Of a DNA stretch of 64,000 nucleotides, positions 1-64,000 are shown in pieces; the first letter of the stretch is position 1; each line of letters begins with the position of its first letter. The stretch spans positions 1-64,000 of the forward strand of contig JBAMJV010009369.1 of NCBI GenBank assembly GCA_037951105.1, in the 5' to 3' direction. The notes beneath the pieces were generated by a model, which was not told the DNA's origin, ran no database searches, and saw only the letters and a list, made by a program, of their open reading frames with translations. The position numbers and the translations under genes are program-made. Origin of the DNA: Echinarachnius parma. Taxonomy: Eukaryota > Echinodermata > Echinoidea > Clypeasteroida > Echinarachniidae.

Positions 1-510
1 GGTTACCATGACAATGTTAAATTTGTTTAAGAAACTGCATCGTAAAGAGAACTGCCATGTCGGAACGAAGGGGTGGGGTCGGGTGTGTGTTAGCCCTCGT
101 CTAGAAACGACTCCTGGAAATCTCCAACCAACCAGCCCTACGAAGCGCAGGTATGGTTACCATGACAATGTTAAACATTTTAAAATAACTACATCGTAAA
201 GAGAAGTGCCATATGTCGGAACGAGGGGTGGGGACGGGTGTTTGTTGGCCCTCCTCCAGAAACGACTCGTGAAAATCTCTAACCAGCCCTACGAGCGAGA
301 CTTATCCTCCAGCAACTCGTGAGCGAAGCACAGGTACAGTTACCAAGCAGACGGAACCGTGCGTGGGCGTGACACTGTCTGGCAAAAAAACTGGCAGAAA
401 GAGGGGTGGGGTAGGGAAATTGTTGGCACTCTTCCAGAAACGCCGGATTACGTGGTTCCTTATTAGCACTATACGTGCGCCTAACAGGCGACCGGCTGGA
501 ATACTCCCCA
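1..510. repeat. Degenerate tandem repeat, about 3 copies of 155-180 bp
   Basis: Three diverged copies start near 1, 155 and 338. Each begins with a GTTACCA-type start, then has an AGAGGGGTGGGG-like or ACGAGGGGTGGGG-like core, then CCAGAAACG, and ends near a CGAAGC(G/A)CAGGTA boundary. Copies 1 and 2 are closest; copy 3 is shorter and more diverged. No coding capacity is conserved between copies, so short open frames here are probably chance. Confidence 0.7.
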
Positions 511-1346
511 GGGAGTGGAAAATGTGCACTTTGTGTGCAGGAATGATAACAGTGTGTATTCGCAAGGAAACTTATACCTCCTTGAATAGTTGACCGGGGT
601 AATAATTATAGTGTAAAGCGTTTTGATACTCGGGTGAATAGTGCTATTCAAATAAACGTTATTATTAATTATAAGAACAAGAGCTGGTGAGATAATATAG
701 ACCTGCAGAAAGAGATACAATCGATTGTAAGTTACAATTGATTGTAAGTCAGAAAATGTGTGCGTTTCATCCAATCAGATTTGGACAAAGGACAAAGTGT
801 CTGCTGAAATGATTGAACGTAAAGGGATTGGGTATGATGTTTTCATTGTGAGGGGGCTATCTAGAGGGTGGTCGGGGGAATGCAGGGAGAAGGAAAAGTG
901 TTATGTCTGATAATGTTACCGAATAGTATCTAAACATAGATCAAACCCGTCACCATGGTAATTATTATGAGGCTGTAAATGTATACGCATTCTGAATATC
1001 AAATTGACAGATGGAATCCGCAATAAAACGGTGTTAGCATGGTTAGAGAGAGTTAGAGAATAGCGGAAACTAATCGATCGGAATCATCAGTCATACATAT
1101 CAGAAAGAAGAAATAATTTTCTAATTAATGACTTTTGTCTCGTTCTTAGACCCAGATCGATAATACGACGGAAGAGATCCAGTGAAAGGACACACATTAT
1201 GATGTTGGACTCTATATTGTATATAATAAAGGCCCGTAAGTGGAGCAATGATAAGAGGGGTGTGCTCTTGATCAGAATCACCAGAGGAAGAAAATATGTA
1301 TTTCTAAAACGATATTTGTCTTGTTCTTATAATATTTATCTCTTAG

Positions 1347-1517
1347 ACCCAGCGTGCGATGATCCGTGCCGTGGAGATGATCAGCGTCCTGGTATCGCCA
1401 GATAGTATCCAGGCCAGGCGCTACATGGAGAGGCCCGACACCATTACCATCAGGAACAAGTCCTGCTACAAGAGTGCCGTCCAGTACTTCTCCCAGAACT
1501 GCTTCAGCCTGGGCCAG
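1347..1517 (+). CDS. LGMN: Legumain (asparaginyl endopeptidase) 3' part, exon with prodomain start
   Basis: Internal coding exon, phase 0 at both ends, bounded by an acceptor (TCTTAG) and a donor (GTATGT). Its 57 codons include NKSCYKSAVQYFSQNC and, joined to the next exon, continue into NEYALRLVFAFANMC. The order Cys-Tyr, Cys-Phe, EYALR, Cys, Cys is that of the C-terminal activation/prodomain of legumain (family C13), which caps the active site of the lysosomal zymogen and is removed at acidic pH. The catalytic His/Cys domain is not in this window, so the gene begins upstream of position 1. The match is to a conserved C-terminal signature recognised by eye; family assignment is good, orthology is inferred. 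Confidence 0.82.
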
Positions 1518-1886
1518 GTATGTAATTTACTAGCGATGGTATCTTATTCATTAACCAAACAAGTACAATGCCTATTATAAAAAATAATACTTTATGTTCA
1601 TGTTAACATTTTGTTTTATGCATTTGCACAATTTCAAATGAAAACAGAAATTAGGTTACATGGACCAATGGACCACCAAAGGCTTACCGAATACGGCACT
1701 CGCATTTTGAAATCGAAACTGATGATCATTTCTTGTTCTCAGTTTAGTTGCTAAACTAAACTATAAAAATTTGGGCTAAACAACACCTATATAACTAATT
1801 TGGTTGTTGATACGTCATCAGTATATATCTCTGTTTAATTTTGTTTTTCCCCTCATCATTTGTCCCCCTCTTGTATCTACCCACAG

Positions 1887-1954
1887 AACGAGTACGCCCT
1901 CCGTCTCGTCTTCGCCTTCGCAAACATGTGTGATGACGGCGTCCAGGCTGACGA
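1887..1954 (+). CDS. LGMN: Legumain prodomain exon
   Basis: A 68-nt exon between a CCACAG acceptor and a GTAAGT donor. It encodes NEYALRLVFAFANMCDDG and ends in phase 2. The EYALR-x-hydrophobic-x-N-x-C stretch is the most recognisable part of the legumain C-terminal helical prodomain and supplies the third cysteine of the usual two-disulfide set. Confidence 0.85.
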
Positions 1955-2033
1955 GTAAGTTCTTATGACCAAGTTATATTAGTAAACCTATAATGCTCAC
2001 CGCTACGCGGCGCTCTACCCTCTTTGGTCTAGA

Positions 2034-2143
2034 GTGCGTTGTGTAAATGCATCGCACGCGAGGACTATGTTAGCTGTGCGAGGCGTAAGCCGAGTGCGCA
2101 GCTAACATAGCCGAGAGTGTGATGCAATATTTACATGACGCAC
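2034..2143. repeat. Hairpin (near-palindromic) MITE-like repeat in a legumain intron
   Basis: The left arm, from GTGCGTTGTGTAAATGCATC through CTATGTTAGC, pairs with the right arm GCTAACATAG...GATGCAATATTTACATGACG CAC around a short centre near 2090. Nearly the whole 110 bp folds on itself, which is typical of foldback MITEs. No clear target-site duplication was found. Confidence 0.6.
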
Positions 2144-2603
2144 GATAATAAGACCGTAGTATTATTTGTTTTATAAAACGAGCTCAACCACGGATTGTTT
2201 TATTTTGCTGGATTATTGAAAACAGACTTGCCACAATTAGTAACCCAGTCTATCTACTCTCTAAAGTGTGAATTTATTAGGAATTTACAAAATTAATCAT
2301 CACTACTGCACTCGCTTCACTGAATTTGACTCTGCAGCTCAGCAGATCAAATACAGTCGATGGGAAATTGCTGAAAATTTTCCCGTAAAAGTGAGAATTA
2401 TCAAAGAATGTTATGCATTTCCATTCCAAAACTTACCAATATCAAACCACATACCATATAATTTACGAAACTGCTAAGATTGATTTACTATAGAACAGAT
2501 AATTTACAAAACGAAGCATTTTCCATCTTTTTAAAATCACTTTCGCAAGTTTGTCTTCGTAGAACTATGTAAACAAGCATTGTGACGTCACGGGGTTGCA
2601 CAC

Positions 2604-2670
2604 CTTCGGCACGATGGTTGCGCACTATCGGCACGATGGTTGTGCAGTATCGGCACGGTAGTGCAGTTGG
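2604..2670. repeat. Short 24-25 bp tandem repeat
   Basis: Two and a half copies of a unit containing CGGCACGATGGTTG and CAGTATCGGCACG, in the second legumain intron. Confidence 0.5.
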
Positions 2671-2952
2671 TGAAAAGTAATCAATGCCCACGTGATCGGT
2701 ATTCGCCAATCACGTTACTGAATTAACCGGAGCAGTTTTATAAACTATGTTTGCTCCGACGGCTGTTCCACTGTCAGAAATCTAATTAATTATTAAAATT
2801 ATTAAAAGAGATTTGAATGCACATGTAAAAGAGATACAATAATGTGGTCTGCCTTTTATGTAAACGTTTATTCCTTTCTGTCTTTTAACTGCAGTATTTT
2901 TTAAAATTACATTCTTCTTTGTTTTCCCATCTCTTCACATTTTCCATCCCAG

Positions 2953-2983
2953 GATCGTGCGTGCGATCGACCGCGCCTGCTAA
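2953..2983 (+). CDS. LGMN: Legumain last coding exon and stop
   Basis: The final exon starts after CCCAG, completes the split GAG codon and encodes IVRAIDRAC followed by TAA at 2981-2983. The terminal cysteine is the expected fourth prodomain Cys. The protein ends directly after it, a few residues shorter than vertebrate legumain tails. Confidence 0.8.
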
Positions 2984-3590
2984 AGTCTCCGAGAACCATC
3001 TGACATCGTAATATGAAGAAAACAATCTCGTCAATTTTATCTTGGCATTCATCCTACTGATCAGTGATTCCTTCGCCTCTGTCTTCCTAATGTCTTAAAG
3101 TAATTGCATCGCCGTCGTTTCAGCATGTTCAGAGGCGCTTTTTAAAGATACAGAGCCGTATATATATAATAGGCATATTACCGTATGAATGAGGGAGTTG
3201 TAATCTCGATCCCTTTGGCGTATTGGGGGGGGGGGGGGGGGGGTGGCTTTGCCCCCAATAATTTTGAAAAAAAGCAATACAATACATTAAGGTTAACATT
3301 TCTTTTTTACAAAGAAAGAATTATCGACCACGAGACGCCAATGCACTGATCTCCTTATTACCACTTATACATACTAATGTCAGACATGAAGATGCCTTGC
3401 TTCATAAAGGGTTATATAAAGCGTTCTTGGTATGATATTTCCATCAGCATGCACCAAACTAACCAGTCAATTATGTCCAGTAATGATGTATTATGTATTT
3501 GAGTTCGTATTTTCTTATCAAATAACGTCTGTTTCTTTTTTAAGGTTGGCATGTAGCATATTCAATGAATAAAGACATCTATTTTTAAAT
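2984..3590 (+). other. LGMN: Legumain 3' UTR with poly(A) signal
   Basis: Non-coding sequence after the legumain stop, running to a canonical AATAAA at 3568-3573. A G homopolymer of about 18 nt lies at 3226-3243. The UTR end is inferred from the first AATAAA, not from transcript data. Confidence 0.5.
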
Positions 3591-3603
3591 CAAATAATTG
3601 TTA

Positions 3604-3666
3604 ATGTGTGATGTGTGTATGTGTGTGGTGTGTGTGTGTGCGTGTGTGCGTGTGTGCGTGTGTGCC

Positions 3667-3698
<32 letters not shown>

Positions 3699-3806
3699 GT
3701 TGTGTGTGTATGTATGTATGTATGTGCGTGTGTGTGATGTGCGTGCGTGCGTGCGTGCGTGCGTGCGACGGTGTGTGTTTATGTATATGTGCGTGCGTGC
3801 GTTTGT
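3604..3806. repeat. TG/GTGC/GTAT microsatellite cluster
   Basis: Alternating (TG)n, (GTGC)n and (GTAT)n runs over about 200 bp. Long frames of repeated Cys-Val or His-Thr on both strands come from the low-complexity sequence and are not genes. Confidence 0.9.
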
Positions 3807-3877
3807 GCACTGTTTTGACGTGGCCTGGAATTGTAAACAAAATAAAATATAAATGAAATAGAGCAAAGAAAAAATAG

Positions 3878-3949
3878 TTTTTCACCGGGATTCGAACCCG
3901 AGACTACCGGTTTTCTAGACCGGTGCTCTACCGACTTAGCGTTAGAAAA
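3878..3949 (-). tRNA. tRNA-like sequence (pseudogene or SINE head), apparent anticodon AGA
   Basis: On the minus strand there is a D-arm GCTAAGTCGGTAGAGC, an anticodon stem CCGGT/ACCGG around a 7-nt loop with AGA at positions 34-36, a 5-nt variable loop and a T-arm CGGGTTCGAATCCCG. Good A- and B-box sequences are present and a T-run follows. Against a functional gene: the acceptor stem is nearly all A/T with a mismatch, and an AGA anticodon implies tRNA-Ser, which should have a long variable arm. A tRNA pseudogene or tRNA-derived head is more likely. Confidence 0.5.
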
Positions 3950-4747
3950 AATTCAAATTCATTTTCAATTTATTCTTGCTTCCAACAAAACATTACAAAT
4001 GAATTGTAATAATTTACAAAAAAATAGAGATATACATATTGGAAACGAGAGGGGTCCACGAAAAAGCAATGCTTGTACAATTGTGGACCCCTCAAATAAT
4101 AGTTAGGAATATGGTATATTAACACATTCTAGACTATACAAAAAAAAAGAACTATAGATAGGGAAAAGGGATGCCAACAGAGACCAACGTGGGACAAGAG
4201 AGAACTTTACATGACAAAGATAGGAGAAGACGGACACAATACAACAAATTAGACACTGCCAATAAGAAGTGAGAGATCGGGGGTACAAATGTGAACAATG
4301 GTACAAAAGGATGAGTTGCATGTGGGGTTCAGGTGAAAATGAGGAAGAAGAGTTGCGCTTAGAAAGGAGCTATGCATGAGAAGGCACAATCATTTATATC
4401 ATATCAGATTACATTTTGAGTCCGCGAGTAAAAAAAGACCTTGTTTAGAATGACGTAAGGACGGGGAAAGAATACATGGGCGATATAATCCAATGATGTT
4501 CATAAGATTGTAATAAAAACAATTTGAATTTTTTTCTTAAAAATACTAATCGATGGAGCATTTTTTATTTCATTACTTAACGAATTCCATAATTTAGGAC
4601 CTTCATATATAAATGTATTTTAAGCAGGAGGGTCCGCAAGAGAGATAAATGAAATTCTTCAGAATGTCTAGTTGGATAATTATGGACTGAGCTATTTAAA
4701 AAAAAACATTTCTTGAAAAACAGATGGCAAAATATTATTATTATAAT

Positions 4748-5066
4748 CATGGGCGTCAACAGGCGGGGGACGGGGGGACATGTCCCCCCCACTTTTGAAA
4801 GTGGAGGGGATTGTCCCCCCCACTATTTTTATAAGTGTATACATTATGTATGTTTGATTCCATAGATTTCATAGATTTCACTCTGACATATATGTATCTG
4901 TGAAATTTCTATCTCAGATATGCACCAAATCGCTTAATTTCAAGCCCAAAAGTGCAAAAGCTTATACTGTGGGAGGGGGACACCCCCTCCCACACCCTCC
5001 CCCGCTCGGTCGCTTCGCTCTCTCGCCGATGTCCCCCCCACTTTTGAGAAGCTGTTGACGCCCTTG
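4748..5066. mobile_element. hAT-type MITE inserted in the LINE
   Basis: A 319-bp element with inverted ends CATGGGCGTCAACAG and CTGTTGACGCCCTTG, flanked by an exact 8-bp duplication ATTATAAT (4740-4747 and 5067-5074). The interior repeats GTCCCCCCCACTTTTGA at both ends. An 8-bp target duplication and ends beginning CA are typical of the hAT superfamily. There is no transposase. The insertion interrupts the LINE C-terminal RT frame exactly at a NYN codon run. Confidence 0.82.
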
Positions 5067-5782
5067 ATTATAATTATACATCAATTGACCAAGTTGAACC
5101 TTCAGTATCTTATTTTCAAAAAATAAAGAGTCTGTATGGGAGCGAAAGGGGGAATTACAAATGATACGAATAATCTTCTTTTGTAGTAACAACAGTCATA
5201 CAGTTTCATGTGTGTTACCCCAAACTAAGAGACCATAATTCAAGTATGGGAGTATCAAAGAACTATAAAGCATAAGTAATGAATTAACAGGAAGACATGT
5301 CTTTACTTTATTAATAATACCAATGTTTCGAGAAATAATTGTACAAATATTATCAATATGATATTTCCAAGAAAGGTTATTATCAACCGTTACACCCAAA
5401 AATGTAATGAATGAAACACACTCCAATTGGGTGTTTTAAAAAACTATGTTAGCAGGTAACGAATCTACAGATTTACTAAACAACATATATTTCGTTTTCT
5501 GGAGATTCAATGATAATTTGTTCGCTCTAATCCACGATAAAATATTACCCATTTCAATATTAATAATTTCAACTAATCTATAAGAATCATTAACATGGGG
5601 AGAAAAAAAATAAAATTGTATCATCAGCGAAAAGTACGAAAGACAAAATTTCAGGTGATCGACAAAAGTCATTAATATATTAAAAAAAAAAAAAAAAAAA
5701 AGTGGGCCTAATATACTACCTTGTGGAACACCATAACTTATATTACGGGGAGCTGAAGTGTTATCATTTTTAAAAATACACT

Positions 5783-6076
5783 AGGCTGTACCCGGCATGT
5801 CTGAACGCAGTACTATATACCAATGCAAAACAGATCGCATCCCTCCCGTTTAGTGGACCAGCGAAATTTTCTGATATAACGCGAAATTTAGTTAAAAAGG
5901 ATCTCGCAACCGGTCGCGTACATTGCTTTTACAACGCAAAAAACGTCAGATCCATCGCCCAGCTAAAAATATACGCGAAAACTACCGTGACGGACAGCAA
6001 CACATTATGGCTCGTTAGATGGAGGATTTCGACGGACACGCCACCCCGTCCTCCTTTTATAATACTGCCTTCTATC
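5783..6076. mobile_element. Unclassified insertion (about 0.3 kb) splitting the LINE reverse transcriptase
   Basis: The RT frame stops after EWFRSYLSDRRQYY (near 6075) and resumes at KNDNTSAPRNISYGV (near 5780). The intervening sequence has no RT similarity and different composition. No clean inverted repeats or duplication were found; borders are approximate. Confidence 0.5.
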
Positions 6077-6705
6077 TGAAAGATAGCTCCTGAACCACTC
6101 CAAGGCCATCCCACGTACACCATAATGTGAAAGTTTATAAAGTAAAATATCGTGGTTAGTCGTCTCGAAGGCCTTGGAGAAGTCCAGGAAAATGCCTATC
6201 GTATGAGAAGATGTATCGATTGCATGAGCTACCTTCTCAATAAAAAACAACAATGCATGTACAGTATTATGGTTTTCCCTAAAACCGAATTGGAGATAAG
6301 AAAAAATATTATAATTTTTAAAAAAGGATACTGTCCGAGAATAAATTATCTTTTCTAAAATAAAAAAAGAGGACAATAAAGAAATCGGATGATTGCAATT
6401 CATCAAAATGTTTATTTAAACTTCGTATATTTAAATGCAATAAAGAAAATGTATCACTATTAAACTCGTTAATGATATTATAAAACTGTGCATTTGTTAT
6501 ATACTTTGTAAAAGAATGTTGTGCTGGATCATCGTGATCTAAATTCAAATTCAACTCTTCAGATGATGAATTTATACTTTCAACAACAGTTTCATCAAAG
6601 GTTCCTGTAAATTATTGTTAGCTTGAATGGGTCTTAATACATCAAAAAGGTCATCGTCTCTCACAGACTCAAAAGGTTAGTGGTGATCTAAATTAGCCAT
6701 AATAA

Positions 6706-8487
6706 TTGTACAAAAACAAAATCGGAGTATTAAACCAAAACTAGGTGTCAATGCTCAAACCTTATTTTCTTTGCTTTTTTCTTCATTTATAATATATATT
6801 TCTGGTCAGTTCCCTTTGAAATTATGTTCAATATAAAATAAATATATATATTTTTGTTTAATTATTTTTAAATAATTATTATATCTAAATAATTATTTCA
6901 GGGAACACAAAAAAGCCCCATTATTTATGTAAATATAAAAAGTGCAAATTGGGCCAGTATTCGATTTCATTTTAGTATATACTTCCATATTTCCCCAAAC
7001 ATAATATGTGTCTTTATTGCTATGGTTTCATGATAAATAATTCATAAAATTATAAATAGACTTATAACAAAAACATCAAATACAATAGACAAAATGTGAA
7101 ATGCATAATATATTTACCATTTTCATGCAAAACGGTTTTAGAGGAGTGGTGACATATGAATCTAACCATTGAACAATATTTATTATTCGATCCCGCAATA
7201 CTGTATAGTCATTTCGTGGATGCAGTCAATATTGTATTATCCACATAACCATGATCATGATGAAAACTGGTTCATCTGTATATAGTTCATCCATTTGGTA
7301 ACCGTCTAATTCGGTTAAGTAGCCTACATTGTAGCCTCGGCATGGGCGTATATAGGGGGCGCATTTTTCTCAGTGGGGCTGGGGTATTTTGCCCGAATAA
7401 TAATCTTTCCAACTTGTTCACGTGACAAGCAAAAAGGGTGATTATGATGCCCAAAAATGATATGCTTTTCTGGTTAAGTCCGACAATAAATATGACACGC
7501 TTTTACCCGAAAATGTTGTAATGGATTAGCCCGGAAATGCCATGGTTTTCCCGAATTTGAGGCCGAATCGTTTTTCAAAGCTTCCATGGGGGGAGGGGGG
7601 GGGGGGGGGGGGGTGCAGCCCACCCCCTCATTGCATTTGCAAATCAATTATAGCATATTTGAAGCAATGAATATCAACCATTATGACTGATTAGTACAAT
7701 CATATTTTCTAATTCTCTTTTACAAAAAGAAAATAACATCTACTATAATTTTGCATCAATTCAATAAGCTAAAAATATGAATAATGACGAAACATTGTGG
7801 ATGACACATATATGGAGAGATATTTAATTAATTGTATAAATGATACTATAACATAAATATATTAGTGTCCGGAAGGTCAAAGGCTAATGAATAATGAATG
7901 ATCTGTATTATTCACTGGAAAGGAATAAGCTGATTAAAGTATAAATGCAATGATTGCAAGCTCATATGACAATAATGTAATCTATTCAAAATATAGAAAT
8001 CCTCCATAAAAAATAGTGTGCAATACTAGTTTTTGGTTAAATTATAATTCATGTTGATTAGTTATTACAGTAATGCGAATTATTTCTAAAAAAAAAAACA
8101 ATTATTGAATTGATAAATTGGTTATTACAACATTGAACTTATATGTTTGGGGCATTGTGATCAGACATAACAAATAATGATGGGAGTACACAAATAATAT
8201 TGCAGAATAACATTGAATTAAATTTGAAGTGTAAACTCATAATCGATGTATTGCGGTTTAACATGACAACTAATGGGATACAGCGTTGCAGGATGGCGTA
8301 GGATGCGTGCGTCTACCATTTATATATCACATAATAATGATATTCATGCATAATGACAGTAAGTGCTTTATGAATAAAGAGGTTATAAAATAAGTATAGT
8401 CTCGTACATCAGATACACACCTACACTCGATCTAGCTCGATTTGAAGTGCATGCACATACAGTAGTCTCCAAACCTTGTGGAGTTGC
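6706..8487. other. Intergenic, no gene seen
   Basis: AT-rich sequence between the LINE and the receptor gene. The only structured part is the GCCCGAA-bearing repeat at 7340-7640. No exon with good splice sites or recognisable domain was found. Confidence 0.6.
7340..7640 (+). repeat. GCCCGAA-minisatellite-bearing dispersed repeat, copy 1
   Basis: It starts near GGGCGTATATAGGGGG, contains several TTTGCCCGAA/TTACCCGAA/TTTCCCGAA blocks spaced about 20-40 bp, and ends in a long G run followed by TGCAGCCCACCCCC. The same layout recurs at 13690-14060 and, inverted, at 54005-54445. Confidence 0.6.
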
Positions 8488-8793
8488 ATGACGTCCGTGA
8501 TGACTCGGGTAATACATAATGGGTATTTCAACTACGTCCAGCAAGTGCGCGGTCTGAACGACTCTGATCAGGACACTTGTGGCCCTCACATCGGGGCCGG
8601 TCTTAAGCTGACCAAACATATCATGTTAGGGCTCGCAACTTTCGTCACCGCAATCACTCTCCTCGTCATCTCGTGTCATCGTCCGTTTCGCAAGCAACGC
8701 AACATCTTTCCCTTCAACATCGTCCTCGCTGATTTCATCAGCGTCGTCCTTCTCGATATCTTCGAGGCAGTCACCCACTTGGCACCAGAAAAG
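8488..8793 (+). CDS. Orphan class A-like GPCR, exon 1 (N-terminus, TM1-TM2)
   Basis: Encodes the first 102 residues of a predicted 304-residue seven-transmembrane receptor. The start is the first ATG of the open frame (8488); a second in-frame ATG is at 8500. The N-terminus has an N-glycosylation sequon (NDS, residue 24). TM1 is about residues 42-63 and TM2 about 73-96, with the family's LAD motif (NIVLADFISVVLL). The donor GTGAGA follows in phase 0. No upstream coding exon was identified. The ligand is unknown. Confidence 0.72.
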
Positions 8794-9528
8794 GTGAGAT
8801 ATAAAAACCTTTGACTTGGCTCATAGCGTTGTTAAATAGGTAGGCAATTGCCCCCCCCCCCCCCCTCCCCCTCCCCGAATACATTCTCGTTGGGATTCTT
8901 ACATAATACCGAGAGCAAAGCACTAAAGACATTAGTCCAAGTTTCAAGTGTCAATTTTTGTTTCCATTTCCTACAAAACAAAACTGTGAAAAATAGAATT
9001 CAGTGCATGATATCGTGCAGCCCCGTAGCCAGGGGTGTGATGGCTGTGTATGCACCCCCCTAAATTCAGAACTTTCCACTTTTTATTGGTCTCGGACATC
9101 TAAATCAGTGGTCTTGGGCAACGATTGGTCTTGGCGACGACCACACTGTCCTCCCATCAGCAACTTCACTGTTTGGAGGCAGGGGTCCCTGACTAGGACA
9201 TGTAGGAAGTTATCTTTGAAAATCAAACAACAGATGCAACCATTCACAAAACAAGAACACTGCAAACTTCGACACGGGTAGTTTTTGCATGTCTTTTGAT
9301 AATTACTTCGCGTTCGGTGAAGCGTGAAGTGGTCAGAGTGTATGATATATCATTTTAAAGGCAATTTCCCAAGCTTTAACATGCTACTAATATCAACATA
9401 AAATTATATACATTTAGATGGATTTATAAGCTATCAAAGTTTTTTTTTTTTTTACTCGCACTGTATAATCGTCAATTTGTAATATCAATCCGTTTTGCCA
9501 ATATTTGCTTGCGTTTCAAATCTTTCAG

Positions 9529-10137
9529 CTAAACTACCCGGTCTACTTTAGCGTGGATGAATGTTTGTATTTTACGGCCATCTTTGCATCGATCGCCAAC
9601 GTCGTGCTCGTGGCCATCTACCAGTTCATCACGATCAGGGTTGACCCGTTCGGCTCCCGAGGCATCGTCACCACGCCCCGATGCATCATCGCCTGCGTCG
9701 CTGTCTGGGTCATCTCTGCGACGACCAACTTTACCGTCGTCAATCTGGTCTCCTCCTATCACATCTTTGAAGTGACAACAAGCGTCGTTGCATACTCCCT
9801 CACGTGTGTCTGCTACATCCTCCTCTACGTCTCCGTTGCTAGGCTACCATCCAATGGCAACATCCAGATGCGGGAGCGCAGGGCGGAGAACATGCGAGTG
9901 CTCCTCACGTTCGGCCTCATCCTCGGTTCCACGCTGTTTTTCTCCATCCTCCCGTGGGTGGATTGGACCTTGACTGCTCTGAACAGCTTGAATTGGTGCC
10001 GCTACCAGGCCGCGAGGATTATGCTCGCCGTCAATTGGAGCGCGAACTCGCTCATCTACTGGTGGCGGCTCCGGGAATTTCGAAGGCTGATTTCATCCGT
10101 TAAGGTTTCAAAGGTGATTCCTTTAATGAACCTTTGA
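9529..10137 (+). CDS. Orphan class A-like GPCR, exon 2 (TM3-TM7, stop)
   Basis: The acceptor CTTTCAG joins in phase 0. Residues 103-304 give TM3 (C114 at its outer end, as in family members), TM4 (CIIACVAVWVISATT), TM5 (VVAYSLTCVCYILLYVSVA), TM6 (VLLTFGLILGSTLFFSILPW) and TM7 ending NWSANSLIYWWRLREFRRLI, a variant of the N-x2-N-P-x2-Y-x2-R signature in which Ser replaces Pro. The DRY box is replaced by TIR (FITIRVDP), TM6 lacks CWxP and the second extracellular loop has no cysteine. This is a divergent rhodopsin-like receptor; it may be one of many lineage-expanded orphans. TGA is at 10135-10137. Confidence 0.75.
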   Translation, partial: LNYPVYFSVDECLYFTAIFASIANVVLVAIYQFITIRVDPFGSRGIVTTPRCIIACVAVWVISATTNFTVVNLVSSYHIFEVTTSVVAYSLTCVCYILLYVSVARLPSNGNIQMRERRAENMRVLLTFGLILGSTLFFSILPWVDWTLTALNSLNWCRYQAARIMLAVNWSANSLIYWWRLREFRRLISSVKVSKVIPLMNL

Positions 10138-10915
10138 TAATCAACAAAGCGAACAAAACTGGCGGCCTTCATGACGAAATTGATGGCACTTCCTGGTATA
10201 ATTCAAGTTTATTCTGATTGTCAACTTGTGCATTGTCTATACAACTCTCTCAACATCTACTGTAGATCATAATGACCGCATTTTCTCTGACAAATTTTAA
10301 AACTCGCTTTGAACAGAGATTTAAATCTTACAATTTAAATATTTAAATCTTACACTCATCATAGATCAATCTGCTACCGCTGTAGGCTTATCTTGTCAGG
10401 TTTGCCGCTCCAAGGTGTAAAATCGTAGACTTTACATGTATGAATATACGAATCAGGGGGCTTCGTTAACAATGCCCCGATTTCACAAAGGAGGTTTGTA
10501 AATAGACCATTTCGAACAATGGTTTATTTACAAACCCCCTTTGTGAATTCGGGCCTATACACGTTTGGAAATGGCAAATTATTTTACAATAATTAGTTTA
10601 TTTTAAGTAGGGAGCCGGGATCGATGCTAGAGTAGAATTCGACCGGACTTCTAAATCTATATCTTTTCATTCAGATCATAATTATATAATTATATATGTT
10701 GATTTTCGTTTTTTGCATATACGATTTTAGTTTATAATTAGTTTAGCTATTTTAGATCATAATTATGTAAGGAACTATGTAATGTATTGTTTTAGTTATA
10801 GGGGCTGCTGATAATTATATAAGTTTCTATATACTTTGAAGCAACCCGGCATATTTTATGACCCACTACTGTGTATGTATTGTTTTATGAATGCCAAATA
10901 AATGTGAATTGAAAC
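10138..10915 (+). other. Probable GPCR 3' UTR with poly(A) signal
   Basis: Non-coding sequence after the receptor stop, with AATAAA at 10897-10902. It includes the foldback repeat at 10474-10554. The extent is inferred. Confidence 0.4.
10474..10554. repeat. 81-bp foldback MITE
   Basis: GCCCCGATTTCACAAAGGAG...TTTGTAAATAGACCATT pairs with AATGGTTTATTTACAAA...CCCTTTGTGAATTCGGGC around the centre TCGAAC. Arms are about 37 bp with few mismatches. Confidence 0.7.
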
Positions 10916-11701
10916 TGAATTTAAATATATCATTTATTTCACTTTGACGGGTTTATCACAAAAAGTACATGGCAATTTACAACTAATTTAATTGAAAAAT
11001 TTCCATTTTTATTTTTCAATACGACCCAATAATGCTATATTCATAGCCTGTAAGTTTATGTTGTATGGTTCAGAGCTTACAGCTATTTACTTTCTTTTGA
11101 ATTTGTATTTTTTTGTGTGTAATTCTTACTCAGATCAGTTGTATATATAGGCTAATTCGTGTTTGAACTGTTTTTTAAATTATTTATTTGTATGTTTACC
11201 GGGAACCTTATATACATTAACGCTCTAATTAGTATAATTGAAGAATACATTAATTTACACAAAGTTGATGATATTGAAACTTTTTGAATTCCTCATAATA
11301 TTTTGTATATATACAATATTTAGATTTTGCCATTAGTATGGCAGTTCCTTGCATTTTTATTTATATGCATTTATACGATAATGTGTATATATTCCTTTGA
11401 ATGTGTATCATGTTTGTAATGTGTTATACTCTGAAAATTCAGTTGGAATTCAGCTTTCTCGGCTACAATAATTGAATAAAATTAATTGAAAAAGGATCAT
11501 GCAAATTTGTGTGTGTCCGAAAAATCAAACCGTAAATATTCTCATTGTTTCATCTTCTCAAATCTGACAAAGTAACTGGGATCGATGCATCGATCAAATA
11601 ATGATAGATCCATACCATATTAGGACGAGTAGACATATGGATGGAATACAGATTACAGTAGGAGTAACCCAATCACTATTCTAATTGAGCGCTTATATAT
11701 A
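10916..11701. other. Intergenic, no gene seen
   Basis: AT-rich sequence downstream of the receptor poly(A) signal. No exon, RNA gene or clear repeat structure was seen. Confidence 0.5.
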
Positions 11702-12671
11702 CTCCGCAAAAAAACAAACTGGACACTTGTATAAGTTGAAATATAAAGTGTAGATTATCATACATCAAATTAAAGGGAATTTAGTCCTCTGCAGGCAGGG
11801 TATAAATTAAAGGTGTATTCGTTCATGCATGAAATGCCATGGTCAATTAACAATAGCAAGGTCTGTTTTCAAAAATAGCAAAAACAATGGAGGACCACAC
11901 CATTCGACTGAAATGATCAGGATGATAGTAAGCGTTTCACTTAAAACAAGATGTGCGGGGCAAGTAAATTATGACATTATTTAACTTTATTGTTATGAAC
12001 AAACTCTGAAAATACAAATTTGTCACTAAAACAGGGCCAGGTTATGAGAGCATCATCATACTGGTCTGTATCAGAGGCATGAAGCTTGTCTGTTTGAGTG
12101 TGTCCCCTGCAATTTTACCCATATTTACCTAGAGAAATGTCTGCCCAACTGTTTGACCAATGGTGACATCAGGTTTTGAAGATCTTTGGACTACGGTACA
12201 ATTCTTGAGAAGAATTTATACCATTTTTCATGCTGAAATAAGGGCACAAACTGTGGTTTCGACTAATAAAACCTTTGCCATGGAATTCCCCATTTTGTTA
12301 CTTTTGGATGAAAATAAAACCTATAACGTTCACAATTTGTCTTCATTTATACTTTTTATTGAGATGAAGATAGAAAAGGTCACATTTGTATTGAAAAATT
12401 ATGCCATGTCATGAACAAAGCGTTTTAGATTATGCTTATCAACATTTATATGGTTGAGTGGATGTTCCGTTTTTGCTATTTTTGAAAACAGACCTTGGTG
12501 TGATTAATTGACCGTGACAAGTCATGCATGAATGATTTCATCTTGATCTCATGCTAATATTGAAGAGGGTTGTTTTATCTTTAATTTGATATACAATATC
12601 ATATATTTTTATCGTAAATGAATATGAAATATTTGGTCTTATACAAGTGTCCAGTTTCTTTTTTTGCGGAG
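11702..12671. mobile_element. Non-autonomous TA-flanked DNA transposon with long inverted repeats
   Basis: A 970-bp element flanked by TA. Ends are CTCCGCAAAAAAACAAACTG and its inverse CAGTTTCTTTTTTTGCGGAG. The inverted similarity continues inward for about 200 bp; for example AATAGCAAGGTCTGTTTTC pairs with GAAAACAGACCTTGGTGTG. TA flanks and long arms suggest a Tc1/mariner-type element. No transposase frame remains. Confidence 0.78.
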
Positions 12672-12675
12672 TATA

Positions 12676-13155
12676 CAGGGTGGCCCAAAAAAAACGGAAC
12701 GGGGCACTTCCCAAAATAAAGTAACACATGTATTATGTCCATCGGATAGAGTGTCTTTTCAAATGAACAACGATACCAAGAACAGTCAATTTGGTCGTGT
12801 AGTTTTTGTTTTAGGGCCCTGTGAATGACACCATGTCAGGTTCTCTTTTTTGTCAATTTGTATTGAGCCACTATTGTTAGTGTGCACTCGGCCGTGTGCC
12901 GAGAGAATGGGCCTAATCGCTGAATGGTATTACGGGCAAGGAGTGCGGTTAAACTGGCATTGACTAGGTCGAAATCGACATAAATCGGCACCTGACATGG
13001 TCTCACTCACTGCGTCCTTAAACAAAAACGATCTGACCAAAATTACTGTTCTTGGTATCGTTTTTCATTGGAAAGGACACCCTATCCGATGAACATAAAC
13101 ATTGTGGTATTATATTTTGGGAAGTGCCCCGTTCCGTTTTTTTTGGGCCACCCTG
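12676..13155. mobile_element. Mariner-type MITE
   Basis: A 480-bp element with ends CAGGGTGGCCCAAAAAAAAC / GTTTTTTTTGGGCCACCCTG flanked by TA (12674-12675, 13156-13157). Inverted similarity continues through CGGAACGGGGCACTTCCCAA and GAACAACGATACCAAGAACAG. It has the CAGGGTG(G/T)CCCAAAA termini typical of IS630/Tc1/mariner MITEs. Confidence 0.82.
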
Positions 13156-13689
13156 TATATAGTTTGTAGCTCATGTATATTGTCATGCAGATTTTTGTGT
13201 GTACAACGCATAGTACGCATACGGTTACCATATACTATAGATGCAAATATGCAGTCAATGGTGCAAATATGCAGTCAATGGTGATAGACAGTAAATTGAA
13301 TTGAAAATGGTTTATTGAATATAAAGTACACAGCAGCTTGACAGCTGATCGCGTATAATTTTACAAAGTTCATAAAAATGCATTTATACATGTAAGTACA
13401 ACAAATTAATAGTTTGATATAAAGAGAATAAACTCATATTGCCATTAATTTACTTTATATACAGTCAACCCGGGGCTGTCACTGCACATTTGGCCGTGTC
13501 TACGCATGATCGTTCACAATTTGGAGAAAAAAGGGTCAATTTTCGCATGTCACTCGCAAACATGATTGTCATCAATATTCGCGGAAATTGGAAATTTTTT
13601 ATATTGCCTCAGATACTTCAGATTTATCTAAATCTGACATGTGCTTCTCATGAGGCTGAGGTCTTTTGCCTGAATGTTCATATTTTCAC
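13156..13689. other. Intergenic, no gene seen
   Basis: AT-rich sequence with one short duplication (GCAAATATGCAGTCAATGG twice, 13244-13280). No exon-like structure. Confidence 0.5.
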
Positions 13690-14060
13690 CAGACAAGCAC
13701 CCCCCACCCCTCCCCCCCCCCCAACAACAAAAAAAGGTCCCCCAGCATGATCGTCTCTTTGATGCCTGCAAATGACATGTTTTCAATTGTTTAGTAAAAA
13801 ATAACACGATTTGGCCCGAATAATGAGGCGATTTTTCCGAATTTAACCTGCCACTGCCCGAATGTGACATGATTTTGCCCGAATATGAGACAGTTTTGCC
13901 CGAAAATAACCCCCGAATGTAAAATGATTTTGCCCGAATATGATATGATTTTGCCCGAATCTCAGGTGAGTTTTGCCCGGGCGAATATGGCCGTTTTCAA
14001 AACTCCAGGGGGCTGCAGCCCCTAGCCCCCCCCCCCCCCCCCCCTTGCCTCCTGCGCCTA
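13690..14060 (+). repeat. GCCCGAA-minisatellite-bearing dispersed repeat, copy 2
   Basis: The best copy: at least seven units of an 18-25 bp repeat with the core GATTTTGCCCGAATATGA (13810-13990), then GGCCGTTTTCAAAACTCCAG, GGGGCTGCAGCCCC and a long C run, ending near CCTGCGCCTATATA. Start is approximate at CACCCCCCACCCC. Confidence 0.7.
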
Positions 14061-15846
14061 TATACTACACTACTACAAAGTTGTACCAAATAAAAACATC
14101 CGATATCGATGGATACAGTAAATTTGCACACACACATGAAAACAACAAGAAGTAGTGGGCGGATCCCCGCTGCCGAGCTTAGCCAATCATAGAGATGCAC
14201 GAATGTCATGTGTAGTAAACAGCTGCCGCTTCGTGAAACTTTATGGTGCATCCCCACGAGGCCGAAATTGAAAGAGAGCGCGAGGGCTGGGGGAAAGAGG
14301 AGGGGAGGACTCCAGACTTCGGAAAATGAGGGGGGGAGGGGGTGGGTGTGGGGTACCCGATTCGCCCTCCTATTGGACGAAGCACTAGTGCTTGATTTTC
14401 TTCACAGGCCTGCCAGTTACATACTTTGGAATATTTCCCCTGCTCCTCAATTTTCCAAGGTCTTCGCCCATATCGTTTATATTAGATTCTGTGGAATTTC
14501 CACGTATCGGTACTCAGAAATGTGATTTGAGCGGTACAAAAAGTGCCTTCGGCATAGCGGGAATCGACAGTGCACGGGGTCACGTCCCACGGGAATAGGG
14601 AACTCAAGAGTAGTACAGGGAAAGTGGAGTACGGGGGGAATAAGGGGGTCAATAACTTTTCCTACGTTGTATAAAGAATATTGCCCTTGACATTAATATT
14701 TGTTTTGATGGGAGAGCTATAGCTAATAAACGACGCTGGTAACGCGCGGGGAATATAGCAGCAAGACATGATGTGTGGTATCGGGATGGTGATGGTCGAT
14801 ACATCAATACATGCCATGTTTTACCTCAATATTATAGGATCTTACTATACTCTCTGTGTACCTAAGTCGTATGTATTTTTCAGGCAGGGACTGGCAGCAG
14901 AGCTTCACGCATTTTGGTCGACGTCACTATTCAATTGACGTGGGCACAGCGTGATACAAATTAGGAGGAGGCGGTGTATTTTGTATACATTGGATCTGGA
15001 GTGAGCATGCATCAGTAGAATGGATTGAGAACTTGTAATACTTACACATGTGGCAGTCGCTACCGGGAATACTTTCTCCATAGTGTTACAAGCAAATACG
15101 CCCCTTTTGCATCAATATATTCGGCATCGATTTCTTCCTTTCATAGCATGTTATTGTTGGCATCCAATCCCGTTGGAATGACTGTGCTGTGGCGCGGCAG
15201 TGATTAAGATTTAGATGACACGTACATTAATTAGGCTACATCTAATTAATTCGATACAAGACTATTTCTCCGCGGAGCTTGTAGAGCATAAATTATATAG
15301 TGAAGTACATATTTATATGTTGGCCTAGTCATGTGGAAGAATTGCGGCCAAGGAGAAAATATATGTGGTATTGTGGTGGGATCGAGGCATCTTATTTTAT
15401 TACAGCCCATTTCTAGCAGCACTTTACTAGACAGGTACTAGTAGTATTTTGCCTTCAATCATTCGTTTCTACGTCTATGCGTTGACTGCATGCATCAAGC
15501 TGTCAATTCGAAATAGGGGACGGAACACATACTAGGCTATGTCTTACTATACTGGGATGGAGTAAAGATCGAGGTTCTCCCACCTTAGCTCTGTGGACGA
15601 GGTGAGCTGCTAACACTAGCCTACTTTTGGTCTTGGACTGTATCGTCTGAATCCCTCTGAATTCGGAACAATAATACAACCAAAGACTTCATTGCGACCA
15701 CGGGCATGGTGTGTGTAACTGCAAATGTACAGATAGCCTAGACGGACTCTCTCTAGGATTGGAATGATCATCCAGCATGTTTACCCCTGCAACATGGTCC
15801 CTAGCCTGGCTATGTTACCACATTTGTGAGTATTCTTTTCATATAT
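14061..15846. other. Intergenic; possible non-coding exon near 15790-15833
   Basis: No protein-coding exon recognised. The sequence ending ACCACATTT at 15833 is followed by a consensus donor GTGAGT. Joined to the 19827 acceptor, its reading frames end in stops before the large gene's start, so at best it is a 5' UTR exon of the LTD gene. This is speculative. Confidence 0.25.
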
Positions 15847-17596
15847 GGGTCATTCTTCGATAAGTGTATATTTTCGACCATCGTGAGGTCGTGAAAATCA
15901 AAACTGTTTCTCCACTTTCTTTCTGTGTGTTTAATATATGTTAACATCTGTAGATTAGGGAAATATTGTTTGGCGCGATCTTTAATGGGGCTATGTAATA
16001 TTTTTTTTATTTTTTATTAACATGTACACTGTTAATGCGTCATCTCCGTCACAACATTTTTGCACAACTAGATCGTCGCATTTTATCTGAAGAACATAAT
16101 TCACTTCTTATTCAATCTTTGTTTGGAAAGAAAGGGTGACTGAGAAAAGAAGAAAAAAACATTGGTCAACCATAATCACATTTTTTTCTCTAGAGCCACC
16201 ATTTATACTTGCCTTGCTGAATAAATAGTGAATTTTGCCAAATAGTTTTGCTTTCAATCAGTGTGATGAAATTTTCTCAGGAAATTAGGATGAAGAGAGG
16301 TACATGATTATGAGTAAATAGATCGCTAAAAATACCAATACAAATATTTTTTACCAGAGTTTAATCTTTGTTGAAATTTATGCATTTGAACTCAGCGTGA
16401 CGGAGATGACTGAAGCGTGACGGAAATGACTGAAGCGTGTATTTAACATGTTTAAGAATACATTATAATCACATGTTATATAATAATCTAAAATTCATGC
16501 AAACTAAGCTTTGTCATAGAATATTTGTCAATTTTGAACAACATTGTGTGTCAATTAACCGAGTTGACAATCCAACTAAAACTCATCATCTCAGTCACAA
16601 AAGAGCCGTGACGGAGATGACGCGTGACGGAGATGACTATCAGACACATTTAAAGCGCCGATAGCTAATGGCAATGTATTTAATACAAATGAGCGATAGT
16701 GATGTATGGTTGTTCCGTGGGCACATTCATACAAATGATTAGAAATTCAATCTAACATCTTTATCTAGCTAATATCAATCGTTCGGAGATGATAATCATC
16801 ATCTCCGTCACGAAAAAAACGTGACGGAGATGATGCGTGACGGAGATGACATTCAGACACATTTAAATCGCTGATAGCTTATAGCAATGTATGCAATACA
16901 AATAAGCGACGGTGTTGTATAGTTGTTCCGCGGGCATATTCATACAAATGATTAGAAATTCAATCTAATATCTTTATCTAGCTAATATCAAGCGTTCGGA
17001 GATGACGCTTAATAAAGGTACGGACCTGGTTTTTGACAAAGATCTAAAAAAAACAATGTTACTTACCTATAGACCGGGGAAAAAACGTGTCTCTTCTTTC
17101 TACTACCTAGTCACCCGACATGTTGCCACCACGATCACTCAAATTTAGCATATTTTTGTACCGTAGATGACGGACTCAAAATGCGTGACGGAGATGATGC
17201 AAAACATCGGGACACACAAAACAGATTCCTTTTTTTTTTTTTTTTTTTTAATCGTTGCATGTGTGCGTATTTAATCTTGGTATACGTAGTCAACTCATAA
17301 AATTGAATTTATTAAGGTATATTAGGACAAAAAATATGCATCTTTTTTGAAATGCTATATTATGATATTTTTACATGATGCCATCGTGACATGCGATTTT
17401 GAGGGGGGTGGAACATTAAAAAAAATAATATAAAAAAAAGTATAAGAGTTATCACTTTACTTTTTTTTGTATTAGTTGATTTTTTACTTACTTGTAAGTC
17501 AACACAAAGAGATAACAACAAAAAAGCTTTAATTCTTTTTCTATGCGACACCAAAGTAGCGGGACGCAAAACTATACACTTATCGAAGAATGACCC
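15847..17596. mobile_element. 1.75-kb TIR element with an internal 13-bp motif array
   Basis: Ends GGGTCATTCTTCGATAAGTG / CACTTATCGAAGAATGACCC are perfect inverted repeats, each flanked by ATATAT (15841-15846, 17597-17602), so the target duplication could be TA, TATA or ATATAT. No transposase frame. The interior holds ten copies of GTGACGGAGATGA in both orientations and a 213-bp tandem duplication. Confidence 0.8.
16586..17011. repeat. 213-bp tandem duplication carrying GTGACGGAGATGA motifs
   Basis: Two units, 16586-16798 and 16799-17011. Each starts with an inverted TCATCTC(A/C)GTCAC, then two direct GTGACGGAGATGA copies, then a shared stretch with AGACACATTTAAA, GTTGTTCCG and TATCTAGCTAATATCAA. 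Motif offsets (16586 to 16799, 16608 to 16821, 16624 to 16837) all equal 213. Confidence 0.85.
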
Positions 17597-17712
17597 ATAT
17601 ATCCCTCAGAATTGATTAGTAAATGCTATTTTGGTCAAGATTGTTATAAGTTGTGTTCTAAAAGGCATGCATAATGCTATATTGAACATAGTGAAATGTA
17701 TGATAATCAAAT

Positions 17713-17950
17713 CAATTTACTTTATACTAGCATGTAGGCAGATGTATTATATAATCATGCATGTTTTTATTAAAACAGAAAATAGCATAATATATTTCTT
17801 GAAATTTGATATTAATATTTGATATTTATACTAAAACATGAATATCAAATATTGCAACTATAAAATATTCAAGAACTACTATTATGTATTTTCTGTTATA
17901 AACATGCCTGATTATAATACATATGCCTACATGGTGTAAGTAATTGATTT
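17713..17950. repeat. Imperfect inverted repeat
   Basis: The arm TCAATTTACTTTATACTAGC...AACAGAAAATAGCATAAT (17713-17803) pairs imperfectly with ATTATGTATTTTCTGTT...CCTACATGGTGTAAGTAATTGA (17867-17950). Probably a decayed foldback element. Confidence 0.55.
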
Positions 17951-18794
17951 TTTTTTTTTCATCAAAATTGAGATTTTTATTTTAAAATGATCCATGGGAT
18001 TCTAAGCTTTAAGAAAATACATTGTGGGGTAGGGGGTCTCTATAAAATTGACAAATGAAGGATTTTGTTATCAATGCTGTATATTTTTGGGGCCGAAAGT
18101 GATTATTTTCTTGCTTAGATTGGAGATTTTTTAATTGTACTTTTCATAAATAGTCCAAATAAAATTGTCCCAAATCAAAATTTTTACCATCCAAATTGTG
18201 TTCCTCTTTTTTCAGAGTGAAGCAGCAACATCTAATGTCATGCAGAAAATAAACATGGCAGTTTATATGTGATTAACATGCCCTAAACTTCCATTGAACC
18301 AACTACCGACTATTTATCCCGCTATTTTTCTATTTTTATGATTTATCCATGTCATATTTATCAAACAAATATCAATATATTGTATTCGACCTTTCAAGTT
18401 CATTTGCCGAAAATCAGATTGGTTAGACTAAAATTCTAAAAACTTAAAAAGTATTTACTCAAATTCAATGAAATTTGGAGGAATTATTCCTTGTTTGTAG
18501 ATGAACAGATTAATGATGGCTTTTAGAGGTAACCCTATTGTAAACCAAAATATGTAAATTTCATATCTACATTTCTGATTTTTTGCAAAATTGCCTTTTG
18601 ACTACTATGAAGATAGCTGAATAAATGTAAAAAGCCATCATTAGTTTGTTTGAATAGCATCATAATATCTATCTTTAAAATGTAGAATGTATACGGCCCT
18701 ATACCTCGGAGGAGATACGTTTTGAATGTTGACTTACTAAAAGTTTGAAATTTTATTTTTCTCTATATAATTGCTGTTTAAACTCTTATTTTAA
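17951..18794. other. Intergenic, nothing recognised
   Basis: AT-rich sequence upstream of the TTAA MITE; no gene-like or repeat structure supported. Confidence 0.5.
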
Positions 18795-19330
18795 AGGGGT
18801 AGTTTAGTTTTGGTAAGGCTGAACTTAAGTAGCCAAAACCTGCACAGTAACACTATAAACTAATAGTTATAACTCCACCATGCTCGAAAGGTATACAAAA
18901 TTACAAACGACTAAGTAAAAAGCCTGTTATCATTCAAAAAGAGCCATTGAAACACAAGAGGGCGCTTTTTAAAAAGGCATTGGTTTCAACCATTTTTCAT
19001 ACAAAATTATGCATGTGATGTTTTATTGATATAATGATTAAATAGCGAGATCATCAACAACTATTTAAAAAACGCTTTTGAAAATTTTTGAAAAAGTACA
19101 AGCATTATTTTATTTTTTTCTAAAAATCATCTAATTATTTGGGCCCCAAATAATTATAAGATCAGATATATTTATTGATATTTCAGCCGTTTCTGGGTCG
19201 ATTTTGACCAAATAAAGTTTATTCTGCCATTAAAATTGCATGTTCTCTCAAATTCGACACTCAGTTTTTCATTACCTCACAAAAGAATTGTGATCTGCAG
19301 CGCCCTCTCTACCAAAACTAAACTACCCCT
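18795..19330. mobile_element. TTAA-flanked (piggyBac-type) MITE
   Basis: A 536-bp element with ends AGGGGTAGTTTAGTTTTGGT / ACCAAAACTAAACTACCCCT, flanked by TTAA at 18791-18794 and 19331-19334. Non-coding. A diverged relative lies at 53047-53414. Confidence 0.8.
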
Positions 19331-19843
19331 TTAAGTCTAATTGTCTTTAATTTAGTTTTGTTGGATTCCACATGTTCTAAGCTTTCCAGAAATGTATGGT
19401 TTGTAGGGGGTAGCTTCAATGGTTAGAAAGATATTCCCGATATAGTAAAAGTGTGCATAAACGTCAAATTATACCCCACTGGGCCCCTTAAGTAAGTAGC
19501 TAAATGACAACCCCCTCTAAAAACAAAAATTAAACAAAGTAAATAATCACCTGCTTGATTTAATATCATTTTTCTGGTGAAATCATCTTATTTTTGGACA
19601 GCTAATAAGTGATCATGGTGGTGAACATAGTTTTAATTTTCTTGTCAAGAGAATGGTTAGACGAAAGAACTTATATTCTTCCCCCGCCCCAATTCTACCC
19701 CCCCCCCCCCCCCCCCACCACACACACACCAACTAAAATGTACCCCTTCATAAGTATATTATTTTCAATATTGTTCTTTATTTTTGTCTTCTTCTTTTTT
19801 TCCCCTTCTTTTGTTTCCCTACCCAGAATGTTTGGACGATGAA

Positions 19844-22052
19844 ATGGGAAATGAAGGCATCATCATGAAGTCCCCATTTGAAAATATTCAGCTCCTCCCC
19901 GTGAGCAGGATCATGTTGGTCTTCATTCTAATCTACCTTCTATCTCTGGTTGGCCTAGCATGGTGTCATGTTATCATCAGTGAGGTCAACCTTGGTGCTG
20001 GCGAAGGGGTCAACGACTTTCCGTTTGTTGAACTCTTGAATACAGCCAACGAGAGCTACTCCATCACAAACTTCTCGCTCGTCTTGTTCAACTCATCGGT
20101 GGCCATCAGTTTAATTAGACTACCGAGAGTCATGCTCTCTCCGGGAGGGTATTATGTCATTGGATCACTGCCTCCCCAAGGTTCTCGTGTAAATGGATCA
20201 AGCATTAATGGATCAGCCATTGATCAAGGATGGTCGGGTGATGGATTGAGCGATGTGGACATTGGAGCAGTAGCTTTGTACGACGGAGAGAATGCAAACA
20301 TAGGGGTCGGGATGGAGCCAACTGCTCAATTCCTAGATGATGCCATTATTTTCTCAAAAGTAACCCCAAGCGATGCATCCATGCTTGCACCGGAGTTGGA
20401 TCAAGAGATTGTTGTAGTTCAAGATCAGTTGTACCTGCCAAAGCGTGCCTTATCAATAAATAGGTGTCCAGAACGTGATAGAAACGTGTATGGTTTCGCA
20501 AGCCCAAGTCCAAAGCAGAGAAACTTGTGTGAAAGTGTTGTAGTGCCTTCGCCAGTTGTGATAAATGAAGTGAACGCATTGAACCCAGGTGAAGACACAA
20601 TGGAGTACATAGAACTGTACAACAAAGCAAATATGTCAGTGTCCTTGAATAATTATGTTCTTATTTTGTACAATGGTGCTAGCAATAAAGCTTATCGCGT
20701 CATACCTCTAACAAATGCCTCTATTGAAGCTCTGGGATACTACTTGATTGGTTCTCAAAATGTTGAACCAACGCCTCAGACACTACTCGGGAATAGATTT
20801 GTTTTGAATATCTTGCAGAACGGAATAGCTGCTGTTGCTCTGTACAAAGGAAATGTGAGCGTATCGCAAGGCAGTAACGCAACAGACAGATTGCTCATTG
20901 ATGCGGTTGTGTATGACAAGCGAGGAAGACATGCGCAGGATTTGATAGATATTCTTACTCCAGGAGAAGACACAGTCCATGAGGACCATTCTTACATCGC
21001 GGGACTCGATGAATCCATTGGACGCTGTGAAGGCATTGATCGATTCAACACCTCTCAGTTCAGACTCACTCACCTTACACCCGCCACAGAAAACGACTGC
21101 TCTGTGATTGACCCCTCCCCTACCATTCCTAATTTTCCTCCCATTGATCCAGAGGCCCTGCCTTACATCGTTATAAATGAGTTCAGAGTAACTGACTCAG
21201 AATCGTTCATTGAGCTCTTTGATGGTGGTCTTGGAAGAGTTCCCCTTGATAGTGTGCTTTTAGTCTTCTACAGTGGCAGCAGCCTTTCTGTGTATACAGA
21301 GCCGGTATCTCTGCAAGGTCACTTCACAAACCAGAATGGTTACTTCCTCATCGGCGGCCAAGAGCTTCGACCCCGACCGGACCTTGTCCTTGAAACACTG
21401 CCCGAGGTAGATGGCTGCAATGCGATTGCCCTCCACTTACTAGAGCTTACAACAACTATTGAGGATGGGTCACCAGTCTCAAGGACTAGTCTCATTGATG
21501 TTGTCCTGTATGGAGAGCCTAGGACGCCGCAGGATCAGGACCTCATTGACATACTTGCTCCAGGACAGGTCTACTTGAGAAGCGGCAATGACGACCAGTC
21601 TTGGAGTCGATGTAGGGGATGGGATCGCTTCATGCAGGGGAGTTTTACCTTGGGTCCTGCCACTCCAGACACCTTAAACAGCTGCCCTCTTCCTCCCATC
21701 GTGATCAATGAAGTCAATATAGATCCCAGTAATGATTCCAATCAGTTCATAGAGCTATATGATGGGGGTGCTGGTTCACAAACCCTTGATGGCTTGGTGC
21801 TTGTTCTGTACAGTGGAGAGAGCAGCCAGTCCTATAGAGTTATCGATCTAACTGGGTATTCAACTGATGAAGCAGGATTTCTGGTCCTTGGTCCAGAGAA
21901 TGGAACAAATGTTGATCTTGTGTATGCGACGGATGGGATCTTCTTGAAGGGCGGACCTGATGCCATTGCTCTTCATGTTGGTCCTGCAAAGTACTTCAGA
22001 AGTAGACAGGCTTCTTCTACCAACCTGGTTGATGCAGTGGTGTACGGCACAG
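19844..22052 (+). CDS. LTD receptor exon 1: signal peptide and LTD modules 1-4
   Basis: A 2.2-kb exon (acceptor CCCAG at 19826, so 19827-19843 is 5' UTR or leader). I chose ATG 19844 as the first in-frame ATG; ATG 19865 and ATG 19913 are alternatives, and 19913 gives a classical 18-residue signal MLVFILIYLLSLVGLAWC. Four complete LTD modules follow: IISEVNLG, VVINEVNALNPG, IVINEFRVTDSESFIELF and IVINEVNIDPSNDSNQFIEL. The Cys-pair motifs INRC...RNLC, IGRC...ENDC and WSRC...LNSC close modules 1-3. Several Asn-x-Ser/Thr sequons fit an extracellular location. It ends in phase 1 at G|GTATTA. Confidence 0.88.
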
Positions 22053-25000
22053 GTATTAAGTCTAGATTCAGATAATTCTATAATTTTAGTCAATTCACAC
22101 ATCATATTTATGTACAGTATGTTATTGTTGATTTAAAGATTTAAGGACTTTGTCATTAATTAGATAATGTTTTGTATTGTCTTTTTTTTTAGGGGGGGGG
22201 GGGGGGGGTGAATGAGTATACTTGACATATTTCACCTGTTTTAAGCATGAATCCTTTGAATACAATTCAAATTGATTTTAATTCCATGTTTTTAGTTTTG
22301 ATATATATATGCTTGGATATTATTTGTTGATATCAATCGCTGATCCCTTTTAGTTCAACTTCAATTGTATCTAGATGATGTCCCTGATCTTGCGTTGCTG
22401 CACAAGCTCTTGCCGAACCAGCATCACCTCAACGAGATTCCTCATGATCCGTCATCATCAGTGGACAAGTCAATAAGCCGATGCTACTGCTGCACGCAGA
22501 GGAACCAGAGTGCCTTTGGGGGAGCTCCTTCTAGTCCTGGTGCCATCAACGTGGACTGCTCCCGCAACAATGAGACCTTCACAGAGACGGTGGCGATGTA
22601 TCAACGACTCCTGCGCATCAGTGAGGTCAAGTATGACAGCAGTGATCGGTCTGGAGGTGGGTTCCTGGAGATCTATGATGGAGGTCTAGGAGGTGTGGAC
22701 CTGGACAACATCCTCTTGGACCTGCTCACCATGAACTCTGCAGATGAGAGGTATCTATTTTTTTCTTTTTTCTTTTAAACGTAGTTTGGATTTGTAAATC
22801 AGATGGGCATTGCCTTCTTGGGATATGCTTCAAATTGATGGCAGTCCTAAAAAAAAAAACTAATTAATATTCCACTCCTAAATCAATGCTCAAAATTAAC
22901 TTTTTTTGCTGGTGGCCCGGTCGGGCCAGTAAAATTAGTATTTTTCTAAATTTGGTGGCCCGAAACCAAAATCTACTGGCCCGAAAAAATAAGGAAAAAC
23001 AAAAGTAAAATGTAAACAAACCATATTCATAGTACCCACTAGGCATTAGGCAATACTTGTTATTTTCCATTCCCCTTTGTTTCATTGTAAGATGAATTAA
23101 ATAAACATGAATTAGGATGAATGTGTGTGTGTCATGTCTTTTGTGGTGATGTGGTGTTTTATTGATCAAACAAACATTGGATTCTTCGTAAACAATATTG
23201 CAGACAAGTGAGACAACTCACAACACACTGTTCAAACTTCAAACATGATGTTGAATGTACGGGATTCATAACAAATTTGAAAGAAAAAAAAAAAAAAAAA
23301 AAAAAAAATCGTTTTAAAATTATTTTTTTTGGAGACACCCTGTAATTTGTTGTAGACACCGTGTAGTGCTGTTGGAATGCTTATACCACGGGTCTAGCAT
23401 TCATTAACATATACATTTTCTCACGTAAAAAAATTAAGGCTGAGTCGGTTCGGTCGATCACACCGGTTACCGACCGTTTCAATCGGGACCCGGTTTCGTT
23501 ATATCGGAAACGGTGCCCCGAAAAAAAATAAAAATAAATACAATGTTAAAAAAGAAATTAAGATTATCACAATAATGTAGCGGAATTCAAATAAAAACGG
23601 GGCAATTGATATCATTTACTTTAAAGAGTGGTTATTTTCGAGAAATTCTTGGTTCTTTACTTCGTTTGACAGTCAGAAATTGAACAGGAAGCGCAAAATT
23701 GCTAGTCATTTGAACGATATTGTCGGCGGATGTGCACACAATGTTAGTCCGATACTCCAGGGGAGTTGTCTGATGGATCTTTGTATGATCCAGCTGATAA
23801 GCCAGTGCATTCAAAAAGTAGCTCAAAATACGTTTTTTGGTCATTTGCACCATTTTAAAATGTTTTGATATTCTACTTACATGATTTCATGGCGTTTGAT
23901 AGCTGAACAGAAACAAAAATGAGCCCCAAAACAATGAAAACAATTAAGCAAAATATCGATAAAAAATGACTACATCGCTCCTATTCGCTTGTATACTTTG
24001 TGTGCAAACGTATGGCCGGCCTGGGATGAATTAGCATAGTTCCACCGGCCGGCGGATGAATCTCACGTAAGAAAAAAAGACCCGTAACTTGCATGCAAAG
24101 TATACGAGCGATATGCATGAAACAGCGGCCCGAAAACTTGCTGCATGCTGTAGCTCAATTCATCAACCTTCGATCCTCACGATCACGAATGTTCCTTGGA
24201 AATTTATCGATAATTCAGCACAGTTTTTTCATTGTTTTGGGGGTGATTTTGTATTCTGTTCAGCTTTCAAATGCCATGTTATCATGTAAGTAGACTACCA
24301 AAATGGTGTTGATTGCGAAAAGGCTAATTTATAGCCACTTTTTGAGGGCAGTGGCTCACAGTCACAAGCGATCGTTTCCCCCCGACTAGCGGGCTAAGTT
24401 TCTGTGAACCGCGTTGCGATGGGCAATGGTGAACAAACGATCGATTTATAGGTCCAATTTACTTTTTAAAAAAATACTTTTCATGCGAAACTGAGTTAAT
24501 TCTGGATAGTCTGTAACTATTTTCCCGTAAAGATTGATATGTAAATCCATAAAAGCCTCAGTATTTATAATGTTATTTGCATATAAAAAGAGCAATTTAA
24601 GCCCCAAACAGTGCACTTTTGCCGATGCGTGCACGATTGCGTGATTTTACCGGTCCGAGTTTCGACGGTAAAAATTTATCGGGATACCGGTTCCCGACCG
24701 GTAAAAGTTTATCGGGACCCGGTTCCGACAATTACCGACATGACTCAGCCTTAAAAAAAATAGTGGTTAGTACAAAAATTTCACATTTATTGGGTAGCAA
24801 CATAGTAACGGAGTAGTAATATATGAATATTCATGAGCAGCATATATGAATATTCATGATGCTCATTAGATATGCAAAATATGCAAAATAACTGAAATAA
24901 CTAACAACGATGTTTAATATGAATTTTTTTTGTATAACAACTGGTTAGAAAATAAGTACTGCTGCTCAATATTCATTTTTAACTAACCAATATTTTGTAT

Positions 25001-28000
25001 GTGAGAAAAGGGTATAAGTTGCTGAATGTTACGTTTAAAAGCAAGCTCTTGTCATGCCCTAAACAGGACTAAACATGACTACAAGGTATGTACAAATTTT
25101 TTTTTATTTTTATTTATTTATTTATTTATTTATTTTTTTGCTGGCCCAATCGGGCCACCAAACATTGAAATATGCGTTTTTTACTGGCCCGACAGCAATT
25201 TTTGGTGGCCCCGGGCCATCGGGCCTATGCTAATTTCGAGCATTGCCTAAATGGTTTGTAGAAAAACCCCTTACTCGGTTTACTTATGATATTTCAGTCA
25301 ACCACCAAACAGTCACTGTTACCGTCTTTCCAATATATATGTTACCTGTACAGTCGCTATCTACGCTTCAACTTGTCTGGCCACCAAACAAACTCTGAGG
25401 GCTACTTTGTCATCAACTCTCCCTCTCCCGATGTGGCTCCAACAATCGTGGTAAATCGGACCAGCGTGTCCCTCTCAGAGGACTCTGTTGACCACAGCAT
25501 GCCACTTATGCAGCAGGTATGTTTAACCCTCTGGTTACCAAGGTCGACTCTAGTTACGATACAAAATTAAAGCTATTGATTTGTTGTAGACTGCACACTA
25601 TAGGTAAGTGTGGAATGAATTAATATATACACACACACTTCTTATCAAGCTAAATATTATAACTTTTCACTGCAGATAAGTAAAGGGGATTATGATTAAG
25701 CTATTCAGGAAAAATCACTACAGATTCTTGTTCATTTAGTTTGGCGCTCAAGGGGTTAATGAAGGACTTGTCCTTAATGAATACGTTGGGAAGGAATTTC
25801 TAACGCTGCCAAAATCTACCAAAATAATGTTTTACTTATTTGCGGTTTCCCTTTGGAATGTAAAAGATATTCTGGGGAGATATCAGAATCTGTGACAGGT
25901 TTTTTTTTCAGTGATTCAAATATGCACTGTCATCTGTGTATAAAGTGGGGAGCAAATGTACCTTTCTAATTTGTTTTCCTGTAAGTTGGTTTCGTTGGTA
26001 TTTTTGTACAGTTGCATCCAGTCATCTGTGCAAAATATGTAATCTTTCACAATCAAATCATCTTGATTTACTGTTTTAAAGCATCTTTCTGCCGTATGTG
26101 TGTACTTTTTCATCTTAGAGTGATGCTGGCAATGTGCAGCTGTCTTCGGAGACCCTGAACAAGGTCATTGACACTGTGACCTTTGGCCTGGCAGGGACCG
26201 AGGACTGGATGTTACTGGGATCACTGGACATTGGCCTTTCTCTGGTGACCATCAATGACCCTGTGATGAATGGTAATTATAATGCTGTTAGGTAAAGAAA
26301 AAATCCCGGATCGATCTTGGATCGGTAGAATTCAAAATCGCTAACGAGATTCTCGGATCGGATCGGATCTCGGAAAAAAATAATATTGCAATTTGCTCTG
26401 AAAAAAATGCAGCGTTGTAGACTTATCTTTCTTGTTTTATATGCCAATAATATTAACAATGTTGACGCTTTGAGGCATGCACATATCAACCTTTACAGAA
26501 AAACAGTTACAGACTATTCAGAATTAACTAAGTTTCGCAAGAAAAGTATTTTTTCCGAAGTGAATTGGGCCTAGAAATCGATCGTTTGTTCAGCATCGCG
26601 CCACACATTCACAGAACTCAGCCGGCCACTCACGGGGAAACATCACATGAAAATATGTACGATCTTCTTGGTGAGGCCTTCAAAAAGTGGCTATAAATTA
26701 GCCTTTTTGTGATCAACACAATTTTGGTAGTCTACTTACATGATAACATGGCATTTGAAAGCTGAACAGATTTTAAAAAATACCCCCAAAACAATGAAAA
26801 ACTGGGCTGAATATATCGATAAATTTCCAAAGCACGTTCGTGAGGGAAGGTTGAAGTAGTTACGGTACCGGTAGCAGCAAGTTTTCGGGGCCGCTGCACT
26901 GCTGGCATGTTTCACGCATATTCGCTCGTGTACGGGTCTTTGTTTCATACGCCGGATTCATCCGCGATCTGTTATGTATTATACATGTAGTTGTTATTTA
27001 CCGATTTTTTTAGTAGTTGTTTGCATTGCTTTGGGGCTCAGTTTTTTTCTGTTCAGCTTTTAATAAACGCCATGCAATCATGTAAGTAGAATATCAAAAC
27101 ATTTAAACATGGTGCAAATAACCAAAATACGTATTTTGAGCCACTTTTAGAATGCACCGGCCGATCAGCTCGATCATACTGATATACATCTGAAGTCTCC
27201 CCGAGAGTGTCGGCCTAACTTTGTGTGCATTTCCGTCGGCAATATCGTTCAAATGACTAGCAATTTTGCGCATCCTGTTCAATTTTCGACTGCGAAACGA
27301 ATTAATGAACCAAGAATTTCTCCAAAATAACCACTCATAAAGTAAACAATATTGATTCCCCCATTCTTTATTTAAATTACACTACTTAATGGACTGTCAA
27401 ACATACACATTTTCAATAATTACTGGAGAAAATGGGTCGGCAAAATCTTCCGATATTTTCTACCGAGAAAATTTATTTCTCGGATCCGTCTCGGATCCGG
27501 CTCAGAAGCGATTATCGCCGGGAAATCGGATCGTTCCCGGATCGGATAACAGCATTAGGTAATTATCTTAACCCATTTGAGACAATTTGATTTTGATATA
27601 CCATAATAATAATATATCGTATTTGTATAGTGCCTAATGCAGAACAGCCTCTAAGGGCTTATTATTATCCCTGGTCATTTGGTACAGTTCAGACACGCAC
27701 AGTTATCTTGCACACATTCTCGACTCCTAGGGGAGCATACTATCCGCAGGCAACCATATAGGTGCACCAAGATTACATGCATTCTCCATAGGCTGGGGTC
27801 CAGCCTTAGTATTTTTGGGACGAGTCCTGAACGGGTTAAAGGCTACAGCTAGAGTACCGGATAACCTCTGCAACAATTTAGTGGCTGGAGGCATTATGAT
27901 TTGGGGTTGTCCATCTCTCTTTATGTATCATTCTCGTGGTCCTTGGGTCTTTAGTATCTTTAGGTCACTATAAGATTAGCTTTAGCTACTAAAATGTCTT

Positions 28001-31000
28001 AAATGCCAAATTTAACTTGCCTGAATATGCGTGCAATAGACCTCTAACGTTTGAAGAAAAAAATATTTATGAACTCAACCAAACCATAAGGAAACTAGTT
28101 TATTTCCAGCATTGATGAAAGGGGATTTCTAATAGACAACCACCTTACAGTTATCCTTTTGTGTGCAAATTAATTAACAATAGAATATCAATCACAACAC
28201 ATTTAAGTGTGTCGATCAACTGTGTCACTTTGATGAATGTTTTGATTTATTTATTTATTCAATTCAATCGTAAATAATCTGTATAATGTATTATTTCTCT
28301 ATTGATTGGATATTATCTGATTTTGAATTAGGTATTTAGATGAACAAGATAGGAAATTAATGCAAAACAAAATCTAACAAGCATTTAACAAATGGTTTTG
28401 GGATAAATGTAGGATTGGCAGCACAATGATCTCGACAATCTTTTTTTTCCAGATAACAAAAGCATACCCGAGTGTATTGTGTGAAACTCTTGTCTTTGTT
28501 TCGTTTTCTTTGCAGTTTCATTTCCCTTCTCACCAAGGGGTAGAAATGTTAGTCATGAAACGGATCTCGTTTCACATTCTATTTTTGGAATCTGAAAAAA
28601 AAAGGTTGGGAATTTAAAGGGGACCACCAGGCAAAGAACAACACATTATTATATGTTTTGGTACCGTTTTGTGATATCAAATAGATACCCAACATTTTGC
28701 AAAGGGATGTGTAATTCATAAACAAAGCAATTAATTTCCACCACTTACGGAACCACTATTATTTCCTGGTTCGTACGGGCCAAACATTTGCGAGTGCGTC
28801 AATGCGATTCACGCGTACGTTTGTAGACAATAGAATCCCGGGCGATTCGTTCGCTCTGCACACATTAGCCTTCGCAATTCAGACCGCATGAACGCATGCT
28901 TTAGAATGGTGAGGCTTTTTCCAATTTGTTTTTCTTTCTGGAAACATATTTTTGTGAACTTGTTGATGGAATGGAATACTAAAGATGTTACCTTTCTTTA
29001 ATAAGAATATGATTTTTGGGTGGTGGTACCCTTTAAGGAAGAAAGGTTGTGCTTTAAAACTTCATTGTCATGTATTTAGCACACACAAAAAAAGTTATTT
29101 GAATATTTTAACGAGGAGTGTTAAAGCACTGCTGACCTTTGATCGTTGGAACAGATCATAGTAAATCATAAATGTTTGATTCAAATATTATTTTGTGTAT
29201 TATATATTCTTAGAAATACATTTAAATGTCATTGACTCCCTGTGTACATGAATATTGATTCACCATGAAACATATAATGAACATATTTTCACTGTTTGGT
29301 CTGTTATAGGTCTTAGAGCGTGCAAGGGCAAGCTGCTTCAGTGGGGTCCAGGGGGCAGAGCCCCCATAAGCTTTTGGATTTTAGCTATATTCAAAGCTCC
29401 AAAATCAAAACCGCAGATAACAAGTAAAAAAAAAGAAGAGAAACATAAGTGGGGGGCCTTAGGGGGTGGGGGTGGGTAGGGCCCAAGATACAACCCCCCC
29501 CCCTCCTCGCATCTCCACAGGGTTTGAAAGTACTTGATTAGATATAATCCAAGGTGCTTTTTTTTTTTCTTCTCATATGCAACCACAGGTGTTGATTCTA
29601 TCCAGCGCTGCTATTCACCCAAGCCCAAAGAGCAGCTAGCGTTTGCCGTGTCCACCCCTACGAAGGGAATTGACAATTCCTGTCCTCTGCCACCCGTGGT
29701 GATCAACGAGCTCAACCCGGACAGTCCCATTATAGATCTAGGGGAGTACGTGGAGCTTTCCAGCCTGGGTGTCCCTCACTTCCCGATCAACAATATCACT
29801 TTGGTATGCTTTATACAGTCCTTATTTTCTAATCAACAACATCATTTTGGTATGCTTTAATTGTGCATCCCTTATTTTCTAATCAAGAATATCTCTTTGG
29901 TGTGCTTTATACATTCCTTATATTTCCAATAAAAAATATGACTTTTTGTTATGCACGACCTAGTGTTTGTTTTGATACAAAGGCAAGCGGCCAGCTCCAA
30001 CTTATTATCAAAAGTCCAAATCATAAAAGTTGTATAGAACCATTGCTATGATGTAAAAATAAGAATTGGCTCTCATTACTTTGTTGATCCATGCCATTTC
30101 TATCCCTCCTCCAATGAAGTGGCCGAAGGCATTATGTTTTGGGGTTGTCTGTCTGTCCCGTTTTCGTTCTCGCGATATCTCAAGAACCGTTTGAAGGATC
30201 AATTTCAAACTTGGTATGAGTGTACATATTGGGGTAACAATGATCTGTTTAATTTTAGGGGTCAAGAGGTCAAGGTCACTGGCTGCTTTCAAAATCTTTC
30301 AAAATCTTTCAAAATCTCAAGAACTGAATGACAGATTACAATTAAACTTGGAACCTGTATGTATTTTGGGGAGCCAATGACTTGGCTAGACTTTGTGGTC
30401 ATGAGGTCAAAGGTCATGGAGCTCACACTGTATTAAAAATAGCTTATAGACATGATTTTTCGATAATGGGTTGACAGATAACCACCAAACTGGTACCTTG
30501 ATCAAACTTGGGAGAGATAATGGACTAATTAGATTAGAGCTTTAGGTCGAAAGTCAAAGGTCACATAGCTCATTATATATCCAAACATAAAATGTAATTG
30601 CAATATCTCAAGACCCTGTCAATAAGTACCATGTATCTTGTGGAACCAATGAGCTAGCTGGCTACATTTTGGGGTCACAAGGTCAAAGGTCACAGGGCTC
30701 ATTATATATGCACAAATTACTTCTTGAGAAACGGTTGACATAATACCATCAAACTTCAATTAAAAGAATTAATTCAGTGCAAGATCATTTGAGCGTGATG
30801 TAAAAATCACGCAATGGCGGAGACGTCTCTTTCGACAGCAGTCGAAGATCCATCTAGTTTTATCTATAATCAAATTCTTGTCACATCAAAGATTATATAC
30901 ACAACCTTACTAGTACTTAATATCAACATTAATGCCACACCATGGAAAGTTATCAACAAATACCCACTACTTTTTGGGACAGTGGCTGCATTGCCAAAAC

Positions 31001-34000
31001 GACACCCAGTCATACTCATTTACGGTTATGTATATGGGTCTATCTATAGTATTTAATATACATTATAAACATTGAAGTTAATTTCAATCATGTGTGCATG
31101 TTGAAAATATTGATTATCCAATTTACAGCTGACTGACTGCAATAACCTGCAAGCAATCAATCGTATATACCTTGCACATCTGTTCTTCTTCTTCACACTT
31201 ATTAGTCAATGTTATTGTTTTGTGCAGTAATTGTATGATGTTCAGTATGCTTTCGTATTTGTCCACAATTTCGCTCGCTGTAATGCTTTTAAATTTACTT
31301 GCTTTAATATGTTCCCGCGATTTTGGGACACTGTACCTGCAGATTGCAGGGATTTATTTGTCTATTCTTCTGTCAATACTGTCTTGTCAGTACCTATTTT
31401 CTCTTCCTCCTACTGAGGTACCGTTTTAGTAGCATTACTTCTGTGGTCGGTATCAATGTATTTTTAATGTTTTTTATGTCTTTGATATGTCAATGCTCGA
31501 AATTAACTTTTTTTGCTGGTGGCCCGGTCAGGCCAGTAAAATTAGTATTTTTCCAAATTTGGTGGCCCGAAACCAAAATCTACTGGCCCGAAAAAATAAG
31601 GAAAAACAAAAGTAAAATGTATACAATAACCATATTCATAGTTTCAGGGTACTGGGCAATACTTTTTATCAAACAAACATTGGATTCTTCATAAACAATA
31701 TTGCAGACAAGTGAGACAACTCACAACACACTGTTCAAACTTCAAACATGATGTTGAATTTACGGGATTCATTACAAATTACATTTTTTTTTTTTAGACA
31801 CCCTGTAATTGACACCATGTAGTGAATATTCATGAGCAGCATATATGAATATTCATGATGCTCATTAGATTGTTAAAATACGCAAAATAACTGAAATAAC
31901 TAACAACGATTTTTAATATGAATTTTTTTTTTATAACAACTGGTTCGAAAATGAGTACTGCTGCTCAAGAATATATGAATATTCATTAGCAGCAGTGTTA
32001 CTTGCTCAATTAACTTGCAACTTTTTAACTAACCAATATTTTGTATGTGAGAAAAGGGTATAAGTTGCTGAATGCTACGTTTAAAATCAAGCTCTTGTCA
32101 TGTCCTAAACATGACTTAAAAAAAAAATATATATATATATATATAACAAATTGCAAGGAGTAATCATAAATGATTGAGAAGGAAGAATAATAGTAGGCGT
32201 AGCTTAATAAGCAATGTTCCTCCTTTTAATCCACCAAATGAAAAAAGGCACTGGTCGAAAAATTGGTCTCCGCCAGGACTCGAACCTGGGTCTCCGGCTT
32301 GGAACGCCGATGCCTTAACCACTAGGCCACGGGGACCGTGTGATTAAAGACAGATCCAGTTCAGGTCATTGGCAAGCCAATCTCTCGGCCCTTTGTACTC
32401 AAGTATTCATGGGGAAGGAGTTACGAACAATGCAAGCCGCCTTTACTTCAGCTGGATCACAATAGAGTGATTCAAGTATTAGTTAGAACATATGTAAGCG
32501 AGAAGTGAACTAATACATACAGCTTCGGTTTCTTCCAATATATAAATAATTGCAAGGAGTAATCATAAATGATTGAGAAGGAAGAATAATAGTAGGCGTA
32601 GCTTAATAAGCAATGTTCCTCCTTTTAATCCACCAAATGAAAAAAGGCACTGGTCGAAAAATTGTTCTCCGCCAGGACTCGAACCTGGGTCTCCGGCTTG
32701 GAACGCCGATGCCTTAAAGTGATTATTCAAAGAAAAAGCAACATAAGCCAAGTTTCATCTTTACAAAAAGTTCAAATCATACAGAAAATGAAAATATCAC
32801 TTTCCAAGTACTCGCACATCCGAAAAAAAAAAAAAAATGAAAATACTAAACGCTGCTTCAAAACCACAATCCCGCTACGAGCGGGGTCCGATAGCTGGAT
32901 GTGTTGTACTGACGTAGAGCGAGGGGTTATCCAATCAGAAGCCTCGGTTTCTACCACATTATATACCGGATTTATAACCCTTTATACCGGGGATTCCGTG
33001 GTTGTTTTAACTATATTATATACAATTATGGTGGTTCAAACTTTTTGAACTAATGCATAAACAGCTTTTATTCGTTGTAAATGTATTCTTTTATTCATTT
33101 ATATGTCTGATAATGTAAAAATACAGGTAAATAAATCACCTAGTCTGCGAGTGAAATCATACTACGTGCGGTGCGATGTGAGTGTATAGGCTAGTGTGTA
33201 CCGTGCATGCACCCCGGGCGTCCCCGCGCACGTACGAATGGTACAGGTGCCAGCGCCTCCAATTCAGCTCGCGCTCCTCCTCTCGATCTTCTTTAGCTCT
33301 CCTCGATACCCGCCCGCGCCCCCGGCCCAGCCAGCTAACCCAGACGCCCCGCTCACATGCACACACCGGCCCAATCGACGGGTTAAAACATGCAAAATTA
33401 AAACTCTGCTCGATCAAGATCACATGGCCTGCTGGCCTGCACAATAATACTATACTAGCTAGCATGCACTGCATCAAATGTTTAGCGTGCAAATTAAAAA
33501 CACGTGTGCTACGAACGTAATTTTCCGAACAAATAATCCTGGATCGGACGAAGATATTTTCACGATTTGACAGCATTAATTGTCATTGAGCTGAGCTGAG
33601 CGAAGTATCGGAGAGGTGTTCTATGTCTCGTCTAGCTCATCTTGTACTTCAAAACTCAAATCTGAATTCAAGTCGTCCGCCATTCGAGGTGCTTTAGTCA
33701 AAAGAAGTTGGAGTAACACGAACAAGATGTCAGCAGAATCTGCACGCTAACCTATATAAAATGCACCGTTCGCGCATGCGCAATCGATATAGCTGAGAAT
33801 GTGCATCCTCGGGTGACGTCATCAATCTAAGCGGCGAAATCACGGTGGATACGGGCTTGGTTTGAAGGGTGAATTTTTCACATTTTCAATTTAAAAAAAA
33901 AAATATAAAACAATTTGCACAAAATCTGAAATTTTCCAGTCTTATAAAGTAGATGATTACCTTCACATTCATACCAAATTCGACTCAATTTATAATCAAT

Positions 34001-37000
34001 ATACCAGCAGTTTAACCACTAGGCCACGGGGACCGTGTGATTAAAGACAGATCCAGTTCAGGTCATTGGCAAGCCAATCTCTCGGCCCTTTGTACTCAAG
34101 TATTCATGGGGAAGGAGTTACGAACAATGCAAGCCGCCTTTACTTCAGCTGGATCACAATAGAGTGATTCAAGTATTAGTTAGAACATATGTAAGCGAGA
34201 AGTGAACTAATACATACAGCTTCGGTTTCTTCCAATATATAAATAATTGCAAGGAGTAATCATAAATGATTGAGAAGGAAGAATAATAGTAGGCGTAGCT
34301 TAATAAGCAATGTTCCTCCTTTTAATCCACCAAATGAAAAAAGGCACTGGTCGAAAAATTGGTCTCCGCCAGGACTCGAACCTGGGTCTCCGGCTTGGAA
34401 CGCCGATGCCTTAACCACTAGGCCACGGGGACCGTGTGATTAAAGACAGATCCAGTTCAGGTCATTGGCAAGCCAATCTCTCGGCCCTTTGTACTCAAGT
34501 ATTCATGGGGAAGGAGTTACGAACAATGCAAGCCGCCTTTACTTCAGCTGGATCGCAATAGAGTGATTCAAGTATTAGTTAGAACATAGTCCTGGCGGAG
34601 ACCAATTTTTCGACCAGTGCCTTTTTTCATTTGGTGGATTAAAAGGAGGAACATTGCTTATTAAGCTACGCCTACTATTATTTGATGACAAAACATATAG
34701 TTCAGACTATTGTAAATATTGTGTGGTCTTTTTCAGCTGCTTCAGCTGTTTACATTCCAACAGTTTATAAATAATTAAATATAGATCTTGCAAATAACAT
34801 TTAACAGAGAATTGATATCTAGATTGTGTATAGTTACCCCCTCAGGGAAACAAGAAGAGTGGCCACTGTAGACTGGTAGGTTGGCTGCTATGCATGGACA
34901 TGTGGCTGTACGTTGTCTTTAAACCTATGGGATTATATTATTTTAAATGGTTGTTCTGACAGGCTAGCATCAATGGGGAGACGGGCCAAGTCCACCGCTC
35001 CCTGACACTGAATGGCTATCGGACCGACTCCAACGGCCTCCTCCTGATTGGCTACAGAGCCCTCTCGGTCCCGCGGCCAGACGTCCCTCGGTTCCCCCAA
35101 CCCGTAGGATGGATACGCGACGGTCCCGACTCGGTCGCCATCTTCCGCGGGAATCTGCAGATGTACGTCGAGGGAACCACCCCACGTGAAGAATACATGA
35201 TTGACAAGGTGGAATACGACGCCTCCAATTCGTCCGCAGAGGACAGAGACACGTCCATAAGCAGGTGTCGCCATGCCAATGGCTCGGTCACCTACGAGAG
35301 GACGAATGTCTCTCCGAAGGCGCTCAACTTGTGTCCGTTGAGGGCAGACGTCACCATCCTCATCAATGAAGTGAGCCTTGTGACCGGCGAGCAGTTTGTA
35401 GAGATATGGGATCTGGGCAACGGATTTTCTGTGTTGGGTAAGTTTGTCTACTTTGAATTTCTTTCACTTGGCTGTTGATTCATGAAAGAGTTCTTTGGTT
35501 TAGGCGGTGCATGATCTATTATCTTGTTGCCCCCTGATAAATACAAAAAGAATTCTTGCAATATGATTATTATTCCCTTCAGATCAGGATTTTGATTTTT
35601 AATACTGCCAATATGAAGAACCTGGAAGCCTATAATTGTATGTATTTTAAAGAAGTTTGTATTTCATTAACTGGGAATGATAAATTTAGTTTGGTTTATA
35701 TATGGTATATTAATCCATGACTTCTAGCTAGCTTCTATACTGTATGTCTACCCTTCTATAACTTGACACTACTCACTGAATATCACTACCAAACATAAAG
35801 AGAAAGATAGATACTTGCTAAAGTAACAAATACATTTCTTGAGGAATTTATTGAAAGTTGCTGCAGCTTATTTTCATTTTCCTATTTCCTATGACAGATG
35901 GCATTGTTCTTGTGCTCTTTGGTGATGGAGACCAGTCCTATTCCACCTTCACTCTTACTGGACATCACACAAACCAAGCTGGCTACTTTGTCATAGGAGA
36001 AAGCGGTGTCGTCCCTTCACCCCATAATATAGTAGATGGTAAGACCATGCATAGACAGCTTTGATTTATAAACATTAATAATTTTGTGGAGAGGTGCGTC
36101 TTTAGGTTACGTCTCTCGGATGGTGATGATAAAGGGCAGCCCCCGGCGTGAATAATCATAATTGATTGCACGTGTCTGTAAAAACTAACCAACGAAACAA
36201 CCATAAATCCCGTGATCTGAATTCTGAAATGCAATTTTTCTTTGGTTTATTATTTTCCAACTCATTCCAACTCTACAATCCAACTCTACAACTCTACAAT
36301 CTCTTGGTTCAATTCCCAGCGAAGCCACATTTCCTTTGCTAATTTTCTCTTATTTGTTCCTTTGTAAGGCTTTATAAGACCCAACTATGGAGCCGTGGCC
36401 CTATTTAGGATATCTGGCACTGGATCCTTAGACCCAGGAGACCATCCCAGTACCGAGGGTCTCCTGGATGCCGTCGTGTACAGCGACTGGACCAATGGAT
36501 CGGCAACAGGACTAAGCAGAGCACTTGTTCCAAACTCTCTGCCAGTAAGTCATCTACCATACATTGTTGCCTATGAGGCTCACAACATACAAATTGCACC
36601 ACGACTTGTTAGAAGAAGAAACAAACTTGTACAAAGATAAAAAAGGAAAAATTTGTGTGCATAAAAAGTTGCATTCCATTTTCCATTTGTATACAGAAAT
36701 GTGCAAGTATTTGTGGTAGGCATGCATAATCCTTAAAGGTATTTCGAAACGAAAATTCACAGAAAATGTTGTTTGATGCCACTGGCTTAGCCCATCATCA
36801 TATAAGAGCAAAATCACTTTATACAAGCCACATTTTGACTCTTTATGTGCCATTAGTGTTTATAAATACAACCTAGTAATTAATTTTACTATAGGTATTC
36901 TCTTAGGCATGTGCTTAATATTGTGACCACCCGTCTATTGTTCTCAGGTGCCAGCCGACATGCTCCATACCAAGTCACTCAGTCGCTGCTTCTCTACCGA

Positions 37001-40000
37001 CACGCTCCTCATGTCCCCTTTCCTCGTTGGCCGAACACCGACCCCAGATAACCTCAACGACTGCCCGTCCTTCGTCACCGACGTCGTCATCAACGAGATC
37101 AACGTCGACATCCCTGGCATGGACACCACGGAGTACATTGAGCTCTACGATGGGGGGCGGGGTAATGTCTCGTTGGACTTCACCACTTTGGTGCTGTTCA
37201 ACGGGGCGGGGTCGGAAGACCTGTCTTACCTCTCCCTGGGGCTGGATGGCTATCGGACGGACTCCAGGGGATACTTTCTGATTGGCTCGCACCTGTTTGG
37301 AGAAAGTAAGCAAGAAACTGATCATTCTTATTATTGTTTAAGCAAAAAAAAACAAAAAAATAGCGCCACAGTGTGCTGCATAAGTTATTCATACATTGAC
37401 CAACCAATCTCTTTAAAAGTTGAAAACTAATTGCCTATCAGAAAATTTCCAATCAGAAAATTTTACATTTTACAATATACTTACATAATTTACTTTACCT
37501 AATACTTGACAAACAGATCTGAAATTTGCAAAACACTTGCTCTTCAGAAAATACTTTATTTATTTAAATTATTATGCAGATTTTGCTTGCATAATTCGGC
37601 CACTTTGGTTCTTGTTCTACCTCAAAATACATGACTGAATGTTTCATGACTATTTTAAATATGTCTACATTTATACCTGTGAATTCTAGCGCACACTTAT
37701 TTGTAATTTTTCCTACTATTTCCATTAAGGAGCTGACCTGATGATCCACTCCGCTCCCAGAGGGTTCCTCCAGAATGGGCCTGATGCGGTGGCCCTCTAC
37801 AGGGCCCACGTGGGCGCCTTCCCCTTTGGAACCACTGTCACCGGAACCAGTCTCATTGATGCCCTGGTGTATGCCATCAACGACAAAAAGGATTGGAGGA
37901 TGGTCAATAAGCTGGTGCCAGGTACGAGGATAAAGAAAGAGGAAAAAGGCAATTAACAATCAAAAGGAGAAAATATGTCAAATCAGATTTACCAATTTCC
38001 TACCTTTGGTACATTTACATCCATTGTGGAACTTATGGTCTTATGGTCTTGGTGGTCTGGAGAATGGTCAATGAACTATTGTGCCAGGTATATGGACGTT
38101 TATAAGGGAAAACATTTCGGGAAATGGGATATAACAAATGTATTTGTTGTTGAGAGGTTGTTCCCCTTTTGTTCTCTTCCATTATGAAACAACCCTCATT
38201 TTATATGTTCTTGTGTATTCCATCAATAACACATAGGATTAGAGAATGGTCAGTGAGCTAATGTAGTGCCAGGTACGAGGACATTTCTTAGTGAGCAGTT
38301 GCTATAGACAGGTTTGACTGTATTATTGCTGCTGGGGGGTGATTCACAAAGATCCTAAGTTGAACTTAACACTAAGTTGGACTTATAAAGTATGTAAAGC
38401 CATTTGTAGCCTTGGAATAAAATATATTCAAATGCCAAAATGCAAGTATTTTGGACTTTCATAAATTTTACATGAAGAACATGAAATCTCCTTGATAATA
38501 CAAAAATATTAGTGATTTAAAACAACATTATATGCCTTTAAAAAGGACTTTTACAAACGGCTTTCCATACTTTTTAAGTCCAACTTAGAGTTAAGTTCAA
38601 CTTATGATCTTGGTGAAACACCCCCCTGGATTGTTATAGACTAGTGATATGAATGACCGTTTGCTTGCCTCCCCTGTTTTACAGGCTACTTCACAATCAA
38701 AGAAGACAGGGCTCATCTTGCCCGAGATGAGAGCTTGAGTCGTTGCCATGGGTTACACCGCCGGGACCCTACTGCCTTTGCCCTGACCCATCCAACACCA
38801 GGCAGGCAAAACAACTGCACCGCATCGGTTGACTTTGATAGTGGCAAGTAGTACAATTTTATCAAGTTTACTAATTAGCTGCAGATTCAGATTCTCAACA
38901 TTTAGTATAGTTTTTCCTGTTTTGTTCTTCTTTTCAATAGAAGTAAAATCATGTAAGAAAGCTAAAAAGAGTTGTACAGTAAAAAAAAAAAAAAAAAAGT
39001 ATTGAAACATTCACTTGAACTTATGACCCATCAATTATTGATTGACACTATTTTTGCATGAGATTCAAGCAGTACATGTACTGCACGATTGATATATTTA
39101 TTGTAGTTATAAAAGTAATGATGCATGTTTATTCAAAACTTGTCTTTAGTTCCCTCTACAATTTTGGATACAATAAAACAAAAATTGGAGATTGGTTTAT
39201 TCCTTGTGATTTATGTCACTAAAATATATATCAGAACTTCTGCAGTCATATACTACTTGATGTAAGTCTTTCCTTTTCTGCTACTGGCAGTTTTGATTAT
39301 TGAGCTAAATCAAAAACTCATATCAGTATTAGATAAATTGCAATATTATATATATTAGAATTTCTACTTTCTGTGTTTCTATCATGTGACAGCTGTGATC
39401 ATCAGTGAGCTCAACGTCATCGATGACCCCTTCAATCCAGTGGGACAGTATGTGGAGATCTACGACCACGGAGTGGGCCACACCCTGCTCAACGATCTCC
39501 TGTTGGTCTTCTTCGATGGCAGTAATGATAGATCCTACTTTGAGGTGGATCTCTCTAACAGAGTGTGAGTTTTTAGAATTAACATTTTAAACTTTTGATC
39601 ACAATAAAAATGTTTATTTCTGAAATGTTTGGCCGTCATCAACAGCCTTTGTCAGCATTTTTACCTGACTTGACATTTCTGATTAATTATCATATTGTAG
39701 ACATTCGGTAGTTTGTATTTCGCGCCCCTGTTCAGTGTGGGTTGAAGGCCCGGCTGTAGATTGCTTCCTTCACCCCTCAAGGTATTGAGCCTCCCTGTCC
39801 AAAATATGAGTATTCTGCCAAATATAAATCTTTTATTTGTTGAATCTGTAATTCTCCGGGAGACTAGAATCTTCTAGAGTGAAACCCTTGTGTAATTAGT
39901 GCACCTGGGGTTGTTGCATAATGGGATCAATCGCAAAGTTGCGATTAATCGCAAGTCAGAAAATGCGCCTAAATGCGCAACTCAGATTGGCTCACGCGTG

Positions 40001-43000
40001 CATATTTTCTGACTTGCGATCCAAATAGAGGGCTTTGACTGCTCTCCTGCATGATTACCCCCTTGAAGAATTGCAAGAAATCTAGGATTCCAAACTGAAG
40101 TAGTCGGCCAGGAGAGTGTTTCGCAAAGAATTATGTCTCAACATAATTCTGAAAGTCTCTCGTAAGTATATTAAGTAGTAGGCCACTAACAAGAGAATTC
40201 ATATTCATTTCTACACCCCTCCCCCCCCCCCCCCCTAGGAACCACTTGGTTCCACTCGATTAGAAGAAACATCTTGGGGGATTTTTGTTTGATCTTTCAA
40301 ATTTTCTATGCTCATTTTCATATATTTTTGGTTATTTTCCCTATGTTTGAAAAAATCTTGAAAAAAAAATAAATTTCCAAACAGAACACATGCTGACGGC
40401 TACTACCTGATCGGCACTGGAGATGTATCACCCCGCCCTGACCTGGTCATACCGCAGGGGGTCATCCAGGGGGGGTCGGACGCTGTGGTCCTGTACAGGG
40501 TGCCTTCCAACTCCGGGAGTGAGAGCTTTCCACGTGGCTCGGGGGTCTCCACGGACGACATCCAAGACGCTGTCGTGTACGGGTCATCCATGGCCAGCGA
40601 CGCATCACTGATGACCACTCTGGCACTGGGACAGATGCAGGTGATGGAGGTTGCAGGAAGCAGGGTTGGGGGTGACAGGAGCATAGGAGGAGGAGGGAGT
40701 AGAGGAGCTCTCTCTGCCAGCCGATGTCTCTCTAATCAATCTGTAGCGATGTCTGCGTTCATCTCGGCCATTCCTAGCCCAGGTCAGTGTTGCATTCATC
40801 TCAATTTCTTTGGTTTTTTTCTTTTTTCTATTTGATTATATGTCTTTCTTGTTTTATATCTCACTTTCTATTTACCAACTCTTTCTATACTCTCCCTGTT
40901 TTTCCGATGAACTGTAATTGTTTTAGAAAATTATGTCATTATAAAAGTAAATTCAAGAAAAAGATTGTCAACTTCACTTACATGCTTGCTCAGTATCTAC
41001 CTTTATGTTCATATTCAGGATTGGTCACAAAATATGACTTACAACAAATTCAACTCCTCTTCAGTAGATTTATTTGTATTTCAGAATAGAAAAGGTTTGA
41101 ACATCAAGACTTTTTATGTCATTTTAGTCAGCAATTTTTTGTTTTATCCTCCCGGTAGGCACTCAAAATAATTGCATGCTGCCGCCTGTCATTATCAATG
41201 AGCTCAACCTAGAGAACCAGGCAGTGGGGTCAAGGGAGTTCATTGAACTGTTTGATGGAGGCCAAGGTTCAACGCCCTTGGACAGCCTGATTGTGGTGCT
41301 GTTTGCAGGCGTGAATGGAGGGAGAGCCTACAAGACTATCCCTCTACAGGGTCACCGAACTGATGAGTAAGTACAAACTAAATCTTTTCTATGAAATTAT
41401 ATTGCATCGGCTTTGACTGAAGGAAGTTAAGTGACCTCTCAGGTATGTGTCAAAGGTCATGACCCTGAGACAGCCTGATTGTGGTGCCGATTGCAAGGGT
41501 CACTGAACTGATTTAGTAAGTAGAAACTAAATCTTTTATATGAAATAAGATTGCATCAGCTTTGGGTGCAAGAAGTTTATTGAACTCTTTGGTATGTGTC
41601 AAAGGTCATCACCCTAAGATCTGATTGCGGTGCTGTTTGCAGGAATCAATGTAGATAGTGTGTACAAGACTATTCCAATAAAGGGTCATTGAACTGATCA
41701 GTAAGAGTTCTAGAAATGTATGTTTTTAAAATTCACTTTGCCAAAATTTGGCAAACTTGACATTGGCATCTAAATGTACCATTGAAACTTCTTCAATGAC
41801 ATATTCTATATTAAAATGATAGAATATTTGTCGAAATATGTATGGAATTGATATAGAAAGATTTCCCCTTTTGACCCGGGAATGGATACTTCTTGGAAGA
41901 TGTACCAGACACTTTTAATTTGCACACTTTCATTTCTGTCAAGGAATTGTTCTTTGAAATGTTCAATGAAATAATGATATTCTATATTAATATAGAATGT
42001 TTTTAGTTGTAATATTTATCAATCGATCTGATATCGAAATATTCCCCCTTGTGACCTCCAGGAATGGCTTCTTCTTGATCGGCACATCCCAGTCCTCGAC
42101 CTACCTAGACATCTCCGTTGGCAACCTTGGGCACAGCTTCCTCAGGAATGGTGCTAACGCTGTGGCCCTCTATCGAGGCGACCATCGGGACTACCAGCCT
42201 GGGATGCCGGCCACTTCCCTGGGCCTGGTCGACGCTCTCGTGTTTGGCACCGTTGACCACCGCAGTATCATGCTCGTAAACGAGCTTCTTCCTGGTGAGA
42301 CCTGTACATCGTGTATATGATAGTTATTGTTGAGTATTGTCTCTTCTTGTATTTCTTTATTGGTGATCTTGTCTCTTTTTCATTCTCTCTCTCCTTTGTG
42401 TGCAACCTAACTTTATATCAACTGGGTATGTAAAACGTGGGAATTTCGACATGCTATCTGTAAAATAAAGATACGTTAGTGTAACACTTGTATGGATTAT
42501 ATGAACAATTCTGATTATCTTCAGCTATGAAACAAAATTTGTCATCTTGGAGGTGTTCCACAAAGCACTACAATCAATTTCAGCATTGATTCAAGGGGAT
42601 GATTGTCACCCAAAATCAATGTTAAAAATAATGTTGTTTTGTTGTTGTTAGTGAAACGCCCTACTGTTTTATCTGACCGACAGGATGACTATAATGTCTA
42701 TTCCATCCCATCAGGTCAAGACCAGGTGACCGAGGATGCTAGATTCCAGGTGGGAGACGCAGGGCTGAGCCGCTGCGAGTCACAGCGCCCCCTCCAGTCT
42801 ACAGCCTTCAAGCTGGCTCATCCATCGCCCCGGCAACCAAACCTGTGCTCCCCAGAGGCTGGCACTCCGTCGCCACCCCAGCTGGTGGTCATCAACGAAG
42901 TCAATCCGTTTGACGTCGCGACGGGAGGAAAAGAGTTCATCGAGCTGAAGGGGCCACCCAGTGCCTCCTTGGACGATCACGTCATAGTGATAGTCATGGA

Positions 43001-46000
43001 GAACACCAACGTCGCAACCGTCTCTCACGTCGTCGATCTGAGCGGGAAACGACTCGACCCAGGTGGATTCTTTCTTATCGGTGCTGCCACCGTGTCACCA
43101 CTACCCACAGTATTATTCCCGGAAAGAGCCAATGGTACGCTCGAGGCAACAGGGGGCGCTGTGACTATTTTCCGTGGCCAGCCGGAGGAGTTCATGGTTG
43201 GATCTTCGGTGCGCGTCAACCGGATCGTCGATGCTGTGGTATACAGCAATGCAGCCCAAGCCAGTATGCTAGGTGCATTAACCACCACTGGGAAGACATT
43301 CGTGGATGATGCAAGGTGAGTTTGTGCTGATTTCTCTCTAAAAGATTAATTTCTATTATATTCTCGTATGATTTGCTTCAGCATTTGTTGATATAATTAT
43401 TATATTTAGTACAATTATTCTGCAATGTATTAGAAATACCAGGTGTACTTGATTATACTAGTACAAATACTTGTGCAAATAACATTTATATTTTGTTCTC
43501 ACAATTTCTACTTTTGCATTTTATATATTTGTAATTGTTTTGAAAAGTTTGCAAATAAAAAAAAATCAAAATTGAATTTTTAAAAATTAATCATAAAAAA
43601 GATTTGTAATCTAAAGTAGATAGCAAACTAGTGGGGCCGTAAAATAAAAAAAATTAACAAAATTTCTGCATTGATACTAGTTTGCTAACATATTCAAATT
43701 GCATGCACAGTGTTTTTTAACAAGTGTTGATCTTAGTAACCTGAGCATTTGCCTAAGCTTTTCGCAACATAGCAGCAATCAGTGTTAGCTCATTGGATTC
43801 AAGTTTTAGCTTATGATTGACATTTGCATTAACTGTATTTGTTTGTTATGACATCAGCGTTCTTCCCGGTGACGAGACCATCTCTCGATGTTCTTGCTGC
43901 GAGCTGAGGTCCACCTTTGTATTCATGCTGACCACTCCAACCCCCGGGAGTGAGAACGCCTGCCCCGGGCACCAATATGGCCGGAAGATTCAGCTCAGAC
44001 TGCTGGACATGGTGTACGGTGTGTACAGAGGGAATTCCGATAGGATGATGACTGCTATTAGAGACGTGATCGTTGATGGGGTGAAGAAAGAGTGCGCCTG
44101 TCGATTCAACGCTTTGTATTTGCAAGGTACATATGCTTGATTGATTGATTATTTGGTTGGTTGGTTTATAATTGATTGATTGATTGATTGATTCAAACTG
44201 TGATGATTGTCAAATTAAATGAATAACGTCTCTTTGTTATTCTGTATTTCTTTCTCATCAAAGTTTATAGAGATGAACTGGTGATCATAATGTAAGGTGA
44301 AATTGTATTTGAATAATTATTTCTGTAGCTCATTACTGCTTTATTTACTTTAGATTACTTGTGTGTAGAGACGTATTAAAAGCAGTTTGCTTATTTGCAC
44401 CTGTTAGCATCAGTTCTTTTGATTCATGGCCAGTACTTGTTGTTTATATTGTTGTATGTTATTGTTTTTGTTGTTCTTCTTCTTGTTATTATAATTCAAT
44501 GCAGGGCAAGACGTGTTGTTGTTTTTTTTTTTTTTTTTTTTTGGGGGGGGGGGCTAATTTTCAAGCTTGCCTGCATGAAAACTCAAAAATTTCATTTGCA
44601 CTGAACTCTTTTATGATTTCCATTGTTTTTTTTTTGTCATTTCGGGGGCGGAGATCGTCCTGAACCCCAGTGTATTTTTACACTGTTTCTTTGTACCGTA
44701 ACCTTTTCTCTCTCTCTGTGTCTGAACAAACCAGATGAGCGTCTGTTGAACGGCAGTGTGATCTACCAGGCCGTGTTGTTGGCCCTTAGTCCCACGCAGG
44801 CTTCTCGGCTGTGGGATGCCTACACCAGCTTCGTCGGACGCACCAAGAGCGTGACGATCCTGGGCAAGGAGTATCTGGTGGATGGCACGTGCGTCGCTGA
44901 CTGCAGTTCCAAGGCGGAATATCGTAAAGCCGTCCTCGTGCATCCAGGTGATTATTCAGTAATTCATATATATATAACAATGTCCCTTGCATTCTCAACT
45001 GTCAAGATTTCTATTATTAATCAAACTGGAGCATCCTGCCATCTTTAAGGGTGTTAGTTAGATGGACTTTTTTGTGCCTCGTGAAAATGCAAATGTGCCA
45101 TACATGTAGTTTTTAGATCATCATCATCATCATCATTATACTGAGTGTTTCTACAATACTGTCATGATATTACAAAAATTGCCACTTTCTCTCATTGATC
45201 CCAGGCCCAGCCATGATCGTAGGAGTCACAGTAGCAGTTGTCTTGGTGATAGGCTTTGCAGCGGCCATTTTGTTCTACTTCAAGAGGAAGAGACCAATCT
45301 CTTTCAAAATGTAAGTAAACCTGAAAGATTTAAATGCATGGTTACAAGATAAAAATTTGAATTGGTGAGGTATGTTTTCTAAAAACTATTGTTAATGATA
45401 CAGATCGAGGACAGTCTAGATGTGATCCTGAATGGGTTATTAATTTAAACTTCAAAGTGACCACTGTAGGCAGGTGGTCACTATAAATATGTTTTGTAAG
45501 TTTTGTATAACTGTTTTCTTCTGCACATGATCCATTTGCAGTGCAATTAATACATTGAAGTAGGTGGCTTTAGACAGGTAACCACTATTAGACATGTTTG
45601 ACTATACATTGAATATCAACATAACAGTTGCAATTATTTGTTAAAAATGAGGACTAAATATTGCCTTTGTAGTTTATGCAATCATCCCAAGCAACGTACA
45701 CCGTGTCTGGAGTGCATTCTTATTGAAATGTATACATCTTTTATGCTAATTAATGTCTCTTTTTGACCCGTTCCCTGATAGATTATATCATTCTCGTAGA
45801 GTTAACCGATTCAAGACTATTTGATTTGGTATAACATTCATTCTTTATAGACCCCAGCCGAGTTTCTTCCGGTCCTAAAAAGGTTTAATTGTATATGGCA
45901 CAATAACTAGGTTTGCTATATATAATAAAGGAATTAACCTGTTCCCTTTGAGCTCTCAAAATCTCCATAGACTTTGTACACGACCCACCCGGTTCCCGTA

Positions 46001-46290
46001 GTCAAGGGGTTAATTAATTATCACTCCCTTCTTATCTCCCAAACAGGGGAACGATGCGTTACTTCAAAGAGGAAATAGACTTGGACGGAGAGTTCCGAGT
46101 GACGAACGCCTGTCAGCTGGAGGACCTGGACGTGCTTGCACGCGAGACCGACGACAACTTTGTCAATCCTTACTTTGGTGTCCCGCCGACCGTCCTTGAG
46201 ACAAGAGAGACTGCCATTCTGGGCAATGGCAACAAGAATAGCCCGGTCAGTGTAGATCTGGAGGTGGACACTAGCATCAGCCATGCATGA
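19844..46290 (+). CDS. Multi-LTD type I transmembrane receptor-like protein (whole gene, 20 coding exons)
   Basis: Span of the assembled gene; exons are listed separately. The joined CDS is 7,062 nt and encodes about 2,353 residues. In order: a hydrophobic signal sequence (23-41), eleven LTD-like modules beginning near residues 42, 238, 440, 617, 815, 1004, 1170, 1348, 1540, 1740 and 1936, a SEA-like domain (about 2113-2237), one transmembrane helix (2241-2263) and an acidic cytoplasmic tail. Each LTD starts with (V/I)(V/I)I(N/S)E(V/I/L), then (F/Y)(I/V)E(L/I)(Y/F)DGG, and ends G(Y/F)(F/Y)(L/V)IG; a (V/I)DA(V/L)V(Y/F) strand and an SxSRC...P(T/S)Px3NxC Cys pair follow. LTDs are known from lamins and bacterial secreted proteins; a surface adhesion or receptor role is inference. 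I do not recognise a named orthologue. Confidence 0.85.
22375..22750 (+). CDS. LTD receptor exon 2: end of module 4, first half of LTD5
   Basis: Acceptor ATCTAG, donor GTATCT, phase 1 to phase 2. It carries DLALLHKLLPN, the Cys motif SISRCYCC...INVDC (a CYCC cluster, richer than other modules) and LTD5 beginning LLRISEVKYDSSDRSG with FLEIYDGGLGG. Confidence 0.85.
22884..25245. mobile_element. TIR DNA element in intron 2, itself carrying a nested hAT element
   Basis: Ends CAATGCTCAAAATTAAC and GCTAATTTCGAGCATTG are inverted repeats, flanked by CCTAAAT (22877-22883 and 25246-25252). Subterminal GGCCCGA/TCGGGCC blocks (CTGGTGGCCCGGTCGGGCC; TGGCCCAATCGGGCCACC) are also inverted. Without the nested insertion it is about 1.04 kb. 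A partial copy is at 31491-32118. Confidence 0.75.
23435..24753. mobile_element. hAT-type element nested in the intron 2 TIR element
   Basis: A 1,319-bp element starting TAAGGCTGAGTCGGTTCGGT and ending ACCGACATGACTCAGCCTTA, with an exact 8-bp duplication AAAAAAAT (23427-23434, 24754-24761). Subterminal ACCGGT/CGGGACCCGGTT repeats are mirrored at both ends. No intact transposase. Its interior shares blocks with the element at 26280-27557, in inverted orientation. Confidence 0.8.
25354..25516 (+). CDS. LTD receptor exon 3: second half of LTD5
   Basis: Encodes RYLRFNLSGHQTNSEGYFVI, the C-terminal strands of LTD5, then a Ser/Val-rich linker. The acceptor is CTGTACAG at 25353: only this site keeps the phase-2 frame. 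The alternative CAG at 25297 puts the LTD strands out of frame and meets a stop. Phase 0 donor GTATGT. Confidence 0.8.
26119..26272 (+). CDS. LTD receptor exon 4: module 5 linker
   Basis: Acceptor ATCTTAG, phase 0. Encodes SDAGNVQLSSETLNKVIDTV, matching the (V/I)DAVVY position of other modules (here VIDTVTFG), then LLGSLDIGLSLVTINDPVMN. The donor is GTAATT; the last exon base and the donor are part of the 8-bp duplication made by the adjacent hAT insertion. Confidence 0.8.
26280..27557. mobile_element. hAT-type element inserted at the exon 4 splice donor
   Basis: A 1,278-bp element with ends TAATGCTGTTA / TAACAGCATTA and an exact 8-bp duplication GGTAATTA (26272-26279, 27558-27565). Subterminal CGGATCGGATCGGATC-type repeats occur at both ends. 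The interior is related to 23435-24753 (shared GCTGAACAG, CCCAAAACAATGAAAA, ATCGATAAATTTCCAA blocks in opposite orientation). The first duplication copy contains the exon 4 end and donor. Confidence 0.85.
27566..28617. other. Intron 4 sequence, no gene seen
   Basis: Contains a short block near 27600-27880 with dispersed-repeat character (TCGTATTTGTATAGTGCC, GGCTGGGGTCCAGCC) that I cannot classify. No exon needed by the reading frame. Confidence 0.4.
28618..29032. mobile_element. TTAA MITE family B, copy 1
   Basis: A 415-bp element, ends AGGGGACCACCAGG / GGGTGGTGGTACCCT, flanked by TTAA (28614-28617, 29033-29036). Shares blocks such as GATATCA, AATTCATAAACAA and ACAAGTT/AACTTGTT with copies at 58938-59326 and 59884-60277. 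Confidence 0.78.
29589..29803 (+). CDS. LTD receptor exon 5: Cys motif of module 5 and start of LTD6
   Basis: Acceptor ACCACAG, phase 1 in, phase 0 out. Contains VDSIQRCYSPKPKEQLAF, NSC, and LTD6 starting VVINELNPDSPIIDLGEYVE. The donor GTATGC lies in the first unit of a 46-50 bp tandem repeat made of the exon tail and donor. Confidence 0.85.
29776..29950 (+). repeat. Tandem copies of exon 5 3' end with its splice donor
   Basis: The exon 5 tail plus donor, (A)ATCAACAATATCACTTTG|GTATGCTTTAT, is repeated: second copy with donor at 29850, third at 29900, and a decayed fourth near 29935. Periods are 46-50 bp. Read-through to the second or third donor introduces a stop or a frameshift, so only the first keeps the protein intact. 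Confidence 0.8.
30105..30857 (+). mobile_element. Helitron-like non-autonomous element, copy 1 (intron 5)
   Basis: The 3' end has a hairpin TTCGACAGCAGTCGAA (30831-30846), 7 nt, then CTAG (30854-30857) before T, the Helitron 3' layout. The 5' part begins near CCTCCTCCAATGAAGTGGCC. The interior is tandem blocks of about 120-150 bp, each with CTCAAGAAC, CAAACTTGG and a run of AGGTCA half-sites. No Rep/helicase coding. 5' border approximate. Confidence 0.7.
30858..31490. other. Intron 5 sequence, no gene seen
   Basis: Short open frames here lack splice sites or domain similarity. Confidence 0.4.
31491..32118 (+). mobile_element. Partial copy of the CAATGCTCGAAATTAAC TIR element
   Basis: Begins CAATGCTCGAAATTAAC and follows 22884-23360 and 24820-25085 closely, lacking the nested hAT element and the right terminus; it breaks off in a poly(A)/(TA)n run at 32116-32145. 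This copy shows the pre-insertion state of the nested site. Confidence 0.75.
32265..32336 (-). tRNA. tRNA-like gene, anticodon UCC (Gly), array unit A
   Basis: A 72-nt cloverleaf on the minus strand: acceptor GTCCCCG/CGGAGAC (one mismatch), D-arm GCCTAGTGGTTAAGGC, anticodon arm TCGGC-GTTCCAA-GCCGG with TCC at 34-36, variable loop AGAC, T-arm CCAGGTTCGAGTCCTGG. TTTTT follows within 4 nt, a Pol III terminator. The C discriminator and mismatched acceptor are unusual for tRNA-Gly, so it may be a tRNA-derived repeat, but folding and terminator are intact. Confidence 0.65.
32664..32717 (-). pseudogene. tRNA-like gene of array unit B, 3' portion, split by insertion
   Basis: Same sequence as unit A from the 3' end to the D-loop (with one G-to-T change in the acceptor), then broken at TTAA 32714-32717 by the 1,294-bp insertion. 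The remaining 5' portion is at 34012-34034. Confidence 0.8.
32718..34011. mobile_element. 1,294-bp TTAA-flanked insertion in the tRNA array
   Basis: The flanks are TTAA at 32714-32717 and 34012-34015, and removing it restores an exact 399-bp unit. TTAA duplication suggests a piggyBac-type event, but the ends (AGTGATTATTC and ...ACCAGCAGT) are only weakly inverted. The interior is unusually GC-rich (33180-33400) and ends with promoter-like sites at 33753-33821. No recognised protein. Confidence 0.7.
33753..33821. promoter_or_regulatory. Promoter-like cluster: TATA, NRF1-type and CRE sites
   Basis: TATATAAA at 33753-33760, a perfect palindromic NRF1-type site GCGCATGCGC at 33772-33781 and a perfect CRE TGACGTCA at 33814-33821, all within 70 bp of a GC-rich island. 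Sites are exact matches; promoter function and direction are inference. Confidence 0.4.
34012..34034 (-). pseudogene. tRNA-like gene of array unit B, 5' portion
   Basis: The 5' D-arm and acceptor sequence matching unit A, separated from its 3' part (32664-32717) by the TTAA insertion. Confidence 0.75.
34361..34432 (-). tRNA. tRNA-like gene, anticodon UCC (Gly), array unit C
   Basis: Identical over 72 nt to the unit A copy, with the same downstream TTTTT terminator and flanks. Confidence 0.65.
34589..34682. repeat. Inverted fragment of the tRNA array unit
   Basis: The reverse complement of the unit segment from the tRNA 3' end (GTCCTGGCGGAGACC) through AAGCTACGCCTACTATTATT, joined head-on to truncated unit C. 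It shows the array end was rearranged. Confidence 0.8.
34963..35437 (+). CDS. LTD receptor exon 6: rest of LTD6 and start of LTD7
   Basis: Phase 0 in (acceptor CTGACAG), phase 1 out (GTAAGT). Encodes SLTLNGYRTDSNGLLLIG, RDGPDSVAIFRG, YMIDKVEYD, the Cys motif TSISRC...ALNLC and LTD7 TILINEVSLVTGEQFVEIW. The junction with exon 5 is slightly shorter than in other LTDs, so a few residues could differ in the real transcript. GC-rich relative to flanks. Confidence 0.85.
35898..36038 (+). CDS. LTD receptor exon 7: LTD7 core strands
   Basis: Encodes DGIVLVLFGDGDQSYSTFTL and GHHTNQAGYFVIGESG. Acceptor ATGACAG, donor GTAAGA, phase 1 at both ends. Confidence 0.85.
36369..36544 (+). CDS. LTD receptor exon 8: LTD7 tail
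   Basis: Encodes GFIRPNYGAVALFRISG and LLDAVVYSDWTNGSATG, the alanine-leucine and DAVVY strands that close each LTD. Phase 1 in, phase 0 out (GTAAGT). Confidence 0.85.
36948..37305 (+). CDS. LTD receptor exon 9: Cys motif of module 7 and LTD8
   Basis: Encodes SLSRCFSTDTLLMSPF...LNDC, then LTD8 DVVINEINVDIPGMDTTEYI, ELYDGGRGNVSLDF, DGYRTDSRGYFLIGSHLFG. Phase 0 in, phase 1 out. Confidence 0.88.
37730..37921 (+). CDS. LTD receptor exon 10: LTD8 tail
   Basis: Encodes RGFLQNGPDAVALYRAHVG and SLIDALVYAINDKKDW, ending NKLVP and a split Gly codon. Acceptor ATTAAG, donor GTACGA. Decayed copies of this exon's 3' end lie in the next intron. Confidence 0.85.
38030..38285 (+). pseudogene. Two decayed copies of exon 10 3' end and donor in intron 10
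   Basis: Copy 1 at 38048-38090 (GGTCTGGAGAATGGTCAATG ... GTGCCAGGTATATGG) and copy 2 at 38212-38282 (GTGTATTCCATCAATAACAC ... AGAATGGTCAGTGAGC ... GTGCCAGGTACGAGG) match exon 10 GTGTATGCCATCAACGAC ... GGATGGTCAATAAGCTGGTG CCAG|GTACGAGG. Both retain GT donors but have lost the frame. Confidence 0.75.
38333..38625. mobile_element. MITE with long inverted repeats (intron 10)
   Basis: GGGGGGTGATTCACAAAGAT...AAGTTGAACTTAACACTAAG...TTGGACTTATAAAG pairs with CTTTTTAAGTCCAACTTAGA...GTTAAGTTCAACTTATGATC...GGTGAAACACCCCCC. Arms are about 60 bp; the ends read TGATTCACAAAG / CTTGGTGAAACA, a layout shared with several small foldback repeats nearby. Confidence 0.7.
38685..38843 (+). CDS. LTD receptor exon 11: Cys motif of module 8
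   Basis: Encodes GYFTIKEDRAHLARDESLSR, then C..., ending PTPGRQNNC and TASVDFDSG. The only donor that keeps the frame is GCAAGT at 38844, a GC-AG intron. Phase 1 at both ends. Confidence 0.82.
39393..39564 (+). CDS. LTD receptor exon 12: start of LTD9
   Basis: Encodes AVIISELNVIDDPFNPVGQY, VEIYDHGVGHTLLNDLLLVF and FDGSNDRSYFEVDLSNRV. Donor GTGAGT at 39565 (phase 2) is preferred over the overlapping GTGTGA two bases earlier, which would give a stop after the junction. Confidence 0.85.
39565..40384. repeat. Intron 12; contains a foldback repeat at about 39925-40025
   Basis: GATCAATCGCAAAGTTGCG...ATCGCAAGTCAGAAAATGCG pairs with TGCATATTTTCTGACTTGCG ATCC. A related arrangement (GTTGCGAGTCAGAA / TCTGACTTGCAGTTAAT) is at 51405-51475. 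A C run of about 16 is at 40220. No exon here. Confidence 0.5.
40385..40782 (+). CDS. LTD receptor exon 13: rest of LTD9 and Ser/Gly-rich linker
   Basis: Encodes THADGYYLIGTGDVSPRPDL, IQGGSDAVVLYRVPSNSG and DIQDAVVYGSS, then an atypical insert rich in Gly and Ser (about residues 1670-1700, GGDRSIGGGGSRGALSASRC) before the second half of the Cys motif. Phase 2 in, phase 1 out. Confidence 0.85.
41159..41366 (+). CDS. LTD receptor exon 14: start of LTD10
   Basis: Encodes GTQNNC (second Cys of module 9), PVIINELNLENQAVGSREFI, ELFDGGQGSTPLDSLIVVLF and QGHRTD. Acceptor CGGTAG, donor GTAAGT, phase 1 to phase 2. Two decayed copies of its 3' end follow in the intron. Confidence 0.87.
41465..41705 (+). 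pseudogene. Two decayed copies of exon 14 3' end in intron 14
   Basis: Copy 1 (from about 41467) has GACAGCCTGATTGTGGTGC, then GGGTCACTGAACTGATTTAG|TAAGTAGAAACTAAATC. Copy 2 (41610-41705) has TCTGATTGCGGTGCTGTTTG CAGG...GTACAAGACTATTCCAAT...GGGTCATTGAACTGAT. Both match exon 14 and its donor flank; internal deletions and stops rule out use as LTD10 exons. Intron sequence GTCAAAGGTCAT is duplicated with them. Confidence 0.8.
42062..42294 (+). CDS. LTD receptor exon 15: rest of LTD10
   Basis: Encodes ENGFFLIGTSQSSTYLDI, LRNGANAVALYRGDHRDY and LGLVDALVFGTVDHRS, ending NELLPG. Acceptor CTCCAG, donor GTGAGA, phase 2 to phase 1. Confidence 0.87.
42553..42662. repeat. Small foldback repeat in intron 15
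   Basis: GGTGTTCCACAAAGCACTAC ... TTAGTGAAACGCCC with inner CAATCAATTTCAGCATTGAT / AATCAATGTT similarity. Its TTCCACAAAG/GTGAAAC ends resemble the MITE at 38333-38625. Confidence 0.45.
42715..43315 (+). CDS. LTD receptor exon 16: Cys motif of module 10 and the whole of LTD11
   Basis: The acceptor CCATCAG at 42714 keeps frame; the nearer GACAG meets a stop. Encodes DAGLSRCESQRPLQSTAF, PNLC, then LTD11 LVVINEVNPFDVATGGKEFI, SLDDHVIVIVMENTN, DPGGFFLIGAATVSP and NRIVDAVVYSNAAQAS. This LTD is intronless. Phase 1 in, phase 2 out. Confidence 0.87.
43316..43857. other. Intron 16, nothing recognised
   Basis: AT-rich intron sequence without repeat or exon structure that I can support. Confidence 0.5.
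43858..44126 (+). CDS. LTD receptor exon 17: last Cys motif and start of SEA-like domain
   Basis: Encodes VLPGDETISRCSCCELRS, PTPGSENACPG (end of module 11, Cys 2112), then KIQLRLLDMVYGVYRGNSDR and AIRDVIVDGVKKECACRF. The strand-helix pattern after residue 2113 fits the first half of a SEA domain. Acceptor CATCAG, donor GTACAT. Confidence 0.83.
44127..44734. other. Intron 17 with low-complexity tracts
   Basis: Contains (TTGA)n near 44140-44200 and a T run followed by a G run at 44520-44555. Confidence 0.6.
44735..44947 (+). CDS. LTD receptor exon 18: second half of SEA-like domain
   Basis: Encodes ERLLNGSVIYQAVLLALSP, TQASRLWDAYTSFVGRTKSV and DGTCVADCSSKAEY. GSVIY at residues 2173-2177 sits where SEA domains carry the GSVVV autoproteolysis motif, in a beta strand just before the second helix. 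Phase 1 at both ends. Confidence 0.82.
45205..45310 (+). CDS. LTD receptor exon 19: transmembrane helix
   Basis: Encodes GPAMIVGVTVAVVLVIGFAA, AILFYF, then the basic stop-transfer KRKRPISFK. A single helix followed by positive charges means type I orientation with the LTDs outside. Donor GTAAGT, phase 2. Confidence 0.88.
45311..46046. other. Intron 19, nothing recognised
   Basis: No repeat or exon-like structure supported. Confidence 0.5.
46047..46290 (+). CDS. LTD receptor exon 20: cytoplasmic tail and stop
   Basis: Encodes the C-terminal 81 residues: MRYFKEEIDLDGEFRVTNAC, then DDNFVNPYFGVPP and a final DLEVDTSISHA, TGA at 46288-46290. The tail is acidic. NPYF resembles NPxY/NPxF sorting or adaptor-binding motifs; that role is inference. 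Partial copies of this exon's end follow in the 3' UTR. Confidence 0.85.
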
Positions 46291-46969
46291 AACATTCCAG
46301 GTTAAAATGTGCCATTTTGTAGCCGTTTTCGGAATGAAGATACACACAAATATATGTGTGCGTTTTGCTACGCTAGCATCAGTTATGCATGAAAATATTT
46401 CTCAATGTGAAACATTCCTGATGGAAATATGCTGTTCTATAGCCATTTTCTAAAATGAAATTGTTTTTCTGACAATCCCTTCTTTGGAGTCCTGCCCATA
46501 ATGCTGACCGTCCTCAACACAACAGACACTGCTGTTCTGGACAATGGTAACAAGAATGGCCCGGTCAGTGTAGATCTGGAGGTGGACCCTAGCATCAGTT
46601 ATGCGTGAGAGGAGGTCTCGCTTTGAAGCATTCCTGCAGGAAATATGCTGTTTTGTACCCATTTGGGGGGAATTAAGGCGCACAAACCTCTGTGTGAACT
46701 GCTACAAAATGACCACAAAATGACTCCAAAATGCTATCAGAAAAACTACAGAACAGTAAGTAAGTTTTGTCTGATATGTATAAACACATTCTTTCAATAG
46801 AAGATGAAAATATTATATATGTACATGTATCACGAAAGCGGAATTATAGATCTTGCTTAGATTGCAAAAATTAATTTTTGCTTTTGTAGCAGAAAATGTT
46901 GCACCTTAGAATTTGAAACTAGTATCATGTATTGTTCTTTGCTAGAGATAGGGGACACTTTATATAAAC
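46291..46969 (+). other. LTD receptor 3' UTR region
   Basis: Follows the stop at 46290 and includes the duplicated exon 20 fragments. No AATAAA is present before 47328, so the polyadenylation point is not defined by sequence alone. Confidence 0.4.
46369..46625 (+). pseudogene. Partial tandem copies of terminal exon 20 in the 3' UTR
   Basis: A long copy (46470-46610) encodes DNPFFGVLP, then DTAVLDNGNKNGPVSVDLEV and DPSISYA with TGA, closely matching the real tail (DNFVNPYFGVPP, GNGNKNSPVSVDLEVDTSIS). A shorter copy of the stop region lies at 46369-46435 (GCTAGCATCAGTTATGCATG). No acceptor precedes the long copy at the original exon border, so it is probably untranslated. Confidence 0.82.
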
Positions 46970-47434
46970 CCCTCACAAAAAGTTACACAATTCAAGTTCG
47001 AGCGTTGATATCTATTTTGTTATGAAATGCTCCTACTTGAATTTGATATAATTGATAACCCCATTTATTCCCCTTTACATCGATGCCTCATTTGTAATGA
47101 TTATGTAATTATGGAATGGCAGTAGACCTGAATATGGAGCCGTGTCAAAAGCAAAATGTACAACGTTATTGTCAATGTGAATTCTTCATTTCTTTGGAGA
47201 TTAACGTGTGTTTTGAATGGTCACACTATAACAATGCATTTTGCAACATTTCAATCTTGGCTTGGCACCATATTTAGGTGTAATGCACATTCCATAATAA
47301 CCATTACAATAAGGATATCAATGTAAAGAGGAATAAACAGGCCTTTCAATGATACCAAATTCATGTAAGATATTGCAGGGACAAGAGAGTTATTAACGTT
47401 CAAACTTGAATTGTGGAACTTTTTGTGACGAGTT
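46970..47434. mobile_element. TIR MITE with long arms
   Basis: The left arm CTCACAAAAAGTTACACAAT TCAAGTTCGAGCGTT... pairs with the right ...AACGTTCAAACTTGAATTGT GGAACTTTTTGTGACGAG. Inner TTATTCCCCTTTACATCGAT / ATCAATGTAAAGAGGAATAA also pair. Arms are about 125 bp. Confidence 0.78.
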
Positions 47435-48072
47435 TAGATACTAGAAGAAGTTCTGCTTCAAAATGTGCACGATAGCATAAACCCTGACTTTCATCAGTAA
47501 AGCATTTCTGCCCGTGGAAGGAAAATGATTCTGACCTTGAATCAGAAAATTGTTATTTTCTACATTTTAAAATAGTTCTGCCCAGAAATAGTTACTAGCT
47601 AGTATCAAATATGATTGAGAATAGATGTGCCTTAGAATTTGATGACATCTAGGTATGAGTTTTGCAGGGAAATAGTTGTGTCTTAGAGGTGGCCATTGGT
47701 CCTTTCATGAAAGTTGATGTTATATTGCAGTGCCTGTAGACTGTAGTGGTACACATTTTGAATTTCACTTTCAAAACAATTGACCACAATGGTTTGATAC
47801 TTATATTACACATGTCAATTTCAGAGAAGATTTTCTCTATTGTATTTGAAAAATTGTGTTTACCTTGATATATATCTAGGGAGAATTCACAGAAAGAATG
47901 AGTGCTAAATGTACATACTAAAAGTGATGTGGAGTTTAATACAAAGGTAATCCTTTGTGATCTAACTATATCATAATGTTGAGAAACTGTTTTCTTTTTT
48001 TAAACATTATACTGTACAAAGACAAAGAAGTTATGTAAATTAGTGAAATATTTTGACGATGACTATACATAT
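47435..48072. other. Intergenic, no gene seen
   Basis: AT-rich; no exon or repeat boundary supported. Confidence 0.5.
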
Positions 48073-49001
48073 GTCTTACTTTTTATGCCTCCGCCAACGA
48101 AGTGGCCGGAGGCATTATGTTTTCGGGTTGTCCGTCCGTCCGTCCGTCCGTACGTACGTCCCGTTTTCGTTCTCGCGATATCTCAAGAACCAGTTGACGG
48201 ATCAATTTCAAACTTGGTATGAGTGTACATATTGGGGTGACAATGATCTGATTAGATTTTAGGGGTCATGAGGTCAAAGGTCAAGGTCACAGGACTCAAT
48301 ATATATACAAAAATGCCTCGTTCTCGCGATATCTCAAGAACTGGTTGACGGATTAAATTCAAACTTGGTGTTAGTGTAGATATTGGGGTGGCAATGATCT
48401 GATTAGATTTTGGGGTTCATGAGGTCAAAGGTCAAGGTCACAGTACTCAATGTATGTGTAAAAAAGCCTCGTTCTTGCGATATCTCAAGAACCGTTTGAC
48501 AGATCAATTTCAAACTTGGTATGAGTGTACATATCGGGGTGCCACTGATCTGATTTGATTTGGGGGGTCATGCGGTCAAAGGTCATGGTCACAGGACTCA
48601 ATATGTATGCGAAAATGGCTTGTAATGGCAAAACTTCAAGAACTGAATGTCAGATTTCAATCAAACTCGGTACCTGAATGTATCATAAAGAGTCAACGTA
48701 GCCATAAAATGTTGGGGTCATGAGATTGAGGTCAAGGTCACGGGACTCATTATGCATGCAAAAAAGCTTGTAATGCCAAAATCTCAAGAACTAAATGTCA
48801 GATTTCAATCAAACTTGGTACCTGAATGTTTGTTAGGGAGCCATCAAAGATTAGGGTCATATGGTCAAGGTCACAGGACTCAAAATATATGAAAAATATT
48901 TTTAAAAATTAAATCAGTGCATGTTAATTTGGGCTTGATATTAAAATCACGTGATAGCGGAGGCATAATTTTCGATTGCGCGCAATCGAAGATCCATCTA
49001 G
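48073..49001 (+). mobile_element. Helitron-like non-autonomous element, copy 2
   Basis: The 3' hairpin TTCGATTGCGCGCAATCGAA (48971-48990) is a perfect palindrome, followed by 7 nt and CTAG (48998-49001) before T. The likely 5' end is TCTTACTTTTTATGCCTCCG, followed by GAAGTGGCCGGAGGCATTATG and (GTCC)n. Five internal blocks of about 150 bp carry CTCAAGAAC, CAAACTTGGT and AGGTCA runs. Confidence 0.75.
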
Positions 49002-49200
49002 TTAAAAGTTACTTCCATGCAACATAAACCCAGATGAAAAAGAGGGTGTTATTATATGAAGTGTGAATGATCGATTTGTGTATTTGTGAAGTGAATGATT
49101 TATAAAGTTTTACATCGACGGATTGTAAGTAAGATCAATAGCTTCACCAGAAGAGATATGCGGAAATGTCCTTTGTTCAGGGGAATGAAGGAATGAACTT

Positions 49201-49390
49201 GGATGGATGGATGGATGGATGGATGGATGGATGGATGGATGGATGGATGGATGGATGGATGGATGGATGGATGGATGGATGGATGGATGGATGGATGGAT
49301 GGATGGATGGATGGATGGATGGATGGATGGATGGATGGATGGATGGATGGATGGATGGATGGATGGATGGATGGATGGATGGATGGATGG
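49201..49390. repeat. (GGAT)n microsatellite, about 47 perfect copies
   Basis: 190 bp of uninterrupted GGAT, followed to about 49590 by degenerate GGATGGAT / GATGAATATATGAGT units. The frames of repeated Trp-Met-Asp-Gly and Ile-His-Pro-Ser are translation artefacts. Confidence 0.95.
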
Positions 49391-49590
49391 AATGATGGAG
49401 AGGGGGATGGATGGAGGAATTAATACATGAGTGGATGGATGGATGGAAGGATGAATATATGAGTGGATGGATGGATGGAAGGATGAATATATGAGTGGAT
49501 GGAGGGAATGATGGATGGATGTATGGATTGAAGGATGGATGGGATGAATCGAGGAATGGAGGGATGAATACATGAGTGGATGGATGATCA

Positions 49591-52500
49591 CCTTCTGAAC
49601 AAAAGAAATTGCTTGCGGATAACCGAATGTGATTAGGGAAGAATATGAACATTTATTTTGAAATAATACTTTTAATTATTAGACTGAGGGTCTGTCAATA
49701 TCATGTTAGAACCTCAGAATGTAACAGATGGTTTTACTTTTTGAAGTGTAAAGAGACCTTATGATGATTGAATTATTTTTTTATTGTGGATAGGGTATAG
49801 ACTTGTATGCATGATTATATGCTAATTTCTGAGTATATATATATATACTCATGGATTGTAGAATATACAATTTTAGTGCTTGTGAAAGAGGTTGGAACAA
49901 AAACACAAAATGGTTATTTTAAGTATATTGAGTGGAAATTATGAAAGACCAAATTGATATTCCTAATAGACCAAATGCAGTGTGATGTTATGAGTAAATG
50001 AATGACATTTTGTAATGATTTGCCAACTCTCTTAGCTACTCCTCCGTATGGGCCATGAATACTTAAATGTGTTATTTTTCAAAAAAGTCAAGTGAAACCA
50101 CTATTATAGTCAGAGAATTGTTAAAGGCTGAATGTAGGGCTCAAATAATGTACATATTTTACTACTTTCTTATGTTATCGTAAATGACAAATGTGGGAGA
50201 AGTGTTTGGTGTCTTTTTGTCTAAAATACATAATTGTATTCTGCATTTACATTTGAATAAGGTGTTCAGTCACAAAGGAGTAAGAAAGGGGGCTACACCC
50301 CCCCCCCCCTTAGTTGTTAAATTGCAAATATGTTATATTTCTTATCCTTTTTCAATATTGAGCACAAACTACATGTGTAATTACACACACACAACAGTTT
50401 TATGTTGAACCATTTATAACGGTTTACACATTTGTTTGTGTAGGTATATTACTTTGGATTTGCCCAGGAGAATTTTGTCTTTGCATCACTACACTAATCT
50501 AAAAGAGTAAAATAGTGATAAATGTTTTGACATAAAAAGCACTGTGTACAATGGTTGTGTAACTCGTAACATTCTTCTAGTTGTACCAGTTGATAATTCA
50601 GGGCTAACTGATTCAACATTTTGAAATATTGCAATAAGAAGCCAATGATTATAATAATACTGTTTCATTCAAATTTTCTGCCAAAAAGTGATATGTGAAT
50701 AATGTTTTTTATTTGATTAAAACAATAGTTAGTTTATCATGTACAGAATTTGTATTCATTGTCTAAAACTTAAAACAAAATCTTCTAATCTCAGGATTGA
50801 TATCAAAGTGGTTGTGAGATTTATTCATTATGTAATACCCCTAAATGCTTGATTGTGTGTTTAAATTTTATCTTGCCAGATTTTCTGATGGAAATTGTAA
50901 ACTCTTTATCCAGAGTTCAGTTATCCATTACCCAATTCCCTTTGAGGTTCTAATATCTCAATAGACTTTGTATATAGGCCACTAGGTTCCTGTAAGCAAC
51001 GGTTAAACAGCAATTGTTGAAATTGAATTTACTTCAATTTGCCATAAGTATTGCAGTTCATTCCGCGTTTCGTTCTGGTGTTCATTTTGGTGTTTAAATC
51101 ATTATTATCTTGCCATATTTGCTGATGGAAATGCCAAACATTGTATCGTAACTCATTTTTCTCAAGATTTTACGGTAAGAATCTTTCTTCATTGCCCTGT
51201 TTTTACAAGATTTTTAATGGTTTTTATTTCCATAATGCCTGATTTGTTGGCTTATATATATCATCTTTCAAAATGATTGGAGGAAATGTGATAAATGTAC
51301 TTTGTTATCCATAGATAAGTTTGTTGACAAGATTTGTTAAGGGTTTTATACTTGTAATGCATGATTTGAGGGTTTAATACCATCTCACATTAATTTGTTG
51401 CAATTGGTTGCGAGTCAGAACTTGACTAAATGTGCAAATCTGGTTAATTTGTATCTGACTTGCAGTTAATTGCAACTTTACAATCGATTTTGCAACTCTT
51501 TTTGCAGCACCCCCAGATCTTCTAATTGATATGTTATGACATTTATTAATTTGGAGTTTCAATATCTTGCCAGTTAGTTGTTATTCTCTATACTTTGTAG
51601 TCAGTTATCCAGAAGGAAGGGATCAATCCTTCTCAGTAATAGTGAAGGTTACTTAATAGTAAAGTTGCGGTACTTATTACTAAGATTTTGACCCATTTAA
51701 ATGGTTTTTATTACATTTTGATGCACAATTTCATAAAAAAAAGTGTCACACTATTCAGTACTAACCCCTTCAACTCACCAGATGCACCTCAGAATAGGTT
51801 ACCTAGATAGATGGCGCTTTATAAATGCGTGATATTATTATTATTATTATGCTACTAGCCCAAGCTTTCCTTGAAGATTGTCTAATGCTTGCCCATACTA
51901 GCAACTGAACATTAATACGTTTACCTTAAAATAGACTTTGAAAAATGATATACAGTGGAACCTCATTATATAAAGAGCTCTGTTATAACATAACCTCTTA
52001 TAAAAACAGATATTTAACTAGTACAAGTTCTTTATATGTATATTTTAAAATAAAAACCCAATTGTACTTATCAAGCAAGGTAGTTTAATGGGAATTCTAG
52101 CTCCTTGCATATTGAGGTTCCAATGTGTTGACTAGAATTTTGAAGAAAAGGCCTGTTGGAATAGTAATGCATTCAAGTTCAAGGAGTTATAGAAGCAGAG
52201 TAAACTCGATGTGATGGGGTTTATTTCTACCAAAGTCAGTCCAACATGCCATATATGCTATTGTATCAAGTTTTATTAATATTTTCCCGGGCTCCAGAAA
52301 ATGGTAAAGTATAACGGTGTTCTTTACTGATCAGTTTGTCTGGTTCTAACTTGCCAAATTTGTAATACGCTGTAGTTAGCCTAAACCAATTTTTTTTTTT
52401 TTAATGCCATGTGCTATTTGAGTTCATATTTTTAAGTATGAATTTTTGAAAACTAATGATTCAAGTATTATTAATATTCTGGTGCAGGGACAATCAACAA

Positions 52501-53046
52501 GCTAGCAAGTAGAACAAAACATACAGGGTTATTTTAAAGTATATATGGACTATCGTGGTATTCAAGGAAGATATTATGAGTTCCATCAATTATTATTGTA
52601 TAAAAATTTTTGTATCAGAAAGTGTTTGTGTTTGTATTGTATAACTGTGAAGTACTGAAAGTGTCTTTTATTTTATTTTACTGTATCTAGTTTACTGTAT
52701 AGCTACATTTATGTGTGTATAATATATTTTTACATCATATTCCTGAGAAAAAAAAATCATACATGTATATGGATTGTATTATTTGCCTTGTATATTCTGT
52801 CATGACTAGTAACCAACATCAAGAATGTTTGTGATTTAAACAAAAAAATGTTTATGATCAATTTAAAAAAGGGTGAAAGTGCCAAAGAAACTGGACAGGG
52901 GGTTGTGTATTCCCTCCTTTATTATACAAAGTGTTTCCAGGGAGCTGGTATAATCTCAGATGTGATTGTTATAGAACAATAGTTTTAAAGTTATATCCCA
53001 TACTAGACAGGAAATCAGTCTCTTATGAGGCATTCTTTGTAATTAA
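49591..53046. other. Intergenic, no gene seen
   Basis: AT-rich. Contains a C run at 50299-50310, a foldback-like block at 51405-51475 and a SINE-tail-like GGCGCTTTATAAATGCGTGA followed by (ATT)n at 51812-51850. No exon was supported. Confidence 0.5.
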
Positions 53047-53414
53047 AGGGATAGTTAAGAGTATGGCAAACATAATTGTACTCATTAAAACTTGTATTAT
53101 CATTAAAAACTAGCAATTATAATTTAATGATGCTTGAATTGTAGTAAAAACCTACAAATGGTTGAGTGACGGCTGTTTTCATTTTAAAAGCAGCCGTTAA
53201 CTCAAGAGGAAGGTTGGTCTCGCAACAATTCAATTTATTCCGATTGGATATATTTATGAATATTTCAGTTCATGTTTCTGAACCAATTTTGATCCGACAA
53301 TGGTGATTCTGTCTTTTAAATTGTGTGCTCTTTCAGATTTAAACTTAGTTTTTCATTACCTCACAAAAAATTATTTTTTTGAAGTGCCGTCTAAACCCAA
53401 ACTGAAGTATCCCT
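53047..53414. mobile_element. TTAA-flanked MITE, diverged relative of 18795-19330
   Basis: TTAA at 53043-53046 and 53415-53418. Ends AGGGATAGTTAAGAGT / AAACTGAAGTATCCCT. Shares TTTTCATTACCTCACAAAA near its right end with the 18795-19330 element. Confidence 0.65.
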
Positions 53415-53679
53415 TTAAGATGTTTTCCTACACACCCCTGCAGTATATTATGGGGTGGTAAGGACAAAAACACATTTATCAAAGAATACTAGTATACCAC
53501 ATTAAATGTGGCTATTTCTGAATTATCCCATAATATGTACTGAATTGTCAAGTCAATTGTATGAGAGATATCTAATAAATAATGTATATATACATTTTTT
53601 CCCCTCAAACCGTGTTTTAATTTGTAATGATTCTGTTCTTTACTTTAACATTTGTTGACAAGATATCTTGAGTAGTCAA

Positions 53680-53760
53680 ATTTCAATTTGAATTTGAATT
53701 TATTCGTTGTTTCCAACAAAACATTACGAATCAATTATAATCATTTACAAAATACTGCCC
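53680..53760 (-). mobile_element. Severely 5'-truncated LINE 3' end
   Basis: TCAATTTGAATTTGAATTTA TT...TTCCAACAAAACATTACGAA TCAATTATAATCATTTACAAA matches the 3' end region of the LINE at 3955-4020 (TTCCAACAAAACATTACAAA TGAATTGTAATAATTTACAAA). It is followed by a CA-rich microsatellite at 53787-53823. Confidence 0.65.
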
Positions 53761-54004
53761 CAAACTCGTTTCCACATACAATAATGCACACACACCCACA
53801 TACACACACACACACATACACACCTTTTTTCATGTTGTATTCCTACAAATTAACAACAATAAAAACATCAATAACAATTCCATATAAATAAGCATAATAC
53901 AAATAAAATTGTCATTTACATAAAGGAAGTGCATAATTATATATTAACATTTACATCAAAATATCAACTGCCTACCCGTGTCACTCAACCTCTGAAATCA
54001 CAGC

Positions 54005-54445
54005 CGTAGGAGGGGGGGGGGGGGGGGGGGGGGGGCTGCAGCCCCCCAGCCCCCCTGGAGTTTTGGAAACGGCCATATTCTGGCAAAAAGCACCTTAAAT
54101 TTGGGAAAAAATCACCTTGAATTCAGGCAAAACCATGATATTCGGACATATCAGTGTCATATTTGGGCAAACTCTAGTCATATTCCGGCAAAGTCATGTT
54201 ATATTCGGGCAAACTGATGACATTTTAGAGCAAAAGAACATCATTTTCGGCAAAACTCATCCCATATTCGGGAAAAATATAGTATGTTATTTACAGACTT
54301 AATCATCTAAAACATTTTCAGGGGTCAACAAGGCAAGACCTTTTCCTTTTCTTTTTTTGTTTGCTTGTCAGGTGAAAAAGGGGAAGGATAATTATTTGGG
54401 GCAAAAGACCTCGGGCCCCCCTGTGAAAGATGTGCTGCTACGCCC
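54005..54445 (-). repeat. GCCCGAA-minisatellite-bearing dispersed repeat, copy 3 (inverted)
   Basis: A G run, then GGCTGCAGCCCCCCAGCC, CTGGAGTTTTGGAAACGGCC, then at least eight TATTCGGGCAAA-like blocks (54080-54290), ending near GTGCTGCTACGCCCATG. The reverse complement has the same order as 13690-14060. Confidence 0.7.
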
Positions 54446-56846
54446 ATGTCTGAAATGGACCCCAAATGGACCCCAAATGGCGTATCGCACCTTCTTAAGT
54501 TTACACCCCTAAAAGAAGTAATGCTTTGAAAACCTACCCTGAAAGAAAAACATTACAAAAATGTGCCTACCCTTTTTTGTGATTTTTTCTTTTCTTTTGA
54601 AGGGACCCGTAAGTGCTATGACTCATGAGTGCTGAAACCCTAACCCACTCCTATTCTAAGGAAAACGTTGAAGATGTAGTATAGCTGAAATTGATGCCCT
54701 TTTGTCGCTTTTTTTGGGACGTGGGTGCATAGCCAGTCATGTTGGGAGTGACCCCCCCCCCCCCCCCCCCCCCCGCCCACCACCCTGGGCCAAACATGGC
54801 TCATAAATTGGGAGCTAGTGCAAGCTAAGATTATGACTGGATCCCTTCAAAGTTTTTAAAGCTGTACAAAATTAAAACTTTATAATCTGTAATCTCCGCC
54901 CCCACCCTCACTTTTGATGTTAAATTATTTTTTTCTTTTTTGGGGTGAAAATGGTTTTATCTCAAAAAGCGCCCATGTTCAATATTGGCGCCACTAGATG
55001 CCCCAAGCACTACACTGGCATGCATCATCCAACTTCGCATAGCTGTGGCCCGTTATTTTTTCACCTAGGGCTTTTCATACGGCCAGCACGTGTGTCTGTG
55101 TGTGTGTACGGGTACACAAAATGGGTATTATGCATACACAGAAATCTGTACGTGGTATTGCTGCATGCAAAATATACACGCGCACACTGCATTTTATGCA
55201 CACTGTAAATTCACATCGGGTGAAGATAACTGCAGCTGAGCGCCGGAACTACCCAACAGATAAGAAGATGAGCTAGCGATTTCAGTTTGGATTCATATTT
55301 TGTGATGGTTATCTTTGACTGCTAAAATTGCCACAGCAAAGGCCTACGTGCTTTCCAAAACATGTAAGTACTGACTAATGCTGTAAAATATTTATGTTGG
55401 TATTAAATGTCAATCATGTTGCATTTATTTTATAGATTAGACTTAGAGTTGCATTTCAATGAATGAATGATGCCATGCCCATCTCCAACTCCAAGTCTCC
55501 ATGACTCCATAATTTAAGGCATGCATGCAGTGAAATGCAGGCAATGGGTCAAAACCAACTGATTCAGCATATTCTCTAGTCTAGAATAAAATTCATGTTT
55601 TGTATCAACTATCATATTGAAAAGTTTTGGGGCCAAATGCACAAACTCAAAGGCCGCTTTTTGCGTGTGAGACTGTGTGTACTGACTACTGTGTCAGTGT
55701 GAGAGAGAAGTTGTGGGCTATGCACGCATGACGTCACTCCTATGGCAATTTTGCAAGAAGGAGACTGATTGAGCGAAAACTTTGAGAGAAAAATGATCCC
55801 TGGTTTTTTGATCAATCAGAAAGAAACATATCATCTTGTAGGAAATTGTTTTAGCTTCGTAATCTTAGATCCAATTATCTGGCTCGAGCTCTTCGAAGTA
55901 TTGTTCTTTCGCGAGCATCGGACAAAGACGATGGTGTCTTCAAATATGCGCTGTCTCCCGGGGTTTTCTAAGTTACTAAGTCCCTTTAAAGGGATCTAGC
56001 AACTGTGTCCAAATGATCCACAAAAATTCAGTAGATTAGAAATCTAGTAGTAGTAGTGGTTCTCGTAATAAAAGCATGGAACAGGTTTATTTTGGTTTTT
56101 CAAATTTCCCTTTCGTTTGAAAGATATTTACTATTTACTAAGTGTTCGGATTTTTCACTATGCACTGGATCGTCGTAATTGTACAAAGTCAGGGCAATGA
56201 GTTAGCAAATGTCTCTTTGCATTTTTGCTCATTACTTGGCCATAACATCCATTTTTACGTGAAATTTTCAAAAAATACTCTGAGAACATATCAGATCACA
56301 AAACTACACATTATATACCAACCATTACTTTCTACACATGTGCCAACAAATATACTAGATCCCTTTTAAAGATTTCTAATTTTCTTGTATGTATGATATG
56401 AAACTATGGTATTAAATCAAAATAAGCAACTATTACAAGATGTAAGATGGTGCTATGCAGTTGCAAATTTGAGTATGAAAATAACAAAATAAAATGTTGA
56501 AATGGGCCATTCTTTGAAAAGTGAAACTTTTTCGGAAAAATTGGTTTTATTTTTCTGTTGTTTTATTGCATTTTTGGAATGATCCATGTGTAAAGTTTCA
56601 TGAGATATATGATTTATATTAAATAAAGACACTTTCATACTTACTCATTTGCATAAATTTACATATTTCAATATTTTTCTAAAATCATAACTCAGAAAAT
56701 AATCAAGATATCAAACAGATATCTAGCAAGCTTATTCTTCTCACTTTCCTGTACATGTTGATACCAACTTTGTAAAAATTGAACCTTTAATTCCTTTCTA
56801 AACCTGATATTATAAAATTCCCATTTTCCCATTCATATTGTACATG
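54446..56846. other. Intergenic; possible non-coding exon ending at 55357
   Basis: A C run of about 22 is at 54752-54774. Around 55230-55357 a GC-richer stretch ends at AAAACAT|GTAAGT, a consensus donor, and could be a 5' UTR exon of a downstream gene, but nothing else supports it. No coding exon seen. Confidence 0.3.
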
Positions 56847-57261
56847 TCACACACGTGACCACCCCAAAATGTCACACAGTGACCAGACGTTACCACATAA
56901 TTAAATACAATAAAAAACAACGGTTTGATATAATTCTTATTCATTACTATTTTTGTACTTACAGATCTATAATACTTGTCTGGTAATAATATGAACATTA
57001 TAGCTTTTCATATTTCAAAGGATTTCCCAAATGAAATTTAGTTATGAAAAAAGTGCTCCGTGCGAAGTCACACACGTGACCCATGCCATTTGACCTCTGA
57101 CCTTGAGTAACGTAATCCTAATCAAATCTTTTGTGTTAAGTCTGAAAGACTTCAACATATTCAAGTCATATACAAAGTAAAAATCATTATACCTCTTATA
57201 CTTATTGAAATATAAGCATCCTATTTCAAAATTTGTCATGTTTTGGGTCACACACGTGACC
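56847..57261. repeat. Repeated TCACACACGTGACC motif
   Basis: Exact copies at 56847-56860, 57068-57081 and 57248-57261, plus a variant at 56872-56884. Each contains the E-box CACGTG. No enclosing repeat unit was recognised. Confidence 0.7.
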
Positions 57262-58937
57262 AAGAATGGCCCAAATAATGTATTATAATTTCACCACAAA
57301 AATTAAATCCTCTACCTACTTCAAAATATTTTTTTCCATAATCATACTTGTGATTTATGAGTTAAATCATCAAAATTATTTTATAATTTCCTGACTCTTC
57401 CGTAGCCTTGTTTGGTGCTATTTTCTATATATATTTGTATGCATGGATACATTTTTACTTTTAGCTCCAACTCAGAATTGTTTAAGTGTCTTGATAAATG
57501 GGGCTGAATTTCTGTTTGTTAATTTCTTTGAAAGTTTGTATCAGATGCTTGATTTTTTTAATAGAATTATGTAACACAATGCTGAATAACTTTCAAAGGC
57601 TAAGTCAAAGATATGACAAGAAAGTCTGTGCAGAATAATTTGTTGATAGTCCAGCCAGCTCAGAGGAACATGATTGTGCCTAAAATTACCTTTGAGTATA
57701 CCGCCCTCTCATGTTTAAATAGTGCCTATAGATGATGTCTGTCCATCTGGGAAGCTAGGCGTAGCTTCACAGCTGGCAGATGTGCTAAATATATAGCAGC
57801 CTGTGTGCAGTAGCTGGAAAAGTGTGTGGACGAATTGACATACCAATCTAACGAGTCACCTCTGCATGATGATAAATACAATGAATCATCACAGTTTGCC
57901 ATTTTCTCGCTAAAATATTTTGTTTGAATGTTCTTATCAAATCAATAAAAGAAAGGATGAGGCAGATGTTCCAAGTCATAAACTGTATTGTTTATTTCAA
58001 GTCCTTGTCACTCACTCTCCCTCCATACTTGGCCTTGGTACCATGACTCATGAGTCATAGGTGTGGCATTTGTGATGTGTGATGCTCAGAAATTATTCAT
58101 TTATGATTACTGTTATGCAAAGTGCATCCCCTCCCATCATATAGAGAATTTCCCTGTGGACACTACAAAATTGTATTGATTTTTTGTTACCTACTCCCTA
58201 TTCCCTAATTACATTTAGTGAAATTCTCTGTGCATGCACATGTGTTGATATTAACCCTTTCATGTCTATTTGATTTCATTTGGGTATGTGCATTTTATGA
58301 AAGACTACAGACCACACCCTTTGAGGATCAAAAGTATGGGGTAAAATGGTAGTTTTACATGCAAATTGCAAATTGCAAGTCTTTTTTTTATACATATATT
58401 ATAATAGATATTAATGAGTAAGTAATGTTTACCATTTTTTCTTGTATCCTTCATACATGTACATATTATGTATCTTCTCTTTGAATCACTAACAAAACAT
58501 ACATTTTACTTTTTACATTTCTTATGGCGATCCAGCTACTGAAAACAATTAACAGTGACTGTGCTATAGTTGATGAATGTTCAAAGTAAACAATGCATGG
58601 GCATAGAATGCTTTAAAAAATAGGCCCACTCACTCCAATACCACTGCCAAGTCTGTTATGAGAAATTCCCTGGTGGGCGTGTTGTTTGGTATATTTTGAT
58701 ATGAATCAGCGCTATGTATTGATTTAGCTACTGGATGGGATAAAAGCAAGATAAACAACTGATTCAAAAGGGTCACAATGGGAGCTAGAGCTATGTTTGT
58801 GTAAATATATTGATTAGTTTGTATGACTAGTGCGTGATTGGTGAAAAAACAGTCAAACCATTGCCTATGCTATGGGAACCCGGTGGGCCCTAAGTTAACT
58901 CTTTGGGGATTGTACAATCTAGTGGGGAACAGGTTAA
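57262..58937. other. Intergenic, no gene seen
   Basis: No exon, tRNA or repeat boundary supported. Confidence 0.5.
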
Positions 58938-59326
58938 AGGGTACCACCACCCAAAAATAATATTCTTTATAAATGAAACGTATCATCTTTAGTAGTCCAT
59001 TCCATTAACAAGTTCAGAAAAATATGTTTCCAGAAAAAATATATAATTGGAAAACGCATCACCATTCTAAAGCATGGGTCTGCATGTACGAAGACTACCT
59101 TTGTCCAGAGCAAACGAATCGTCCAGAATTCTATTGTCTCCAAAAGTACGCGGTGAATAGCATTGGCGCACTCGCACATGTTTGGCGCGTACGGAACCAT
59201 GAAATAATAATGGTTCCGTGGTAATTAATTGCATTGTTTATGAATTACACAACCCTTTGCAAAAAGTTGGGTATCTATTATTTTGATATCACAAAACGGT
59301 ATGTGTTCTTTTCCTGGTGGTCCCCT
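58938..59326. mobile_element. TTAA MITE family B, copy 2
   Basis: A 389-bp element, ends AGGGTACCACCACCC / CCTGGTGGTCCCCT, TTAA at 58934-58937 and 59327-59330. Opposite orientation to the copy at 28618. Confidence 0.8.
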
Positions 59327-59883
59327 TTAACTGAACTAGCTGAGGTGGGTCCTGATAGAAAAAAACAAGTTGTGACATAATTGTCAAAGTATACAAAACC
59401 ATCAATTACTGAGCAGTTATGTTTCACCAAAGTTGTGATATGTTATTAAATCTTAGCTGACATACTCTGCACACAAGATGTAATGTACATTATTGTGTCA
59501 AATTGTTGACACTTATTGACAAATTGCGCCTTTCTTAAATATAGATCTGAATGTTATATTCTGAATATCAAAGGATAAAAATAAAAATGTTTTGATAAAA
59601 TTCTCAAGAACAATTATGCACAATCCAAATGACTTCATTTTAATCTCTATACATGATCACATTTTGTACATAAAAACTGTAAATTTCCTTCCAAGAAATC
59701 GAGCGTGAATCCTCAGAGTAATTTACATTACATCTAGTTTATAGTTCATAATTGTATATAAGTTTGCTGAAATTCTTGACAAATTGAACATCGGCCTTTA
59801 TTTCTATTTTTTAAGGTTGATACCAGTGGACAGACAAATGTTCAATAAATCATAGCTGCTGCCATCATGACAATAAATATTAA

Positions 59884-60277
59884 AGGGAACCAACGCCCCA
59901 AAATAATATTCTTATAAATGAAAGGTCACATTTTTAGTAGTCTGTTCCAACAACAAGTTCAGAAAAATACATTTTCAGACAAATTATATAATTGGAAAAC
60001 ACATTCATCATACTAAAGCACATGTGTTCATGGGTCTGCAGACGAAGACTATCTATTGTCCATGACGATTGCATCGTCCGTGATTCTATTGTCTCCAAAA
60101 GTATGCGTGAATAGAATTGGCGCACTCACAGAGGTTTGGCGCATACATACTTACATGTACAGAACCATGTACAGAACCATGAGGCCATAATGGTTCTGTA
60201 AGTAGTGGTAATTAATTATATTGTTTATGAATTACACAAATATTACTCCTGTGTTGTTCTTTGCCTGGTGGTCCCCT
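59884..60277. mobile_element. TTAA MITE family B, copy 3
   Basis: A 394-bp element, ends AGGGAACCAACGCCCC / CCTGGTGGTCCCCT, TTAA at 59880-59883 and 60278-60281. Same orientation as copy 2, about 550 bp away. Confidence 0.8.
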
Positions 60278-61024
60278 TTAAGTTTGATTCCCTGTCCAAT
60301 TATTCTGACCAAATGATTTTTCACATTTACTTTGCAACCTGCCGAACAGCTGTTTTTTCTTCTTCAAAAGCAGCCTAGTTTTGTTTTAATTATTCAATAT
60401 GTCTTTGACTTTATCTATCTTTAATAACTTGGTTTCAGTCTCTATTGTGTCAATGAATATACTGATCCAATCCTTCTATAGATAAGCTAATTTTTTAGTG
60501 AAGAACTCTGCAGCACTAGACTTTCAAGGATTATAATTTAAAAAAAGAGAAGTCTTTTTTTCTTCTTCAAAGCATGTTAATCCTCTTGTGCAATGAATGT
60601 GAAACTAGATGAATGGCTTTGCACTTTAACAAACTCCTGGATTCTGTGAGCTATTTGTGGTACATATGGTGGTGAATTAAATGTAATGCTGACAAGTATT
60701 TTCATGAGCATATTGTATGCCCTCATCTCCGTCCTATCATGTACACACTCTATTAATATGATCCATGTTTCTTTTGATATCTCTTAAATTAATAACTGTG
60801 GCATATGTTTAGCCAACAAAAACACAATTTTGAAACCTTTTTCCAGGCATTTTTTTCATCATTCATCAATGTGCCTGAAATATGTTTCAAATTGATGATA
60901 ATGAGCTAAACAAGAGATGATAATCACCCAAAATTCAGACATTCTGAGTCTGGTGATTATTATAATGCATATATGCTTGTAGACAAAAACATATTACGCC
61001 ATATTATGTAGCCAACCGTGATAA
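60278..61024. other. Intergenic, no gene seen
   Basis: AT-rich sequence without supported features. Confidence 0.5.
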
Positions 61025-61196
61025 GGGGCCATCTACAAAGTACGTACGCACAAGAGGGGGGAGGGGGGGGGGGGTTCACGCTGATGCGTACGCTACATTC
61101 AACCACGTGTATAACAAGTGCATACAGGGGGGGGGGGGGGGGGGGTCAATTTCCAACAATAATTTGCATACATACTTTGTACATGTAGATGGCCCC
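61025..61196. mobile_element. Small TIR MITE with two G runs
   Basis: GGGGCCATCTACAAAGTACG at the left pairs with TACTTTGTACATGTAGATGG CCCC at the right. The interior has GTACGCA/TGCGTACG and two G runs of more than 9 and 17. Confidence 0.75.
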
Positions 61197-62482
61197 GAAT
61201 GAATTTCCATCAGACAGCAACTAATCCAGCAAACACATTATAATATATCCATGGGCGGATGATAAAAACAATGAGCTACAGTTACAATCACAATGATGCC
61301 AGTTCTTATACCTGGCCCAAATACAATCTGCAATCATGGTAACTTGCCGCTTATTGGTGTACACCCATTTTGTCTACACCCATATGTCTACTCCCATGTT
61401 GTCTAATACTTGCAAAACCAGGATATTTAGGCTTGGGGGAAAAGGGTTAGTGTTAGGAATATAGATTAGGATTAGGTATGGGATCAAGTTTGGTGTTGGG
61501 GAACTGGTATTTGTTTTACTTGTTGGCATCAATATTGTAGACCAAATGGGATGTAGACCAAATAAATATATAGATCAAGTGTCCATAAACTGTTATCGTT
61601 AGCTACATGATTAAGGAGATATTGGTGTGATAATGGCATAATTCTGACATTCATCTCTCAGGTTCCCCCCATTACTGGATTCACCTGATCTGAGTTCAGC
61701 TGCCCTTCCCCGGTGTGACAAGTGATGTTCACCAGGGGGTGCACTTAGTACCTCTTGGAATCTCCCATGAGTTGGCCATCCATGGGATCTCCCATTAACC
61801 ATAGAGGGGGGAGGGTATACATTAGGCCTGAACTGTTGAGAGATTTGATTAAATAGAAACTAGAGTTTGCAGAGAATAAAACAGTCTGATGCCTTTCATC
61901 CCTCCTCCATCAAAGACCATTATGACCACATCTCTGAGTAGGTTGTTCTTCATTGATTTTCTCCCCGCATTTTGTCCCTCCGTAACAAAACACACCCATT
62001 TGTGAGTCAGCAGAGTGGAACGCTCCCCTCCAGTTTGAATGCCCTAATCCCAACCTATGCCCTGTGGTATGTGAAGAAAGTTATCAGATTGATTATATTC
62101 GGGTAGTCAAGCATTGTAAAAACTTTGTATACACACCATAAAAATCCCACAAGAGAGGGAGAGAGACAGGGAGAAAGAAAAGAAAACAGATCGGTTTATA
62201 GAGGAGTACAGTAGTTGGTATACAGGGAACTAACTGTGACGTGTGTGTGTATTATATGGGTGCAGTATACTATTACAGTACAGTTCTGATTTGAAAAAGA
62301 AAACTAGTACTAGGAACATATATATCATGTGATGTTGTGGAATATAACAATTCTCTCTGGGATTTTTTTGGAATATATATCTTTTGGATAAATACCATTT
62401 GCCAGTTGGCATACTCTTTCTCCAGTGCCTGAGGAACAATTTAAACCTTCTTTTGGAGTTGAACAGACAAGAGAAGATAACC
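61197..62482. other. Intergenic, no gene seen
   Basis: Short open frames only. Contains related motifs TGTCTACACCCATATGTCTA and TGTAGACCAAAT (61365-61560) without clear structure. Confidence 0.45.
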
Positions 62483-62496
62483 ATGGGGAGACTAAA
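62483..62496 (+). CDS. Possible first coding exon of a downstream gene
   Basis: ATAACCATGGGGAGACTAAA|GTGAGT: an ATG in good initiation context, five codons (MGRLK) and a consensus donor at 62497. No partner exon lies in the remaining 1.5 kb, so this is a weak, position-only hint. Confidence 0.2.
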
Positions 62497-62502
62497 GTGA
62501 GT

Positions 62503-64000
62503 ATGGGTTTGAAGTTATCCTCAAAACTTGTACAGCATGTATACAACATCCCACAGGTATACCAGAGAGCGCTGGAGGTGGAAGTTTAAATTGAGCATGG
62601 CATACTGTTGTATGGCATCACAGCATCACTAACTTGTTGGCTGTTGCCTTGATTTGTATTAATTAAACACAAGTATTCACATGTTTACAGAGTTTGGATT
62701 GTTGGCCCCCATAACAATGATCATGTCCATTAATATCATCAAATTTACAAGTTGGATGAGTTGATCTTTGATGAGTTGATTCTTTATTTTGTGATAACTT
62801 CAAACTTCATGAAGTTTTATTTTTGTTCTTGTTATGTACTTTAATGAGTGCATTTTTCTTCATTTGCAAGATTATTTCTGATGGATGCATTGAGTCTTTG
62901 GCATTTTACCATGGGTACATAATGTTTCTGTTTGAAGTATTTCTTTGATAGTTTTTGAGAACTTTTGAATTTTAATTATATTTAAGTCTATTAGACAGTC
63001 TATTAGCTTTTTGTTCATTGTGTGAAAATGAATTGAGGAATTTGCATCATTCTGAAATTTAATTTAGTTGTGATCTTATTCTTTGGTTTCAATCTTGTTT
63101 CTATTTCATAACAAAATACTGACTCTGATTGAAAAGGTTAGTTTGTATCCCTACATTGTTCAAGTAGTTCATGATCAACCTACATACGTACATGTCAATG
63201 TGAATTAAAATTAATTGTATTCAGACTTGAGAGTCATTCTAGCCTAAGATATAAATAAGATAAATATTGTGTTCTACATGTAGATGACTCTATCACTAAT
63301 ACTCTTGTCACATCTACTTGTAACTTACAAATATGACTTTGCTAACACAAAAGTCAAAAGTAGAACATAATTGGAACCTTTTAATTATAAACCTAGATAC
63401 ATGAAATATTGACAATTACATTTTGGCTTGCTAGATGGAAAAAGGACCTGTCCGTCACTCAGATTTCATGTATTGTTTGGCATGCAGTAATTTTAATTGA
63501 TGGCCATTGGCCAGCCGAATTCCGAGCATAATTAACCATCGTGATTGGCAAGCTTTGTTTAGCATGCATGTCAAGTCTAATCACTCGACTGTATTTTGCT
63601 GTCACCCAGTGAGCAATAGGCCACTTGAGATGACCAAGCTATCAGCTACGACTACGTCAACTTGAGTAAATGAGTTGATTGCGTAGAGTCAATGTCGGAT
63701 ATCCACACTTGGTGATGAGATCATGTTTGCAACTTAAACCTTTAGATCATATATCTGAAGTACTTTGAGAACATTTTTGCCAGTGCAGGATTTCAATATA
63801 TTGAATTGTTCACTAACTCAAGTCGAGTGCCAAAAAATTATTAATTATTTATAAACAAATCTGAATTTGATGAATTAATGAACTATTTCAGCATTCAGGT
63901 ATACTTTGAAATGTCTTCTTTTTCTTTGAATAATTCAATTTGACATTTAATTTTTTAAAATCTAACAATACTAATTAATGTAAATTTATTCAAACATAAA
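62503..64000. other. Right-end sequence, no gene seen
   Basis: AT-rich; if the 62483 exon is real this is its first intron. No repeat boundary recognised. Confidence 0.4.

Follow-up and report, generated by a model that had tools for sequence, protein, structure and literature searches.

Eleven lamin-tail-domain-like modules in tandem make up nearly the whole predicted exterior of a type I membrane protein in Echinarachnius parma

In animals, lamin tail domains (LTDs) are mostly associated with the nuclear interior. The locus described in the present study, which lies in a 64000-nucleotide stretch of E. parma DNA (GenBank assembly GCA_037951105.1, contig JBAMJV010009369.1, positions 1-64000; hereafter the window), is well suited to the questions of what LTDs may bind when outside the nucleus and how an extracellular module of bacterial type entered animals. 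Here a lamin-tail fold of the extended kind seen in bacteria, cysteine pair included, appears to build nearly the whole exterior of a giant animal membrane protein. We found no report of an animal protein with an extracellular array of LTDs in the literature searched, most subscription journals being outside that search. In the portions of text available, the LTD mentions in papers on octopus mucus, pearl oyster and flatworm, and in those on tardigrade lamin, an archaeal biofilm and a planctomycete, could not be linked with this architecture.

The initial annotation had joined twenty exons in one frame into about 2353 residues, and a splice-site search followed by assembly rebuilt this gene, i.e. 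20 coding exons on the + strand at 19844..46290, forming a single frame of 7062 bases that encodes 2353 residues and one terminal stop. Open frames and conserved peptides (recognized by eye) were taken as the framework, in-frame GT/AG pairs between them were scored, and each junction was chosen by splice score together with repeat continuity. All 19 introns have an AG acceptor and 18 are GT-AG, the remaining one being GC-AG; exon 11 has a GC donor (G/GCAAGT, after 38843), and no good GT donor was found at junction 11. Some of the chosen sites score low against the consensus matrix, e.g. acceptors 22375, 40385 and 44735 and donor 22052, and a better module fit led us to prefer acceptor 22375 to the higher-scoring 22354 at junction 1, and 37730 to the higher-scoring 37763 at junction 9. 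The start at 19844, the same coordinate as in the initial annotation, is the first ATG in frame; we are unsure whether the initiator is methionine M1, M8 or M24, the last of which begins an ordinary-looking signal sequence. The gene and its exons, as assembled, are as follows.

19844..46290, + strand: whole gene, 20 coding exons, 2353 aa and stop (splice-site search, assembly)
19844..22052, + strand: exon 1, with signal sequence, modules M1-M3 and two thirds of M4
22375..22750, + strand: exon 2
25354..25516, + strand: exon 3
26119..26272, + strand: exon 4
29589..29803, + strand: exon 5, donor inside a 50-bp tandem repeat
34963..35437, + strand: exon 6
35898..36038, + strand: exon 7
36369..36544, + strand: exon 8
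36948..37305, + strand: exon 9
37730..37921, + strand: exon 10
38685..38843, + strand: exon 11, followed by the GC-AG donor
39393..39564, + strand: exon 12
40385..40782, + strand: exon 13
41159..41366, + strand: exon 14
42062..42294, + strand: exon 15
42715..43315, + strand: exon 16
43858..44126, + strand: exon 17
44735..44947, + strand: exon 18
45205..45310, + strand: exon 19
46047..46290, + strand: exon 20, most of the 90-residue cytoplasmic tail and stop

Several separate genes are not supported, as the modules stay in frame across the internal junctions, although module continuity also guided the choice of some of these. Introns divide the array among 17 exons, and bacterial contamination was rejected on that ground.

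The repeat that holds the exon 5 donor has 3.4 copies (window 29786-29945) and so offers several potential donors in a row. Intron 5 contains repeat copies at 32164-32700 and 34016-34700 with near-identical frames; they include tRNA-Gly-like parts (32264-32337 and 34360-34433) and are, by eye, probably a tRNA-derived SINE. Elsewhere in the window lie a reverse transcriptase fragment on the minus strand at 6008-6415 (Pfam RVT_1, E 4.4e-12) and, downstream of the gene, a tandem array of a 151-bp unit at 48167-48820. Behind the stop lies a second, in-frame copy of the final part of exon 20 (46185-46290 and 46503-46608, spacing 318 nt, 86% identical), and the downstream copy, which reads FSDNPFFGVLP...SISYA and has its own stop, may be a relic or an alternative tail. 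The mitochondrial contig of the genome has, by eye, the order nad1-nad2-cox1-nad4L-cox2-atp6-cox3-nad3-nad4-nad5, with nad6 on the opposite strand and a cob fragment; a nad4L placed between cox1 and cox2 points to the echinoderm arrangement, of the sea urchin or sea cucumber type. At 19.7 kb this contig carries cob, nad6, nad5 and nad4 stretches twice (L106, and L107 with broken frames), representing assembly overlap or duplication.

The central claim of the initial annotation, eleven tandem LTD-like modules each with its own cysteine pair, was examined with a profile of 68 thinned bacterial modules that contained no animal row, the bacterial modules themselves having been found with animal queries. 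This profile gave exactly eleven consecutive matches in the protein (30.9 to 169.5 bits, the weakest with an E of 1.2e-11) and 0 matches in 200 shuffles at E≤1, and among the six-frame ORFs of the window it matched only + strand frames of this gene. In addition, the search of the assembled protein against Pfam that the initial annotation had proposed returned LTD (PF00932) in four stretches with 130.1 bits, against a cut-off of 34.3, as the sole Pfam family at E≤1. These data bear out the eleven modules, which are listed below with their profile scores.

19967..20530, + strand: LTD module M1, aa 42-229 (30.9 bits)
20549..21100, + strand: LTD module M2, aa 236-419, structure predicted (123.9 bits)
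21155..21685, + strand: LTD module M3, aa 438-614 (91.9 bits)
21686..22559, + strand: LTD module M4, aa 615-798, across intron 1 (149.0 bits)
22560..29683, + strand: LTD module M5, aa 799-999, across introns 2-4 (64.4 bits)
29684..35334, + strand: LTD module M6, aa 1000-1163, across intron 5 (58.4 bits, profile 4-128)
35335..37064, + strand: LTD module M7, aa 1164-1342, across introns 6-8 (85.0 bits)
37065..38818, + strand: LTD module M8, aa 1343-1531, across introns 9-10 (169.5 bits)
38819..41175, + strand: LTD module M9, aa 1532-1735, across introns 11-13 (114.2 bits)
41176..42848, + strand: LTD module M10, aa 1736-1921, across introns 14-15 (142.4 bits)
42849..43963, + strand: LTD module M11, aa 1922-2112, across intron 16 (80.5 bits)

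The modules are 164-204 residues long and, as had been claimed, each has a cysteine pair, which here closes the module with 20 to 24 residues between and lies at profile columns 161 and 185 in all eleven. Ten positions are invariant in the alignment (I5, E7, E22, L54, G63, D118, R159, C160, N182 and C184 in M2 numbering), and ten of the eleven modules match the profile over its full length, C-terminal extension included, to position 181-183, M6 stopping at 128. Two extra cysteines each occur at the first cysteine of the pair in M4 (SRCYCC, aa 773-776) and M11 (SRCSCC, aa 2088-2091), where extra disulphides are possible. Across the 1.2 Gb genome, Pfam LTD matches at E≤0.001 number three: this gene accounts for two (42.8 and 31.5 bits), and the third (43.4 bits), on a different contig, belongs to an ordinary lamin tail, as judged by eye from the translation. 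With the exon 1 protein as query, the genome yielded 12 matches at E≤10, all within this gene, and no further array.

That the modules have an LTD fold, as proposed earlier, agrees both with the Pfam result for the whole protein and with the predicted structure of one module. A first prediction run without an alignment was unusable (pLDDT 36.4); the M2 model, at pLDDT 87.7, is predicted to be a lamin-type Ig-like sandwich with a C-terminal extension, and matches of lamin structures to it mostly stop near model residue 125, ahead of the extension that bears the cysteine pair. A sequence search of the PDB, up to E 10, returned chance-like matches only. Foldseek against predicted viral structures gave four matches at E≤0.001, two of which are named phage proteins. 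A viral origin was considered and rejected, as no relative was confirmed in viral contigs and the weak matches in phages and plasmids belong to an unrelated gene.

A hydropathy scan picked out two strongly hydrophobic stretches, at residues 12-50 and 2232-2266, and all 25 of the 25 N-glycosylation sequons lie ahead of the membrane helix; with the frame continuous, these data uphold the earlier assignment of a signal sequence, one transmembrane helix and type I topology.

19913..19966, + strand: hydrophobic signal sequence, from methionine M24 (hydropathy scan, conserved peptides by eye)
43964..44946, + strand: pre-membrane region, aa 2113-2237, SEA-like by eye only
45213..45281, + strand: transmembrane helix core (hydropathy scan, conserved peptides by eye)
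46159..46176, + strand: FVNPYF, FxNPxF-type internalisation motif, aa 2311-2316 (motif search of the tail)

Given its signal-type N-terminus, its membrane helix and the lack of a rod, we rejected a lamin-like or nuclear identity for the protein. The SEA-like domain of the initial annotation was not confirmed: the region, divided between two exons, resembles SEA by eye, and no Pfam SEA match was listed in the C-terminal part at E≤10, SEA being divergent and the HMMER filters dropping most matches above about 0.1. The best Pfam match of the C-terminal 241 residues was to Amnionless (E 0.092, 12 bits, below the cut-off of 30.4). A separate Amnionless is encoded on a different contig of the genome (34.3 bits), where a downstream frame of the unassembled gene reads FDNPIYG. 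By eye, the downstream frames there bear no evident resemblance to our C-terminus beyond the NP motif, and with the Pfam score also below its cut-off, homology of this C-terminus with Amnionless was rejected.

Where, then, do the modules come from? Relatives were sought with M8, M4 and M10 as queries across bacterial and archaeal species, each represented by a single genome, and 198 of 356 pattern matches encode relatives. Among the best 80 of the 198, the nearest relatives found are whole modules of ~180 residues in bacterial proteins, with 38-47% identity. A profile of the animal modules identified 149 full-length modules in 80 bacterial ORFs, with one module in 35 ORFs, two in 31, three in 8, four in 2 and five in 4 (2-5 in 45 of the 80). 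Both cysteines are present in 60 of the 149 modules, spread over 30 loci that include no record titled as Bacteroidota. As judged from these sequences, the cysteine pair is no animal invention, and, because bacteria share whole modules, pair included, and also string them together, neither is the LTD building block an animal novelty. When 16 of the bacterial ORFs were scanned with Pfam, an exo/endonuclease domain was present in 10 and absent from 6, of which three (L028, L074 and L088) reach a contig end and may be cut; bacterial LTD modules also adjoin Big_5, PKD or dockerin domains.

The best bacterial match exceeds the best sister module for M4 (134 vs 109 bits), M8 (142 vs 128) and M9 (121 vs 94) and falls below it for M1 (47 vs 63), M2 (102 vs 120) and M10 (120 vs 128), a comparison that favours M8, M4 and M10 because the bacterial rows were selected with them. 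In a tree of the 149 bacterial and 11 animal modules with no outgroup, all animal rows lie outside the bacteria on long branches. A second tree included as outgroup 21 other LTDs from the same ORFs, with 36 thinned bacterial rows and the five less divergent animal modules (leaving out M1, M3, M5, M6, M7 and M11), and here the animal modules fall in a single clade (99/92) nested among the bacterial ones, adjoining Verrucomicrobiota rows (86/86); a topology with the bacteria held as one clade was not rejected (p-AU 0.409). Among the 16 introns inside modules, the only position shared with its phase is that at column 163 in M8 and M10, and 3.7 modules lie within one exon (exon 1), which suggests that most introns arrived after the modules had multiplied.

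Horizontal transfer of the modules from bacteria, possibly as an array and with introns gained later, is on these data a possible origin, although in our view less likely than not. It would explain why M4 and M9 are closer to bacterial modules than to their own neighbours, and is in keeping with the bacterial ORFs of up to five full-length modules, the intron pattern and the nesting of the five animal modules among bacterial ones. However, that placement is not significant, the larger tree sets all eleven animal modules outside the bacteria, and for several modules (M1, M2 and M10) a sister gives the best score, ahead of every bacterial row; moreover, the bacterial rows were chosen for likeness to M8, M4 and M10, and the animal rows all come from this one gene. 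The alternative is an old eukaryotic LTD lineage that descended vertically and was lost in many groups, in favour of which speak LTD-like domains reported in non-lamin proteins of several eukaryotes (PMC5630835, available portion) and the long animal branches, which could fit great age. We give it nearly the same weight as transfer; against it, 38-47% identity to bacterial modules over ~180 residues is judged high for descent since the eukaryote ancestor.

As for its function, the features of the protein point, with about even confidence on our part, to a type I endocytic receptor. The initial annotation had described one type I membrane protein, which stands, and had suggested an adhesion or recognition receptor; we favour uptake because the tail carries FxNPxF. 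The basis for the endocytic reading is one short motif, and thus thin evidence. F.NP.[FY] arose in 253 of 200000 shuffles of the tail, a statistic for that single pattern which disregards other acceptable tail motifs; FxNPxF-type sites in the window DNA number one, against a mean of 0.86 expected by chance, so that the weight of FVNPYF rests on its position in the tail. In the proposed mechanism, the cysteines would form one disulphide within each module, which would make the ectodomain a rod of eleven stiff beads that may bind a repetitive or multivalent ligand. The FxNPxF motif of the tail would recruit PTB-domain clathrin adaptors, for this motif of the Dab2/ARH type, and receptor and cargo would be taken in. 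The most speculative step is the ligand, perhaps extracellular DNA, chromatin or microbial surface material, proposed because bacterial modules often sit on nuclease-bearing proteins. The available text of PMC6085458 places bacterial LTDs either alongside hydrolases or in several tandem copies within one protein, and describes their role as not known; the LTD of ExeM is needed for full activity in vitro and is dispensable for DNA clearing on plates, and DNA binding by LTDs is therefore not established. The fullest scenario, an array from a bacterial secreted nuclease-type protein that was joined to an anchor and an endocytic tail as a receptor for extracellular DNA-containing or microbial material, strikes us as quite improbable; if true, a bacterial extracellular domain was turned into an animal cargo receptor.

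Two other functions have to be weighed against an endocytic receptor. The array might bind a neighbouring cell or matrix, the tail motif merely recycling the receptor or binding a PTB scaffold; many adhesion receptors likewise have a long tandem ectodomain and a single pass, and the Big_5, PKD and dockerin neighbours of bacterial LTD modules fit such a role. We nevertheless regard adhesion as rather unlikely, given that no partner or matrix-binding motif was noticed (without a systematic search) and that the tail motif is of a kind that promotes internalisation (PMC8710305, available portion). Very improbable, in our view, is a mainly secreted or shed protein with a self-cleaving juxtamembrane SEA domain, whose array would act in body fluid, mucus or skeletal matrix. 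SEA domains are cleaved at GSVVV, a site that LNGSVIYQAVLL in region 2113-2237 resembles by eye, but the lack of a listed Pfam SEA match noted above speaks against it.

The proposed endocytic receptor can be set beside several known systems. Nuclear lamins have a coiled-coil rod (Pfam filament), to which our protein gave no match at E≤1, and a C-terminal CaaX that is absent here, the protein ending in SISHA; CaaX is also missing from some lophotrochozoan lamins, according to the text available of PMC10125929. Bacteroides BT_1938 (DUF4876, PDB 4q1z) shows 13% identity, and its structure title gives no function. Amnionless, which belongs to the cubilin receptor complex, resembles our protein in its single pass and FxNPxF-type tail motif and has, as far as the accessible part of PMC8710305 describes, a SEA domain in the ectodomain as well as two FXNPXF motifs that promote internalisation; in contrast, its ectodomain contains beta-helices instead of LTDs, and the LTD-array protein has one F.NP.[FY] motif rather than two. 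The bacterial extended-LTD proteins share the same full-length module, its conserved residues, the cysteine pair (in the proportion given above) and the tandem arrangement, some with linkers of 0-4 residues. They differ in that none of the 80 ORFs has more than five full-length modules, whereas the animal protein has eleven, carries no enzyme domain in Pfam (no match at E≤1 to the exonuclease-endonuclease-phosphatase domain of ExeM-type nucleases) and possesses a membrane helix and a cytoplasmic tail.
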